From contig JAGFBZ010002039.1 of the NCBI GenBank assembly GCA_018398805.1, positions 186,001 to 250,000 of the forward strand: a DNA stretch of 64,000 nt. The letters run 5' to 3'. The notes under the pieces are model-generated. The model was not told the DNA's origin. It saw only the letters and a list, made by a program, of their open reading frames with translations, and ran no database searches. The stretch is from Hirundichthys speculiger (taxonomy: Eukaryota; Chordata; Actinopteri; Beloniformes; Exocoetidae). The first letter of the stretch is position 1, and each line of letters starts with the position of its first letter. The translations under genes were made by a program, and so were the position numbers. This document shows, piece after piece, positions 1-64,000 of this stretch.

Positions 1-696
1 ACTCTCAAACTGTAGACTCACTGAGTCTAAAAGCAACACAGATGATAAAACATGTACATACAGATACGTCATTAGATACACAAATACAAACATACATATA
101 CAGTCACATAAAAGAGAAAGCAGACTGTTTTTCAGTTTTAAGGTTCGTACTTTACAAGGTCTTAAAACATGGTAAAATCAGCGTCAGATGAAAACAATAC
201 TGGCTTTCCTGTTCTTGAGTATAACCAATGATGTATTCCTTTCATACCTTCTGTAGTTACTATCATGGAGGTGTTTCTTGACTGTAGATTTTTACAATGA
301 TATGCCTTCCTTCTCCAGAGTATTCTTGACTTCTCTTGATGTTGTGAAGGGGATTCTCTTCACCAGGGAAAAGACTCTGGATTCATACACTTGAAGTTCT
401 TTTCAAAGTAGTTTGATGTTGTCGAGCTCAGCAGCACTTTGCTCCTATTTATGAATGTTGTTTTGGCTGCAGCTAAGGTTTTTTTCTCTCTCTCCTACAC
501 ATTTAGGTTGTTTTCTTTCAACCTAATAAGGGTTTTCTTCACTTGCATTAGTATCTCTTTGGACTTCATATTGGTTACTTCAGTCAAACAGCTGCCAAAT
601 GCCAACTTCAGCACCCAATATCAATTTCAGACCTTTTATCTGCTTCACTGATCTATACTGTAAGTATTGAGGGATGGGACCACACTTGGGACCACA

Positions 697-815
697 CTAG
701 GGATGGAACGGTTACCGGTATTATGGTAAAGCATGGTAAAATTGTGACTGTGTCTCGCATGAATATGTAGCTTGTAACATTGGTATCGTAACGTAATCAA
801 CATAATAGCTTATTA
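697..815 (-). mobile_element. Degraded hAT end, same family as 22113-22803
   Basis: Begins TAGGGATGGAACGGTTACCG, the reverse complement of the right end at 22803, and continues with GAATATGTAGCTTGTAACAT as in that copy, with an internal deletion. The other end was not located; 816-1748 is AT-rich with no other recognisable feature. Confidence 0.6.
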
Positions 816-1748
816 ACTAGTAAAATGACAGGCTTTTGAAACAACAACTGTAGTTAGAAAAAATCATTTTTTACTTACAGCCTTACGTTGTGGTGGCATA
901 GATCCAGGTTTTAAGCACAACTTATAAACTACTGTGGGCACCGTAATTTGAACAGTCATTTTGATGATCAAATCACACAAGTTAAGTTGAGTTACACTTT
1001 GCTGGTGGTGTTCCGAAAATAAATGATTATTAAATTAATCATTTCATCCACAAAATTTGAATCCACAATGATTTGAATTAGAGTGGCTGTAACATATAAG
1101 AGATCAAACCAACAACTTAAGGCAAATGGTAATTTTTTTTGGAGAATAGTGCACCTCTCCCACTGTCAGCTGTTTATTTCAGACATGAGTGTTACCCCGA
1201 TGAACTGAACTGGTGATGTTCCCTGAAGAGCTGACATTTGGAAATGTGAGGTCAATCTGATAAATTGTTCTGGGGAATAATTTTCCTTTTTCTTGGGAAA
1301 TATGGAGTTTTGCTTTCTTCATTACAGCAATTTCCCTGAAGAGAAGCATTACAGCTTCACAGCTCTAAACACAGCATCTTGTCTGTTACAGTGGCCAATA
1401 AAAACTTGCATCATTACTGAAATAATTACATATGTTACACATCTTAAGTATGAATAAAACTAAGCATCCAATGGTATCATTTGTTCTAATAGAGATAGGA
1501 TTCATATTCAGTTAGACTGAACCCACCAAAAACGTTTCATAGACAACAGTACAGTAATGTGCAAACGCCTTTAGTTGGCCATTTAATTAGTTGGCTGATT
1601 ATTGGGCATTTTTAATAATCACCATCAGTCAATGAAAAACCCATACTAATCGACTTCTACTCAGCATGGACAGAAAATAAAACCACACAATATTCAGAAC
1701 AAAATGACTCTTCAAGCGAAGGTTAGTATTGAGTGTGAGCTCAGAACC

Positions 1749-1850
1749 AGAATCAGAATCAATCAGAACCAAATTTATTGTCGCCACTGAGCCAGCGTCC
1801 CAACACAGCAGAATTTGACTTCCCAGTTCACCGTCCAAGAGAAACATACA
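1749..1850 (-). repeat. LINE 3'-tail-like fragment
   Basis: Repeated AATCAGAA units followed by CCAAATTTATTG and, further on, GAATTTGACTTC resemble the reverse complement of a common teleost LINE 3' end. It lies just left of Harbinger copy 1. The family was not identified. Confidence 0.4.
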
Positions 1851-2080
1851 AAAACATCACAACATATGGACAGGAGTCAACGGTGCTTGGGTCAGCGCTA
1901 TAAGGGCCTGATTTACTAAGATCCTAAATAAAGAGTACTAAATTGCGTGTGCACTGAAAAAGTTTGTGCGTGCTGTTGTTGTGTGTTTTGCGGGTGATCA
2001 ACTAAGAATGCTCGCGCAATTGATAACGGGTGCAAACCGCAGTATTTAAATGAGGTGTTGCGTGTCTTACGGTTTGCGCC

Positions 2081-2443
2081 ATGGAGAGTCTGGATGGAAA
2101 GCAGGATAGACGCAAGCGCAAAATGAAATTTGACGAGTTGGAGTTAGAGATATTAGTGGAAGAGGCAAATAAACACATTCATGAACTACAGCAAAGAAAT
2201 TTAAACATTACCAAAAGAAACGCAATATGGGAGAAAATCTGCGATAGAATAAATGCAGTTGGTAAAACAAAAAGAATGGCAGATGAGGTTAAAAGAAGGT
2301 GGCAAGATATAAGACAAAGAACTAAAGAAAAAGTGGCCTTTAACAAGACAGGTGGAGGGCCTGCGGAAGAGATGCCTGCGGAAGAGATGCCTCTAACCAG
2401 CAGGTGCAGCTCACCTTCTGGAGCCAACTGCAGAACAAGGTAG
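2081..2443 (+). CDS. Harbinger Myb/SANT-like DNA-binding ORF, copy 1
   Basis: A 120-codon open frame begins MESLDGKQDRRKRKMKF. The pattern FDELELEILVEEANKH, then IWEKICDRINAVGKTKRMAD, then KRRWQDIRQRTKEK matches the trihelix Myb/SANT-like domain (Myb_DNA-bind_5 type) found in the accessory protein of Harbinger elements. In reconstructed Harbinger elements that protein binds the transposon ends and carries the transposase into the nucleus (family knowledge). The stop falls right after AACAAG|GTAGGC, a good splice donor, so the ORF is probably a first exon whose stop is intronic. A PAEEMP unit is repeated twice near the end. Expression is not shown. Confidence 0.8.
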   Translation: MESLDGKQDRRKRKMKFDELELEILVEEANKHIHELQQRNLNITKRNAIWEKICDRINAVGKTKRMADEVKRRWQDIRQRTKEKVAFNKTGGGPAEEMPAEEMPLTSRCSSPSGANCRTR

Positions 2444-2524
2444 GCGCACAATAAGAAACACTTTTTTCTCCATGAAAACACGTGATTTATTTATTATCAT
2501 AAATAAAAAAATGAATGTGCCTCC

Positions 2525-3388
2525 CAGTGTTTCCACTAGAAAAAATTGGCACCGGACAATGTGACCGGCAGGTTTTCAATTTACCGGACAAATATTTGAA
2601 ATTCCGCTCACATAGGCTATATGAATTTATTGAGGTTAAAAATAAATCATATGCAGTAGTACGATATCAATGCAAGTCATTTAATAGTGTTTTTATTAAA
2701 AAACAGGCTATTTCAAATAAAATAAGTCCCGTCAATTGACTCACGAGCGTAACTTAAAAAAATAAATAAATAAATATTGCGCTCTTGCGCTCTTCTGACT
2801 CCGCTGCGCTGTTAATGCGGTTCTGCAGAGGGAAACCTCTCTCTGCTGGCACACTGGAGACAGGGATCAGCAGGCTATCTGGGCCAGTTGAGCCACTCGG
2901 GGTAGATTTCACTGAAATCCCCGATGAGAACTTCACAGGCCGTTGAGAAGTTCAAGCCTCCATAACCGCGGAGCGCTGTCATTACGGAGATGCGTCTCTG
3001 CGCGCACCTGTGGCATCAATGAGTGGAGCTGTGGCTGGAGCCGACTCGTCCTCACACACTACTCATTTGTAAAAAAAAAGTATATGTTTTTTCATAAAAT
3101 CCATCCATCCATCCATCCATTAGCTTCCGCTTATCTGAAGTCGGGTCGCGGGGCCAGCAGCTTCAGCAGAGACGTCCAGATCCCCCGGCCGCTTCCACCA
3201 GCTCCTCTGGGAGAATCCCGAGGCGTTTTTCATAAAATGATGTGGAAATAACCCATTTTATTACAACTGAAATTGTGCTTGGGAGGAGTATTTTCACCGG
3301 ACATTTTGACCGGAGAGATTATAAAATCCCGGACTTCCGCATATTTTACCAGACAAAGTCCAGCAATTACCAGACAACGGAAACCCTG
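2525..3388. mobile_element. hAT element nested in Harbinger copy 1
   Basis: The ends are CAGTGTTTCC and GGAAACCCTG (inverted repeat with one mismatch), flanked by the 8-bp duplication GTGCCTCC (2517-2524 and 3389-3396). These are hAT characteristics. The interior has repeated ACCGGACA/GACCGG motifs near both ends and no intact transposase. A widespread teleost repeat fragment beginning with CATC units (3100-3225) lies inside it. Harbinger copy 2 has this site empty. Confidence 0.88.
3100..3225 (+). repeat. CATC microsatellite plus fragment of a widespread teleost repeat
   Basis: Five CATC units lead into sequence with CGGGTCGCGGGGCCAGCAGC and GGGAGAATCCCGAGGCG motifs, which I recognise as a repeat found throughout teleost genomes. 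The class is uncertain. It sits inside the nested hAT and is shared with the hAT in Harbinger copy 3 (46045-46152), so it was already present in their common source. Confidence 0.6.
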
Positions 3389-3555
3389 GTGCCTCCTGTG
3401 GCAACCTTTTGCTGAATAATACTCGATTTAACATTCAAATAAAATATTTCTCCTTTTGCATGTGCAAACAAATTTACACGAGTCCGAAAGACTCTCTCTC
3501 TGCGTATTCTTTGATTTTGGCGATGTCGCCTCCTTGCCACAATAACAGCAGCCAT
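3367..3555 (-). pseudogene. Harbinger transposase N-terminal stub, copy 1
   Basis: It starts MAAVIVARRRHRQ and continues RIRRERVFRTRVNLF, an arginine-rich start like that of Harbinger transposases. It then diverges through a deletion and runs into the nested hAT end. It converges with the Myb-like ORF. No catalytic DDE residues remain. Confidence 0.7.
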
Positions 3556-4758
3556 CGGTGCGTAATGCTGGGCACATTAGCACCTTCCTTTCGAACGTAC
3601 TAAATACAGACGCAATCACAATCCCCGCAATTACTTTCAGGGTTGGTAAATCTCATTGCGTGTGGTAAATGAACCTATTTGCATTTTCCCCTCCCAGTAT
3701 TTAGCGCTTTCTGGCGGGTACGCCCCATATTGATTATTCATCAGGGCAAAAGTGCTAAATGAACAGCGTGTGCTATTTTCCTCATTTGAGAGGCGCAGTC
3801 CTCTTTGCACGCGGTTAGTAGATCAGCTTGCACATTGGTTTGCGGGTGATGTCAAGTTTGCACACGTTTTTACGCACGCAAACCTTTAGTAAATCAGGCC
3901 CTAAGAGCGCTTCAATTTTAGCAGAAGAAAATATGATCACATAACCAAGCACAGTCAGTCACTCTTTTCAAGGACATTGACCCATCCAGGTGATATATAT
4001 CATTTCATTTGGATTCCATTCTATTTAGGGTTAAGTTTATTTTCTCTTTGGATCTTAAAGAGACTGTGAAATAAATATGGATGTTAAGAAAATGTTGAGA
4101 AAACACCAAGACTCAGGGTGTCTAGACTTTTGCAGGGTGCTTTATGTCCAGCCTGGAAGCTTAAAAACAGTGGAATTCACTCACACCACTATTATGTTTA
4201 TATTTAGTCATGATCCAAAAGTAGCTTTGGCAAACTACACTGACAAAGTAACAACACTGAGTCAAACATGCATTTTGCTGTTTGTAAGGTTTTTTTTTTC
4301 TGTTTACCTGGATAAAATTAATGTGTTGTAATGTAAATTGTCTCTTCTGATTTTGTGTGCACTGCTGCAACAAAAGACACACTTTCTGACAGGGATAATG
4401 ACTTTAAGACACCTGCAGGGGTCAAACCCATTGATGTTTTCTAATGAATTACATTAAAACTCAGGAAACAGCAGATTATAAAAACCAAGAAGAGTATAAA
4501 CTCTGTTTTGAATCCCAGTTGTCTCAGGAAACGCTTCTAGCGTAAAACCTGTGCCAGATCAATCATGAGGATCACACCGCTGTGATGCTGTAACCCCTAA
4601 CCCAGATTCCAGAAATGAGCGTGCCATTACTGGCACCAAGACATGATGTTAAACACAGTTCCAAGAATTATCCAGCTCACGAATTAACCTGCGGTTAGCA
4701 AAAACACATAATCATAATGTGTAATTTTTCCCTTCTCGAATTAATTTATCTTTCATTT

Positions 4759-5858
4759 TAGGGATGCACGATAACTGTTTTTTAAAACCGATACAGATAA
4801 CCGATAACTTTCAGCTCCTGAAGACCGATAACCAATAACACACACATATACCTAAGATCATTACATCAATACTATGAACAAAATCAAAAATAGTTTGGAC
4901 TCTTTAAATGAACAGATACTTATTTTTTCCATTGAAAAACTATTGGCAAGCCTCTCAAACATTTTCATAAAGCTATCCAAACAAACCTATTTGATATCTC
5001 ACATCAACTTAAATAGGTGCATGACTTGCTGATATAAAAAAAATAAAGGCTCCTTGAACTGATGGAAATACATGCATCAAAATTACAAACTGAAAAGGAT
5101 TTACATTTAAAAGATTTTGACTTGTGGTTCCATTTAAATTAATACCTTTAATTAAAGTCAATGAGGTTCAGGGATTTTTTTTTTTTTTTTTTTTTAATCT
5201 CATGGAAGCTTTAGATGAGAGAGATGAGGGGAGGGGAGAGGAGGGGAGGCGTGCTGATGGCTTGCGCACCTTAACATTAGCTCGCGTTAGCGCGATTTCA
5301 AAACTCCATGGAAGCGATTGTTATGTTGTAGGTGGCTGATCAGGTTTGACGTTTTAAGCTTGTGCTTGTGCTTCCCTCCTCGTATAATTAGCTTGGAGCA
5401 TTTGTCACAAATAACCACCAAACTATCTTCTTCTGAAACTTTAACGAAGTTCCATACCATCGCCGCCATGTTTGTTGTGATCAGCACGCTGTGCTGCAGG
5501 CTGCAGTCAAGGTCTAACGTAAATTCTGACGTTCCCTCTTTCAGCCTTTTCTATTTTTATTTTTTATTTTTTATGTGTAACATGAAGGGAGATACTGCAA
5601 ATATTGATTCAAGTTAGCAACTAATAAAATTATGACCGACTTAACAAGTTGTTTTCTAGCATGAGGGGGTATTCTTGATTTTCCTGATTGAGAAGTCGTT
5701 TCTCTGATTATGCTGATGTTACTTGACTCAGAGGGAGTGAGGCACTGCCGTGTTGACAAAAATATATATGTTATCAGGGCAATTTGTCGTGATATCGGAC
5801 TTATCGGAATGACGTCATAATTTCCTGTTATCGGCCCGATAGTTATCGTGCGCCCCTA
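4759..5858 (-). mobile_element. hAT element with BED-finger remnant
   Basis: The ends are TAGGGATGCACGATAAC and GTTATCGTGCGCCCCTA, flanked by the perfect 8-bp duplication TTTCATTT (4751-4758 and 5859-5866). At 1100 bp it is too short for a complete transposase. A minus-strand BED zinc-finger coding fragment remains (5487-5287). Parts of the same family recur at 29277-29373 and, inverted, at about 29999-30137. Confidence 0.9.
5287..5487 (-). pseudogene. BED zinc-finger fragment of hAT transposase
   Basis: The frame contains VWNFVKVSEEDS, CDKC, then LKTSNLISHLQHN and a later His: the aromatic and C2/H-type layout of a BED finger, the DNA-binding N-terminus of many hAT transposases. The rest of the transposase is missing. 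Confidence 0.75.
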
Positions 5859-5866
5859 TTTCATTT

Positions 5867-7153
5867 GACTGGAGACAGCACATCCTGTTTGCAGTCTCAG
5901 TACGAGGCTGTTCATTGATCTGGTCTTTGCTTTATCCAAGTGGTTTTCTGGCCAACTGTTGGGTCTGTTCTACTCTGTGCCTTCATCTCCATCTGCGTTT
6001 TTGGCGACTCAAGTGTATATACGTAGGTTTTCACGGGAAAACAGTCACAATTTCGAGTCCCATATTATTGCTATTACTGGGTTACTACATGGTGCAAATT
6101 TTCAACTTTTCCAAAACGTAATGGGTTTTTATAAAATTTCAAAACCTTTCCAAGCCTGGAAATTCCCATTTCAAATCCCATGACTTTTCCGTATTTTTTC
6201 AAACCATACTAACCCTGCAAAGAACATTGTCGATCCATAAAATGAAATTATCACAACACACCCATCATTTTTAACATCTTTTTTCCTCATTTTTCTTCTT
6301 ACTGGCTTCTCCTAGAACTGTATAATTCATGTGCTTATCAAAGACCTTGTACATTGGCACAAGTACACTATTGTGATAAGATTCTGCAAAAAATGGCCTC
6401 AACCAGCTTCTGAGAGTGGTGGGCACCAACATGGATAAATGTTTTCAGTGACTCATGAACATAGCAGTGATTTAAGTCATAGAGAATTGTCAAGTATCTG
6501 GTAAGAGTCTACTGTGTTGGTCACTTCCACATTTGTTAACTGAAGAGGCTGGTGGAAGAGACTTATCAAAAGTGAAATATAAGTGGGGAAAGAGAGCTGG
6601 AGAGAAGCAGCTATTAATTTGGTGTATTTTTTAGTTTAATTTACTGAAAAAGAAGGACACAAAACATACAAGTTGGCCAAAATTCAATATCTGATGGATG
6701 TAATCTTTGGGCTCAAGCAGCACTGCATTCAAACAGATATGATTCTGTAACGGAAATCACTGCGTGGGGTCACAGTTGCTGTGGTCTCTACAAATGCAGT
6801 TTTAAACAAAGAAGTCATATGTGAAAGAGATTGAGAAATACCATCATCTTCTCTGAGCCAAAGCTAATTTAAAATGGACAGAAGCAAAGTGGAAAACTGC
6901 AATTATCTTAGTTGATTTAAATTTGCAATTCTCTTTTTACACTATAGTTACAACTGTAGTCAACTGCATAAAGTTACTGTATCAACAATGACAGATAGCA
7001 CAGACTGCAGACTGTGTGCTCCACTGGCTTTGTTTTTTAGTCTCTTAACCTTTGTTAGCCTCAAAACACTGATCATGCTCAGCAGAATGATTCCATGTTA
7101 CGTGTTTCAAATGTCTTGGTACTTGTTGCTTTGAGTTTTTTCTGTCCTTAAAA
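5867..7153. other. Non-coding DNA, nothing recognised
   Basis: AT-rich sequence between two hAT elements, presumably UBE2F intron. No exon of the missing UBE2F C-terminus and no transposon end was recognised. Confidence 0.4.
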
Positions 7154-7161
7154 GACTAAAC

Positions 7162-7548
7162 CAGTGATTCCCAAATTGTGGGCCGCGGCCCCCTGGTGAG
7201 CTGTTGTGGTACTGCAGGTGGGCCGTGAGAGGTCATTAAAATTAAACAAATATGTTTTAAATTTTCAAACTTTTTAAAATAGGTTTTTAACTTCTGTAGA
7301 ATATTCATGACATGGTTTAAAAAAAAAACATCAAGAAGTATTAAAATAAGCCAGGTAAGTGTTATTTTACTGAAATCATAACTAAATATAACAAGTGTCA
7401 CCTTATTTGTTGACCCATTACATTAATATCGGAAGATAGCTTCTAGTCCTGAATGTTGATCACAGTTGTAATTAAAGGTTTTGGTGGGCCACGGAGATTT
7501 TTCTCATTTCAAATTGGGCCTCGGTATTCTGAAGTTTGGGAATGGCTG
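7162..7548. mobile_element. Short hAT (Charlie-like) MITE
   Basis: Starts CAGTGATTCCCAAATTGTGG and ends GTTTGGGAATGGCTG. The perfect 8-bp duplication GACTAAAC lies on both sides (7154-7161 and 7549-7556). The TTCCCAAA terminal motif and GGGCC-rich subterminal stretch are like those of Charlie-type hATs. At 387 bp it has no coding capacity. Confidence 0.88.
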
Positions 7549-8255
7549 GACTAAACTATTGACTTAACAAGGGTGAAAAACTTCTACATCACGCTCCCCA
7601 GAAGCTGGATTATAATAACATGCTTACTGATGGGAGAAAAAAAATCTCTATTCAGATTTATAAGTTGATGTATTTACTGGCCTTTCTCATTCTACACAGT
7701 TGAAAGCAGCCTCAGCTTTGTTGAAACTGGTACAAATATCACAATAACATTGGTTTTTGTTTTATTATCATTTTAAATGCTAAATCCTGGAACATCTCAT
7801 TTAACTTTCAAACGTTCCTCTGGATGCAGGAGAAAGCTCTACCATGATAAAAGCAACAAAAGCAAAGCGACAACATTTTAAAAAGCAATTAAACAAAGCA
7901 ACAAAATGAGCAGGCTGAGTGACGTGCACCAGTGGTGCTCTGGGCCATGCAGTCTTATTGCATCAAAACCACCCCCTGTTCTATGTTTGGTTATGACTGG
8001 AAAGCCCCAGGCAAGGCTATGTGAAAGTCTTCTTTTAACAGAAGGTGTGCCAGATACAGTCTGTCAGACAGACAAACAAAAAACAGGCTGTGAGATTTTA
8101 CTGGCTCTCAAACAAAAACAGACACTCTGGCTTGAGTCTGTGTAGAAAGTATGAATGGAAAAACAAAGGCAAAAGAGGTGAGCAGACAAATGCACACATA
8201 TCACAGTTTTTCTTTAAAAAAAAAAAAATTTAAGGGAAATTACTTGATTACTCAC

Positions 8256-8323
8256 CACCATATTATAGGCTTCAGGGACATCTATTTCAAACTGAAATCT
8301 TCCACTTTGGTAGTAACCCTCAT
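8256..8323 (-). CDS. ube2f: UBE2F coding exon 4
   Basis: A 68-nt exon between a TTTTTTCAG acceptor and a GTGAGTAA donor. It encodes (D)[14 protein letters not shown] then VPEAYNMV, the beta-strand block before the PPK of the E2 fold. It ends exactly on a codon, so the next exon should begin with PPK. No continuation was found between here and base 1. Confidence 0.94.
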
Positions 8324-10646
8324 CTGAAAAAAGAAGGTGAGAAAGAAGATAATCAACAACAAGTAACCATCAATATGTTCATGACATAACAAATCTGTTA
8401 ATTAAATATGTAGAGACAAGTAATGTATTTTTATTTTTTTAATATTAATTTTGGCTCAACTGACCATTCTTTCTCTGAAACACAGATGACACCGTTCTTC
8501 TCTCGCATAGCCTTCAAAGCCTTTGAAAGGCTTGTTAAGACAAGGCTCTGTTTGAAAATCGTCTTTTATTAGATGAATGGCAATTGCTTTTCTGCTGCCA
8601 CCTTATGAGGCCTTATGGTTTTAAAAGGCTACCTTACTAACAGGGATCAGACGAGGAGACGCTGAGCTGGTATGAACTTTCACAGTAAGACTGCCACTCT
8701 TGACTACTTCCAATTAAAGTTCAGAATTTAAGACTAAAGCAAGGTTAAAAATACTTGGTAATTGGCCATGTAATGATCTTACTGAATGTGCGCATCTCTA
8801 ATGGGCTACTCTGCCTGAGAAGTTAGAACCCATCAGCTTTGTATCTTCTCAAAATACCCTTTCAGATGAAATATAGACTTCATCACAATATATACGAACA
8901 TAGTCACAACATAGAATTAGAAAACTGTCCACCACACTGCACATCAATTATGCATAAAACAGCTGCAAGAGCAGCATTGTCAATAGCTGTTTTAATCAAG
9001 AACATTAAAATGAATATCAAGACAACACATTGATCTTGCTTTGTTACCCAAACACAACTATTTCAGGACAGAAATTCATACAAGGGCCACTGAAACGGAA
9101 CCCAATTACAGGCAAAGTAACAAACCCAGATGTATAATTATATAGGTCTGCACGAAGAATGTAAATGTGGTATGAGAGCTATGAAAGACAAAGAAAAAAA
9201 AAAACAATACGTGGGCTAAAGAGGTCCAGTTTGAACATGTGCTGCTGCAAGAAATAAAGAAAGAAATGTCTTAATGACCAAAATTAAAGGGAGGATGGAT
9301 GGCTGCAGGGAGAGCAAGAGAAAAGAGGAAGAACAACAAGAAAAAGGCAGACACGGAAAATCAACTGTATAACAGCTGCAGTCAGAGGACATAAATAATT
9401 CATTTCTGTCTTCATGTCTTCAGTACACAGGCACGGTCAGTCTTTGCTGTAAAAAAAAAACAAAACTAAAAGCTTAAGGCACATATAACTAACAGATACA
9501 TTCCAGCATCTACAGCTCAAAAATTTGGGGCTTAAGAAAAGAAAATATTTCATGACGTTCAAACAAGTTAGTTATCAAAGTTTTATCCAGAAACACAAAC
9601 AGATGGTTGACTGGTGGTTCTAAACTGTCAATTAGAGTGAGAGTGAGCAATGATATGCTCCCCATTCGCTACCACTACCCTGAAGACAATATCCTCGAAG
9701 GACAGATGGAAAGCTTATTGCCTCCTGGATGGTGTGCATATTCCCCCAAGACGTTTAACTTTACATGGCCCATAGATTCCTCACAGGTTGGTCTGCTTGT
9801 TGAGTTCAACAGCTCTGACAACCTGATTACAGCACAGACGTCATGTTATAAAACCACTACCTGCCCAAACCAATTTGTGAAATTCAAGACCTGATTAGTA
9901 TTAAAAGAAATACATCAATTGTAGAGCTCCGAATGACATGTATAGCTGCACAGACAAGAAAGGAAGGTCCATGTGAAGGGGAAACACAGTTCCACTGGAG
10001 TGAAAAACACTGCTACAAGAAATAAATCTACAGAGGAGCTCGTCATTTCCTTCCATTTTTTTTTACAACACAAGTCTGTCCAATTGTATATTTTATTTAT
10101 ATTTTGTAAGGAATTATGGAACACTAAAACAGAGGGACTTAGAAACAGAGACAAGACTCTCCAAGAGCTTTGTAGTGAGATGCTGAAGGAAAATATTGGT
10201 GGTATTTGTGGAACAAATAGTGCACTACAGAGTAGGGCTCAGCATTTAATTGAAACTTAATCAAAACCAACATTCAGAGCCTATAACCAACGTAATCTCC
10301 CCCATGTCAATTTTTTTTTTTTCTTAATATTCATGAATACTTTTTGAGATCTCTGGCATTCTGGCTCACTTTAAATTGAGCGACAAGGTGGCAAATAAAG
10401 TCCTTCTCCATCTTATTTATTACTCGATAGGATTTATTTTGTTTTGTTTTGTTGTTTTTAAACTATCAAACAAGTAATTTTCCATCCAAAGCACATCTTT
10501 TGCACACTTCTTGGTCAGCCTCACACACATCAATAAATTATTTGCTCTCATGCTTCTCCCTGTGAGAGACATGTCCACTACCCTCTCTGGTGGAGCATGT
10601 GCGCACAGCTCTCGGTCAAATGCATGTGGACCTCAATCATTCAGTG

Positions 10647-10692
<46 letters not shown>

Positions 10693-13600
10693 ACCACAGA
10701 CATTCGGTAACACGGGTGTGGGCCACATTTATTCAGCGTTGGGCACTCTTTTTGCATCACACCACTCAAACCCTCCACATAAAGCAAAGATTCAAATATT
10801 AATTGTTCTTTACCAACACTCATTGAAAAGTATTCGGTCCAGCCCTATGCAATATGCCACTATCTATCCATGAAACAAATTATGAACAAATAAAATATAA
10901 AACAGGGCATTAGTTGTCTACATGCCGGTGGGGGCCACCCTGTGCGTGGGCCCAGGTGCGCCCCTGCTGGGGGGCTGGGTACCTGGTGTGGCCGCGAGGG
11001 GGGTGGGGTGGGGGGTGGTTGGCCTGCTGTGGGCTGGCGTGCGGTGGCTTGGGGGGGGGTGGTGGCTGTCTTGGCTCACCTGGGGGGGGGGGGGGGGGGG
11101 GTCGCGTCCTCGTCCTCCTGGTTTCCCTGTCTCACCCGTCTCCCCCTTCCCCTCTCTGTCGGCGGTTGGTGGGGGGCTGTCCTTGGGCTGCATGGGGTGA
11201 CAGCTACCGGGGCTACATTTTCTGTGGTGCTGCTGCTGTGGGCTGGAGCCTGGTGGGTGTGGGGGTTGTGGGGGTGGGCGAGCCTTGTCACGGTTTTGCC
11301 CTTCTGGGGCCCTGCCTGGCCCCCTTGTCAGTGGACGTATGCCTCTGGGGTGTTTGCCCCTTGACCTCTTGGATCAGGGGGCGGAGGTCCTCTTGGGCCA
11401 GTCTGGCCCTGGGTTGATGGGAGTTAGCTGGCGTTTTCTCACCCGCGGGAAGATTTGAGATGGATTAAGATAAGGAGAGTGGTGATGGTAATGGTGGTAA
11501 CAGTTTCCTTGGTACTTTGGTGACTTACATGTGAGTGTATATGGACACGGACACATTTATTGAAGTTTTAAGTTTGTTTGCTGTCACAACACAATCCACT
11601 AAACACCACCCCCCACACTTCACAACCCAGCACACACCACACCCTCACTGTCATGTCTCTTAAATTGTCTTGTCTTTAAATGTTTCACTACAGGTGTTTT
11701 TTTAGTCCCCTCTGACGAAATCAGGATTTAAGATGTTAATAAAAGATGTTAGAATTTACTGCCAGAGAGGACTGGTGAAGGACATATTCACCCTTCACAT
11801 TCCCACAAACAAAAAAAAAGTCTGCTATAAGATTAAATTGCATCTACATCCTAGATGGTTTGGCTAGATGATGGCCCTAACTATGAATGTAAATGCAGAC
11901 AAAACAAAGAAAAAAAAGTTGTCTACATGCAATTCAAAAAGACAAGAAAAAACATTTCTAATATAAAAACAGGACAAATTCTACATCAAGGTGTCCATTT
12001 TCTTCCAGATACAGAGCTCTAAAGCAACAAGTTCAAATCAGGGAGCTGCTGAGAGGTAGAAGCAAAGCCTTTCTTTAATTGCTCCTATACACTGTGCAAT
12101 TTCTGCAGTCATATAAGATTATAATTTGCATTTGCTTAATCTTGGGTACGACATCAAGAATGGTATACACAGACTATACACTGATGAGCTCTCGTGGGTT
12201 ACGGCTGATGCGGGCGGTTGTAAAAGTGCATCATCAGTATGAATGAATGGTCTCAGTCATGGTTATGGAGAAGAGGCCAACTTAGGATTCTTATTTTTCC
12301 TTGGTATGGCGCTAGGTCGTATGAATTAATACATCATTTCGAGTTGCATTTCAATTGGCTAGTACCGTAAGTAGACAGAAGATTTCTGACACTGTCAGAA
12401 AATCATATCAGGTAGTCTTTAGTTGCAAAACCAGTGTGACGGCCGTCGTCAAACCACTCACATTGTAGGACAGGGAGCAACTGGTTTGGATGGAAAAGAG
12501 CAGAAGACATCCCCATGATTCCCATGAGCCCAAAAGTGTGAAGTGTACAGGGAGCTTAATGTAAACACTTTTAAAAGTAAAGATTTCAAAAAATAATAAG
12601 TTTATTAGCTATTTAAGTATGCAACAAACACATATAACCAGTTTATGTGATGGATAATGAATATATGAATAATTAAAGCTCAATAGAAATTTCATCTGCA
12701 GGCTTTTGTTTGTTTTTTTTAGTGTACAGGCTGCTACTTCATATCCTTGTGGAAAGCTTTGTATATTTTTGATAAAATTAATTATTTAACAACCTAACCT
12801 AACGGATGTAACAGCGGATCAAAGTTGTTTCCTCTTTCTTCCAAGTTCTTTTTTTTTTACCTCTCAAATGTTCAGCTGAGCACTAATGCACTTTATTTCA
12901 AGTTGGGTACAAAAGGAGAAAAAAAAATGCCTGCCATTCTATCTGATGTAGCTTTATATCTTTAGAAATGCATCAGAAATTAAAATGTTGGATATCAAAG
13001 ATATGATGGAGAGAGGGGAAAAGGTCAATTCCATTTCTGTCCAGTAAGATGGACAACTCTAATTCTAATTTTTGAATTTCCAGTGATAGACTGTAACCTG
13101 CTGCAGATTTGTGGAAAACGTTTCTAGATGTTGAAGTTGTGAACACATTTGAATTTTCAATTAAAAAAAAAAAAAAAAAATTAAAAAGAAAAAAAAAAGT
13201 CATTTTAAAGGAGCCGTTTGTAAGATTATGGCCAAAACTGGTACTGCAGTCACTTTCAAATTACTGTTGAGCGGCGTGTACCCTCCCCCTCCTCCCCGAC
13301 CAGAGGTTGCCAGGTTGGCTGCAGAATGCAGCAGGAACGTAGGCTGCCATAGCAAGCGACGAGTCCTACACAGTAAGTTTATTTTCTGTTAATTATATTT
13401 AATGCTTTATGAAAGTTCTTTTCTTTCTTTGATCTTTCGTAACTAGAGGAAATATTTTCCCGTTGAGGCGTTTCGTAACCTGAAAGTTTCGTATGTAGAG
13501 GCGTTCGTAAGTAGAGGTACCACTGTTACCTTGTCCAAGTAAATTAGCGTTAGCCAAACATTTAGCTATGAATCTTACCTGCCCAGGAGAAAATCAGCAA

Positions 13601-16600
13601 CGTTGGCGTCTGTCTTCAAATTCTTCTCCGCTTTCAGCCGTCTCCATCTATCAAAAGCATCTCCTATACAAATCCTTGTTTTATTTCGGACCTTGTCACG
13701 ACGTAACTCGGATTCATAACGAGGTCTTTTAGGTTTTGGAAAGCTAGACATTTTTTCATCCAACACGTTCGTAGCGGCTGCTGCGATAATTAGAGCCGAG
13801 CTGGCAACCCGGATGCAGAAACACTACTGACTTCGTGATTGGGAGATGGGTGGAGGGTGGCGCTTCAGGCCAAAACAAAAAATGACAACATCAACATCAG
13901 TTGAGGGCTGCAACTCCTCTTTTTAAACGGGAATATCCTGGCTTGAGTGCTGTTGTCAGTGACATAAGTATTTGAAATGAACATGATTTTTAAATGTCTG
14001 TTGACATATCGGGGTCATTTTATGATTCGTTTTATTAGATCTCTTACATACGGCTCCTTTAAATTAAGATTTTAAAAAAATCACAAACAGGTCAGAAGTT
14101 TAAAAAAATGAAAAATTGGAACTGTTCTAGAAGAAGAACATCGATTGTACTTATAATACAGCTACCTAAGGCCAATCATTGAGACTGATCTATTGCATTA
14201 TTTCAGAACACTAAAAACATTTTCACTGAAAGGAATTAATCAGTGTCAAAAACATATGGACCCCTTAACTTTAATTACCTCATTCACGCAGCCTGTTTGT
14301 TCCAGCAACCTTTATCAACGTCGCTGTGCTCTGTGAAGTGCAGAGGCAAAATGGTATACAACTTCTTCCAAAGCTGTTACCCTTCCATTCCTTCTTGGAA
14401 AGTAATAACAGAGGTGTAACATGGGAGAAATGAGTGCTGTTTGAAATGGCAACAGGGACGGTGTAACAGGTGCGGCTACTAAAAGGAACAGCCACCTGCT
14501 GAAGGCAGGCTGGCATCTCCCTCCTGAAACCACAACACCAGCTGCAAAGGCAGAGGTGAGGCCTGCACAGCTGTGACCCACTAAAATAACCAAAGAGAAC
14601 GTTTCATTTTTGTTGCAGATTATGAATCATGGACCACCATGTTAAGGAAAGGGACTTTTTTCAGATTTTAGAAGGCCATAATGTTTTGTGAAAGCAGACA
14701 CTGGGGAGGCAATATTGTGCCTTTACTGGATCACTGCGAGTGCATATCTGGAGAGTGGAGGGATAATAAATGGGATCTCCAGTGCATCTCTACCCCGTGA
14801 TCTGTGTGAAAGTGGCTAATCAGAATCAAGCATTAATTCATAACATTGTATAATACAAAATGAAATGCTCTTATTCAACCACCATCAATCAACTGGATCT
14901 GAGCATACAATGTTTATAGATGGACAAATCCATTTCTCTTGAACTCTTTTTTTTTTTTAAGTTGAGGTGATTTGAGTGATGTCCTTTTAGGATATCAATG
15001 ATGCTAAGAATTGATATTAACAAGAGCAGTTTATTGTGAATGTATGAAAATACAAAAGTAAATTGTTACTTAAATACTTTACCAAAAACCTTCAAGAGTG
15101 AGAGTTTTGATGTGGGAAGACCTGTGAAAGTTGTTCAGATGACAAGAACACGATTAATAACCAAATAGTGACTAGTGATTAGTAAACATGATAACCAACC
15201 ATATTTCTGTTGGATATCCAAAACACAGCAGACCCTAATTTATTGGTTTTTGTTCTCGCCTTTGCATTATGTCATGGAAAAATCTGAACACAAGATTAGG
15301 GCCCTATTTAATCCGCGATGACGGAATCGCGGACGGAATCGCCGAATTGGAGATTAAAAACGGAAGTCTTTAAATGCGCAATATAACAGAACTGAACGGC
15401 AATTTGCATACAAGTTTGTTTTTTTCTCCTGGACTTAAAGGAACTTTTCTTTCGAGAAAATGTTCCAACATGGGTCACGAAAAGCTGGGACACTACACGC
15501 TTCTCTCCCCCCTCCTGCCCCTGCTTTCCTAATTAATAAAAAAAAAAAAAAAAAACACGTTGAAGCAGGCCATCTGAGAAAGTGGCGAAGAAGCAAAGGA
15601 ACTACTGACTTACTCCCAGGTACAGGACAGAGCAGTTTCTCCAAGATTATTATGTGTCTGGTGATTCAATGTTCTGCAAGTTTTTCCAGCACACGATTGA
15701 ATGGACATGAAAAGATACGTGCGAGAATCACTTGATGAGTGAAAAGCACAAACATAAAAAGGCGAGAATCCCTCACTGAGCTAAACACAAAGAGGCTGTA
15801 ATAGCTGGAACACCTAAAGAAAAAAACACACACTGACACTCACAACCAGTGTTCAGTGCTGTGGACTTCATAGCATCTACATAAGCTGTAGTAAATATAG
15901 TTTTTTCTGTTACCAGACACACAGTTTGTCATGACATACCTGAAAAATGTCAGGTACATCATGACAAACTGTGTCTGATAACAGAATAAATTAAACAAGC
16001 TAAAATGATTAGTTTACTGCTGTTGAAATTTCTTTCTTTTTTGCACTTTAAATGGATTTGACCTATTTGAGTTATTTTTTTCTTGAATTTTTTTCTTTGT
16101 CAAAAAAACTAATGTTTTATTGGACACAATATGTTTAAAAGTATAAAAACATTAAAGTTAACAGTTCTAATTGCATAAATTGTCTATATTTCATTATTTT
16201 ATATACTGTCTTGGGGTTAAATTTGCATAAAATGCTTAAAACGGAATTCTGAAAAACCGAAAAACACAGAAAATGAAAAAAATTAAAACAGAATTTGAGA
16301 AAAAATAAAACAGATTTCATAGGGCCCTACAAGATGCTTCAGATGTGGTGTTAGGTACAACAAAGAAACTCAGTGATGAAAGGGGTCAACACCCTTTATC
16401 ATGCACTGTTTTCCCAGAGAGGAGAGCAGCCACACGTTGGGGGAGGAGACCTCCTCTTACATCTACCGAAATGCATATAAATGAGTTCCTGTCCCATGTT
16501 TTAGAAAACTTTCTTATACCTGCTGAAATGTATATTGAATCAGTTCCTGCTTTATGCTCTGTCAGACTTGCTAATTCACATATCACAATGTGTAATAAAT

Positions 16601-19600
16601 ATTGTTTATCATTGTTTAGTCTTACTCTTTCATCTGGCAGACTTCCTAAAGTCACCTATAAAAGAGATATAAATGTGTGTTGCCACAGGCACAACCATCC
16701 AGCCTGCAGGCAGCATGATTGTGTCTCTCTGTTGCACTCAGCTAAAATAAACTTGGTTAAAGTTTGAGCTCTCTGCTGCTGCATTTTGTTAAGGATCTAT
16801 AATTTTAATTTGTGCAATTCATAAAATTGCCACAACAATTATTACCAAAATGTGCCCACCGCTGCACTGGTTTTGCTCTGCAATTAATTCCATGACATTG
16901 ATAAACTCATGTAAATGCTCTGGGTGCCGTAATAGAAGTTCTGCAACTGAAGATAAACAGTCAAGGAAACTTCAGCAAAGGAAAGGAGTGCAAGAAGATG
17001 ATGTCACAAATTCATGTCTAGCAAACCTTCTGCTGTGGAAAACAATGGGGTAGCAGTGATGGTAACAGAAAAATTGCTTGTCTCATCCAGTTGTATTTAT
17101 ACATACTAATTTAGATGATCACCATGATTGTGCTCAAACAAAGTGATTATCAGCTGATTATGTAATCAAAACAACCCTGCTTGTTGCAGGAATAATGTTG
17201 ATCTAGAGTAAACAGCCAAGCAATTCTATGAGATATGTAAATATAAAAAGAAAATAATAAAACACAAGAGACCAAATAGAAAATAACTCAGAAAACAGAA
17301 GCACTCACTACCGTGAGCTATAAACACAACAAGTCAAGATGATTTCCCATTACACTGCAAAACAGTTACTAGGCAGCATGGATCCTGGGGCAAGTATTTA
17401 TAAATATATATAAATATATTTTATTTCCCTATACTGCAGATAATATCAACTTAATATGCACAGCATCTCAAATATATTAATCAAAACAGTAAAACATCTA
17501 TTAATGTACAAGTTATGTAACCTAGAAACACAGCTTAAGAATACATTTTCATACTATCGCTTCGCAAAGGTGATGTGTTAAGCTACCTAATTAGCTCTCA
17601 AGTCAACAGAACAGACACGAACAAAATATGTTCAAAGAAATGAATGTGCACTGCAGAGATAATACTCGTATATTCCTCTATAATGAACTTTTGGTCAGAT
17701 CTTGTAGAACTGTCTTTTTGTATCCACTTTAGAAAAACTGCATTAGATGAACGGATGATTACATGAAAACCTGTGAGTACTGGCAGACAGACAAGTGGAG
17801 GAGACAGATAACTGCCAGCTGGAGATTAAACAAAGAACAAAAGAAAAAAAAAAAGAAATGGCAAAGGTAATGGAGCACAACATAGGTGTGTGTTCTGGTT
17901 GAGATGGGCGCGTCAGGAGAGACGATTTGAATAATTGAGCAAGCTTTTCTCTGAGAACTCAATCTCCATCTGAGCTCCTCTTGAAAGAACGTGACACCAA
18001 TCCTTTTCTCTAAAAGCTGATCTTTGCTTTTCTTTGCAGATATTGCTTACAAAGTCCTTTGTGAAAGCTAGTCTGGAGTCTCAGTGTCTGTTTGGGTGGC
18101 AGTGAGATGAGAAGATGCACAAGTACAGTGATCCCTTGCCAATTCGCGCTTTAAGTTACACGGTTTTAGTTATTCGCGGATTTTTCAGAAATATATAATA
18201 TAATTTTAAAAAAATCAAGAAAAAAATCACGGAAAGATCACAGGATGCTGGATGTCGGGGGGCTCCGGCTTCAGTTGGTGCATTTTGATTTTTGCGGGGG
18301 GGCGCCGGTCCCCATTAACCGTGAAAAATAAGGGATTACTGTAGTCATATCCAACTCAGATTAATTCTTTGCCAAGTAAATAATTAAACTAAGTAAGTAT
18401 AACTGAGAAACAAGCGGACTTCACTCTCTAAAGAAAAAAACCCACTAAAAATAAATTAGAAACAAAGCTAAAGGACCAGATTGCACTGAAAAAATGGAAG
18501 AAGAGAGTTTGTTCAGTTTTTTAAACCAACTTAAGTTACACTGTCGTGTTTTTATTGCACTTCTTCCGTAAACATGATTCAATCATGAAACATCACTGCA
18601 AATGCTCCTGTTGTGAAACTGACATGTTACAGTCATGATCACAATATGTGAAATAGTTGCACTTAGTGGTAAAGCGATACCTACTTTTTTTGAGAAAGGA
18701 AAATGCCCCTACTCCTGCTTTGACCGTTAAAACAGCTTAAACTGTCAAGAAGCCATTTTTTTTCATTGCTGCTCGGGAGTTTTTCTAAATGGTAAAACTT
18801 GTAAAAACTTTCTATCATTTCATTGTAATGTGAATATTTTGCTTTATTAACCAGAAATTGTAACTTATCGTTAAAGGGAAAGAGGCTACATCAAGTTCAA
18901 TGTTCGTTTTTATATCACTAGACGACAATATTTTAGGTTAATTAGGCACGCTCAATGCGTTTTCGGGCAAATGTGTAAAATAAAACTAACCAAATTTGTA
19001 TTTGTCAAACTAGTGTTAAACTAAAATGCAAGTTATTTTAACTCGGTACGTTTAGCTTTCCAGAGTGCCTCGTGTGTGCTTTTCTTTAGGACAGCTGTTC
19101 GCTTGTCAGGTAGGTCTTGTTTCTTCACCATAAGTTTAAGCATTATTAATTGGTTAATTGTATGTAGCCTACTGCTGTCAACTTTCTTTTTTTTCGGAGA
19201 AAGGTTTATTCGTAATATAGACGCGTTAGCATGTAGGCTTTGGTGACATTAGCATGGTGCCTAACGTTCACAGTAGATAATTTGTAGTTTCACCATACAC
19301 CCCTGCTGGCGATCAGTTTCTACTCTGCGTCAGTTTAACAAAAATTGTTATTAATGTGAGACAAAAATATACATTAGGTATCTGTCAAGTAGTAGCGCAT
19401 GCTGTTGATTTTTTTTTTTTTTTTTGAATGGAGGACAAATGTAGCTAATATGACTAAATCAGAGCTCAAAATTGGGAACATTTTTAGTCACACATGCGCC
19501 AATGACGACCTCAAGTTGGGAGTTGGAAGAAGTCACATTTACTGTATCAGTGAGGGGAGGAAGTGTACGATGCTGTCAGCGCAAATGAGGCATCGTTAAA

Positions 19601-22600
19601 CCAAAGCTTTCATTCTGATAAACAAGTGAACGAGTAGGCCACATGCACATTTGATGCACGGGAAGCGACAGGCTTGAAGTTTATTCATAAATGCATAAAT
19701 AAATCATTGAACCATAACCATTTGTAAAGAATGTTTTCTGAACAACTCCAAACTTGAATACAACAAACCTTATACAGAAAAATATGGAAACTACACGGTT
19801 TTTGTGTATTGAAATAATAAAAAAAGAGAAAATAACAATATTTATATAATTTCATGCAAAAATCCTAAAACTATTGGCTGTGGCCCCCTCAACTTCATAT
19901 TTTCTGCACACCCTTTGGAAGATCATTAGTATGTTGCTAATGGTATATTGTATACATTTAACTTAAAAAGAAACTTCAACAATAAGACTTGAATGGAATA
20001 TTATAATAATGTTGCCATTAGGTATATAGATGTAGCATTTAAAAAGATTTTAGATGTACAGTAATTGTTTTACCATGTTGCCTGTGTAAATTCTTTACAT
20101 TGCAATGTATTCTGGGTAGTCAATTAACTGACACAGCTGAGGTCTCTGCACTCTACAGTCGGACAAACATCACTTTTATTTAGCCTTTTCAGTTTGAACT
20201 TCAGTGCAGCAGTAGAGGTGAAAACAACACTGAAGGCATTCCTATAAAATACACACAATACAAAAAGGAAAAACCCCACATTAAATTTACAAAGACAGCT
20301 AAATTATAATAAAAAAAAATGAACACAACAACCATGAGGCAGAAGCGTGGTTTGGTGTTTAGCACTGTTGCCTCACTGGCTCAAATCTTGGCTGGGCCCA
20401 TTCTGGCGTTGATTTTCCACAGAGTACTCCAGTTTCCTCCAGCAGACTAAATACATGCTTGCTAGGTTAATGGGTGAGTGTGAGTACTGCTGCGCCAATG
20501 AAAACGTGATTTACCAGTGCTACTTCAGCCACACTTTTAAAGACTGGGAACATTTCTCCTGGGATCAATGGAGTTCAAATTTAAGATGATAATTCTCCAT
20601 ATCTCTAAGCATTCCCATCACCAGGAGCCAGGATCCCTCTGCTCCCTCCTGGGTCTTATACTTATCACAAACTCTGTGGCTTCCATTAGTAGGCCTCTTA
20701 CACACTGTGGGCATCGATAAAGCAAAATGATCTATGGTGTCAAGAGTCACAGATGATGACCATGTGAACTAAACCATTAAATGATTAATGCCTCACACTC
20801 AGCCCAACTAGACAGAGAGTCTACATCCGTCAAAATCATAGCTTTCAAATTTTTTGTCATTTTAAAAATAAATAAATTACAGGCCAATGATTGAAAATTT
20901 AGTTTAGCAAACCACATGGCTGAAGTTATTTCTTTTTCACACAATTGTGCCTTAGTCGTGCTGTTTTTGAATGTATGATTCCAGGTTTGAATGGCTTCGA
21001 ACAGCTTTAAGTTTAACAACCAGAATGTCATAGTGATAAAAAGATCTGGATGGAAAGTGCTGAAACTCAGACCAGTTATTCTTGGAGACAAATGACAAGA
21101 CAGACTGTTATTTGTGAATTAACACAAAGTCAGTGCATGTCAATTCAATTCTATTTTATTTGTATAGCATTTATTACAATACAAATCGTCTCTAGGTGCT
21201 TTTCAGAGGTCCCAGAGCATGACCCCCGAGCAAATATTATTAACTCTAAGTAACATAATTACATCTTAAATAAAGAAACAATGGCAAGAATAATTCCCCT
21301 TTAAGATGGAAGAAACCCTGAGCAGGCCCTGGATCATTTCCCCCGAAAATATATTGATTTTTTTTGTTTGTTTGTTTGTTTGTTTGTTTATTCTAATGTC
21401 AGCAGTTGAACACACTGAAATTGTTTAAATTAGTTTTTACTTCTGAGGAGAACTTCCCTGAATCATGTATATAATGTAAACAGTACTCTGTTTTACAGAA
21501 TACAGAATCCAGGTGGGAGAAAATAGGCATTCAGTTATTTTTTTATTTTTTTATTTTAAACAACAAGCAGCACCTGTGAGTTCATTTACTTGACAAGATG
21601 AAGAAGTATCAGTAGAGGATGGAACTGTAAACATTTAGGTAGCTTTATTTCCTCCTTTTGTTATTGTGGGAAAAGCCATGAAGACTCACATCAGACCCCT
21701 GCTGCTATGCAAATGATAACTTTGAGCAAAAGTGGCATTGATGTTTTCTTCACCGCTGACTAGCACAAGCTGCAGCAATACTGAAAAATTAACCATGAAG
21801 TGGTATGTCTGCTTCCACGAATAAATATGAATATATACAGGTACATGTGTAATCAAGACTGTTCTGATAAGTCTTGCTGGTGGGACTTTCATTGTTCCTG
21901 ATGCTCTTATTCATTTTAATGCACTAGTTGTAGGACAACAGGAAACTCAATGTATGACAACGGGAATCTCTAAGTGGGCCTTTCCAGAACAGGAAAGCCA
22001 GATTAGACTTTGCCAGAAATGTACTGGAAAACCAAAGATTTTTTGTGATTCACAAATGGAAAGCTGCCATGTGTTTGCCTCAGTCTAGGAGTTATGTGTA
22101 GTGTATATACACTAGGGATGTAACGATATGGAAAATTTGATCTCTCAATTATAGTGACCAAATTATCACGGTTTACGATGTTATCGCGGTATTCTTAATT
22201 GCTGTACAAATGTCCAAAAAAACACAGACATTAAAATAATTTCACATAATTCATAATTTCATTTCATTTATCAAATTGAAACTTTCACATTAAAAGGGCA
22301 AACAACTGGCACAGAGAGATATTATTTTTAATGAACAAAATAAATTACAGGAACAAAGCTTAATTGTTTGGTGCAGGTTTAAATAAACACTTAAACAACC
22401 ATAGTAGGTCAAAATATGCATTTGAAGTGTTACTGCCTTTCACAGCTACTTTTTTCTTGCATGCTCTGCAGACAGATTAATTGTCCTCCACCAGTTGTCC
22501 TTCTGCATTCTTAAAAAAAATAAAATAAAAATGCCCAGACCTCAGATTTTGATTTAGTGGGTTGGTAAATGTCCTGCTTGCTATCACCGCTTTCCGCCAT

Positions 22601-23639
22601 GCTTACATTACAATGCCGATGTTACAAGCTACATATTCACACAAGACACAGTCGTGAGTCACTCGCGAGACTTGAATGAGGCTGATATTACATATCCCGG
22701 TAATCAACCATGACAATGAGATGAAGTCCAACATATACAGTAATGATTATCGCGTAAAAGTTCACTGTGCTTTACCGTAATACCGGTAACCGTTCCATCC
22801 CTAATAAACACATTATTTTTGCCACATAAGTGAAGGTATCAAGAAGGTATTACATTTATATTGCATTGGGCTGAGGTAACATGAGACGTTGTGTACGGCA
22901 GGAAGGGAGGAGCAGGAAGTGGCCAGTAAAAGAACCTTCAGAGACTTATGTAAATCTACACCAGCGTGTTTGTGTTGTGTACTCGACAGGTTGCCCACTT
23001 AGCTTGGAATACTGCTGAGCGAGCAGCGTGCACTTCAGAATTAATGAAGGTTCTGTGGCAATGCAGAAATACAAAAAAAGCTCAAAGCACCATTCAAACA
23101 AACTATTTTAGGACACATGTAGAGCAACAGAAAAACTGCAAACACCTCCAGTTTTGCTCTCCATCACATAAGAATTCCCTCAATAGACAAATCCTGTAGA
23201 ATTCCATTAGATTTTGGTGGTATTTTTTTATTCTATACTTGTGATTTTAAAGTTTTAATTGTATTATTTATGTGATGATAAATGGTCAAATAAAGGTGGT
23301 AGAAAATACTAACACAAAAACATATCGGCAATATCTCACATGCAGAGAATCAAGGTATATAGCAACTACTGAAACTGACTTTTCTCTTAATCACATAACA
23401 AAGCAGTTATGTAAGTAACAGGGTAAGGTCTCTTTATCTTACCAGGAGACACTGCCAGCTGGAAATGATGCAGCTTATTCTCATCAGGGAAACTGGCTTT
23501 GCATGTATCTGCACACACAATGGTGGAGGGAACAGAGAGTGAAAGTTATCAGTTTTTAGGGTCAAAGGTTTGAGACAGAGGCATTTGTTTAAGGCTATAC
23601 AATGGCATCTTATTACATGCCTAAGTGGATTTTCAGGGA

Positions 23640-23670
<31 letters not shown>

Positions 23671-26643
23671 ACAATGCATTTCCATAAGATCCTTCTATCA
23701 CACTTTTCACGGTCAGTAGGACAATATTCCCCCCTGGTGTTCCAAGAAAGGTATTGCATTTAAAACAAACAAAAAAACGTGTTTCAAGTTTATTTCAAGT
23801 ACAAAAAAAAAGAACTTTACTAAATTCTTACTTAAACTTGAGTGGAAACAAATTGGTTCTATCACAGTTTTGATTAGTTACCTGTTATTACAGAAAACCC
23901 AGAATTCCCTTCATTGCAAGACTACCATAATCTTTGTTTTCATCATTCTGTCATTGTTTCCAACCCTCTTTCCAATAAACAAACCTTATTTTGTTTTTGG
24001 GTTGTTTTTTTTTTTTGTCCAATACTGCATGCATGCAAGTGTATTACTCAATGAACTTATTAATTTCTAAATCTGTCACACATTAGTGATGCAAAGTGAA
24101 GACAAAACAACCAGACATATCACACAAAAAAGCACGTCAAAGTGGAAGCTTACACTTGAAATAGAAAGACGTATTATGCAGCAATCCTTTCAGCTGGATA
24201 TCAAACCCTGAAGTGAAGCTAACTTTGAATACAACCTCGGCTCACTGAATATCATTTGCCTTCAATTTGCCTCCTATATCCATACCCATCTTCTGTTTCA
24301 CTACATCCTTGCTGTTGACACATAAGGCTGTAATACTGATGTCTGGTTAGGTGATTATCTGATCAGACCAGTTATGCAAACAGAACAGATTAAAAGTGAA
24401 AAAAAAAGCTTTAGCTCATTGTTGTTACTATGCACATTTCATATAGTTCTACTTTCCTAACAGCAACCACTGGAAACAGCTCTCAGCACACCGAGCATGT
24501 TCTCAGAGTTGTGGAGCTACCAACTCACAAATTTCTTTCTGATGCCATAGTAGGTATCGATAGTTTTGTTGTTCCATAACATGTACATTGCAGTAAGAAA
24601 ACATTCCCAGAAGTTCAGTCTTTTAAATGGTGTTCCAACCACAGCATTGACCACGGACCATTTCCAATATCTCGACAGATATCCTTGCTTCACCTTTTTC
24701 TGAACTCTCTATTCTTTCTGCCAACGAGATGATCATCCATCAGCAAGTCAAGAAGAGCTCTTTTTTTGTTGTTGTTGTTGTTTTTGTTTTTTATTGTTTG
24801 TTTGTTTTTTAAGCCAAAATTCTATCTGAGAATCTTTGGCTTGTTTTATTTTGGAAAACAACCCAAATTTATGATTAATTACAAACCATTTTCTGATTAA
24901 TTAATGATTAATCTGACCCATTGACAGTTTAATCAATAAATCTTTGAGTAAAAGTCCAAGACCAACCAACAGAGCAAGCTTTTGCCGAATAGGTTAATGG
25001 TGATTTACACATAAACGGATTAAAGATCAGCTGTCAACTTTGTTGTTTTGTTTTGTTTTTCTAGGATGGCGTTGCCCGAGTGGCAGCCTGTTGCACTTGC
25101 TCTGACACGCTGTCTCCTACCTTGTATCCATCTGAGAGTTTTCACTGAGCTTTTATCCATTTAAACTGTAATTTCTGAAACATTTTTCCATGCAGGTTTG
25201 GATGCTGTTCTGCCTGGAGGACTTCTACTTCTAAATTCATGGTACATTGAAACAGCTGTGAGTTTTAGTTACACAGTCTAGATGGAGATGAATGTAGAAA
25301 CGAAAGAGAACATGTGTATTTTAGTGTAAAGCATACTTACTAGGGAGATTGGCTTCAAGTTCTGCAACCTCTGTTGAGGATAAAAAAAAAAAAGAAGAAG
25401 CATAAGTTTAACAAAATAAAGACTGAGGCAAAGACACATGTTATTCTTAGTATTACAAAGTCAACATGTCACCAGTGGGTGAAGGAAAGGCTCTGAGAGG
25501 ACACCGTATTATCCAATCTGGATAAGCCACAACATTTAAACAAGTGAAAGATAACATGAGTAACACTTCTCATCGTGTTGCAATAAAATGTTCTGCATGG
25601 GAAAAGCTGCATCCTGGCATTCATGTGCATATTGCTTCTACACTTCAGACCTACCATCAAAGCTTAGACACAGGGTTTTAATATCCTGTAGTCATTGATT
25701 GCCATACATTTCCGCATCATGCTGTACCCTAGAAAAAATCCATAGCTCACGTTATCCTGTCTCTATTTATTGCAGAATGTCTTGCCCTAGCATTGTACAC
25801 CGCAGTCATCTTGTTTTTTGCTTTTTTTTTTTTTTTGCTACTTATAAACCAGTCAAATACTCAGTTTATTAATATGATGCTGACACCCAGCTGCAGCAAC
25901 ATCGTCAGATGGCTTTAATAAACAATAACCAAACAAGGTGGTTATTCGAGCCTGGAAGACATGAGGTACTGTATAAAGAGGAAAATATAAGCCTAAATAA
26001 TATCCAATTAATAATGCACACTTCATTCCAACTTGACAGGGACAATTAAGGGGGTTTATATGTTGCTGCAAATAATCTAACCTTACAGCACATTGCTCCT
26101 GTGTTCCAATCCATCAAAACAGAGGACGGCTTTCACATTTGTTTTGGAATTTAAATCAAAACATGACTTATGTAAGCCCTGTTTGATTCACAGCTAAACT
26201 AAATTTTAGAGTTGGCTAGAAAAAGGTATAACTTTTTTTTAAGTCTTTGGATCAATTTAGGACTTATTACATTACCTTAACTCAATTGTCTATAAACTCA
26301 AGACCAGCCTTGGCAATATTACAATAAATAGGTTTCACGTTACAGTAGAAGTCTGTAGTGCATGTCCTCACTAAAGTCTAAAGTCAGGCAGCCCCATTGG
26401 ATTCATGAGCATGCCTACTCTCAGACAGACAACACTCCTAACTTGCTGGCAAATTTACAGTTTGGTTTGTAATTTAAAAAACAAAAATGTTATAACGGCC
26501 AGCTCCAAAAGTGAAGATTATTTTGTACCTTTGGTAAGGAGTCGGTCCCTGATGGAGACCCTGTGGGTGGAGTCTGAGGCTCCGGAGGCACGGCCTGTCT
26601 TCCCTCCATCATCCTTCTTCAACTTGCTGGCCAATGTAAGCAT
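8256..26643 (-). CDS. ube2f: UBE2F gene, 5' coding part (NEDD8-conjugating E2 enzyme F), spliced, incomplete
   Basis: UBE2F accepts NEDD8 from the NAE1-UBA3 E1 and passes it, with RBX2, to cullin-5 (family knowledge). Four minus-strand coding exons join in frame with matching splice phases: 26643-26529, 25370-25341, 23508-23443 and 8323-8256, giving about 93 residues. The start [14 protein letters not shown], the linker VAELEANLP and the E2 fold strand [12 protein letters not shown] followed by AYNMV are characteristic of UBE2F; vertebrate UBE2F is about 185 aa. The N-terminal extension, which in this family docks the E1, is complete. The HPN motif and the active-site cysteine follow the last exon seen and were not found in 1-8255, so they should lie left of the window. 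Introns are 1.2, 1.8 and 15.1 kb, mostly transposon-filled. Reading frame and splice sites are intact, so it is probably a live gene. Confidence 0.95.
10648..10691. repeat. (TG)n microsatellite
   Basis: Twenty-two uninterrupted TG units. The cysteine-valine ORFs crossing it are artefacts. Confidence 0.97.
10911..11740 (+). repeat. G-rich dispersed repeat, most complete copy
   Basis: An abrupt G-rich island in AT-rich DNA, with G runs at 10998-11016, 11050-11059 and 11082-11101. It continues into TTTTCTCACCC, GATGGTAATGGTGGTAAC and then CACACCCTCACTGTCATGTC, ending near CAGGATTTAAGATGTTA. Its middle part recurs inverted at 54940-55090 and its right part inverted at 49503-49690. No transposon signature was recognised, so the class is open. 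Confidence 0.7.
13209..14058 (-). mobile_element. TTAA-flanked DNA transposon (piggyBac- or Kolobok-like), non-autonomous
   Basis: Terminal inverted repeats AGGAGCCGTTTGTAAGA (left) and AGGAGCCGTATGTAAGA (right, reverse complement) match at 16 of 17 bases. TTAA flanks both ends (13205-13208 and 14059-14062). TTAA targets are used by piggyBac and Kolobok; the termini do not decide between them. The 850-bp body contains a minus-strand exon-like ORF with a splice donor. Confidence 0.82.
13579..13766 (-). pseudogene. Exon-like ORF inside the TTAA element
   Basis: From ATG at 13766 (or 13751, [13 protein letters not shown]) the frame reads a charged [10 protein letters not shown], then [20 protein letters not shown] and VADFLLG. 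It ends at GGCAG|GTAAG, a consensus splice donor at 13579. The motif K-T-R-x-x-I-G-x-A-F-x-R-W-R recurs in predicted fish proteins as I recall, but I cannot name a function. It could be a transposon gene's first exon or a captured host exon. Confidence 0.55.
15298..16328. mobile_element. hAT element with an internal long hairpin
   Basis: Ends AGGGCCCTATTTAATCCG and, as reverse complement on the right, AGGGCCCTATGAAATCTG. An 8-bp duplication with one mismatch (ACAAGATT and ACAAGATG) flanks it at 15290-15297 and 16329-16336. At 1031 bp it has no recognisable transposase. A ~35-bp-arm hairpin lies at 15907-15984. Confidence 0.8.
15907..15984. repeat. Long inverted repeat (hairpin)
   Basis: The left arm 15907-15943 and right arm 15950-15984 are nearly perfect reverse complements (core CAGTTTGTCATGA), with a 2-base bulge, two mismatches near the loop and one near the outer end. 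The loop is 6 bases. It lies within a hAT element. Confidence 0.88.
16341..16835 (+). repeat. Possible solo LTR
   Basis: Starts TGTGGTGTTAGG. It has a TATA-like TATAAAAG at 16657, and AATAAA at 16746 is followed by a T-rich stretch, the spacing expected of an LTR U3-R-U5. No paired LTR, primer-binding site or target duplication was identified, so the limits are approximate. Confidence 0.3.
18126..18341. mobile_element. pogo/Tigger-like MITE
   Basis: CAGTGATCCCTTG at the left and AAGGGATTACTG at the right form an inverted repeat flanked by TA (18124-18125 and 18342-18343), the Tc1/mariner-superfamily target. The internal GCGGATTTTTCAG and CCCCATTAACCG motifs are shared with the copies at 29374 and 42736-42805. 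Non-coding, 216 bp. Confidence 0.82.
20345..20480 (+). repeat. SINE-like repeat with tRNA-like head
   Basis: GGTTTGGTGTTTAGCACTGT followed by GCCTCACTGGCTCAAATC resembles tRNA A- and B-box sequence. The ACTCCAGTTTCCTCC and ACATGCTTGCTAGGTTAATG segments are typical of a very common teleost repeat. Inverted pieces of the same repeat occur at 43072-43165, 48295-48345 and 56090-56345. Confidence 0.6.
21137..21345 (+). repeat. LINE-related dispersed repeat (uninterrupted copy)
   Basis: TCAATTCAATTCTATTTTAT, then TTTGTATAGCATTTATTACA and CCAGAGCATGACCCCCGAGC, ending with GGAAGAAACCCTGAGCAGG. This is a common teleost repeat. The same unit at 57733-58410 is split by a 381-bp insertion. Confidence 0.6.
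21365..21389. repeat. (TTTG)n microsatellite
   Basis: About six TTTG units in AT-rich intron sequence. Confidence 0.9.
22113..22803. mobile_element. hAT element, short copy
   Basis: Left end TAGGGATGTAACGATATGG, right end GGTAACCGTTCCATCCCTA. The flanks ATATACAC and ATAAACAC match at 7 of 8 bases. It is an internally deleted form of 50507-52014: both share the two ends and the sequence around the GGAACAAAGCTTA motif. Confidence 0.78.
22804..23288. repeat. Duplicated segment, copy 1
   Basis: 485 bp directly right of the hAT at 22113-22803 are nearly identical to 52015-52496, which also lies directly right of a hAT of the same family. Similarity stops sharply after AAATGGTCA. No coding function or transposon end was recognised, although a 77-codon ORF is preserved in both. 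Confidence 0.85.
23443..23508 (-). CDS. ube2f: UBE2F coding exon 3
   Basis: A 66-nt exon between GTGTGCAG and GTAAGATA. With the preceding A it reads [16 protein letters not shown] followed by QLAVSP, the first strand of the E2 core. Human UBE2F has a similar TCKVHFPDPNKLHCF stretch. It ends in the first base of Asp (G), which the next exon completes (AT). Confidence 0.93.
23509..25340 (-). other. ube2f: UBE2F intron between coding exons 2 and 3
   Basis: 1.8 kb with the AAAT microsatellite and a T/G-rich tract at 24759-24811. No transposon end or other gene was recognised. Confidence 0.85.
23640..23669. repeat. (AAAT)n microsatellite
   Basis: About seven AAAT units in the UBE2F intron between coding exons 2 and 3. 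Confidence 0.92.
25341..25370 (-). CDS. ube2f: UBE2F coding exon 2 (30-nt micro-exon)
   Basis: A 30-nt exon lies between a TCAACAG acceptor and a GTAAGT-like donor. Joined to exon 1 (AAA G|AG) it encodes [10 protein letters not shown], the conserved UBE2F stretch between the N-terminal tail and the E2 core. Its phase (ends CCT A) fits the next exon. It is too short to appear in an ORF scan. Confidence 0.92.
25371..26528 (-). other. ube2f: UBE2F intron between coding exons 1 and 2
   Basis: 1.16 kb of AT-rich DNA. Only a poly(T) tract near 25825 stands out. Confidence 0.85.
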
Positions 26644-26710
26644 GGCTCCGCTGCTGTGATATGCCTCTGTCTTACCCGCGGCACACTGTGCTGCACTGCT
26701 GCTCAAATGT
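26529..26710 (-). CDS. ube2f: UBE2F first coding exon (5'UTR 26710-26644, CDS 26643-26529)
   Basis: The exon is preceded by a TTTGCAG acceptor and ends AAAG followed by GTACAAAA. The ATG at 26643 opens 38 codons starting [12 protein letters not shown] and ending [11 protein letters not shown], the UBE2F N-terminal tail. The tail is rich in Lys, Ser and Thr, as in human UBE2F. This ATG was chosen because family members begin with MLTL. An in-frame ATG farther upstream would lie in the intron, beyond the acceptor. The acceptor means a separate non-coding exon lies upstream (see 35399). The splice phase after AAA-G matches the next exon. Confidence 0.93.
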
Positions 26711-27550
26711 CTGCAAATCACACACAGGGAAAAACGAATTAAGCAAAACCAAAAAAACTGGCCAAATAAATTGGCCTTTTTGCGTGTGTATGCCAAGGGT
26801 CAGATGGCAAAAACATACAGTAATGTGCAAAAGTCTTAGCTTTTAAAGGACCATCTATATTTATTTTCTATTAAGGCTGAAACATAAAATATTGCGATAA
26901 TATTAGTGGTGGACCAATTATTGGCCACTTTTTAAATAATCATCATCATTCATCATCCATATCAGTCAACCTCAAAATAACATACACCCAAAATAACCCC
27001 AGACAATGCTCTGAACAAAATGAATCGGCATGTATAAGTCACTATTTAGTGTAACCAAGGTGCAGATGAAACTCTTTAAGAAGACCATCTCATACATGTT
27101 TTTAGTAATAATGATTACATTCTATTAACTATTCTATTCTATACATAAAGTCAGGTTCCTGTATTTTCTAAATGTATCTCAGTCACACAGGAAAATAAAC
27201 ATGGGTGTTATTAAAAAGTTGACAAAACAAGACTAGGAGTCCCCAAGACTTTTTCCAGAGTATATTAACTCTTATAATCTATATATGATCTGAAAAAATA
27301 AGCACATCTCAGTCTGTGGAGATGAGCACTGAAAATAACAGGAAGCTCCTGTAAACAACCTCCTTCATTCTGCTGCAGCAGTAACATATACAGCTGCATT
27401 GACCGCAGAGAGGAAATCCTTTGTTCTGCAAACAGACATTCCAGTAACTTTTAACACCATGCAACAGCAAACAGGTTGAATAAATTTGTCCTTTTACTGT
27501 CTAACAAATCCTGACAGATGTAACATGACCTGGCCTGCAATATGCTAAAC

Positions 27551-28711
27551 CAGGGGTCGGCAACCTTTAGTAGCAAAAGAACCATTTTTTGTCCCTCTCC
27601 CTTGAATAAAATTCTTCTGGAGCCGGAAAACCTATTTGACCCTTAAAATGATAACACAGTGTATGAAGTTTTACATATAGTTATACTGTATTCAGGGAGA
27701 TTTGTATCTATCCAAAAGCTTATTCCTACTATGTTTGACAGTTTTTAAAGTTTTTAATGCAAAAGGAGGTCATACAATATTGAATTAAACTTTCATTTCC
27801 ATATTTTTCAGTCATCCACTGTAAAAGAACTATAGTTGGTTGCATTTATGAAATTAAAGAAGAACAGAAAACTGTTGACATTTTATTGCTGTTTTTACCT
27901 GTTATAACAAAGGAGAACCTCAAACTCTCATAAAGACTGTATATTGGGTGCTGCTGTACTGTATATGTGTTGGGAGCAGAACCAAGACACATTCTGATCA
28001 ACTTGTTGACATGACAGTAGGTCAAGTCAGTCACGGACCAGAAAACAGCGTCATCTTTCTCCACCTCAGAGACCTCCTCTGCCTCCCCCTCCCCTCTGTC
28101 TGTCTCCTGCAATCAGGTCAAAAAACAATTAGAGAAATTTAGACGTGACTTTCATTCAGGACTGCAGGCTAGCATCGAGTAAGACGAGTGATATTTGGAT
28201 CTGATGTAGTTCATGCTGGAGAAAATGTGCTCGCATATGTATGTGGATCCAAAGATTAACAGGACTCCAAATGCGAACGTCCTCATGTTCATATAAGCAT
28301 CGGGAATGGCATTCTATGTTTCAATGACAAGTTTTTCGGGTTTGGGGAGGTTTTCAATATCACTTCATTTGTGTGTTACACCACTACAACACACCGACGT
28401 GGTGTGGGAAATATTTCTTTTTTTTTTTTTCCGACAGTACATGAGCAACACATAAAGATGTTAGTCACAGAGCGCCTTTTTTTCCCAGATTGCAACACAC
28501 AGATACCACTTCCTCGTTGCAGTAACCTGGCAGTATTTTACGCTAAACATACTCATTCTTGCCCTGCTGGCAAGCAACCTACAGGGCACTACATGTGCTC
28601 CAGAGCGAGAATCACCTTCTGACAAGTTTTTTCCCCCAAAGCTACAGGGAGCCACTGCAGAGGGGCTAAAGAGGCGCATGCGGCTCCAGAGCCGCGGGAT
28701 GCCGACCCCTG
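27551..28711 (-). mobile_element. hAT element with transposase C-terminal remnant
   Basis: The ends are CAGGGGTCGGCAACCTTT and GGATGCCGACCCCTG, with the perfect 8-bp duplication TGCTAAAC (27543-27550 and 28712-28719). On the minus strand around 28300-28150 the frame reads FGSTYICEHIFSSMN followed by RSKY, the hAT C-terminal dimerisation motif, then a stop. The middle of the transposase is missing. It lies in the UBE2F 5' intron. Confidence 0.9.
28145..28320 (-). pseudogene. hAT transposase dimerisation-domain remnant
   Basis: Residues AIPDAYMNMRTFAF, FGSTYICEHIFSSMN and IRSKYHSSY match the conserved C-terminal block of Charlie-type hAT transposases. Only this block is readable. Confidence 0.7.
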
Positions 28712-29276
28712 TGCTAAACCATCTGAGAAGTCCTCCATAGAAAAAGGTTGTGAATAAAGCAGACATTAAAAAAAAGAAAAGAAAACATGCATGCACACAC
28801 ACCTGGAGGTTGTCAGAATTAATCAAATGTTTATTGCCAAACAGGCACGTACATTTGTTTTTAGATTATTGGTGCATCTGATGCACATCTACATTCATGG
28901 TGTACAATACAGTTCAGAGAAAATACATTGTAATTCTGAATGATTCAGTATAATCGCATACAGTCCCTAACACCTGTTAAGCACAGATATTTAGTTTATA
29001 AATATCAGGTTTCTAAATTAAAGATCACAAGTATTTTTGGTCATTGGCAGAGCAAAGGAAAAAATTATTTTTTAGTTTCTATTTGTTTTTGTTCTTTACT
29101 GTGTTGAACAAGATTTGAAAATGTGCCAGGGTCCAGGGTAAAATCCAGGAGACTGGAATTACAACAGGACCAACCTTCTCCCTAGTCCTTTTGGGGAGAT
29201 TTCAACATAAGCAAAGCACGTGCAACATAGAAGCAAAAATAATACTGTGGAAATACTCCAAATATGGCTAATATTT

Positions 29277-29373
29277 ATCAGAATGCACGATAACTATTTT
29301 TTAAAACCAATACAAATAACCGATAACTTTGAGCTCCTAAAGGCCGATACCAATAACCAATAACACACACATA
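29277..29373 (+). mobile_element. hAT left-end fragment (family of 4759-5858)
   Basis: GAATGCACGATAACTATTTT and CCGATAACTTTGAGCTCCTA match the left end at 4759. The match stops where a pogo-like element begins at TA|CAGTGATTCC. Confidence 0.7.
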
Positions 29374-29995
29374 CAGTGATTCCTCGCCAATTTGCGCTTT
29401 AAGTTCCGCGGTTTTAGTTATTCACGGATTTTTCAGATATATATATTTTTTACAAAATCAAAAAAAATTGCGGAAACATCACAGGATGTTGTGCACGTTC
29501 TCTCACAGCGAATAACTGTTGTGAGCCAGCCTGGCCCCTTTAAGAAGGCGGCCTTATGGGTAATGGTGTGGCCTTATGGGTAATGGAGTGTGTGTGTCGT
29601 GGGAAGGCAGAACAAAAACGGGGTTAGATAAAAAGTGGAGTGAGCATAAACAGCAGCCCAGCGTGCATAGATTTACATTCTCTGTTAACCAACAGGAGCC
29701 GAACAATACAACCTGTGTGATGTTACATGTTCCCTGTAGTGCCAGAATAAAGTGCCCGTTCCACGCAGAGGAAACCGGACTTTATCTTTTGTTGTTGTTA
29801 GCGTGTTAGCCGCTGATTACGAGCCAAAAATAGCACAATACCAGCGGTTTCTATACTACGGTTCAGGAGACCAGAGGCTATGCAGGTAACAGAAAGACCA
29901 CAGTTGAGCCTTTGTCTTGTTTTCGCTGCAGTGCCTCACTACGTTTTTGCGGTTTTTGACCTGTGCATTATTTTTTATTGTCATTGAGGAATGCA
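29374..29995. mobile_element. pogo/Tigger-like element, second copy (right end uncertain)
   Basis: Starts CAGTGATTCCTCGCCAATTT after TA and shares GCGGTTTTAGTTATTC and CACAGGATGTT with 18126-18341. It is longer, with extra sequence that includes a tandem GCCTTATGGGTAATGG pair (29551 and 29571). A weak inverted end, ATTGAGGAATGCA, may close it near 29995. Confidence 0.55.
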
Positions 29996-30137
29996 TTTTT
30001 TCAGTTTGTAATTCTGATGCATGTATTTCCATCAGATCAAGGAGCCTTTTTTTTTATATCAGTAAGTAATACAGCTTATTTAAGTTGATGTGAGATATCA
30101 AATAGGTTTGTTTGATAGCTTTATGATAATGTTTGTG
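29996..30137 (-). mobile_element. hAT fragment, inverted relative to 4934-5090
   Basis: Reverse complement of the internal part of the 4759-5858 element, including CAAGGAGCC, TTGATGTGAGATATCAAATA and GGTTTGTTTG. The inverted orientation relative to 29277-29373 indicates rearrangement or two separate insertions. Confidence 0.7.
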
Positions 30138-30164
30138 ACAACAACCAATGAGTACCAGGTTGTT

Positions 30165-32485
30165 TTTGGTCCAAAAACACAAGCCTATCAATGGCGTCTG
30201 GTTTGAGAGATGCTCGATGGCATGCAACTATACTACCACTGATACTAAATACCCTTTCCGATGGGGAATTGGTGGCGGGCACACACAGATACTTTTTTGC
30301 TACAATTTACAGGTTTGGGAACATTTCCTCATGGTCTTTCCACCACTGCAAGTGATTTGCTTCACTGTCAACACTAACAGATTGCAAGTAGGCAGACAAC
30401 TCTTTTTTTAATACGCTCTCTCTGTGATAGTGTGGCAGAGGAAGTTGCTGCAGTTTTAAAGAAGCTTCCGAGTGATTTCTTCCTTAGTGGCTCTGCTGGC
30501 TGTGGTACTGTTGTTGCATCTTGAGGCAGTGAAGCAGCCAACTCAGCTGTGCCCTGGTCAGACTCAGATAGTGTTGCCTCCATCTTGGTTATGGGTCTGC
30601 TCTTGATGACCTTTTCTTCTGTGCAGTTTGTTGTCTTGAACCTGGGATCCACTAAGCCTGCCATGTCCAGCAGGTCGTTAGTGGAAGGATCAGAATATTT
30701 CTCCCTCAGGTAATCCAGGATGGAGGCTTTGATTGACTTGGTCAGTGGAGTGTCATCCTCATGACGAGCCAAGAGGCTGGACTGGAAGAGATGGAGCACA
30801 GGCTTCACATAGGACACTGTGACATAGCTCTCACTGGATAGAGCGTCAGTGAATTCCAGGAGGGGTTTGAGAGCCTTGTGCACTGACTCTAGGACTTCCA
30901 GGTCTTGCCAGGTGAGAACAAGATGCCAGGTTTTCTTGTCTGCAGCTAAAACTTGCGAAATGGCTTGCTCCTGCTCCAGTACCCGCTCAATCATCTTCTC
31001 TCGGGATCTCCACCTGGTAGGAGACTCACTGATCGGCAGGTGTGCAGGGAGATTCAGCTCTTGCTGCGCTGTGGCCAGGTCTCTCCTCCTCTTCCAACTG
31101 AAAGAGAAGCTGCTCACCACCTTCTTGCACACAGGAACAGCACGGTCAATACGGGGGTCCTTTATGCTTCTCTCTGAGAATGAAAACAAACATTTAAAAT
31201 GTAATAATAATTTAAAATGTTAAAGTAACTGTGAAGAAATCCACTCAGCCTAACATCAAAACTAATTTTGGTCATTCTTTTTCTTTATACAGTAATGTGT
31301 ACTGTAGAAGTGAAGATGCTTTATAAAATATATAAGTTTCAATTTCAAAATATAAAAAATTCACTATAAAGAACAGTCTATTTACTGACACATTAATGCA
31401 GAAAAAGAAAAAATTTACATGTAAGACAATATATATAAAAACTCTGTGCTAAGATGCACAGTAATGTACTTTTTTGAAAAATCACTCACTCTCACTGACT
31501 CACTCTCTCTCACACACACTTTGCCACTTTAATTGCATAGATATAACATTATCAAGTTCTCTGTGTTATGACCATGCAGTAGGGTGTTATAACATTGCTC
31601 ATAATGAAAATTATTATTATTTTATCATGGGTAAACACTCACCAATTGCAAGATGCAGGCGATGGCCAAAACACTGTAGACGTGTCCACTGGTTCAGGCT
31701 CACAGCTTTGATTATATTAGCGCCGTTATCGGTGGTGATGCACACCTGATGAGCTTCATTTAAGTTCCATGACATAAGAGCATCTTGCAGACCTTGTGTG
31801 ACGGTACCGCCAGTGAGATCCTCAGGCAGAAAGCTCGTCTGAAGGCACTTGCATTTTCAACTCCCAATTGTCGATGTAGTGGACCGTCAAACTGAGGTAA
31901 TGGCTCACACGTTCGGCTGCTCCACATATCGGCAGTTGTGGAGAAATGGGTCACATTTGTGAGCTGACTGGCCAGCTCTTCTCTCACTTTAATGTACAAC
32001 TCAGGCAGAGCTTTCTCTGCAAAGTATTTGCGACCCGGCAAATAATATCTTGGGTCAAGCGTGTTGATGAGCTTTCTGAACCCGGGCTTTTCAGCCACAC
32101 TAACTGGGGCCATGTCTTTCACTATGTGGTGGGTTACTGCGGACGTTTTTTCCCTCTGTTTCTGACTGTTTTTGTCGTACGGTGTTGATCTGGAAAGGGA
32201 AGACGCCAGACGCATTTGTGTGAATGCTGGTTGCTTCGGCATTTTCTTTGATATGGCACCAGCCGGAGATGTTGTGCGGAGTTTCAAGCACTCCTGATTT
32301 TGTAGCGGGTGGTTTTACAAATGATGATATAAATTAGTTGTACTGCTACCTTTTGTGGAGACGCTTTTACGACATATTTTGCACATCACCGTTGTTTGTT
32401 CAACATCTTCCTTCTTGAACCCAAACCACCGCCAGATGATGGATCCTGTGCTGTTTTTCTTTGGAATTAATTCATCCTCCTCCAT
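30165..32485 (-). pseudogene. BED-finger hAT transposase pseudogene (ZBED1-like), two exons
   Basis: From ATG at 32485 the frame shows a BED finger (IIWRWFGFKKED, CKIC, then TTNLYHHL) broken by a stop directly after HHL. Next come HHIVKDMAPVSVAEKPGFRK, LDPRYYLPGRKYF and TTADMWSSRT. Frameshifts follow near 31930 and 31830, then VCITTDNGANI and CFGHRLHLAIG. An intron with GT/AG sites (31645-31176) separates exon 2: ERSIKDPRIDRA to PTRWRSREKMIERVLEQEQA, then the C-terminal WWKDHEEMFPNL with a stop, and SPSERVFSISG. Part order is that of a full hAT transposase, but several breaks make it inactive. A hAT-like end GGCCCAGCCCT lies at 32760-32770; the other end was not found. Confidence 0.85.
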
Positions 32486-35398
32486 TCATTAGCATTAGCA
32501 CCTACTGCCGCTACCTTTCTGCTGGGCGTGGGCGTATGACGATGCATGCACGACAGTATATGACTGACGTATGTAACTAGGTGCGCTTATTTTATCTCTC
32601 TGAGAAGGAGAGACAAGCAAAGAGTGAGAAAAGCCTGTAATTCAATGCCTGCAGCTAAAAGCAAATGCGTGACAATGTATACTTGAATATTCACAATATA
32701 GTCATTTTGTACATCGCACAGAGTACAAGCCGCAATACATCGAGTATACTCGATATATCGGCCCAGCCCTAATTATAAAGTCATAAATCATTCTGACAAA
32801 ACAGACAAGTTATGGCTTCGGGTCTCTGCATGGATGGCACCATAAAAAAGAAAATCAAAAAGTTCTATGGAACAGCTTCTAGAAAGAATAACACACAGTA
32901 AAAAGAGGACTGGATTTGGATACCCCTGATGTAAGTGAAGGCCTCTCAGTGCAAAACAGCAACTGAAATGTAAATATAACTCTTGACAGAAAAGAACTCT
33001 GTTACTGGTTTCTGCCACACTGAGGAAGTTGTCATATGAGGAGAATAAAAGTTAAGAAATGAGTGCATGTTTTGAGTTTTCTCAGGATATTGTACACATC
33101 TGAGATGTAACAACAGTTTCTGCACACTGATAAAAAAAAAAAAAAAACTGTTTAAATTAGACATTCTGCACCTTTTTTTTAATTGGTACAATTTCCTGAG
33201 GTCTAGATGGAATTTTTCTTATACGCTTTAGTCAAAATATCACAGCGATACAGTCCAACAGCTCCCCTTTCAGCATATCTTTAAAGGTTTGTCCACGGCT
33301 GGCAAATTTAGGGAGTGGAGTCGGCCACTGGGCTCAACTCACCTCTCTGCTCAGAGGGGTGTGCATCTTCTGGAATGAGTAGCCCCATTCACACAGTCAC
33401 CTCAATACCCTTCTGCTGTTACTCTGCCTCGCAGTGCAGTGTGACATGCTTGGAAGCAGAAGAGTATAACACTTTGTTAAATCATTGCTAGATCTCTGTT
33501 CCTAGGGAGGTAGTAAACAGAGGTGTAAAAAGTGAAGCAACTTATGCGTGAAATGTCAATCCAAAGCACATTGGAGGACCTGTGAAAGATAACCCATTGC
33601 CAAAATGCCAAGGCAAAAACACTTTTAGACCATGGCTAGAAAAATGGGCCCAAGTGACAAGTAAGCTAAAGACCAAGTGGAGGAACGGTTAAATAAATGG
33701 CAAATGGCTTTAATATACCTTCATATGTAACAAAGAAGCCTAGGTGCAGACACAGAGGAAGGCAACATTAAATGGACATCAATATCACTAAATATTCCCA
33801 TTTCCATATCTCCTTCAAAAATATATGGATATATGTTTTAATACTACTATAATGTTGGGCCTTAACTGAAAGGGGACATTGAGAAAGTTTTTGAACGTCA
33901 TCTCCTACCATGGACATATCCAATCAGAACCGAGGCTTCAAGGCTGACTTGAAGTACCTAAATTCCTGAAAGTTCTTGATGCAGGGCTGTTCCTGATGAT
34001 GGAGACATGTGCCACAGTTGAGGTCCCAGACCTCTGCTAATGTAAACCTGCCGGTTAAGAACATGTTGCTGACTTGGGACTACAACGGTGAGGAAAAGGA
34101 CCGTCTTCAGACCACAGAACACCAGAATGTTAAATGGAAACACACATTGTGCCTTTGTGGGATCATCATCAAAATAAAGAGGGGATCACCTGTGTATCTT
34201 TACATCACAAACTGCGTGTGAAAGTTCCTAGTGTCAGTTTTGCACAACCTACTTCACAGCAACAGCGAACACTGAACAATGTTGAGTGAAGGAAAAATGC
34301 AGAAGCTGGATAATTCTACTCAGTGCTAAGTCTGGGATGTCACAGAATCCTACAAATCTGAACAGTTGCCTGAGTGACACATTTTTCAGACTCAAAACTA
34401 AGCTCCAGGGTTTTGTTGTGTCAGTTTTTTGACTTTGTAATAATGTCAAACACCTAAATCTAATCACAAGGACATTTTGTTTTACATATTTCCCTTGAAA
34501 CAATTGTTTTGGCAACAGTCATGCCCACGTTTGATAAATGCATCTCAATACACTGTTTGTTATAATCTGAATATGATATAATCCTTTACGCCCCTCAGAA
34601 AATGTCACATGCAATGCAGCTGTCCCCAGTTTACTGATCAACTAGGAGCAACCAGTTAATCGTAAACGCTGTATTCAACCAGGGCACTTCATCAGCTCAG
34701 TTGGGGAGACGCAGGACGCAGAGTGAAGGTATCGGTTATCAGTAGAGGCTCATGAGATATGTGTCACTGAGCCCAGCTGGAGGAGCACCTGCCTCAGCTG
34801 TCAGTCACCCTGCACAGCTCACCAGGCTGCCGGTCAACTGCCTGCACGGACGTTCCTGCTCCAATACTCCCAGAGGATGATACACGAGTTAGCAAGCAAA
34901 TCACTACACATACATATAAGGGTACATTGGTTTAAATTATGCAAACCATAATTTCTGTCCCCGTTCATTCATGTAATCTGATTCGTTTGGCCTGCCTAAC
35001 GATTTTAGTTCCACATAAGGGACAACTGAACTAAACTAACTGAATCCAGCTTTTTTCCGACTATAACTCAATAAAAAACAATATGGTTATAGAACAACAC
35101 AAACATCCTCGTAGTTCTGACAACAGTTCAACCCCGTGTGTGTTAAATAATAAAACTTAATCAATCTCCTTTGCAGCGGATCTATTACGTTAAGTTACCG
35201 CATGAACAACTTGCTATCTTTGCTAAATAAAGCTAGCTAGAGCCGAGCTTAAAACCTGTCTGAGCTCACTATTGATCCAGATACACACGAATACACGTGT
35301 GACTAAATGTGTTTTGTTTTTAGCAGTGATAAAATAAGTTGAAGGGCTCTAAGTGCCGGTCCCTGCCAGGGTTGACTGGTGTGAGTGGTGCCTGTTAC

Positions 35399-35560
35399 CT
35401 GCTGTCTGAGAGCTAGCACTCCCTGCTACACCATAATCAGCTGCCCTCCTGGTTTCAAGGCGTTGTCGGCAACACTTCCCCGGGATTGTTGCAGGCACGT
35501 CCGGCTCGAAACTGCTTCAAAAATCTAGAATCTATAGACCAAGAGCAAGAAGCTTGGCTG
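35399..35560 (-). other. ube2f: Candidate non-coding first exon and promoter region of UBE2F
   Basis: On the minus strand a good donor (CAG|GTAACAGG) sits at 35399/35398. It follows sequence that is richer in GC and poorer in repeats than its surroundings, and this is the only plausible 5' end upstream of the acceptor at 26711. The right-hand limit (about 35,560) is a guess; no TATA box is evident. This is an inference from splice-site quality and position, not from homology. Confidence 0.45.
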
Positions 35561-37328
35561 ATTTCGAAATCAGCTGTCAGAACTTCGCTCTGGTGTCATG
35601 GGGAACGGAAGTGCAGTAAATGCCTTTCGTTATTGTTGTTGTCCGTGTAGACATGGGTGCAGATAAATAGTTCCGCAATGAGAAGAGTTCCAGTCGATCC
35701 TAGAATTTGAACACTGGTATTTAAGACATTAATGTGGTGCTGTTTCCCTGTGGTTGTGTGGCATATTTTAGTGTTCAAAAGTCTGTCATTCTTTATATAA
35801 GAATTATATTGTGTTTATTAATTACATCATTAATGCAGCACAAATGAACTTTTTCTATTTGAATTTCAGAGGTTTGCCCCTGCAGGCATTGAGGTTAAGT
35901 CGCTTTTACAAGATTGTCTTTTACTCTTATTCGGTCTCATGATTGGTCACTTTCTCATCTTCTACTTCACTACTGCTCCCTTGAGTCTCTAGTTGCATCT
36001 GTCACAAGTGATGACTGGAACAGGAATCCAAAGTTACAGCAGGCTGTTTCTTGTCAATAGTAGGGACAGGAGACCACGAGAACGAGACTATACAAAACTA
36101 AATGGAACTCAAAATTCCTCCAAATGAAAATGTAACTGATATTTTAAGATGGAAAAACTTATTCGTGCTGCTTTAAGGTTTCAATTATTGTGGCTAGAGC
36201 TCAGAAAAGACTGTAAATGACTGCAGACATGTACAATGCACAAGTCAATTTGCCTGTTGGATTTTACTATTTGGTTATTCAGTGCTACAGTGCCACCTTG
36301 TGGTTTCTTTGCGTAATGTTTTGGGACTTTCGCTTCCTGTTCTGACATAGTGAAAAGCAGGCGGTAAAATGAAGACGATATGCCGCCACTCCATCGATTA
36401 TCTTTAGCTAGCACCCTTTGGAAGTAGAATGAGGTAAAAGGCAATGATTCTATGCTTATTGTTAGTGGCTTATTTGGTATTTTTTGTGCATTTACAACAT
36501 TTCACGTTATGACATATGTAAGTGAAACTACAGATTAGCTTTGACTGTGTTTATTTAAAATAAACACAGTCAAAGCTAATCTGTAGTTATTTTCTGTAGT
36601 TTTCACAGTGCATGTGGTACATGTGGTGCTGGTGGTAATCTTCCACAATGAAGACACCAATAAAGACTACGCACTCATTTGAAGCTCAGTGCGTATCGCT
36701 TCTTCATACCAGAGGTGCTGCTACAAAGATATACCTGTCAAGTATGCCGTTTTTACTCTTCTATCGTCCTCCCGTATTAGTATTTTTCCAATAAATCTCC
36801 CGTATTTTAACCTGCGATATTAAAAAATAATAATACTGCATCGGGCGGAGTAAAAAAAAAAAAAAAAAAAAAAGAAATTCCCCATCTGAGATCTGTCACT
36901 TGCCTCGCGATAACTGCCACAGCAGTAGCACACTACAGGTACTGTAGGTGGTAGATGTCGCGAGGTTAATGTGTGACATCCGATGAGTGACAGCGCGCGA
37001 AGAAAAAAAAGATTGTTACAGAGAATAGGGTTGCGCTCTTCCTTCATGTAAAATAAATTACTCTGGACCAGTCCACAAATAAACTCCTTCCAAAACAGTC
37101 ATAAAAAATGCAAAGTCTGCAACAAATGAGTACAACAAGTCATTAAAAGTGTAAAGAAAAGTCACGTGAAATGAGATGAAAAACTATGAAAGAAGAGCAA
37201 TATGAAATGAAAACAATGTGTGGAATGAAAATCAAATGAAAATGTAAATACAAGTAATGTTAAATAAACAAAAAATATGCAAATCCCTTCAAATGATTAC
37301 TCTACATATATACCCCTTTTGTGGCATA
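35561..37328. other. Intergenic region upstream of UBE2F
   Basis: Besides the palindrome it holds a poly(A) tract (36851-36872) and, at 36740-36810, repeated CCCGTATT motifs like those of a common fish repeat. No host gene was recognised; the short ORF starting ATGGGGAACGG at 35599 stops after 23 codons. Confidence 0.45.
36526..36588. repeat. 63-bp almost perfect palindrome
   Basis: Two 31-base arms (36526-36556 and 36558-36588) are exact reverse complements around one central A. The arm core is AGCTTTGACTGTGTTTATTT. A further partial copy of the arm end (TCTGTAGTTTTCAC) follows at 36593. No transposon end is visible. Confidence 0.95.
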
Positions 37329-37912
37329 CAGTGGAGGAAATAAGTATTTGATCCCCCGCTGATTTTGGCAGTTGTCATACTAAGAAATAAATGAACAGTC
37401 TCAGATTTTTAATGGCAGCTTTATTTTAACAGTTATAGAAAGAATATTGAAAAAAAAATGAGAAAATTACATGAAATGATAAATAAAAATTAATTTGTAA
37501 GTCATTGAGGGAAATAAGTATTTGATCCCTGACCAACCTTGACCAGTGTTGGTTCCCATTGGCATACTCCTAATCTCACTGAAGTAATTACCTGCATGAG
37601 AGACACCTGTTCCAAATAGTCACCTGTATAAAAAGCCATCTGCCCACAGACTCAGTAATACTCCACCATCTCCACCATGGGCAAGACTAAAGAGCTGTCA
37701 AAAGATGTCAGGAACAAAGTTGTTGAACTCCACAAGGCTGGAATGGGCTACAAAACCATAAGTAAGAAGCTGAATGAGAAGGTGACAACTGATGGTGCAA
37801 TTATTTGGAAGTGGAAGAAGAACAACATGACTGTTAATCGACCTAGGCTGGGGGCTCCATGGAAGATATCACCTCGTGGGGTCTCAATGATCATGAGAAA
37901 GGTTAGAGATCA
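37329..37912 (+). mobile_element. Tc1-like element, 5' part
   Basis: CAGTGGAGGAAATAAGTATT follows TA (37327-37328). The unit GGAAATAAGTATTTGATCCC occurs at the outer end and again at about 37509, the paired-direct-repeat layout of Tc1 elements with long terminal repeats. A transposase start follows at 37677. The element is cut off near 37912, where LINE-tail-like sequence begins. Confidence 0.85.
37677..37912 (+). pseudogene. Tc1-like transposase N-terminus, truncated
   Basis: [20 protein letters not shown] and the following [10 protein letters not shown] motif are the paired helix-turn-helix DNA-binding region of fish Tc1 transposases (normally about 340 aa). After about 78 codons the similarity ends. 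The DDE catalytic domain is missing. Confidence 0.85.
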
Positions 37913-37914
37913 GC

Positions 37915-38062
37915 TGAGGAGCCTCAGTGCACTGCTGGCCCATGTCCTACTATGTTTTTCTGTTTCTTGTATGTTTATTGGACGATGTACTGAAATTAAT
38001 TTTGTTGTACTGGGACACTGGCTCAATTACAATAAAGTGATCTTGAATCTTGAATCTTGAAT
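37915..38062 (+). repeat. LINE-like 3' tail
   Basis: Sequence ending ATTACAATAAAGTGATC followed by three TTGAATC units looks like a LINE 3' end with its tandem tail. It abuts the truncated Tc1 element with no gap. Confidence 0.5.
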
Positions 38063-40274
38063 CATGAAAAATAAATTGCTATTTTAAGTGTCTGACAAGA
38101 CTAAAAAATGTTATTCCACTTAAGTGCTATTGTGTAAGATGAACTGAGGTTATCTTAACTTTGTATATGTACAAAAAAATTGATGAAAATTAGTATTTGT
38201 TCAAGTATCTCAGCCTGGTTACTGTCATCTTGTTATAGGTCTGTACATGTTGACTACCAGAGTCACACAATCAACTGTCAGTAGATGCAAAAGGAGGAGA
38301 GTTCATAGCCATTGAACCACAGAACTAGATCAGTACAGTAACATTCAGGGAAAACAGGTCAGTGTTAATAATAATAATTATGAATAATAGATCTATTATT
38401 ATAGATAATAGATGATAATAGAGTATCCAATAATAAGACTTACAGTTGTTTAAACTCAGGAATTTAAGGGCATAACACCTTCTTATCTTATTGAACTTAA
38501 AGTTCCATATTAGTCCAACAGAGTACTTTGCTCTAAGATTGCAAGCTTACTTGTGGTTCATAGAGTTTTTTAAAATAGGGAAGCAGAGCCTTCAGCGATC
38601 AGGTTCCTCTCTTACAATTAAACTTATTTGAACTGAATTTAATTTCTTACACTCCTGCTTTATTTATGTACTTTTTTCTTTTGCACTCATTCAATTTTAT
38701 TATTACAGAAAAAGGTACAATTAATCTAGGAAAGCTGATTGCAAATAGAAAATCAGTTTATTCATTTCTTGCAGCCAACTCAAATAGCCCTCAAGCATCT
38801 GGACAAAACTGTGATTCACTAAGCCAGTTGTTATGGAGACAAGATGAGCTTGGGGAGTCATGACCTGCTATTGTAAACAAGAAAATGTTCTTGACTGTCC
38901 TGTTTGGTCAGATAAGAGTTTCTTTTTTTACTGGCAAAACAGAGGGGCCTATTCATCTTGGCATGAGTGATTATTTTGCATTTCATCTACATCTGTTTAG
39001 ACAGGTGTTGGCCATTAGGCTTTCTGCGATGTTCTTACGCTAAAGGATTTGCCCCTGCAACAATGTTGTTGCTCACTCACTCCACCTCACGTGGTGCGCT
39101 TCACACATTGCTTTTGTTTTTTAGCGGATGTGAAATGAGGACAAAGGATGCATCTGAATGTTTTCATGGAAGGGCTTTCATACTGTGTTGGAACCACAAA
39201 AGAGAACCCTCAGATAGTCAGAGACTGGACTTTCTGAATCATGAAAAAGACTGAGCAAACAGGAGAGGTAAAGCCTTGCCAAGGTAAAATGCAGTGCTGT
39301 CTGGTCAAAGAATTCAAGGAGAGTTTACAGAAGATGCCCAAAACATTTACAAAACTGAACTTTCCTGCCTTTCTTGCAGTGACACAACAATGCCAAACTC
39401 CAGCACTTAAAATGAAAGCCCTCAATTTGAAATGAAATACTATTTTCCCATTCTGGGTTTTGAGCATCAACAACCAAGTGAATGGGGGAGATTTGGAACA
39501 AAGAGGGGAGGATTAACCTACTGAAAATGCCTCAGGAGGAATTCTTCTGTTTATTTTATTCAGAAGCCTCTTAAAAGTTAAATGTTTAATTAGCTTTGTT
39601 CAACTTTGATGTTTGCCACAGAGACCCAACAGCGACTTGGAAATTATTTACCTGGGAGTCAACAACAGCAGCCATCTTCATGCTAAATAGAAAAATATTA
39701 GGATTTGTCTCTTACTGCCATGTTGTGAGGCAATATTAAACATTTTCTGACACATTTTAAGGCAATTTACAGAAAACTTTACGTCAGCATTTGATACCTC
39801 ACTCCACCATCATGGAACTACAGCTGAAAATAGTCTGGATTAAAAATCTTTGTGAAAATAGATGGCAGTGCCCAAAGAATGTTTCTGAGAACAAACACAG
39901 AGGAGGGGGATGATCATAAGCCCGTATGACTGAATTTAAATAGCTGGGGGGAGAACCTGCTGTCACTGTTCAGGGCGGTGTTGGTGGCAGCCATGGGTAG
40001 CCAGTGGAGTTCAACGAGAACTGGAGTAACATGAGTCAATGAAACATTTTACAAGCTCCTGCATTCTGGAACATTCTTGAGGATTTCACAGAGCATGAAG
40101 GAACATCATAGCCATGGCCTGTACCAGGAGCTGGGTGGCATACTGAGTTAAATATGGCCTGATTTTGCTGAGGGTGTAAAGGTGAAAAGCAACGTGGCTA
40201 AAGATTGAACATTGCCAGAGAGGACATATGGCCTTTTATTGTCAGGTTTCTTGTGACCTTTCTTGGGTAGATAG
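38063..40274. other. Intergenic DNA, nothing recognised
   Basis: AT-rich. Small ORFs only, none with a recognisable domain. ATAAT-rich low complexity at 38370-38430. Confidence 0.4.
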
Positions 40275-40900
40275 CAGAGGTGGGGACTCAAGTCTGTGAC
40301 TTAGAATCAAATCACACTTAATTAGTCCACACCAGTAACTTGAGACTTGATCTGTCATGGTTAGGGTTGGGCATCTTATGTTTTTCTTCTTTGTACTCTT
40401 AGTTTGGTCTGCTTTTCTTGAGTTCCTTGTGTTCTGTTTCCTGGTTTACTTTGAAGGTCTGTCTGTTCCTCGTTGTGTTCCACTTTACTTCCTTCTGTTC
40501 ATCTTCCTGATTGTTTGCACCTGCATCTCACTTGTTATATCTTGTCTTTTCCCCTCTTCCTTTCTGGTTTGTCTGTTGTTCCTCCCTTCTGGTTAGTCTG
40601 TTCATCTTTGCTGTCATCGTCCCATGTTCCTGGCTCCTGCGTTTCTCTTGTGTTTCTACCCTGTCCTTTTACCACCCCACCCCCCGAATACCTCAGCTAA
40701 GTTTTTATTTTCAAGTTTCAAGACGTTTCAAGAAGTTCTTGTTGGAAACTCCTGCCTCCTGACCTCCTGCAGTTTGCGTCCTTAACCTAAACCCTGGCAT
40801 GATCTAGACTTGCAATTTGAGACTTGTGAATTTTTCAGCATTTCAAGTTGCCACCGCGTTTTCCTGTCAAAATGCCATTCCTTTTTCTATCACCAGACAT
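40275..40900 (+). repeat. Dispersed teleost repeat split by an insertion
   Basis: GCAGAGGTGGGGACTCAAGT and CTTGAGACTTGATCT on the left, then AGACTTGCAATTTGAGACTT on the right of 40799, belong to a widespread 'GACTCGAGTC'-type fish repeat. A 446-bp insert separates them. Confidence 0.5.
40354..40799. mobile_element. Insert with terminal inverted repeat-like ends, class unknown
   Basis: Flanked by TGATCT on both sides (40348-40353 and 40800-40805). The ends GTCATGGTTAGGGTT and AACCTAAACCCTGGCA are partly inverted copies. The body is pyrimidine-rich and has no domain. Confidence 0.45.
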
Positions 40901-41657
40901 AGCCTTTTGCAGGCAATGCTGCAAATATTATTTCAAATCATATTATTTGATACACTCGTTCACAGTGCACATTGTGTTGCTTCCAGAGACATTAGAGATG
41001 GTTAGCTAACTTAATAACTGTTTAGCTACAACCTTCTAATACTAGCTGACGGCAAGTGTAAAAATGATCAGATGTTATTAACAGTAGCTACCGGAAGGCT
41101 ACTGATTTATTGTTGATCACATTATGGGCTTATGAGATTGCAAGAGGGATATTTATTAGATTATAAAATGTCCAGAGTTATGATAACACTGTGCATGCTT
41201 TAAACCGCTTAAATATAACAGTGATAGCATTACAGCAGTGCAACAGGTTTTAAGTGAACCCGTTGATTTCTAGGAGTTAATAAAATGTTAATTATAGTCA
41301 TAACAGACTTAGGGCCTGATTTACTAAAGGTTTGCATGCGTAAAAACGTGTGCAAACTTGACACCACCCGCAAACCAATGTGCAAGCTGATCTACTAACA
41401 GCGTGCAAAGAGGACTGCGCCTCTCAAATGAGCAAAATAGCACACGCTGTTCATTTAGTACTTTTGCTCTGATGAATAATCAATATGGGGCGTACCCGCC
41501 AGAAAGCGCTAAATACTGGGAGGGGAAAATGCAAATAGGTTCATTTACCACACGCAATGAGATTTACCAACCCTGAAAGTAATTGCGGGGATTGTGATTG
41601 CGTCTGTATTTAATACGTTCGAAAGGAAGGTGCTAATCTGCCCAGCATTACGCACCA

Positions 41658-41780
41658 ATGGCTGCTGTTATTGTGGCAAGGAGGCGACATCGCCAAAATC
41701 AAAGAATACGCAGAGAGAGAGTCTTTCGGACTCGTGTAAATTTGTTTGGAATGAATGAAAACCAGATAGTTGAAACTTAA
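41658..41780 (+). pseudogene. Harbinger transposase N-terminal stub, copy 2
   Basis: A 40-codon frame MAAVIVARRRHRQ, RIRRERVFRTRVNLF, GMNENQIVET and then TAA. This is the best-preserved stub. It aligns with the basic N-terminus of PIF/Harbinger transposases; the DDE nuclease domain is deleted. It is convergent with the Myb-like ORF. Confidence 0.7.
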
Positions 41781-42002
41781 GGGCTGATTTGGAGCCGGTC
41801 ACAAGCACATGCAAAAGGTGAAATATTTTATTTGAATGTTAAATCGAGTATTATTCAGCAAAAGGTTGCCACAGGAGGCACATTCATTTTTTTATTTGTG
41901 ATAATAAATAAATCACGTGTTTTCATGGAGAAAAAAGTGTTTCTTATTGTGCGCCTACCTTGTTCTGCAGTTGGCTCTAGCGTGTCAGACCCCGTATCCC
42001 TG

Positions 42003-42371
42003 TTATCTGCTCCTCGCAGAAGGTGAGCTGCACCTGCTGGTTAGAGGCATCTCCTCCGCAGGCATCTCTTCCGCAGGCCCTCCACCTGTCTTGTTTGCCG
42101 AAGTTTTATTAAAGGCCACTTTTTCTTTAGTTCTTCGCCTTATATCTTGCCACCTTCTTTTAACCTCATCTGCCTTTTTTTTTGTTTTACCAACTGCATT
42201 TATTCTATCGCAGATTTTCTCCCATTTTGCGTTTCTTTTGGTGATGTTTAAATTTCTTTGCTGTAGTTCATGAATGTGTTTATTTGCCTCTTCCACTAAT
42301 ATCTCTAACTCCAACTCGTCAAATTTCATTTTGCTCTTGCGTCTATCCTGCTTTCCATCCAGACTCTCCAT
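42003..42371 (-). CDS. Harbinger Myb/SANT-like DNA-binding ORF, copy 2
   Basis: A 122-codon open frame nearly identical to copy 1 over the Myb/SANT-like domain (FDELELEILVEEANKH, AKWEKICDRINAVGKTKKKA). It differs by an extra NKTSA segment before GGGPAEEMP and by a different C-terminus (SARSR), caused by a short insertion near the donor. The frame has not been broken. Confidence 0.8.
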   Translation of the reverse strand: MESLDGKQDRRKSKMKFDELELEILVEEANKHIHELQQRNLNITKRNAKWEKICDRINAVGKTKKKADEVKRRWQDIRRRTKEKVAFNKTSANKTGGGPAEEMPAEEMPLTSRCSSPSARSR

Positions 42372-42735
42372 GGCGCAAACCTTAAGACACGCAACACCTC
42401 ATTTAAATACTGCGGTTTGCACCCGTTATCAATTGCGCGAGCATTCTTAGTTGATCACCCGCAAAACACACAACAACAGCACGCGCAAACTTTTTCAGTG
42501 CACACGCAATTTAGTACTCTTTATTTAGGATCTTAGTAAATCAGGCCCTTAACGTGGACTTGCTAAAAATTACTTCTGAGATTGTCTGGTAGACAGTAAA
42601 AGTGGTAACGCATCCCCGCATCTCCCATCTCTTGCTCTCGTCAGCTACGCACAGAGGAGAGATCGTCAAAGTGAGTGTACCTTCCGTAGATTTTGCGTAC
42701 GGGCGTACATGGATACTGAATGTACATGTACATTC

Positions 42736-42805
42736 ACATCGCGGTTTTTCACCATTCGGGGGGGGGTCACAGCCCCCATTAACCGCAAAGTGTGGGGGAT
42801 TACTG
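42736..42805. mobile_element. pogo/Tigger-like right-end fragment
   Basis: GCGGTTTTTCACC, CCCCCATTAACCGC and GGGGGATTACTG followed by TA match the right end of 18126-18341. The left part was not identified. It lies just outside Harbinger copy 2. Confidence 0.65.
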
Positions 42806-44804
42806 TACAAGGAGAAGCCTTTAGCATCAGTGTCCAATGCAGCTGGTAAAGACTACACACAATTAACATTAAGAAGTGGTGAATTTTTAAATCAAATACA
42901 TTATTCTTAATATTAATAACAAAATAACAGCATAGGTTATGTTCTGAAGCCTTGCCAAAATGCAAGGTGAACTGATAGTTAACACGGAGTGGAAAAGAAA
43001 CCAAAAAAACAACTTTACACCACCTCTTCTGCAACCAACTTTTATTTACAGATTTTTCATACTTGCTTCAGTCCCACTGAGGGTCACAGACGAGCTGAGC
43101 TTATCCCAGCTGGTACCAGGGAATACACCCTGGACAGGTTGCCAGTTCATCTCAAGTCCAACCGTCTTATGAGGACTTGTTCTTTCTTTTTTAGATACAC
43201 ACCCCACAATGATGCTGGAGCATGTGCTGCTGGCATGTCTGACTGTGCAGGTAGTGTTTCAGGGCACTGGTGGAACCTTGGACTCCTTTTGTTTTTCTGA
43301 GTTTCTTCAGAGACACTAAGGGGTCCTAACCAACCCGCAGTGTTTGACACCCTGAAATTAAATTATTAATTACATGATTGACACCGCTCTTTATAAGTGA
43401 AAACACTCTCACGTGTATTTTTTTTGTATGTATCTTGGTATGTGTTTATGAGCACATTTGCATTGCATTTTGTAACTAATTTACATTCTGTTTTGAGTTG
43501 GACTGGATTGAGTTGCTAAAACAAACAGATTTTTCTACTATACCCCCAAAATGCTTCTTATCTTTCCTTTTTAGGCACTTTGACCCACTTCACATAATGA
43601 CTCTTAGCAGAACCTGGAAGCAGATTATTCATCAAAGGTTTAAATAGTCAAATTTGGCAGAAAATGTCAACCTTTTTTGCTTTGTTAAATATTTGACTAG
43701 CCACTTCAGGCATCACTTTGTAAATATCTATGGACCAGATGCTCCACAAATGTTGTTAAAATGACTTTGCTAAAGCTGTTTATCATCTAGATTGACTTTG
43801 AACAGTTATTGTTTGTTTAATATCTTGTTGGACTAGAGCACTAAGAAAACATGTAACATGTTCTCTCTCTTGTTAGATTTTCTATATGCTGATGATTTGC
43901 TAACTCCAAGTTAAACCTCTAGGGGTGATGGAAATTTCATGAGTTCTATTGGTATTTGGTCAAACTGTAAACCCGAGAATTTGACCAATTAGATTTTTTT
44001 TTTAAATAACCATGTGGTATTTGATTAAAAGCCAGCTGATCAACTCCGAAAATGTAGTTCTTTGATTTTTTTTTTCTCAGTCTCATTTTTACACTACTAG
44101 TTAGTGAAGTGATGTCTGTGTGCCAGCTGAGATCCAGCTGTGACTGCAGCAGCAGTGACAGAAGCCCAGTGGCTCCAGTCTTAATCATGTTAAAGCCAAG
44201 TGTTGCTCCTGAGGCTTTTCTCTCCCTGCTGCACCAAATGACCCAGATCTCTGACTTGTGTCTACTTAGTTTAAAGGAAAAAGTGTCTGCAAGTGCATGA
44301 CTAATACATTAGTCATCGCGATACGAAGCATGTTTGATCCTGCATGTTTTCAGTCCTGCTGCGCAGCTGTTGTTTCCATCTGTCAAGAAAATCAAGACAA
44401 ACGTTTGCAATTTTATTAGCATGCAAACGATAATTGAAATACAATATGAAAGTATTAAAAAGCTTTAATTTGATTATATAAAATCTGGATATAATACACT
44501 CCTTGTCAAGAAAGATGAATATTTTCAAAACTTTTTTCACATGAAAATATTGAAGGTGAGGAGGTATAAGTTATTTTTAGCTCAGATCTAGCGCAGATAA
44601 AGATGCACTTTTACTGAGGAGATTTAAACATCTAATCATTAGACGTATGACACACTCGCTGTGTGAGAGAACAGCTTGTCTGGTTTGAAGTCAGTCCATC
44701 TCATCCTGTCAGTGAGTTCCTGTCTGAGCCTGGCAGCAATCAAGTATAGCACAAATCGTATACACATCTAAAACAATAAAGATTAGGGCATCTCTTGAAC
44801 ATTC
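42806..44804. other. Intergenic DNA
   Basis: Apart from the fragment at 43072-43165 nothing was recognised. Poly(T) tracts occur near 43418 and 44070. Confidence 0.4.
43072..43165 (-). repeat. SINE-like repeat fragment
   Basis: GAGCTTATCCCAGCTGG, CACCCTGGACAGGTTGCCAG and TTCATC are characteristic of the repeat also seen at 56090-56345. Confidence 0.6.
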
Positions 44805-44868
44805 ATCAAATCAAATCAAATCAAATATACTTTATTGATCCCCCAAGGGGGAAATTCAAGTTTCAAGT
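44805..44868 (-). repeat. LINE-type tail (ATCAA)n
   Basis: Tandem ATCAA units followed by ACTTTATTGATCCCC and GGGGGAAATTCAAG, the reverse complement of a common teleost LINE 3' end. Harbinger copy 3 inserted right beside it. Confidence 0.6.
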
Positions 44869-45052
44869 ACACCTGGGGCCTGATTTACTAAGATCCTAAA
44901 TAAAGAGTACTAAATTGCGTGTGCACTGAAAAAGTTTGCGCGTGCTGTTGTTGTGTGTTTTGCGGGTGATCAACTAAGAATGCTCGCGCAATTGATAACG
45001 GGTGCAAACCGCAGTATTTAAATGAGGTGTTGCGTGTCTTACGGTTTGCACC

Positions 45053-45400
45053 ATGGAGAGTCTGGATGGAAAGCAGGATAGACGCAAGCGCAAAATGAAA
45101 TTTGACGAGTTGGAGTTAGAGATATTAGTGGAAGAGGCAAATAAACACATTCATGAACTAAAGCAAATAAATTTAAACATTACCAAAAGAAACGCAATAT
45201 GGGAGAAAATCTGCGATAGAATAAATGCAGTTGGTAAAACAAAAAGAACGGCAGATGAGGTTAAAAGAAGGTGGCAAGATATAAGGCGAAGACCTAAAGA
45301 AAAAGTGGCCTTTAACAAGACAGGTGGAGGGCCTGCGGAAGAGATGCCTCTAACCAGCAGGTGCAGCTCACCTTCTGGAGCCAACTGCAGAACAAGGTAG
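45053..45400 (+). CDS. Harbinger Myb/SANT-like DNA-binding ORF, copy 3
   Basis: A 115-codon open frame. It is five codons shorter than copy 1 because one 15-bp PAEEM unit is missing in frame. The domain core is intact (FDELELEILVEEANKH, IWEKICDRINAVGKTKRTAD). It ends at the same putative donor AACAAG|GTAGGC. Confidence 0.8.
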   Translation: MESLDGKQDRRKRKMKFDELELEILVEEANKHIHELKQINLNITKRNAIWEKICDRINAVGKTKRTADEVKRRWQDIRRRPKEKVAFNKTGGGPAEEMPLTSRCSSPSGANCRTR

Positions 45401-45481
45401 GCGCACAATAAGAAACACTTTTTTCTCCATGAAAACACGTGATTTATTTATTATCACAAATAAAAAAATGAATGTGCCTCC

Positions 45482-46315
45482 CAGTGTTCCACTAGAAAAA
45501 ATTGGCACCGGACAATGTGACCGGCAGGTTTTCAATTTACCGGACAAATGTTTGAAATTCCGCTCACATAGGCTATATGAATTTACTGAGGTTAAAAATA
45601 AATCATATGCAGTAGTACGATATCAATGCAAGTCATTTAATAGTGTTTTTATTAAAAAACAGGCTATTTCAAATAAAATAAGTCCCGTCAATTGACTCAC
45701 GAGCGTAACTTAAAAAAATAAATAAATAAATATGCTTGCGCTCTTCTGACTCCGCTGCGCTGTTCTGCAGAGGGAAACCTCTCTCTGCTGGCACACTGGA
45801 GACAGGGATCAGCAGGCTATCTGGGCCAGTTGAGCCCACTCGGGGTAGATTTCACTTAAATCCCCGATGAGAACTTCACAGGCCGTTGAGAAGTTCAAGC
45901 CTCCATAACCGCGGAGCGCTGTCATTACGGAGATGCGTCTCTGCGCGCACCTGTGGCATCAATGGGTGGAGCTGTGGCTGGAGCCCACTCGTCATCACAC
46001 ACTACTCATTTGTAAAAAAAAAAGTATATGTTTTTTCATAAAATCCATCCATCAGCTTCCGCTTATCCGAAGTCGGGTCGCGGGGCCAGCAGCTTCAGAG
46101 GTCCAGATCCCCCGGCCGCTTCCACCAGCTCCTCTGGGAGAATCCCGAGGCGTTTTTCATAAAATGATGTGGAAATAACCCATTTTATTACAACTGAAAT
46201 TGTGCTTGGGAGGAGTATTTTCACCGGACATTTTGACCGGAGAGATTATAAAATCCCGGACTTCCGCATATTTTACCAGACAAAGTCCAGCAATTACCAG
46301 ACAACGGAAACCCTG
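45482..46315. mobile_element. hAT element nested in Harbinger copy 3
   Basis: Same 8-bp duplication GTGCCTCC (45474-45481 and 46316-46323) and same internal sequence as 2525-3388, apart from small indels (a shorter CATC run, a missing T in the left end). The identical insertion point shows descent from one insertion. Confidence 0.88.
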
Positions 46316-46416
46316 GTGCCTCCTGTGGCAACCTTTTGCTGAATAATACTCGATTTAACATTCAAATAAAATATTTCTCCTTTTGCATGTGCTTGTGACC
46401 GGCTCCAAATCAGCCC

Positions 46417-46539
46417 TTAAGTTTCAACTATCTGGTTTTCATTCATTCCAAACAAATTTACACGAGTCCGAAAGACTCTCTCTCTGCGTATTCTTTGATT
46501 TTGGCGATGTCGCCTCCTTGCCACAATAACAGCAGCCAT
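46417..46539 (-). pseudogene. Harbinger transposase N-terminal stub, copy 3
   Basis: The same 40-codon frame as copy 2 (MAAVIVARRRHRQ to NENQIVET, then stop). The catalytic domain is absent. Confidence 0.7.
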
Positions 46540-46888
46540 CGGTGCGTAATGCTGGACAGAATAGCACCTTCCTTTCGAACGTACTAAATACAGACGCAAA
46601 CACAATCCCCGCAATTACTTTCAGGGTTGGTAAATCTCATTGCGTGTGGTAAATGGACCTATTTGCATTTTCCCCTCCCAGTATTTTGCGCTTTCTGGCG
46701 GGTACGCCCCATATTGATTATTCATCAGGGCAAAAGTGCTAAATGAACAGCGTGTGCTATTTTGCTCATTTGAGAGGCGCAGTCCTCTTTGCACGCTGTT
46801 AGTAGATCAGCTTGCACATTGGTTTGCGGGTGGTGTCAAGTTTGCACACGTTTTTACGCACGCAAACCTTTAGTAAATCAGGCCCCTG

Positions 46889-47600
46889 GTGTACTTCAGG
46901 AGCTGCCGACGTCCAGCACTCCCTTTTCATGTCCCGGTCCTGTGGTCCGAGTGCTAACACCTGTTAACAGCCATTAAAACCAGTATATCTCCACAATGGT
47001 GAATTAAGTGAGATATCTCCAGGTCAGAGGAGGAAACACCGATGAACCAAACTCCGATGAACCAAACTGTCTCTTCTGGGAAGACCGAGCTCCCTCAGTC
47101 CAGTAAGTGATGGAGCCAACCGTCCCAGAGCCCGGTTCATCATGCGGACCGGTTGTTGGTGTCACCCCTGGCGGTGCCGGGCCAACCAGGTCTTCAGACG
47201 GCCCCTGCCAGGTCAGCTGGCTCACTCCAGTGTGTAGACTGCTGGATAGGGGCAGCATGCCACCTCTGCCACGTCGGGGGCTCCAGTCCCGGCTCAGTCG
47301 ACGCTGCAGCCCGGATCCAGTGGCGGTGGTTGCCTCCTTTCCTTGTCTGCGGGTAGTTCAGGATTAACTTCCCCGAACCGGCCCCCAGCGGCACCGTCCA
47401 TGTCCGCGGCGGCACGTCTCCACCAGAAGCAAGAGGATCAGTCTGCACCCGCAGACAGCACGTCGACACCCGACCGCAAAATCACCACACCGGGCACAAA
47501 CTGGAGCGTCCAGCGTCCCAGGGATAAGTCCCCCGGAGCAGCAGCGATAGCCTCCGTGCCAGTCTTCGTCCAAATGTCGTCATACTTCTGTTTGTGTTTT
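46889..47600. repeat. GC-rich stretch, probably retroelement-derived
   Basis: It continues the sequence split by Harbinger copy 3. It is much richer in GC than its surroundings and contains overlapping ORFs on both strands with no recognised domain. A LINE body or 5' end is the likeliest explanation given the adjoining tail, but this is inference. Confidence 0.35.
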
Positions 47601-49083
47601 GCATTCTTTTCTAAATTTAAATAAGGCCATTGGAAACTTGTGATGAATATAAGAGGACTAAGTACTTTGTATTTTCAAAAGTGACTGCTTAAAAGTAATC
47701 CTGTTTGTCCTCCGTAGAGGATTTTAAATCATTTGTGAGTTAATTATTCACATTTGCCATTTTTTTCACATCCTGCATGAAGGTTAAAGTGCTTTTGCAA
47801 TACTATCCAAGATTTTCTCTTATTCTCTCTCTTTCTTGGTCACGGTCTTGTTTTCTCTTCTGTCATTACTTTCTCTAACCCCTGGGTCCCACTAGGAGTG
47901 GAAGTGTGATTATGCTCTGGGTGGGAGCGTTTAAGATGCAGAGGACTCCAGAGCGTTGCCTGTTTAGCTGGATTCATGACATTACGTGTTTACCCAAAGG
48001 TTTTGAGCTCATGCCATTCTTGCGTCTGACACCCTGCCAGTTCGAGCTACAATGTGTAAATTGACATAGTTTAGCTGTGGCTGAGTGCCAAAGCAGACCC
48101 AGTGCATATCTTTACCAGAGCAGAGCTGACAGTCGCTTTATGGATACTTCTAAACTGCACCATGACACGTCTGGGGGACTGGTCTCCAAGGGTGCACAGT
48201 GGGATCCAAGGGTTAGTAGCCTATGCCATGATGCTCAGTGTAGCTGTGTTCATCACCTAGGCATCCCTCACCATTGTTGTTGATGTGTATCTACCATCCA
48301 TTATCTATACCAGCTTATTCCCGTGCAGAGTCACAGGGATCTTTTGGACCCAATTCCAATTTTCTTTAAAGCACGCTTTTTACACAAGAGGCAATTCAAG
48401 AGGTGGTCGCACTCTTGGGTTGAGATGGGAAAAAGCATAGCGGGTATTCGGACTACCTGCTATGCTTTTTTCTAAACTCGCGAACTCTGTGGCAAGAAAT
48501 CAAGTTTGCAGAAAGGGCAAAAGACACGCCCATCGCCACACCTACAAAGTGAGTAAAGGAGTCGGCAAAATGTGTCACGGCTATAGTGAGCGGAAGATTG
48601 CATTAGCAGTTAGTGGAGGTTCCTATACACGCAATTTGAGGGTAGCGGCTAGTGGTAATGGGTAAGGGGAAGTGTATAATCGGGGCCTAAATACTCTTAA
48701 TAACACTTATACACAGATGTAAAAAGAAAAGGTTCAGCGTTACAAACCTTGAAAGTTATGGTATGAGACCATAAAAAAGACCCATGAGGGTAAAAAAAAA
48801 GTAGATTTTATTCTGAAAAATTGTATTTCACTCATGATTGTAGGATTTATCATTATGTTTATGTTATCGTTAATAGATTTCCTCAGATACTTACCTTGTT
48901 CTCTGGATTTCCTTTTTTTTTTTCTTTTTTTTTGTCTGGATTTACATTCATGGTTAATGCCATCATCTGGTAAAACCATTTAATGTATATATGCAGTTTA
49001 ATCTTGTATCAGATTTTTGTGCTAATGTAAAGGGTAGTTATGTCCTTTACCAGTCCTCTCCGACAGTCAATGCTAAGATCTTT
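47601..49083. other. Intergenic DNA
   Basis: A short SINE-like piece (48295-48345, CCATTATCTATACCAGCTTA) and a 16-base inverted pair around 48432-48475 (AAAAAGCATAGC and GCTATGCTTTTT) are the only structures seen. Confidence 0.45.
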
Positions 49084-49506
49084 ATTACCTCCGCCAAGGA
49101 GGTTTTGTTTTTGCCGGCATTTATCTGTGCTTGTTTGTTTGTCTGTGTTCAAGATAACTCAAAAATTTATGGATGGATTTTAACGAAATTATCAGGAGTT
49201 GTGGGATATGTAAAAAGGAAGAATTTATTTCATTTTGGGTGTGATCCGGAGATAATCCTGGATTCTGGATCACTTTCAAATTTTAGAAAACATTGCGGTC
49301 AACAAGGCCAAAAATTTTGTTTCCCAATATCTGCGTTAATTATTGCCCAAAACTCATGAAATTTGACTCAGAGATTGGCAATGGGAACCTCTATCAAATT
49401 TCAAAGGCTGATTTGAATCTGTTCCAGAAGGCAGATTTTATTGCAATCTGTAAATTGCTATATGGGGGAATTGTTGCGCTTGGCGGAGGGCAGTGCTTTT
49501 CTAGTT
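49084..49506 (+). mobile_element. MITE-like repeat with CCTCCGCCAAG ends, copy A
   Basis: Begins ATTACCTCCGCCAAGGAGG and ends CTTGGCGGAGGGCAG, then GCTTTTCTAGTT. The two CTCCGCCAAG ends are inverted. Copy B lies in opposite orientation at 57850-58230. Superfamily not assigned. Confidence 0.65.
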
Positions 49507-50337
49507 AACACCTTAAATCCTGATTTAAAAAGTCCTCTCTGACGAAAAAAGCAGTGAGACATTTAAAGACAAGACAATTAAAGAGACATGACAGTGAGGG
49601 TGTGGTGTGTACTGAACTGTGAAGTGTGAGGGGTGCTGTATAGCAGATTTTGTTGTAATAAAGGGCAAACTTAAAAGAGAATACATAGAAAGTAGAGAAA
49701 ACTAATAAAGAAAACTGGATGAACACCTTCTACCAAGCAATGGGCGTGTGCACATGTGCAGAATTCATGTAAACATTGTGGACTGATTGTGTTGATAAAA
49801 GGGAGGAGGTGTTGGGGGAGGAATGTAAAGCATAAATGTCTATAAGCTAGACTTATGGGTAGACCTCTAAATGCACATGTATCCATTACTTATTACTTAA
49901 GATAAACATACACACCTACATGTATACAAATACATACATATTCATCTATACCAACCATAATAAAGAACATGCCTCCATGCAAACAATTAAGTCACTTAGT
50001 CAAGTATTCTTGGTCATTTTAGTGTAGTAGGGGTACACATACTCATCTCCATATGTTTAATAACAGTAACATGAAGAATGTTCAACAAATATAAATGTAT
50101 ACACTCTCAACTGCTTATTGATATATGGCGATATATCACACACATACAAAACACACGTGTATCTTGCATGTACACACTTCATCCACACGTGCAAACACAT
50201 ACATACACATGAGTCCGCACATGTGCCTATACATACACATATAGATGCACATATGCATGCACATGTCCATGCCCATATACACTCACCCGTGCTTACACAT
50301 GCAAACACCTGGACACACCTTTACACATACAGACATA
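49507..50337 (-). repeat. G-rich dispersed repeat, inverted 3' part, and ACAT-rich tract
   Basis: 49507-49690 is the reverse complement of 11565-11740, including AGACATGACAGTGAGGGTG in inverted form. It is followed by an imperfect ACACAT/ATACAC-rich stretch to the Tc1 fragment at 50338. Confidence 0.65.
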
Positions 50338-50506
50338 CACTCACCGGCAACTTTATTAGGTACACCTTGTTGGTACTGAGTTGGACCCCCTTTTGCCTTC
50401 AGAACTGCCTTAACCCTTTGTGGCATAGATTTAACAAGGTACTGGAAACATTCCTCAGAGAGTTTGTTCCATATCGACATGATAACATCACGCAGTTGCT
50501 GCAGAT
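50338..50506 (-). pseudogene. Tc1-like transposase C-terminal fragment with its terminal repeat
   Basis: CACTCACCGGCAACTTTATT after TA is a Tc1-like end. On the minus strand the frame reads NLQQLRDVIMSIWNKLSEEC then KAVLKAKGGPTQY, the known C-terminus of a fish Tc1-type transposase. It is cut off exactly where a hAT end begins (50507). Confidence 0.88.
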
Positions 50507-52014
50507 TAGTGATGTAACAATATGGAAAATTTGATATCTTGATTATAGTGACCAAATTATCACGGTTTACGACATTATTGCAGTATTCTTAGTTGCTGTA
50601 CAAATGTACAAAAAACACATACATTAAAATAATTTCACAAAATCTTGTGATTTTCTTGTCATACTAAAACATCACAAGCTAAAATTTTATCAAAATGAAA
50701 CTTTCACATTAAAAGGGAAAACAAATGGCACAGAAAGAGGTTTTATTTTAAATTAACAAAAAAAATAACAGGAACAAAGCTTATTTGTCTGGTGCAAATT
50801 TAAATAAACATTTTAACAACCATAGTAGGTCAAAATATGCAAACAATTATAAAAACAAAAATTATAGTGCAAGTTCAAATGAAATAAACTTTGGACTTTA
50901 AGATGAACCTTTAATACGTATAAATGTGCAAATAAAGAAACAGTTGTAAGGAGCCTGTTATTGGTTAGGTATTTGTTAGAATAATAATATCTATCTCATT
51001 TTTGCTTAAACTGAGAGAAATGTGGGTGTGTTTTACTGTGCAGGGTGCAAACTGCAAAATGTTTTCTGAAACTGGTGTTCAAAGATAACGATAAGGCATA
51101 ACGTAAAACCAAACTGACAAACTGATGAACAAACTGACTGGCCAAGATGGGAAAGTAGTGTGCGACAGATAACCTTACCAGGATGACAGAAGTTGAAGAC
51201 ATCTGCTGCGAACAAGGATTTCACACAACTGTTTTAGGGTGTAGCCTAGGGTCCACCAATACTAAACACTGCTTTCTGTGTAACTGGCGTTTCTCTTTTC
51301 TGAATAAAAGGCAAAGGAGCAGCAGAGTGTGTCAGAGCGGTTTGAGAGTGTAACTCTCCTTGCAAGTAATAAGAACATAACTCTGTATCTTCTTTCCCTT
51401 GTGTGCGAATAATAATAATTTAGGTTACTGAACCTGGAAGGGCAAAAGGTTTTTGACCGCTGTGGCGCTAACTGCCGGCGTTATGGTTTTCGGATCAGTT
51501 AATGGAATAAATTAATATTTTAACATGTTTAGAAGAACATTGTTCCGGCCCTTTTTCGATCAACACGCAACGGTAACGTTTACGAAATGCGAGTTAGCGA
51601 AGCTTGTCGACCAGGTTACTCTTGGTCAAACAGTTTAGTAGCATGAAGCATTAGGCTTAGCCCCTTCAAGTTGCTTGTACAAATTACAAAAAAACGTAAA
51701 CCAGTTGTTCGTCTGCATTCTAAACAAAAAAAACAAAATATGCCCAGACCTCAGATTTTGTCCTTTTAGTGGGCTGGTAAATGTCCTGCGTGCTATCACC
51801 ACTTTCCGCCATGCTTATGTTACGATGGCTTTGTTACAAGCTACATATTCACACGAGACACAATCGGGAGTTGCTCGCAGACTTGAATGAGGCTGATATT
51901 ACATATCCCGGTAATCGGCCGCGATAATGAGATGAAGTCAAACATAAATGGTAATCGTCATCGCGTAAAATTTTACCACGCTTTACCGTAATACCGGTAA
52001 CCGTTCCATCCCTA
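50507..52014. mobile_element. hAT element, long copy
   Basis: Left end TAGTGATGTAACAATATGG and right end GGTAACCGTTCCATCCCTA match 22113-22803, with ~800 bp more in the interior. No target duplication: the left flank is a Tc1 fragment, while the right flank is the duplicated segment. No readable transposase. Confidence 0.75.
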
Positions 52015-52496
52015 ATACACACATTATTTTTTCCATGTAGGTGAAGGTATCAAGAAGGCATTACATTTATATTGCATTGGGCTGAGGTAACATGAGACGT
52101 TGTGTATGGCAGGAAGGGAGCAGGAAGTGGCCAGTAAAAGAACCTTCAGAGACTTATGTAAATCTACACCAGCGTGTTTGTGTTGTGTACTCGACAGGTA
52201 GCCCACTTAGCTTGGAATACTGCTGAGCGAGCAGCGTGCACTTCAGAATTAATGAAGGTTCTGTGGCAATGCAGAAATACAAAAAAAGCTCAAAGCACCA
52301 TTCAAACAAACTATTTTAGGACACATGTAGAGCAACAGAAAAACTGCAGACACCTCCAGTTTTGCTCTCAATCACATAAGAATTCCCTCAATAGACAAAT
52401 CCTGTAGAATTCCATAAGATTTTGGTGGTATTTTTTTATTCTATACTTGTGATTTTAAAGTTTTAATTGTATTATTTATGTGATGATAAATGGTCA
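52015..52496. repeat. Duplicated segment, copy 2
   Basis: 482 bp nearly identical to 22804-23288, again directly right of the same hAT family; a few substitutions and a 3-base deletion. Confidence 0.85.
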
Positions 52497-52749
52497 GGAG
52501 GAAAGAGGTTAAAACTGATAAACCATGTATCAAATAATGAAATAATTATGAAAGCACTGTGCAAGTATACTTGTAATGCTGATTTTGAGATGACAAAAAT
52601 CAGGTTAAAGAACATTATTATTTCGCCAACTATACATATAATGTTAGCTAGGTCTGACTTTAGTTCTGTGTAAAGTAGGCTACAAAACCTGATATTGATT
52701 CAACGTCTGTCAAGGAAAACATTGTAAAGTTACTTTGAATCTTACAGAA

Positions 52750-52905
52750 ATGAAGAGGAAAGGCAGCATATATAGTTTTTTCACACCAAAGAGACAGGCC
52801 AGAGAAATACTAAATGAACTGAACAGTGTAGATCGAGGAGATGAGGTGGAAGTAGAGAAAGAATACCAAGAAGAGGAGGAAGGATGTAACATCTCAATTA
52901 AGTGA
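52750..52905 (+). pseudogene. Possible first exon of another hAT transposase
   Basis: A 51-codon frame begins MKRKGSIYSFFTPKRQ, followed by an acidic stretch (VEVEKEYQEEEEG) and a stop. A short basic MKRKxxIxxFF start is typical of ZMYM1-like hAT transposases in fish. A hAT-like end (CTAGATCCGCCCC) lies at 53244-53255, but the matching left end was not found. Confidence 0.45.
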
Positions 52906-53179
52906 GATCACATTGTATGGTCACTTATTCCTAATATTAACTGTTTCACATGAAACCTGTTACCTCAAATACAAGACATTGATTGCAAGAGATTAAGTTT
53001 GTATGAGTTTGTAAATGGCAGCCCGTGCCCTTATGTAGTGAACGTACAGTATATCTAGTATATCTGGGATTCATGTTCTAAATTATGTATAAAGTCCTGC
53101 AAGCAGAAATACTTGAGTGTAAATTATGTTGTCTACTATTTCTCATCAAACTGCGATAACTGCCTCAGTATATACAGGC

Positions 53180-53255
53180 CTGCCATATGTTGCCACCCCT
53201 CAAAAATCCCTGCCTCCCTCTTGCCACCCCATAAATATTTTTCTAGATCCGCCCC
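53180..53255. mobile_element. hAT-like right end
   Basis: TTTTTCTAGATCCGCCCC is the reverse complement of a CAGGGGCGGATCTAG-type hAT end, slightly degraded. It may belong with the ORF at 52750-52905. Confidence 0.45.
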
Positions 53256-53599
53256 GGTTACACTTGTCGCCAGTCGCTGTCGGGCGGATTAAACCATTTT
53301 ACACCTCCAAGAGGAGGGTGCTCCAGAATGTCCAATATGTTGAGAGGACTGTGACATCAAGTTCATTCTCTCAGCTGATGTTATCAATATATGAAATAAA
53401 GCATGATACCAATTAATTGGCGGGCCCAATTCATCCGGGAAAAAAAAAGGATTTTCATGGGCCCCTCACCCTACTCGGGCCCTGGGTAGTCAGGTCCACT
53501 TTTCCCCCCACTACCACACCCATGGGCATCAAGTCCATCAACCAACTGTTAATATTTGAAAAAGTCAGCGGAAGGTCCCACAATTCAGTGCGTTTCATG

Positions 53600-53870
53600 T
53601 AATTTGCCGTGTTTTTGCATGGAAAGTCTTAATACTGTATTTTGCGGTGAAGTAACAAAATAAAATGCTGTGAAATCACAGTAATAATTAAAACAACAAA
53701 TAGTACAGTAATTTACTGTGATGGCACTGTTTTTATAGTAAACCTCTAAATTACAGTGTTAAACTGTAAATATTAAAGTTAAATCCCATAAAGTGATCTT
53801 AATGCAATTTACTGTGAAATTTTACAGTTGACTCTCTTGAAAATCCTGGTAATTATTTACAGTGTAGGGC
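53600..53870. repeat. AT-rich MITE-like repeat with TTTACTGT motifs
   Basis: Many copies of TTTACTGTGA, TTACAGT and ACAGTAA in both orientations, ending ATTATTTACAGTGTAG. This is a familiar teleost repeat type. Class uncertain. Confidence 0.45.
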
Positions 53871-53873
53871 TGT

Positions 53874-53906
53874 TTTTTAGTCCCAGTTCGTCCCTGCCCC
53901 CTGACC
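53874..53906. mobile_element. hAT right-end fragment matching 60437-60469
   Basis: GGCTGTTTTTTAGTCCCAGT then TCGTCCCTG is nearly the same as the right end of the complete element at 58647-60469. Its left end was not located. Confidence 0.6.
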
Positions 53907-54346
53907 AGGTAAGAGTAGGCAGAGGGCCAGCCAGCACAGTGGGAAACAGCGACCCGCGCTTGGTCTGGTCATAGAGGGGAAATAAATCCCCAGTTTCATG
54001 CTCCATCAGCTTGATGTGCTTCCACTTGAGCATGGCTTAGCTGCGCCATGCCCAGGTGGACGATCAACAGGTTTGGTTAAGTAGACAAAGAGTCTCCTCC
54101 TCACTGTGTGGCTGGCTCCTGCAGGAGGAACTACTGTCTGCCGGGCGGTAAGTGCTGCTCCACTATAATGTCCTCTGTAAAACATTATTTACACGAAGTC
54201 ATACGTGGTAGTTTAAGTTTTCTACTTTATGAAAAAACTGTTTAAGTAAAACCATGCTCCGGAGTGTTAAACATGGCTGAACGCCTGTGTGTCTTGCTTT
54301 GACTGCATTCGTCACAATACAAATATGCTTTTATATACCTAAACAC

Positions 54347-54726
54347 AGACATTTACAAAAATGTACTAGAGGCCTACGGTCCTCAAACCAGCTCTTTCTG
54401 GAAGTCACCAGAACCAGGACTAAACTCTGGGGTGATCGGGCCTTCTCAGTTGCTGGACCCAGACTCTTGAATAAGCTGCCCCCAGAAATGCGCACTATCA
54501 CTGACTTTGGGGTTTTTAAATCCAGACTTAAAACCTATTTATTTAGACTGGCTTTTAATACACAGTATTGATGTGAGATATTTTTAATTTAATTTTAATT
54601 ATATTGTTATGTCGATTTTAAAGTGTTTTGTTTTAATGTGGATTTTAATGGAAAGCACTTTGGTCACCTTGTGTGTTGAAAAGGGCTCTACAAATAAACA
54701 TTGATTGATTGATTGATTGATTGATG
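54347..54726 (+). pseudogene. L2-type LINE 3' end with ORF2 C-terminus
   Basis: The frame reads RTRTKLWGDRAFSVAGPRLL and FGVFKSRLKTYLFRLAFN, the C-terminal end of fish L2/CR1-type ORF2. It is followed by GGCTCTACAAATAAACATTG and tandem GATT units to 54726, the typical L2 tail. The element is 5'-truncated, as usual for LINEs. Confidence 0.85.
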
Positions 54727-55500
54727 TACATATATATTCATAATTCTATGCATGCATGCCACAGCTATATAAAAACAAGCATACACATCTAGATAAACCC
54801 TCCGATTATGATTATTAGACTATCAATGTTGGTAAAAAAAAAAAAAGATATTTTTGATCTGCGGTTAATGATAACCAGAACAAGAATGATTGTGTCAATA
54901 ATACCCATCACTACTACTGCTAAAAGTGATCAAGTTACCAAAGAAATTGTCACCACTATTACCATCACCACTTATCTTAGTCCATCTCAGATCTTCCCAC
55001 AGGCGAGAAAACGCCAGCTAACTCCCAGGACCAGGACTCCCAGGGGCAAACACCCCCGAGGCATACGTCCTCCAACAAGGAGGCCAGCATCTATATCTCT
55101 AGCCTTTTTTTTGTTGTTGTTTTTGTTGTGTTCTTTTGTCTGCATATAGTTTTTTTTTTGGTTTGTTTTTTTTTTTTTTTTTTGGGGGGGGGCAGAGGGG
55201 TTCTCCCCTTCCATTTGTATGTGTAAGGATTTCCTTGTTCTGTATTCTCTGTTATTGCACTTTTTGGTAGTTTGCCCTGACTCCAAGGCCAGCTGCACCC
55301 ACACCACCATCAAAGGATCCTGAACCCTGTGGTCAGACCCACTATAAGCTAGACAGGGACAGTAATAATATAATTTGTGACCCCTTTTGTTGGGGCCTCA
55401 GCCCTGGGGCCAATCCACAGGCCAGGCCTACCACCCCACCCCAGACCACCAGGACAAAGAAAAAAAATTCACCTCTTCTTCTTGTCTTTCAACTCAAATA
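54727..55500 (-). repeat. G-rich dispersed repeat, inverted 5'/middle part
   Basis: 54940-55090 is the reverse complement of 11360-11520 (for example GCGAGAAAACGCCAGCTAAC and CATCTCAGATCTTCCC). It starts directly after the L2 tail. A T-tract and G-run follow at 55159-55192. Confidence 0.65.
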
Positions 55501-56089
55501 TGACAACTAGATAGTTTAAACTGATCAAAATTTAACTGTCCCATTCTTATTTCCTATTTATATTTTAGTAGATATTCATGTTTATATATTAGAAATGTAT
55601 GTACCTAATGTATTAATCTAAGCATTTTTATACGACTGTAAATCACTTAAGTCAATTTTGTTGTTAGTCAGTTTATATATCAGAAGTAAAGACAACTCAG
55701 TTACGCAAGAACTCAATTATACAAGATTAAAGGATTTTTTACGGCCCCTGTGCAAATAAAACCCATAAAGAGTTTCAAGGGTTTCACAAAGATTGTGCTC
55801 TGTAAGAATTACTTCAAAACACAATCAAACATAGAGCTGTCAAAGAAATTTTGTCATCAAGTCATAGTAAAAATCCTCCTTCCAGCCCATGTGGCATGGA
55901 TTAAGTATGAAGTATACCAACAAAGAAAAGACAAATGATAAACTGGACAGGATGATTATCTCGTCACTCAGAGTGACTTCCTGTCTCCTAACAAGCAATG
56001 CACAAGGAAAGCTGGTCCTTATGCAGTGTGTGAGCCAATTTTAAAAAGGACCTTTTATCAAATGCCTCCCCCCAGTGGACATTTATAAA

Positions 56090-56345
56090 TCATCCATCCT
56101 TCCATCTTCTCACTGCCTATACCAACTTCTTTCTATGCAGGGTCACAGGGGCTGACAAGAGCCTATCCCAGTACTCTTTGGATAAAAGACAGAAGGACAC
56201 CTTGGACGCGTCACCAGTCTGTCACAGGACCAAATGAAGATAAATAATGACACATGCTCATTCCTACTCATTTTGGACTGTGGAAAGAAATCAGAGTGCC
56301 CAGAGAAAACCCACAAACCAGAGAGAACATGGAGAATGTGTTGAC
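56090..56345 (-). repeat. SINE-like repeat, inverted
   Basis: CATCCATCCTTCCATCTTCT, CAGGGTCACAGGGGC, AGCCTATCCCAG and TTTTGGACTGTGGAAAG in order: the reverse complement of the repeat type at 20345-20480. Confidence 0.65.
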
Positions 56346-56585
56346 TTTTTAGCTGTTCAAAGTCTGGTAATGTTCTTACCTGGGCCTCGTGTGTTCCTGA
56401 ATACCCCAAAACACTCTTTTGATGAAAGATATCTGCAGAGTATTTGATCCTCGGAGGGAAAGAAGAATTACCTTGCTGACATGATTCTTAATATAATTTT
56501 TAATGAAGATACTTCTGCTTACACAACTGTTCTCTACAACTTTTAATAGCAGTAGGTATTTGGAGGAAAATGTTTTGTTAAGCTT

Positions 56586-56645
56586 AAATCAAATCAAATC
56601 AAACCTTATTTATAGAGCGCTTTTCATGCCCTCAGGCAACACAAA
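56586..56645 (-). repeat. L2-type LINE tail, inverted
   Basis: AAATCAAATCAAATCAAACC followed by TTATTTATAGAGCGCTTTTC is the reverse complement of an L2-type 3' end. Confidence 0.65.
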
Positions 56646-57166
56646 GTGCTTTACATAAAAAAATAAAAATTAAAATAATAAAATAATAATAATGATAGAA
56701 AAAAAAATAATGCACATTAAAACAAAATAAAAGCCATCGCAAAGCCATCCTCCCATTACCCCTCACCCCCCCATGCACCACAAACATAACAAAAATCTCT
56801 CTTTTTTGTCTCTTAAAATGGTAAGAAAATCTTAAGAGAATAATACACTCTCATATCAAACATTTAACAAAAGTCAATGACTGATAAAGAGAAAAATCCA
56901 AGTGCAAGCCAAACAGATCTACACTATTAAAATATCTGTCAGTCCCAGTTATATATGTAAAATAAAGAGATAAGAGTGGCATCAATTAAATTATCCAACG
57001 GGAGAGTAAATATGACACACACACACAAAAAAGGAAGGTTAGTATCTCTTCCTAAACTTTAGGTGACACACATTTTCACACAAAAACAGTTGATAAAACC
57101 CTGGAGAGTCGCACAGGCTTCTGTATCCTTTCATGACTTTGTTAAATATTGGGGAGCTTTCAGGTG

Positions 57167-57263
57167 TCAGGCTTCCTGAGGTTTGCAGGCCAAAAGGTAG
57201 AAATACTTGACAGCCACCTCCACCTCTGTCTCTGCAGAGGTCACTTTCATTACAGACATCAGC
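57167..57263 (-). CDS. Methyltransferase terminal coding exon
   Basis: A 97-nt coding exon after a CTCCCCAG acceptor. The G completes the split Arg, then LMSVMKVTSAETEVEVAVKY and FYLLACKPQEA, then TGA at 57169-57167. The KYFYLLACKP ending is the family's C-terminal beta strand. No canonical poly(A) signal was confirmed downstream. Confidence 0.92.
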
Positions 57264-60200
57264 CTGGGGAGAGAAACGTAGAAGACGTCAGCAATAATAG
57301 ACAAAATATCTGTTTTTGGAGATTTTCTTTTTTACATTTTCACCAATAGACTTTAACAAAAAAAAAAAAAAAAAACAGACAAGATGCTGGAATGACATAG
57401 AAAAAGAGCACATAACCATGACTCAAACTCACACCTGCTGTGAGACTTAACCAGTTAATCTACCAAGCACCCCATTGACAACATTTTTATCACACACCAT
57501 TACCTGTTTTTTACATGCTGGTAATATAAAATACAGCATGAAATACACTTAATTTTGAAACTTCCATCTACTCTGTAACCACTGAGAAAAATTCCCACAG
57601 CAGATTGAACCAGGAACCTATGTGATCATCACCAGACCACCATGCTAGTCTTTGAGAAATGGTTATCTGTAACTACAATAATCATGCAAATGTGTCTACA
57701 GTTATGTACAAAGATTAGTAGCGATAATTTGCTATTCAATTGATTTCAATTTTAATTTGTATTGTCTATTACAATGCAAGTTGTCTCTCAGTGCTTTACA
57801 GAGACCCAGAGCATGACCCCCGGCAAGTATCATTGACTAAAATCATAACACTAGAAAAGCAGACCTCCGCCAAGCACAACAGTTCTCCCATATACCGATT
57901 TACAGATTGCAATAAAATCCGTGTTCTGGATCAGATCTGGATCAGCCTTTGAAATTTGATAGAGGTTCCCATTGTTAATCCCTGAGTCTTGGGCAATAAT
58001 TAATGGAGATATTGAGAAACAAAATTTTTGGCCCCATTGACTGCAGTGTTATCGAAAATTTGAAAGTGATCCAGAATCCAGGATTTTTTCTGGATCACAC
58101 CCAAAATGAAATCAGTTCCTTCTTTTCACATATCCAAAAACTCCTGAAAATTTCATCAAAATCCATCCATAACTTTTTGAGTTATCTTGTACACAGACAG
58201 ACAAAACATTACCTCCTTGGTGGAGGTAATTAAATCCTAATCAAAGACAAAATGGCAAGTAAATAAACTCCCGTTGCAGGAGAAAAAAACCTTCAACCCA
58301 ATCAGTGACATGAAAAAAAACACCACTTTAAGAGGAAGAAAACTCAAGCAGGACCTGGTTCATAAGGGGGGACCTTCCTGCTGAAGGCCAGCTGGGTAAA
58401 GAAAGAGAAGAGGAGTGAGATAGGATAGTGAGAGGATGGAGAACAGAGAGAGGAAAGCACATACATCCTGGCAATACTATACTGGGCAAAATGTATAAAT
58501 AATAAATAGCCATTAACTCGAGAACTAAGAATTCATGCACTTATCTTCTGACTGGTACGTTTTTAGTACATGAACTACAGAGATAACGATATAAACAGAT
58601 GTGGGCAGCAACACTGAGGTGGTCAGAGGATTGGACTGCTGGTCAGCAGGGGCGGACTGGTAATCTGTGCATTCTGGAAAAGTCCAGAACGGCCGTGCAA
58701 TCTATGATCGTCGGCCCTGTTCAATAACCAAAATTTTCAGTATACCAACTAACAACAGGGGGCGCTAAGACAAACATTTATCAGATATAGGCCTAAAAAC
58801 CAACAAAGCAGACTAACGTTAGTGTCTGTCATCATAATGATGGCAAACAGAAAATGCAAGAAGAAAGGTAGATGGGAAAAATTAAAACTAAAGAAAGCCC
58901 AGTCACTTGATGCTTCGAAATATAGAATGTTCACAGAGCTTTTTGGCAGCTGTGCAACTGCAAGCAGCAGCAGTATTCTTGATGTCGATTTAGACGACGG
59001 TGTCGACCAAAGTACTAAAGTATTAACACCAAGCGAGACTGAGAGCAGGGTGGACATCCAACCTGACCAACCACAGGCTGATGAGGGGCTGGTGGGCAGC
59101 TGAGGGAATTTCACCAGAGGAGGAGGTACTGGTAAGTGACAATGACATAAAACCATGGCATTAAACAGGTTACAGTTCTGGATTTGCAGTGTGATGATGA
59201 GAAATATGTGGCTTATTGCTGTCAAAACAAACAGGTAACTACCAAGCATGCCAATTATAAATAGATAAGCAAACACAAATGGCTGCAATTTCATATTCAC
59301 CTCTGCATAAATCATGCAGATTCGGCTCTTTATGTTAAAGAGAACCAAAAGTTTGAGGGGGAGAAGTGTTTTCCATTTTGGCACTATTTATCTTTGTCTT
59401 CTCTTTCGAGGTGCGTGTTGGTGCAATGTCTGTGGAATGGGCTATAAATGTTGTTTGAAGGATGATTGGTTGAATGGTACCCTAACTAATCACAGCAGCA
59501 TTGCATGGGGCAATTCAATTTTAAAAGTCAGTATAATGTCGGGGTCCTACAATAGTATTTGCTAGGTAGTCTAGTGGTTAAAATGGGTTTGTGGATTCAT
59601 TTTCCAGGGTGTTTTTGTGTCCCTTTTTGCCATTGCTTTCCTCTCTATCCAATAAAGGCCACTAGAAAATATTTTTAAAAGATGCTGATATGATATATAA
59701 AACATAACCTGCTAACTACTGCTGACCAAATGGTGGATAATCTACTCTGTTGGGTTCATAGATTTGTAAATCTGATTCTGATGGAGTCAGTGCCTCAACA
59801 GCCATGAATCTCACTGCATGTCACTGGTTATGAGGCAATTTTTATGTTTACATATCAGAAAATTTTCATTTCAAAAAGAAAAGTAATGTTTAAAAAAATG
59901 TATGGTTTATAAAGCTACTTTGTCATCTCTGACAATCTTTGAGTATTTTTGCAGTATCAACAAAAGGCTGGTAGGGTGTCCTCTTTTGGGGTTTTTGGGT
60001 CACCCTAGCATAATATTAAAACTATTAAAATGTGTCAAGCAGGTGAATTCTTACACAGAAATCTGTAGCCTAGGTATCAAATAATATGTTTATCTTAAGT
60101 TTTAGAATTTTGGAGGTGTAAGTACAGGTTTAATTCCAAGTAATGCTAATAAACAAATGTTAATCAAGCATATGTGATATAGATATAGATTTTTTTTTTC

Positions 60201-63200
60201 TGTTTAAAATACAAGCATATAAGTTACTGTAAAATAGCAGTATAAAAGACAATGTTTATGTTCATTTTTGTTTAGGAGATGCAAGTGATATTTAGTCATT
60301 CTTTAACATTAGTGTTCTTGAGTTCTTGAATAAACAATCATAAATGGTTCATATGTGTGGGTGTTTTTATGACAATGACAATATATTACTATAGTACCCC
60401 CCCAGTTATTGATGGGCCTGCTTAGGACGTGAACGTCCAGGGCTGTTTTTTAGTCCCAGTCTGTCCCTGCTGGTCAGCATGTTAGTTGATATCCCAGAGA
60501 CATCTATGTAGACAGGTGGAGGTAAACACTGGGATGGTCAAACGGTGGAACTGCAGGTCAGTATGTAGCTCTGGAAATTCTGGTCTACAAACATACAGAA
60601 AGAAAAAAAGGGAGAAAAAAAAGAGGTGGTGGGGGGGGGGTTGCAGGAGAGCACAAAAAACTGTGAGAACAGTGACCAGATACATTTATGAGATGTTCCT
60701 AATTAACTGGAAATATAAACAAATAGAAATCCTTTTATTGTCATTATACAGGTGTAAAATGAGATTAAAAGAGTAACTATAGATATAGATGAAGAAGAAA
60801 GGTAAACGTGGGACAAGAAGACAGGTAACAACACCGCTCAGTGGAAGGGGATCATGTTGTTGTCCTCCTACAGCATAGACCTATAGCAGCATAGCTGTGA
60901 CGAGGCTATGTTTCAGACCAACCTGCTCTAGTCTTGTCTTCAGCCATTCATAAACTGTAGCCATGACTATTGGCCCTAACAAACTATTGTAGGCTTTACT
61001 AAACAGAAATGTTTTCAATTTAGTTTTAAAGGTGGAGGTGGTGTCAGCTTCCTTAACCCAAATTGGTAGTTGGTTCCATAATAAAGGTGCCTAGTTAGCA
61101 GAAGGCAAGTCCTCCAAATCTACTTTTGGATATTCTAGAAACTACAAGTAAAGATGCACTCTGAGAGCGGAGAGCTTTATTAGGAGGATAAAACATTATC
61201 AGACTTTGACTTTGTGTTATTGCACATCTGAATGCATCAGACCTCCAAACTGCCAAAACCTCTGCTTTTATAAGGATCTTAACACCTGTTGATGGTAAAT
61301 TCATTGAGGGCTGATGATTAGCAGTACCTGTCTGCAACTTAACATCAAAAAATTCTGGAAACAGGGGGTATTAAGTACTACCCACATGATTTTTTTTTCC
61401 TTTTTGATTTAATTTTTGCTAACTGAATTATGGCATGGTTGAAAAAAAGAAATGTACATCTGAGGCTTTATTTTCCTAGTGCTAAACTTCACTATAATCA
61501 GATGATCTTTTAATATGTTTTTACACAAAAACATAAGATTAAAAAAAGGCTTATTGGCCTTTGGGCACGATAGTATGCTGTGCACTGAGTGCAAAAGGCA
61601 CAAAGTTTACCTTTGACAGATGTCCTCAGAGAGCGTGGTAGCCCTCTGTGGGTCTTCTCTCAGTAGAGCCTGATAACTGGAAAAAGACTCCACCAACCCC
61701 ATGTAGCTGGACAGAGCCATGGACCTTCGGTCCCACACACACTCATGCCTGTAATACATGACAACACTGAGGGATACTGTCAGTGGATGTACAAGGATGC
61801 ATAAGGCTCTCATATGAAACATGTTCTGTTTGGCAAAGGCATGAAATTCACTGAAGAATTTTTTTGTTGTTGTTTGTACCTTTTATAGTGTTCTGCAGTG
61901 TCACTACTTTCATATATGAAAGAATCTGAGCTTTCACTCACCATTCCTTGTCCGGGTATGGAATAGATTCATATGATCCCCGGTACAACTGAATAGAGCT
62001 TTGACCAAGGTGGGGACTGCGGTATGGTTGCAAGGCTGCATAAAACTGAATACATTTAACAGAAAAGAAACCTTTATTAGTAATATGGCAAGTACCATTG
62101 ACACAATACAATTTATTCAGAGACATTATGGCAGTTAAAGAAAGGTTTTACACCCATCTGTTTAAATATGGACAGAGCTAATGCGTGAGAATCAAAGACT
62201 TCAGTAATATCTGATCTGTGTAGTACACCACAATTTAGACTTAAAATAAATGAAGCCACTCAGGCGTGTTTTACCTCAAACCTCCAGAAGACCTCCACAA
62301 CAGTATGACAGACATGGGGAGAAAAAGGAGGTCACATACATATGTTATAATATTTATCATTATATGTACAAAATCTTGAAACTTATTCCAGGGATTTTGT
62401 CGTTTTAGGTCAAATCGAAGCTTAAATCTAATTAAACTGATAGGATTGGGTGTTATGCTTTTGGCATTTGTGGGCATCTGAGTCAAATGTAACATGTGGG
62501 AGACAGGAAATGTGGTAGAAGGAGTAATAGTAGTCGGAGTGGTAGAAGCTCATCTGCTTTCAGACACAAATCCTGTCTGAAAGATCATCGAACCTTGGTG
62601 GGAGCTAAGGTTGGATGAGCCTGTTCTCAGATGAGCCTGCTCCTGTCACCTGTCTCTGGCATTCCTCATCCCACATTCAAACTGCTCACTTGAACTGCAT
62701 GGCTTACCCACCAGCTGTTGACCCACTTGGAACTGCACATGTCAAATTATGTCCAGCTCATGCATCCACTGATACATCAGTGATGATGATACATCAGTGA
62801 TAAGCTTAGTCATGCACTTTAAAAAGTGATTTCACTATATAATTCACTTGTGATTTGTTTCTGTGAACACCTCTATTGTGGAGTGTTTAAGCAGTTTTAT
62901 CGTAGATGATAGCATCCCATACAGTGCCACTAATCTGCCAAGAAATGTTGGTATGAGCAGCCAGCAGCTTGATTTCATTTCTATTCCTGCACTTTCTTGC
63001 CATTTATTTTGTATTTAAATTTATAGCCTTCCTGATTAATAGTTTGGCTCTTATGTGTCATGAATTTTGTACAACTATGTCGTCATCTACAGTCATGCGC
63101 AAAGGTTTTCGCCCCCTCCTTTAATCTCATATTTTGCATTTTTGTGTGTGTGCATGTGTAAAAATATAATAGAAAAAAAAATGATCCTATATGTGGGTAC

Positions 63201-63892
63201 TGTGGATCACGCAAAAACACAATGATGACACAAGTAAATCTACATCTGAATGTCATCCCATCACACTAAACCATCTGCTATGTTTTACAAATTAAAGGAC
63301 TACCATGTGTCCGACTTGGGGGTTCCCTGGTTATGAGTTGTACCTGCTTTAACATTTTGAGCACATTCAGATAAATTCAGGGCTATATTATCAGGATCCA
63401 CTGTCTGTCAGTATATGACTTTGGCACATGTGGCGCTCACTCAACCTTGTGAGCTACAAAGGTTCTCCAGTGATTTGTACAGTGTTGCCTTAATGGTGAA
63501 ATGAGACCAACATTTCACTTGTCCATAACCATAAACAGTTCATAGCAAAGCTCAAAATAGTATGACTGATCACTATAGATTGATATATATTCAATAACGC
63601 AGGGAGTTACATGCACAATTTGATGATGTGTGTGTTGAAACCATGCATATCCAGTTAACAGCACTGTTTCAGCACCTCTTTGCAAACTTGGTTTAGTGTC
63701 TGTGAGCAGCAGTCAGGGTAGCTGAGCTCCATGTCAATAGTGTAGTTGAGCAGAGCCAAGCAGCCATGGGGCTTCAGGACCCTGTGGGCCTCTTGCAAAA
63801 AGCGTGGCCTGTCAAACCAGTGGAAGGCAGACATGGCTGTCACCAGGTCCACTGAGCTGTCAACAAGAGGCAGTTCTTCAGCCGCACACTGT
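57167..63892 (-). CDS. SAM-dependent methyltransferase-like gene (C-terminal four exons)
   Basis: Four minus-strand exons join in frame to give 184 C-terminal residues and a stop: 63892-63676, 62045-61942, 61748-61611 and 57263-57167. The first encodes VDLVTAMSAFHWFD and then FLQEAHRVLKPHGCLALLNY, typical of the strand-4/strand-5 region of class-I (Methyltransf_11-type) enzymes. I recognise the whole as the fish family often labelled 'putative methyltransferase DDB_G0268948-like'. The glycine-rich SAM-binding motif I must lie in exons right of base 64,000. The substrate of the family is not established. The last intron is 4.3 kb and hosts a complete hAT element. Frame and splice sites are intact. 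Confidence 0.92.
57733..58410 (+). repeat. LINE-related dispersed repeat, split by MITE
   Basis: The left part (57733-57849, with CAGAGCATGACCCCCGGCAA) and right part (58231-58410, with AGGAAGAAAACTCAAGCAGG) match the uninterrupted unit at 21137-21345. The 381-bp MITE-like repeat sits between them. Confidence 0.65.
57850..58230 (-). mobile_element. MITE-like repeat with CCTCCGCCAAG ends, copy B
   Basis: Starts CTAGAAAAGCAGACCTCCGC and ends CCTTGGTGGAGGTAAT, inverted relative to 49084-49506. The uninterrupted host repeat at 21137 confirms it as an insertion. Confidence 0.7.
58647..60469 (+). mobile_element. Complete-ended hAT element
   Basis: The ends are CAGGGGCGGACTGG and CCCAGTCTGTCCCTG, flanked by the perfect 8-bp duplication CTGGTCAG (58639-58646 and 60470-60477). 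At 1823 bp it is too short for a full transposase (normally 600-700 codons). It holds a transposase-like first exon. It sits in the last methyltransferase intron, in the opposite orientation. Confidence 0.9.
58837..59103 (+). pseudogene. hAT transposase first-exon-like ORF
   Basis: From an ATG near 58837 the frame begins MMANRKCKKKGRWEKLKLKK and continues with an Asp- and Ser-rich stretch (SSSSILDVDLDDGVDQ). A basic start followed by an acidic linker is like the beginning of ZMYM-like hAT transposases. A donor-like CTG|GTAAGT follows at about 59131. The remaining transposase was not found. Confidence 0.55.
61611..61748 (-). CDS. Methyltransferase exon: HECVWDRRSM segment
   Basis: A 138-nt exon after ATTACAG. 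The split Trp codon is completed, then HECVWDRRSMALSSYMGLVE and EDPQRATTLSEDICQ. It ends AG|GTAAAC, with the Arg codon split. The intron to the previous exon is only 193 bp. Confidence 0.92.
61942..62045 (-). CDS. Methyltransferase exon: FYAALQPYRSPH segment
   Basis: A 104-nt exon between TTATTCAG-type acceptor sequence and a GTGAGTG donor. It encodes FYAALQPYRSPHLG then IQLYRGSYESIPYPDKE and the first two bases of Trp. It continues the preceding CKE without a phase change. Confidence 0.92.
62046..63675 (-). other. Methyltransferase intron
   Basis: 1.63 kb between exons with matched splice phases. Sequence at 63093-63116 (CAGTCATGCGCAAAGG) resembles the start of a common fish repeat. Otherwise nothing seen. 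Confidence 0.85.
63676..63892 (-). CDS. Methyltransferase exon: post-SAM-motif core
   Basis: A 217-nt exon after a CATTTTTAG acceptor. From the second base it reads QCAAEELPLVDSSVDLVTAM, then SAFHWFDRPRFLQEAHRVLK, and ends CKE|GTGCTG. The acidic DSSVDLVT strand and the HWFD motif are hallmarks of this family. It is the most upstream exon visible. Confidence 0.92.
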
Positions 63893-64000
63893 CTAAAAAT
63901 GAAACAAGAGCAAAATCATATTATGTGGCAGTTCTGAGAGCACAAAGCATAAGCAGGAACAATGTGACCCTTGTCCTGTGAAAGTTGGCCATGCTGGACT

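What the first reader, a model, noticed from the sequence alone, without database searches (positions are those of the whole stretch)
1904..46885. A hAT-inside-Harbinger composite spread as one unit, with the empty site preserved 4-40 kb away
Three Harbinger copies share termini and coding remnants. Copies 1 and 3 carry the same hAT at the same internal base with the same GTGCCTCC duplication; copy 2 shows that site unfilled. So the hAT landed in a Harbinger element once, and the composite was then mobilised by Harbinger machinery (each copy has its own 3-bp duplication: TAA, TTA, CTG). Private changes (a ~60-bp deletion in copy 1, an extra ~35 bp in copy 2, loss of a 15-bp unit in copy 3) confirm independent histories. 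Amplification of a nested element in trans is rarely seen so cleanly in one window.
Basis: partly seen in the sequence, partly recalled or inferred. Interest (0 to 1): 0.8.

Follow-up and report, generated by a model that had tools for sequence, protein, structure and literature searches.

The report
Mobile Harbinger carrying a hAT inside
In what looks like a fish genome, one jumping gene landed inside another and the pair then spread as a single unit to hundreds of places, and the same thing happened a second time at a different spot.

Summary
Copies 1 (1904-3901) and 3 (44876-46885) are Harbinger-type elements with a hAT at the same base (8-bp duplication GTGCCTCC); copy 2 (41312-42548) is unfilled there. 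Each has its own 3-bp duplication.

Genome-wide this is a large family: 506 exact filled junctions and 607 exact unfilled sites, with 0 in reversed-pattern controls. Only 2 unfilled sites carry extra bases. The 46 elements tested have exact, varied 3-bp duplications; 200-bp flanks of the three window copies match no other copy.

Three corrections. (1) The '60-bp deletion' is not private: 55 of 56 callable filled copies have it; copy 3 is the exception, a possible mosaic. (2) The hAT itself carries a LINE-like tail, in 54 of 55 filled copies checked: three levels. (3) A related LINE-bearing hAT entered the same Harbinger family again, about 100 bp away and inverted (one copy read), and that composite also spread: 35 left and 37 right exact junctions.

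The mechanism, transposase supplied in trans, is inferred. Ordinary in kind, unusually clear in scale and replication.

The parts
1904..3901 (+). Copy 1 (W1): Harbinger-type element filled at site A (composite A); 3-bp duplication TAA at 1901-1903 and 3902-3904
2081..2443 (+). Myb/SANT-like coding remnant (PF13873, E 3e-15), frame still open
   Evidence: no sign of purifying selection across copies
2517..2524 (+). Left 8-bp hAT duplication GTGCCTCC (site A)
2525..3388 (+). Non-autonomous hAT, ends CAGTGTTTCC / GGAAACCCTG, 864 bp
3101..3225 (.). LINE-like 3' tail with (ATCC)n inside the hAT, between 13-bp duplications TTTTTCATAAAAT at 3088-3100 and 3226-3238; called LINE-like from recall only
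   Evidence: present in 54 of 55 filled copies
3389..3396 (+). Right 8-bp hAT duplication GTGCCTCC
41312..42548 (-). Copy 2 (W2): same Harbinger, unfilled; 3-bp duplication TTA at 41309-41311 and 42549-42551 (plus strand)
41874..41881 (-). Unfilled site A, single GTGCCTCC
41749..41805 (-). 57-bp segment missing from 55 of 56 callable composite-A copies; holds site B
41775..41782 (-). Site B target CCTTAAGT, unfilled here; filled by an inverted hAT in composite B elsewhere in the genome
41978..42016 (-). 39-bp segment present in all 13 unfilled copies read, absent from 54 of 57 filled copies
42096..42110 (-). 15-bp segment present in all 13 unfilled copies read, absent from 40 of 57 filled copies
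42003..42371 (-). Myb-like remnant of copy 2
41658..41777 (+). 40-aa frame resembling a Harbinger transposase N-terminus by recall only; not confirmed
   Evidence: searches found no match
44876..46885 (+). Copy 3 (W3): composite A, 3-bp duplication CTG at 44873-44875 and 46886-46888; keeps the 57 bp (46392-46448, identical to copy 2), unlike the 55 other callable filled copies
45482..46315 (+). hAT in copy 3 (834 bp) between GTGCCTCC at 45474-45481 and 46316-46323

Best explanation
A non-autonomous PIF/Harbinger-type family (about 1.24 kb, 16-bp terminal repeats, a decayed Myb-like exon) received a LINE-bearing non-autonomous hAT at site A. The Harbinger ends stayed intact, so Harbinger transposase (and Myb-like partner) made elsewhere in the genome could move the whole 2.0-kb nest by cut-and-paste. 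Each landing made a new 3-bp duplication, while the internal 8-bp hAT duplication was inherited. The same kind of capture happened again at site B, in inverse orientation. Shown: structures, duplications, junction counts, non-homologous flanks of the window copies. Inferred: transposase in trans, and the order LINE into hAT, then hAT into Harbinger.
For: Exact 3-bp duplications of varied sequence in 46 of 46 elements (44 filled, W2, L029), and a palindromic target ACWC-NNN-GWGT (C at -1 in 39 of 46, G at +1 in 37 of 46). 506 exact filled and 607 exact unfilled site-A matches. Near-identical filled copies at unrelated places: W1, L002, L003, L004 and L030 form a clade (98) with duplications TAA, CTG, ATA, TTA, ATA and different flanks. 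One-clade model for filled copies not rejected. L029 lost the hAT with a scar and sits with two filled copies at 98. Composite B, one copy read: clean site A, inverted hAT with 8-bp duplication CCTTAAGT/CCTCAAGT; 35 left and 37 right exact junctions, 30 of 35 paired, median spacing 953 bp; the changed CCTC copy is in 35 of 37 right junctions, so it was inherited. LINE-free hATs: 221 matches; 0 of the 31 comparable ones lie within 1 kb of a listed composite junction. DDE_Tnp_4 matches in this genome: 150 scored, many without stops. Superfamily behaviour (two proteins, usually precise excision, extended target preference, 15 bp in vertebrates): PMC2836001, passages seen.
Against: PF13359 is not specific to Harbinger; it also rang in 1 of 14 control genomes. 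The 16-bp terminal repeats are shorter than the usual 25-50 bp given in PMC9179366. Filled and unfilled copies are not cleanly separated on the arm tree (8-9 changes against a shuffled mean of 12-13; 3 of 66 inner branches starred). Four of 12 extra unfilled copies lack an exact 3-bp duplication. L012 and L027 share 22 and 18 bp of flank right at the element ends, then diverge, as for insertion into copies of one short repeat.
Confidence: 0.92

Rival explanations
1. Segmental duplication copied the filled element together with its surroundings.
For: Copies 1 and 3 lie on one contig 43 kb apart. L012 and L027 share about 20 bp of flank on each side.
Against: The repeats between window copies end at or within a few bases of the terminal repeats. 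Flanks of W1-W3 match no other. 46 of 46 elements carry exact 3-bp duplications of varied sequence.
Confidence: 0.02
2. The hAT spread between Harbinger copies by gene conversion, so filled copies are older insertions converted in place.
For: Variants are shared in conflicting sets: four-gamete pairs 883 of 1326, r2 falls with distance. Copy 3 mixes a retained 57 bp with the derived 39- and 15-bp losses, and copy 2 lies inverted 2.3 kb away. The 57- and 39-bp markers lie only 68 and 96 bp from site A, so a tract carrying the hAT could carry them too and they do not argue against this.
Against: The distance decay weakens without one repeat block (p 0.044 for trend, 0.004 for short range) and is not seen with transversions only (p 0.91 and 0.087), so recurrent mutation could explain part. 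Clades of filled copies alike over both arms sit at unrelated loci (W1 group, 98). Filled copies as one clade fit at least as well.
Confidence: 0.08
3. Unfilled copies are filled ones that lost the hAT.
For: L029 shows that this happened at least once.
Against: 605 of 607 unfilled exact matches have no extra bases; 2 do. The 13 unfilled copies read keep the 57-, 39- and 15-bp segments that most filled copies lack, though they were chosen by similarity to copy 2.
Confidence: 0.03
4. The hAT at site B jumped from a composite A copy rather than from a free hAT.
For: The site-B hAT has the same LINE insert; 17 of its 26 differences from the site-A consensus are also found in some site-A copies. 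hAT loss from site A occurred.
Against: It is further from site-A hATs (3.46%) than they are from each other (1.98%), from one site-B copy only.
Confidence: 0.35

Closest known systems
Teleost Harbinger transposons (PMC9179366; abstract and passages seen)
   Same: Myb-like gene partner, 3-bp target duplication
   Different: Copies here are non-autonomous, with 16-bp repeats, and carry a hAT as cargo
mPing/Ping/Pong of rice (PIF/Harbinger; PMC2836001 and PMC10288884, passages seen)
   Same: Short element moved in trans by two proteins, extended target preference
   Different: No nested cargo described in the passages. Yeast tests there report that larger elements excise and insert less, yet here exact filled (506) and unfilled (607) junction counts are similar
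Zebrafish Harbinger3N_DR (as described in passages of PMC2836001)
   Same: Vertebrate non-autonomous Harbinger moved by Myb-like ORF1 protein plus transposase; 15-bp target preference in vertebrates
   Different: Different family; a hAT inside is not mentioned in the passages. The CWG-type target of Harbinger3 is recalled, not looked up
Nested MITEs and composite repeat entries in general (recalled)
   Same: One element inside another, later amplified as one unit
   Different: Here the empty parent, an excision scar and a second capture are all countable in one genome

Membership tests
PIF/Harbinger | 3-bp target-site duplication | tested here: met
   46 of 46 elements exact; 8 of 12 further unfilled copies exact
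PIF/Harbinger | Myb/SANT-like partner gene | tested here: met
   PF13873 E 3e-15, as a decayed remnant; 18 protein relatives, 12 of them labelled PF13873
PIF/Harbinger | Extended target preference | tested here: met
   ACWC-NNN-GWGT, palindromic, over 46 sites
PIF/Harbinger | Terminal inverted repeats, usually 25-50 bp | tested here: inconclusive
   16 bp perfect, then divergence, in 3 of 3 window copies; the source says 'usually'
PIF/Harbinger | DDE_Tnp_4 transposase with the same ends | tested here: inconclusive
   No such frame seen in the copies; 40-aa fragment without match; transposase matches exist in the genome but their ends could not be read
hAT | 8-bp duplication | tested here: met
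   GTGCCTCC twice at site A in both window composites; CCTTAAGT/CCTCAAGT, one mismatch, at site B; right copy CCTTAAGT in 2 of 37 right junctions
hAT | Short CAG...CTG terminal repeats | tested here: met
   CAGTGTTTCC against CAGGGTTTCC, 9 of 10
hAT | hAT transposase | not tested
   No frame of 120 aa or more in the 864-bp copy; an autonomous source was not searched for

The most novel reading that the evidence does not exclude
The same LINE-bearing hAT line entered one Harbinger family twice, at two sites and in opposite orientations, and both three-level nests became mobile families (506 and 35-37 exact junctions). In this genome that LINE-bearing hAT line would then be carried mainly by Harbinger's machinery, and cargo that enlarged the element by about 60% did not stop it from nearly reaching the copy number of its empty parent.
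Probability: 0.6. Interest if true: 0.58.

Novelty: new member of a known kind. Interest (0 to 1): 0.45.

Why it matters
It shows in one genome, with counts, that a parasite inside a transposon can ride to hundreds of copies on its host's ends, and that this happened twice in the same family. It gives a natural test of how cargo size affects Harbinger spread: filled and unfilled copies of one family with closely similar arms (mean difference 1.8%) can be compared by age and number. Laboratory work says larger PIF/Harbinger elements move less (PMC10288884, passages seen).

Tried and rejected
A functional Myb gene kept by selection in the composites was rejected. The frame is open through the domain in 47 of 71 copies, but among 53 copies of equal length non-synonymous to synonymous variants are 37 to 11, close to the neutral expectation 0.712 to 0.232, and a stop segregates in 10 (the script's reading began one codon before the ATG, so at least one of the 37 lies outside the gene). 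Segmental duplication was rejected for the window copies. Exchange among copies was left open: supported with all sites, weak or absent in controls. A link to a Harbinger transposase through the 40-aa fragment led nowhere, as did a PDB search with the Myb remnant. Rfam at gathering scores and a tRNA scan of the window gave 0. One search used a pattern with a stray N, gave 0 and is uninformative. Paper searches gave listings; no listed title names a hAT-in-Harbinger composite, but most subscription journals are not held, and I saw only parts of three papers (PMC9179366 abstract and passages; PMC10288884 and PMC2836001 passages).

Sampling limits: only the best 40 of 1253, 1297 and 872 candidates were scored. 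Filled copies were picked by similarity to copy 1, unfilled ones by similarity to copy 2 over a query that includes the 57- and 39-bp segments, so their presence in all 13 unfilled copies is partly by selection. 12 of the 40 unfilled hits were fetched, besides copy 2 itself. Of the 60 loci were second views, L001 is copy 1, and L006, L008 and L046 were not extracted; 43 remained plus the three window copies. In L009 one of two possible left ends was kept. From, three loci were repeats, L077 showed one end only, L070b (a strand duplicate) was dropped, and new elements had to have equal 3-bp duplications, so they are not counted as evidence for them. L076 and L057 (extra inserts) were left out of the arm alignment. 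The 607 unfilled site-A matches include copies filled at site B.
Full report
What is there. The window is 64 kb of an unnamed 1.04-Gb assembly (contig C2039). A predicted protein of Epinephelus coioides among the Myb relatives (61% identity, E 6.8e-15) suggests a teleost, but the organism is not given. Three elements share a 16-bp perfect terminal repeat GGGCCTGATTTACTAA: W1 1904-3901, W2 41312-42548 on the minus strand, W3 44876-46885. Their 3-bp duplications are TAA, TTA and CTG. W1 and W3 contain a hAT with ends CAGTGTTTCC and GGAAACCCTG (one T fewer at the left end of W3) between two GTGCCTCC copies; W2 has GTGCCTCC once. It is in 54 of 55 filled copies checked; the exception, L022, has a larger deletion there.

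Scale. The left arm and the left hAT junction drew 1253 and 1297 first-look candidates, of which the best 40 each were scored. Exact-pattern counts over the whole genome are: unfilled site A with 0-12 extra bases, 607; filled right junction, 506; reversed controls 0 in both. Mutated junctions are missed, so these are lower bounds. The 607 include copies that are filled at site B (below).

Transposition, not duplication. In 46 elements (W1-W3 and 43 others; 44 filled, W2 and L029) both 3-bp duplications agree in 46 of 46. Pooled by strand they are TAA 12, ATA 11, CAA 6, AAA 4, AGA, TCA and CTA 3 each, CAG 2, AAG 1, ACT 1. The target is palindromic, ACWC-NNN-GWGT. Of 92 flanks of 200 bp compared, no match links W1, W2 or W3 to any other copy. 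Matches between other copies were L007/L030, L011/L059, L012/L043 and L012/L027, plus two within one copy; L012 and L027 share 22 and 18 bp directly at the ends and then diverge, as for insertion into copies of one short repeat. PIF/Harbinger elements are reported to need two proteins, to excise usually precisely and to show an extended target preference, 15 bp in vertebrates (PMC2836001, passages).

What the differences between copies mean. The 57-bp deletion of W1 is present in 55 of 56 callable filled copies; W3 alone keeps the segment and L059 could not be called. Of 57 filled copies, 3 keep the 39-bp and 15-bp segments, 14 keep the 15 bp only, 40 keep neither. All 13 unfilled copies read keep all three, partly by how they were chosen. 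This suggests an order: hAT in, 57 bp lost, 39 bp lost, 15 bp lost. W3 does not fit it: it has lost 39 and 15 but keeps 57, identical to W2's. Its left arm is closest to late composites (0.33% from L009), and in its right arm two markers are of the filled type and one of the commoner unfilled type. A short conversion from an unfilled copy, perhaps W2 lying inverted 2.3 kb away, is the simplest guess. It is not shown; a composite line that never lost the 57 bp is also possible.

Single origin at site A. On an arm-only tree (1108 columns, 69 copies) the labels filled and unfilled need 9 and 8 changes against shuffled means of 13.1 and 12.1, with 3 of 66 inner branches starred. The best tree with the 55 filled copies and L029 held together is better by 4.51 log units, p-AU 0.568. 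So one origin is compatible with the data, though the tree is weak. Together with one identical insertion base and duplication, one landing is the economical reading. That filled units themselves moved is clearest in the W1 group: W1, L002, L003, L004 and L030 form a clade (98) at loci with different flanks and duplications.

hAT loss is rare. L029 lacks the hAT, has the composite's 57-bp deletion, groups with filled L047 and L049 at 98, and reads GTGCC-AC-TGCCTCC at the site. That is what a hAT excision scar looks like. Only one other exact unfilled match in the genome has extra bases. The other 605 are therefore most likely never-filled parents.

A second capture. Searching the hAT right end followed by a base other than G gave 75 matches, 72 of them followed by A. 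Comparing the lists by eye, on contigs up to C232 7 of 13 lay about 110 bp from a clean site A on the other strand. Reading one (L090 and L091 on C47) shows a clean GTGCCTCC and, inside the 57-bp segment, the hAT with the same LINE insert (rearranged and longer) in inverse orientation, flanked by CCTTAAGT and CCTCAAGT. Exact left junctions number 35 and right junctions 37; 30 of 35 pair in order and strand, median 953 bp apart. Of 7 left junctions on contigs up to C232, 6 have an exact clean site A within 200 bp; the one on C74 does not. The changed duplication CCTCAAGT is in 35 of 37 right junctions and the original in 2, which marks descent from one insertion. Only one B copy was read through, and about 40 of the 75 right ends are not exact B junctions: they may be mutated B copies or free hATs. 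The 57-bp deletion of composite A removes the place where B sits, so those copies cannot be its descendants or hosts.

Order of nesting. A hAT pattern without the LINE matches 221 places within 2 mismatches. Among the 31 exact ones listed on contigs up to C264, none lies within 1 kb of a listed composite junction. So LINE-free hATs live outside the composites, and the LINE probably entered a hAT before or soon after that hAT entered Harbinger.

Who moves it. The copies hold a decayed Myb exon (PF13873), with no sign of coding constraint. The genome holds many DDE_Tnp_4 transposase matches (150 scored of 390 candidates; 1 of 14 control genomes also rang), so a source in trans is plausible, but none could be tied to these ends.

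Verdict. The finding is real and its main interpretation is right. It is a new example of nested transposons spreading as one unit. Its value lies in the clean counts, the excision scar and the second, separate capture.

Noticed in passing
G000:C47:506590-507760 (L090, L091): Second hAT insertion (site B) in the same Harbinger family, inverse orientation, also amplified (35 left, 37 right exact junctions).
   Followed up: partly
L029 (G000:C2341:1091463-1091493): Scar GTGCC-AC-TGCCTCC where the hAT left a composite copy.
   Followed up: yes
L076 (G000:C103:767000-772000) and L057: Composite copies with further inserts: L076 has extra DNA plus a partial duplication, with two right junctions listed there; L057 has about 860 bp of extra DNA near position 408.
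   Followed up: partly
G000:C344:4602819-4603908 and C1591:2136424-2137644: Two hAT right ends facing outward about 1.1-1.2 kb apart, as in inverted or foldback arrangements.
   Followed up: no
window 22113-23208 and 50507-52416: Another dispersed repeat pair, 87-99% alike, not classified.
   Followed up: no
window 30374-32287 (minus strand): Two open frames (271 and 175 aa) that look like a decayed hAT-type transposase by eye; not searched.
   Followed up: no
window 49134-49489 and 57864-58205: Inverted repeat pair, 87-88% complementary, 8.4-8.6 kb apart.
   Followed up: no
55 filled copies: Conflicting shared variants among copies hint at exchange between copies; controls weaken the case.
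   Followed up: partly
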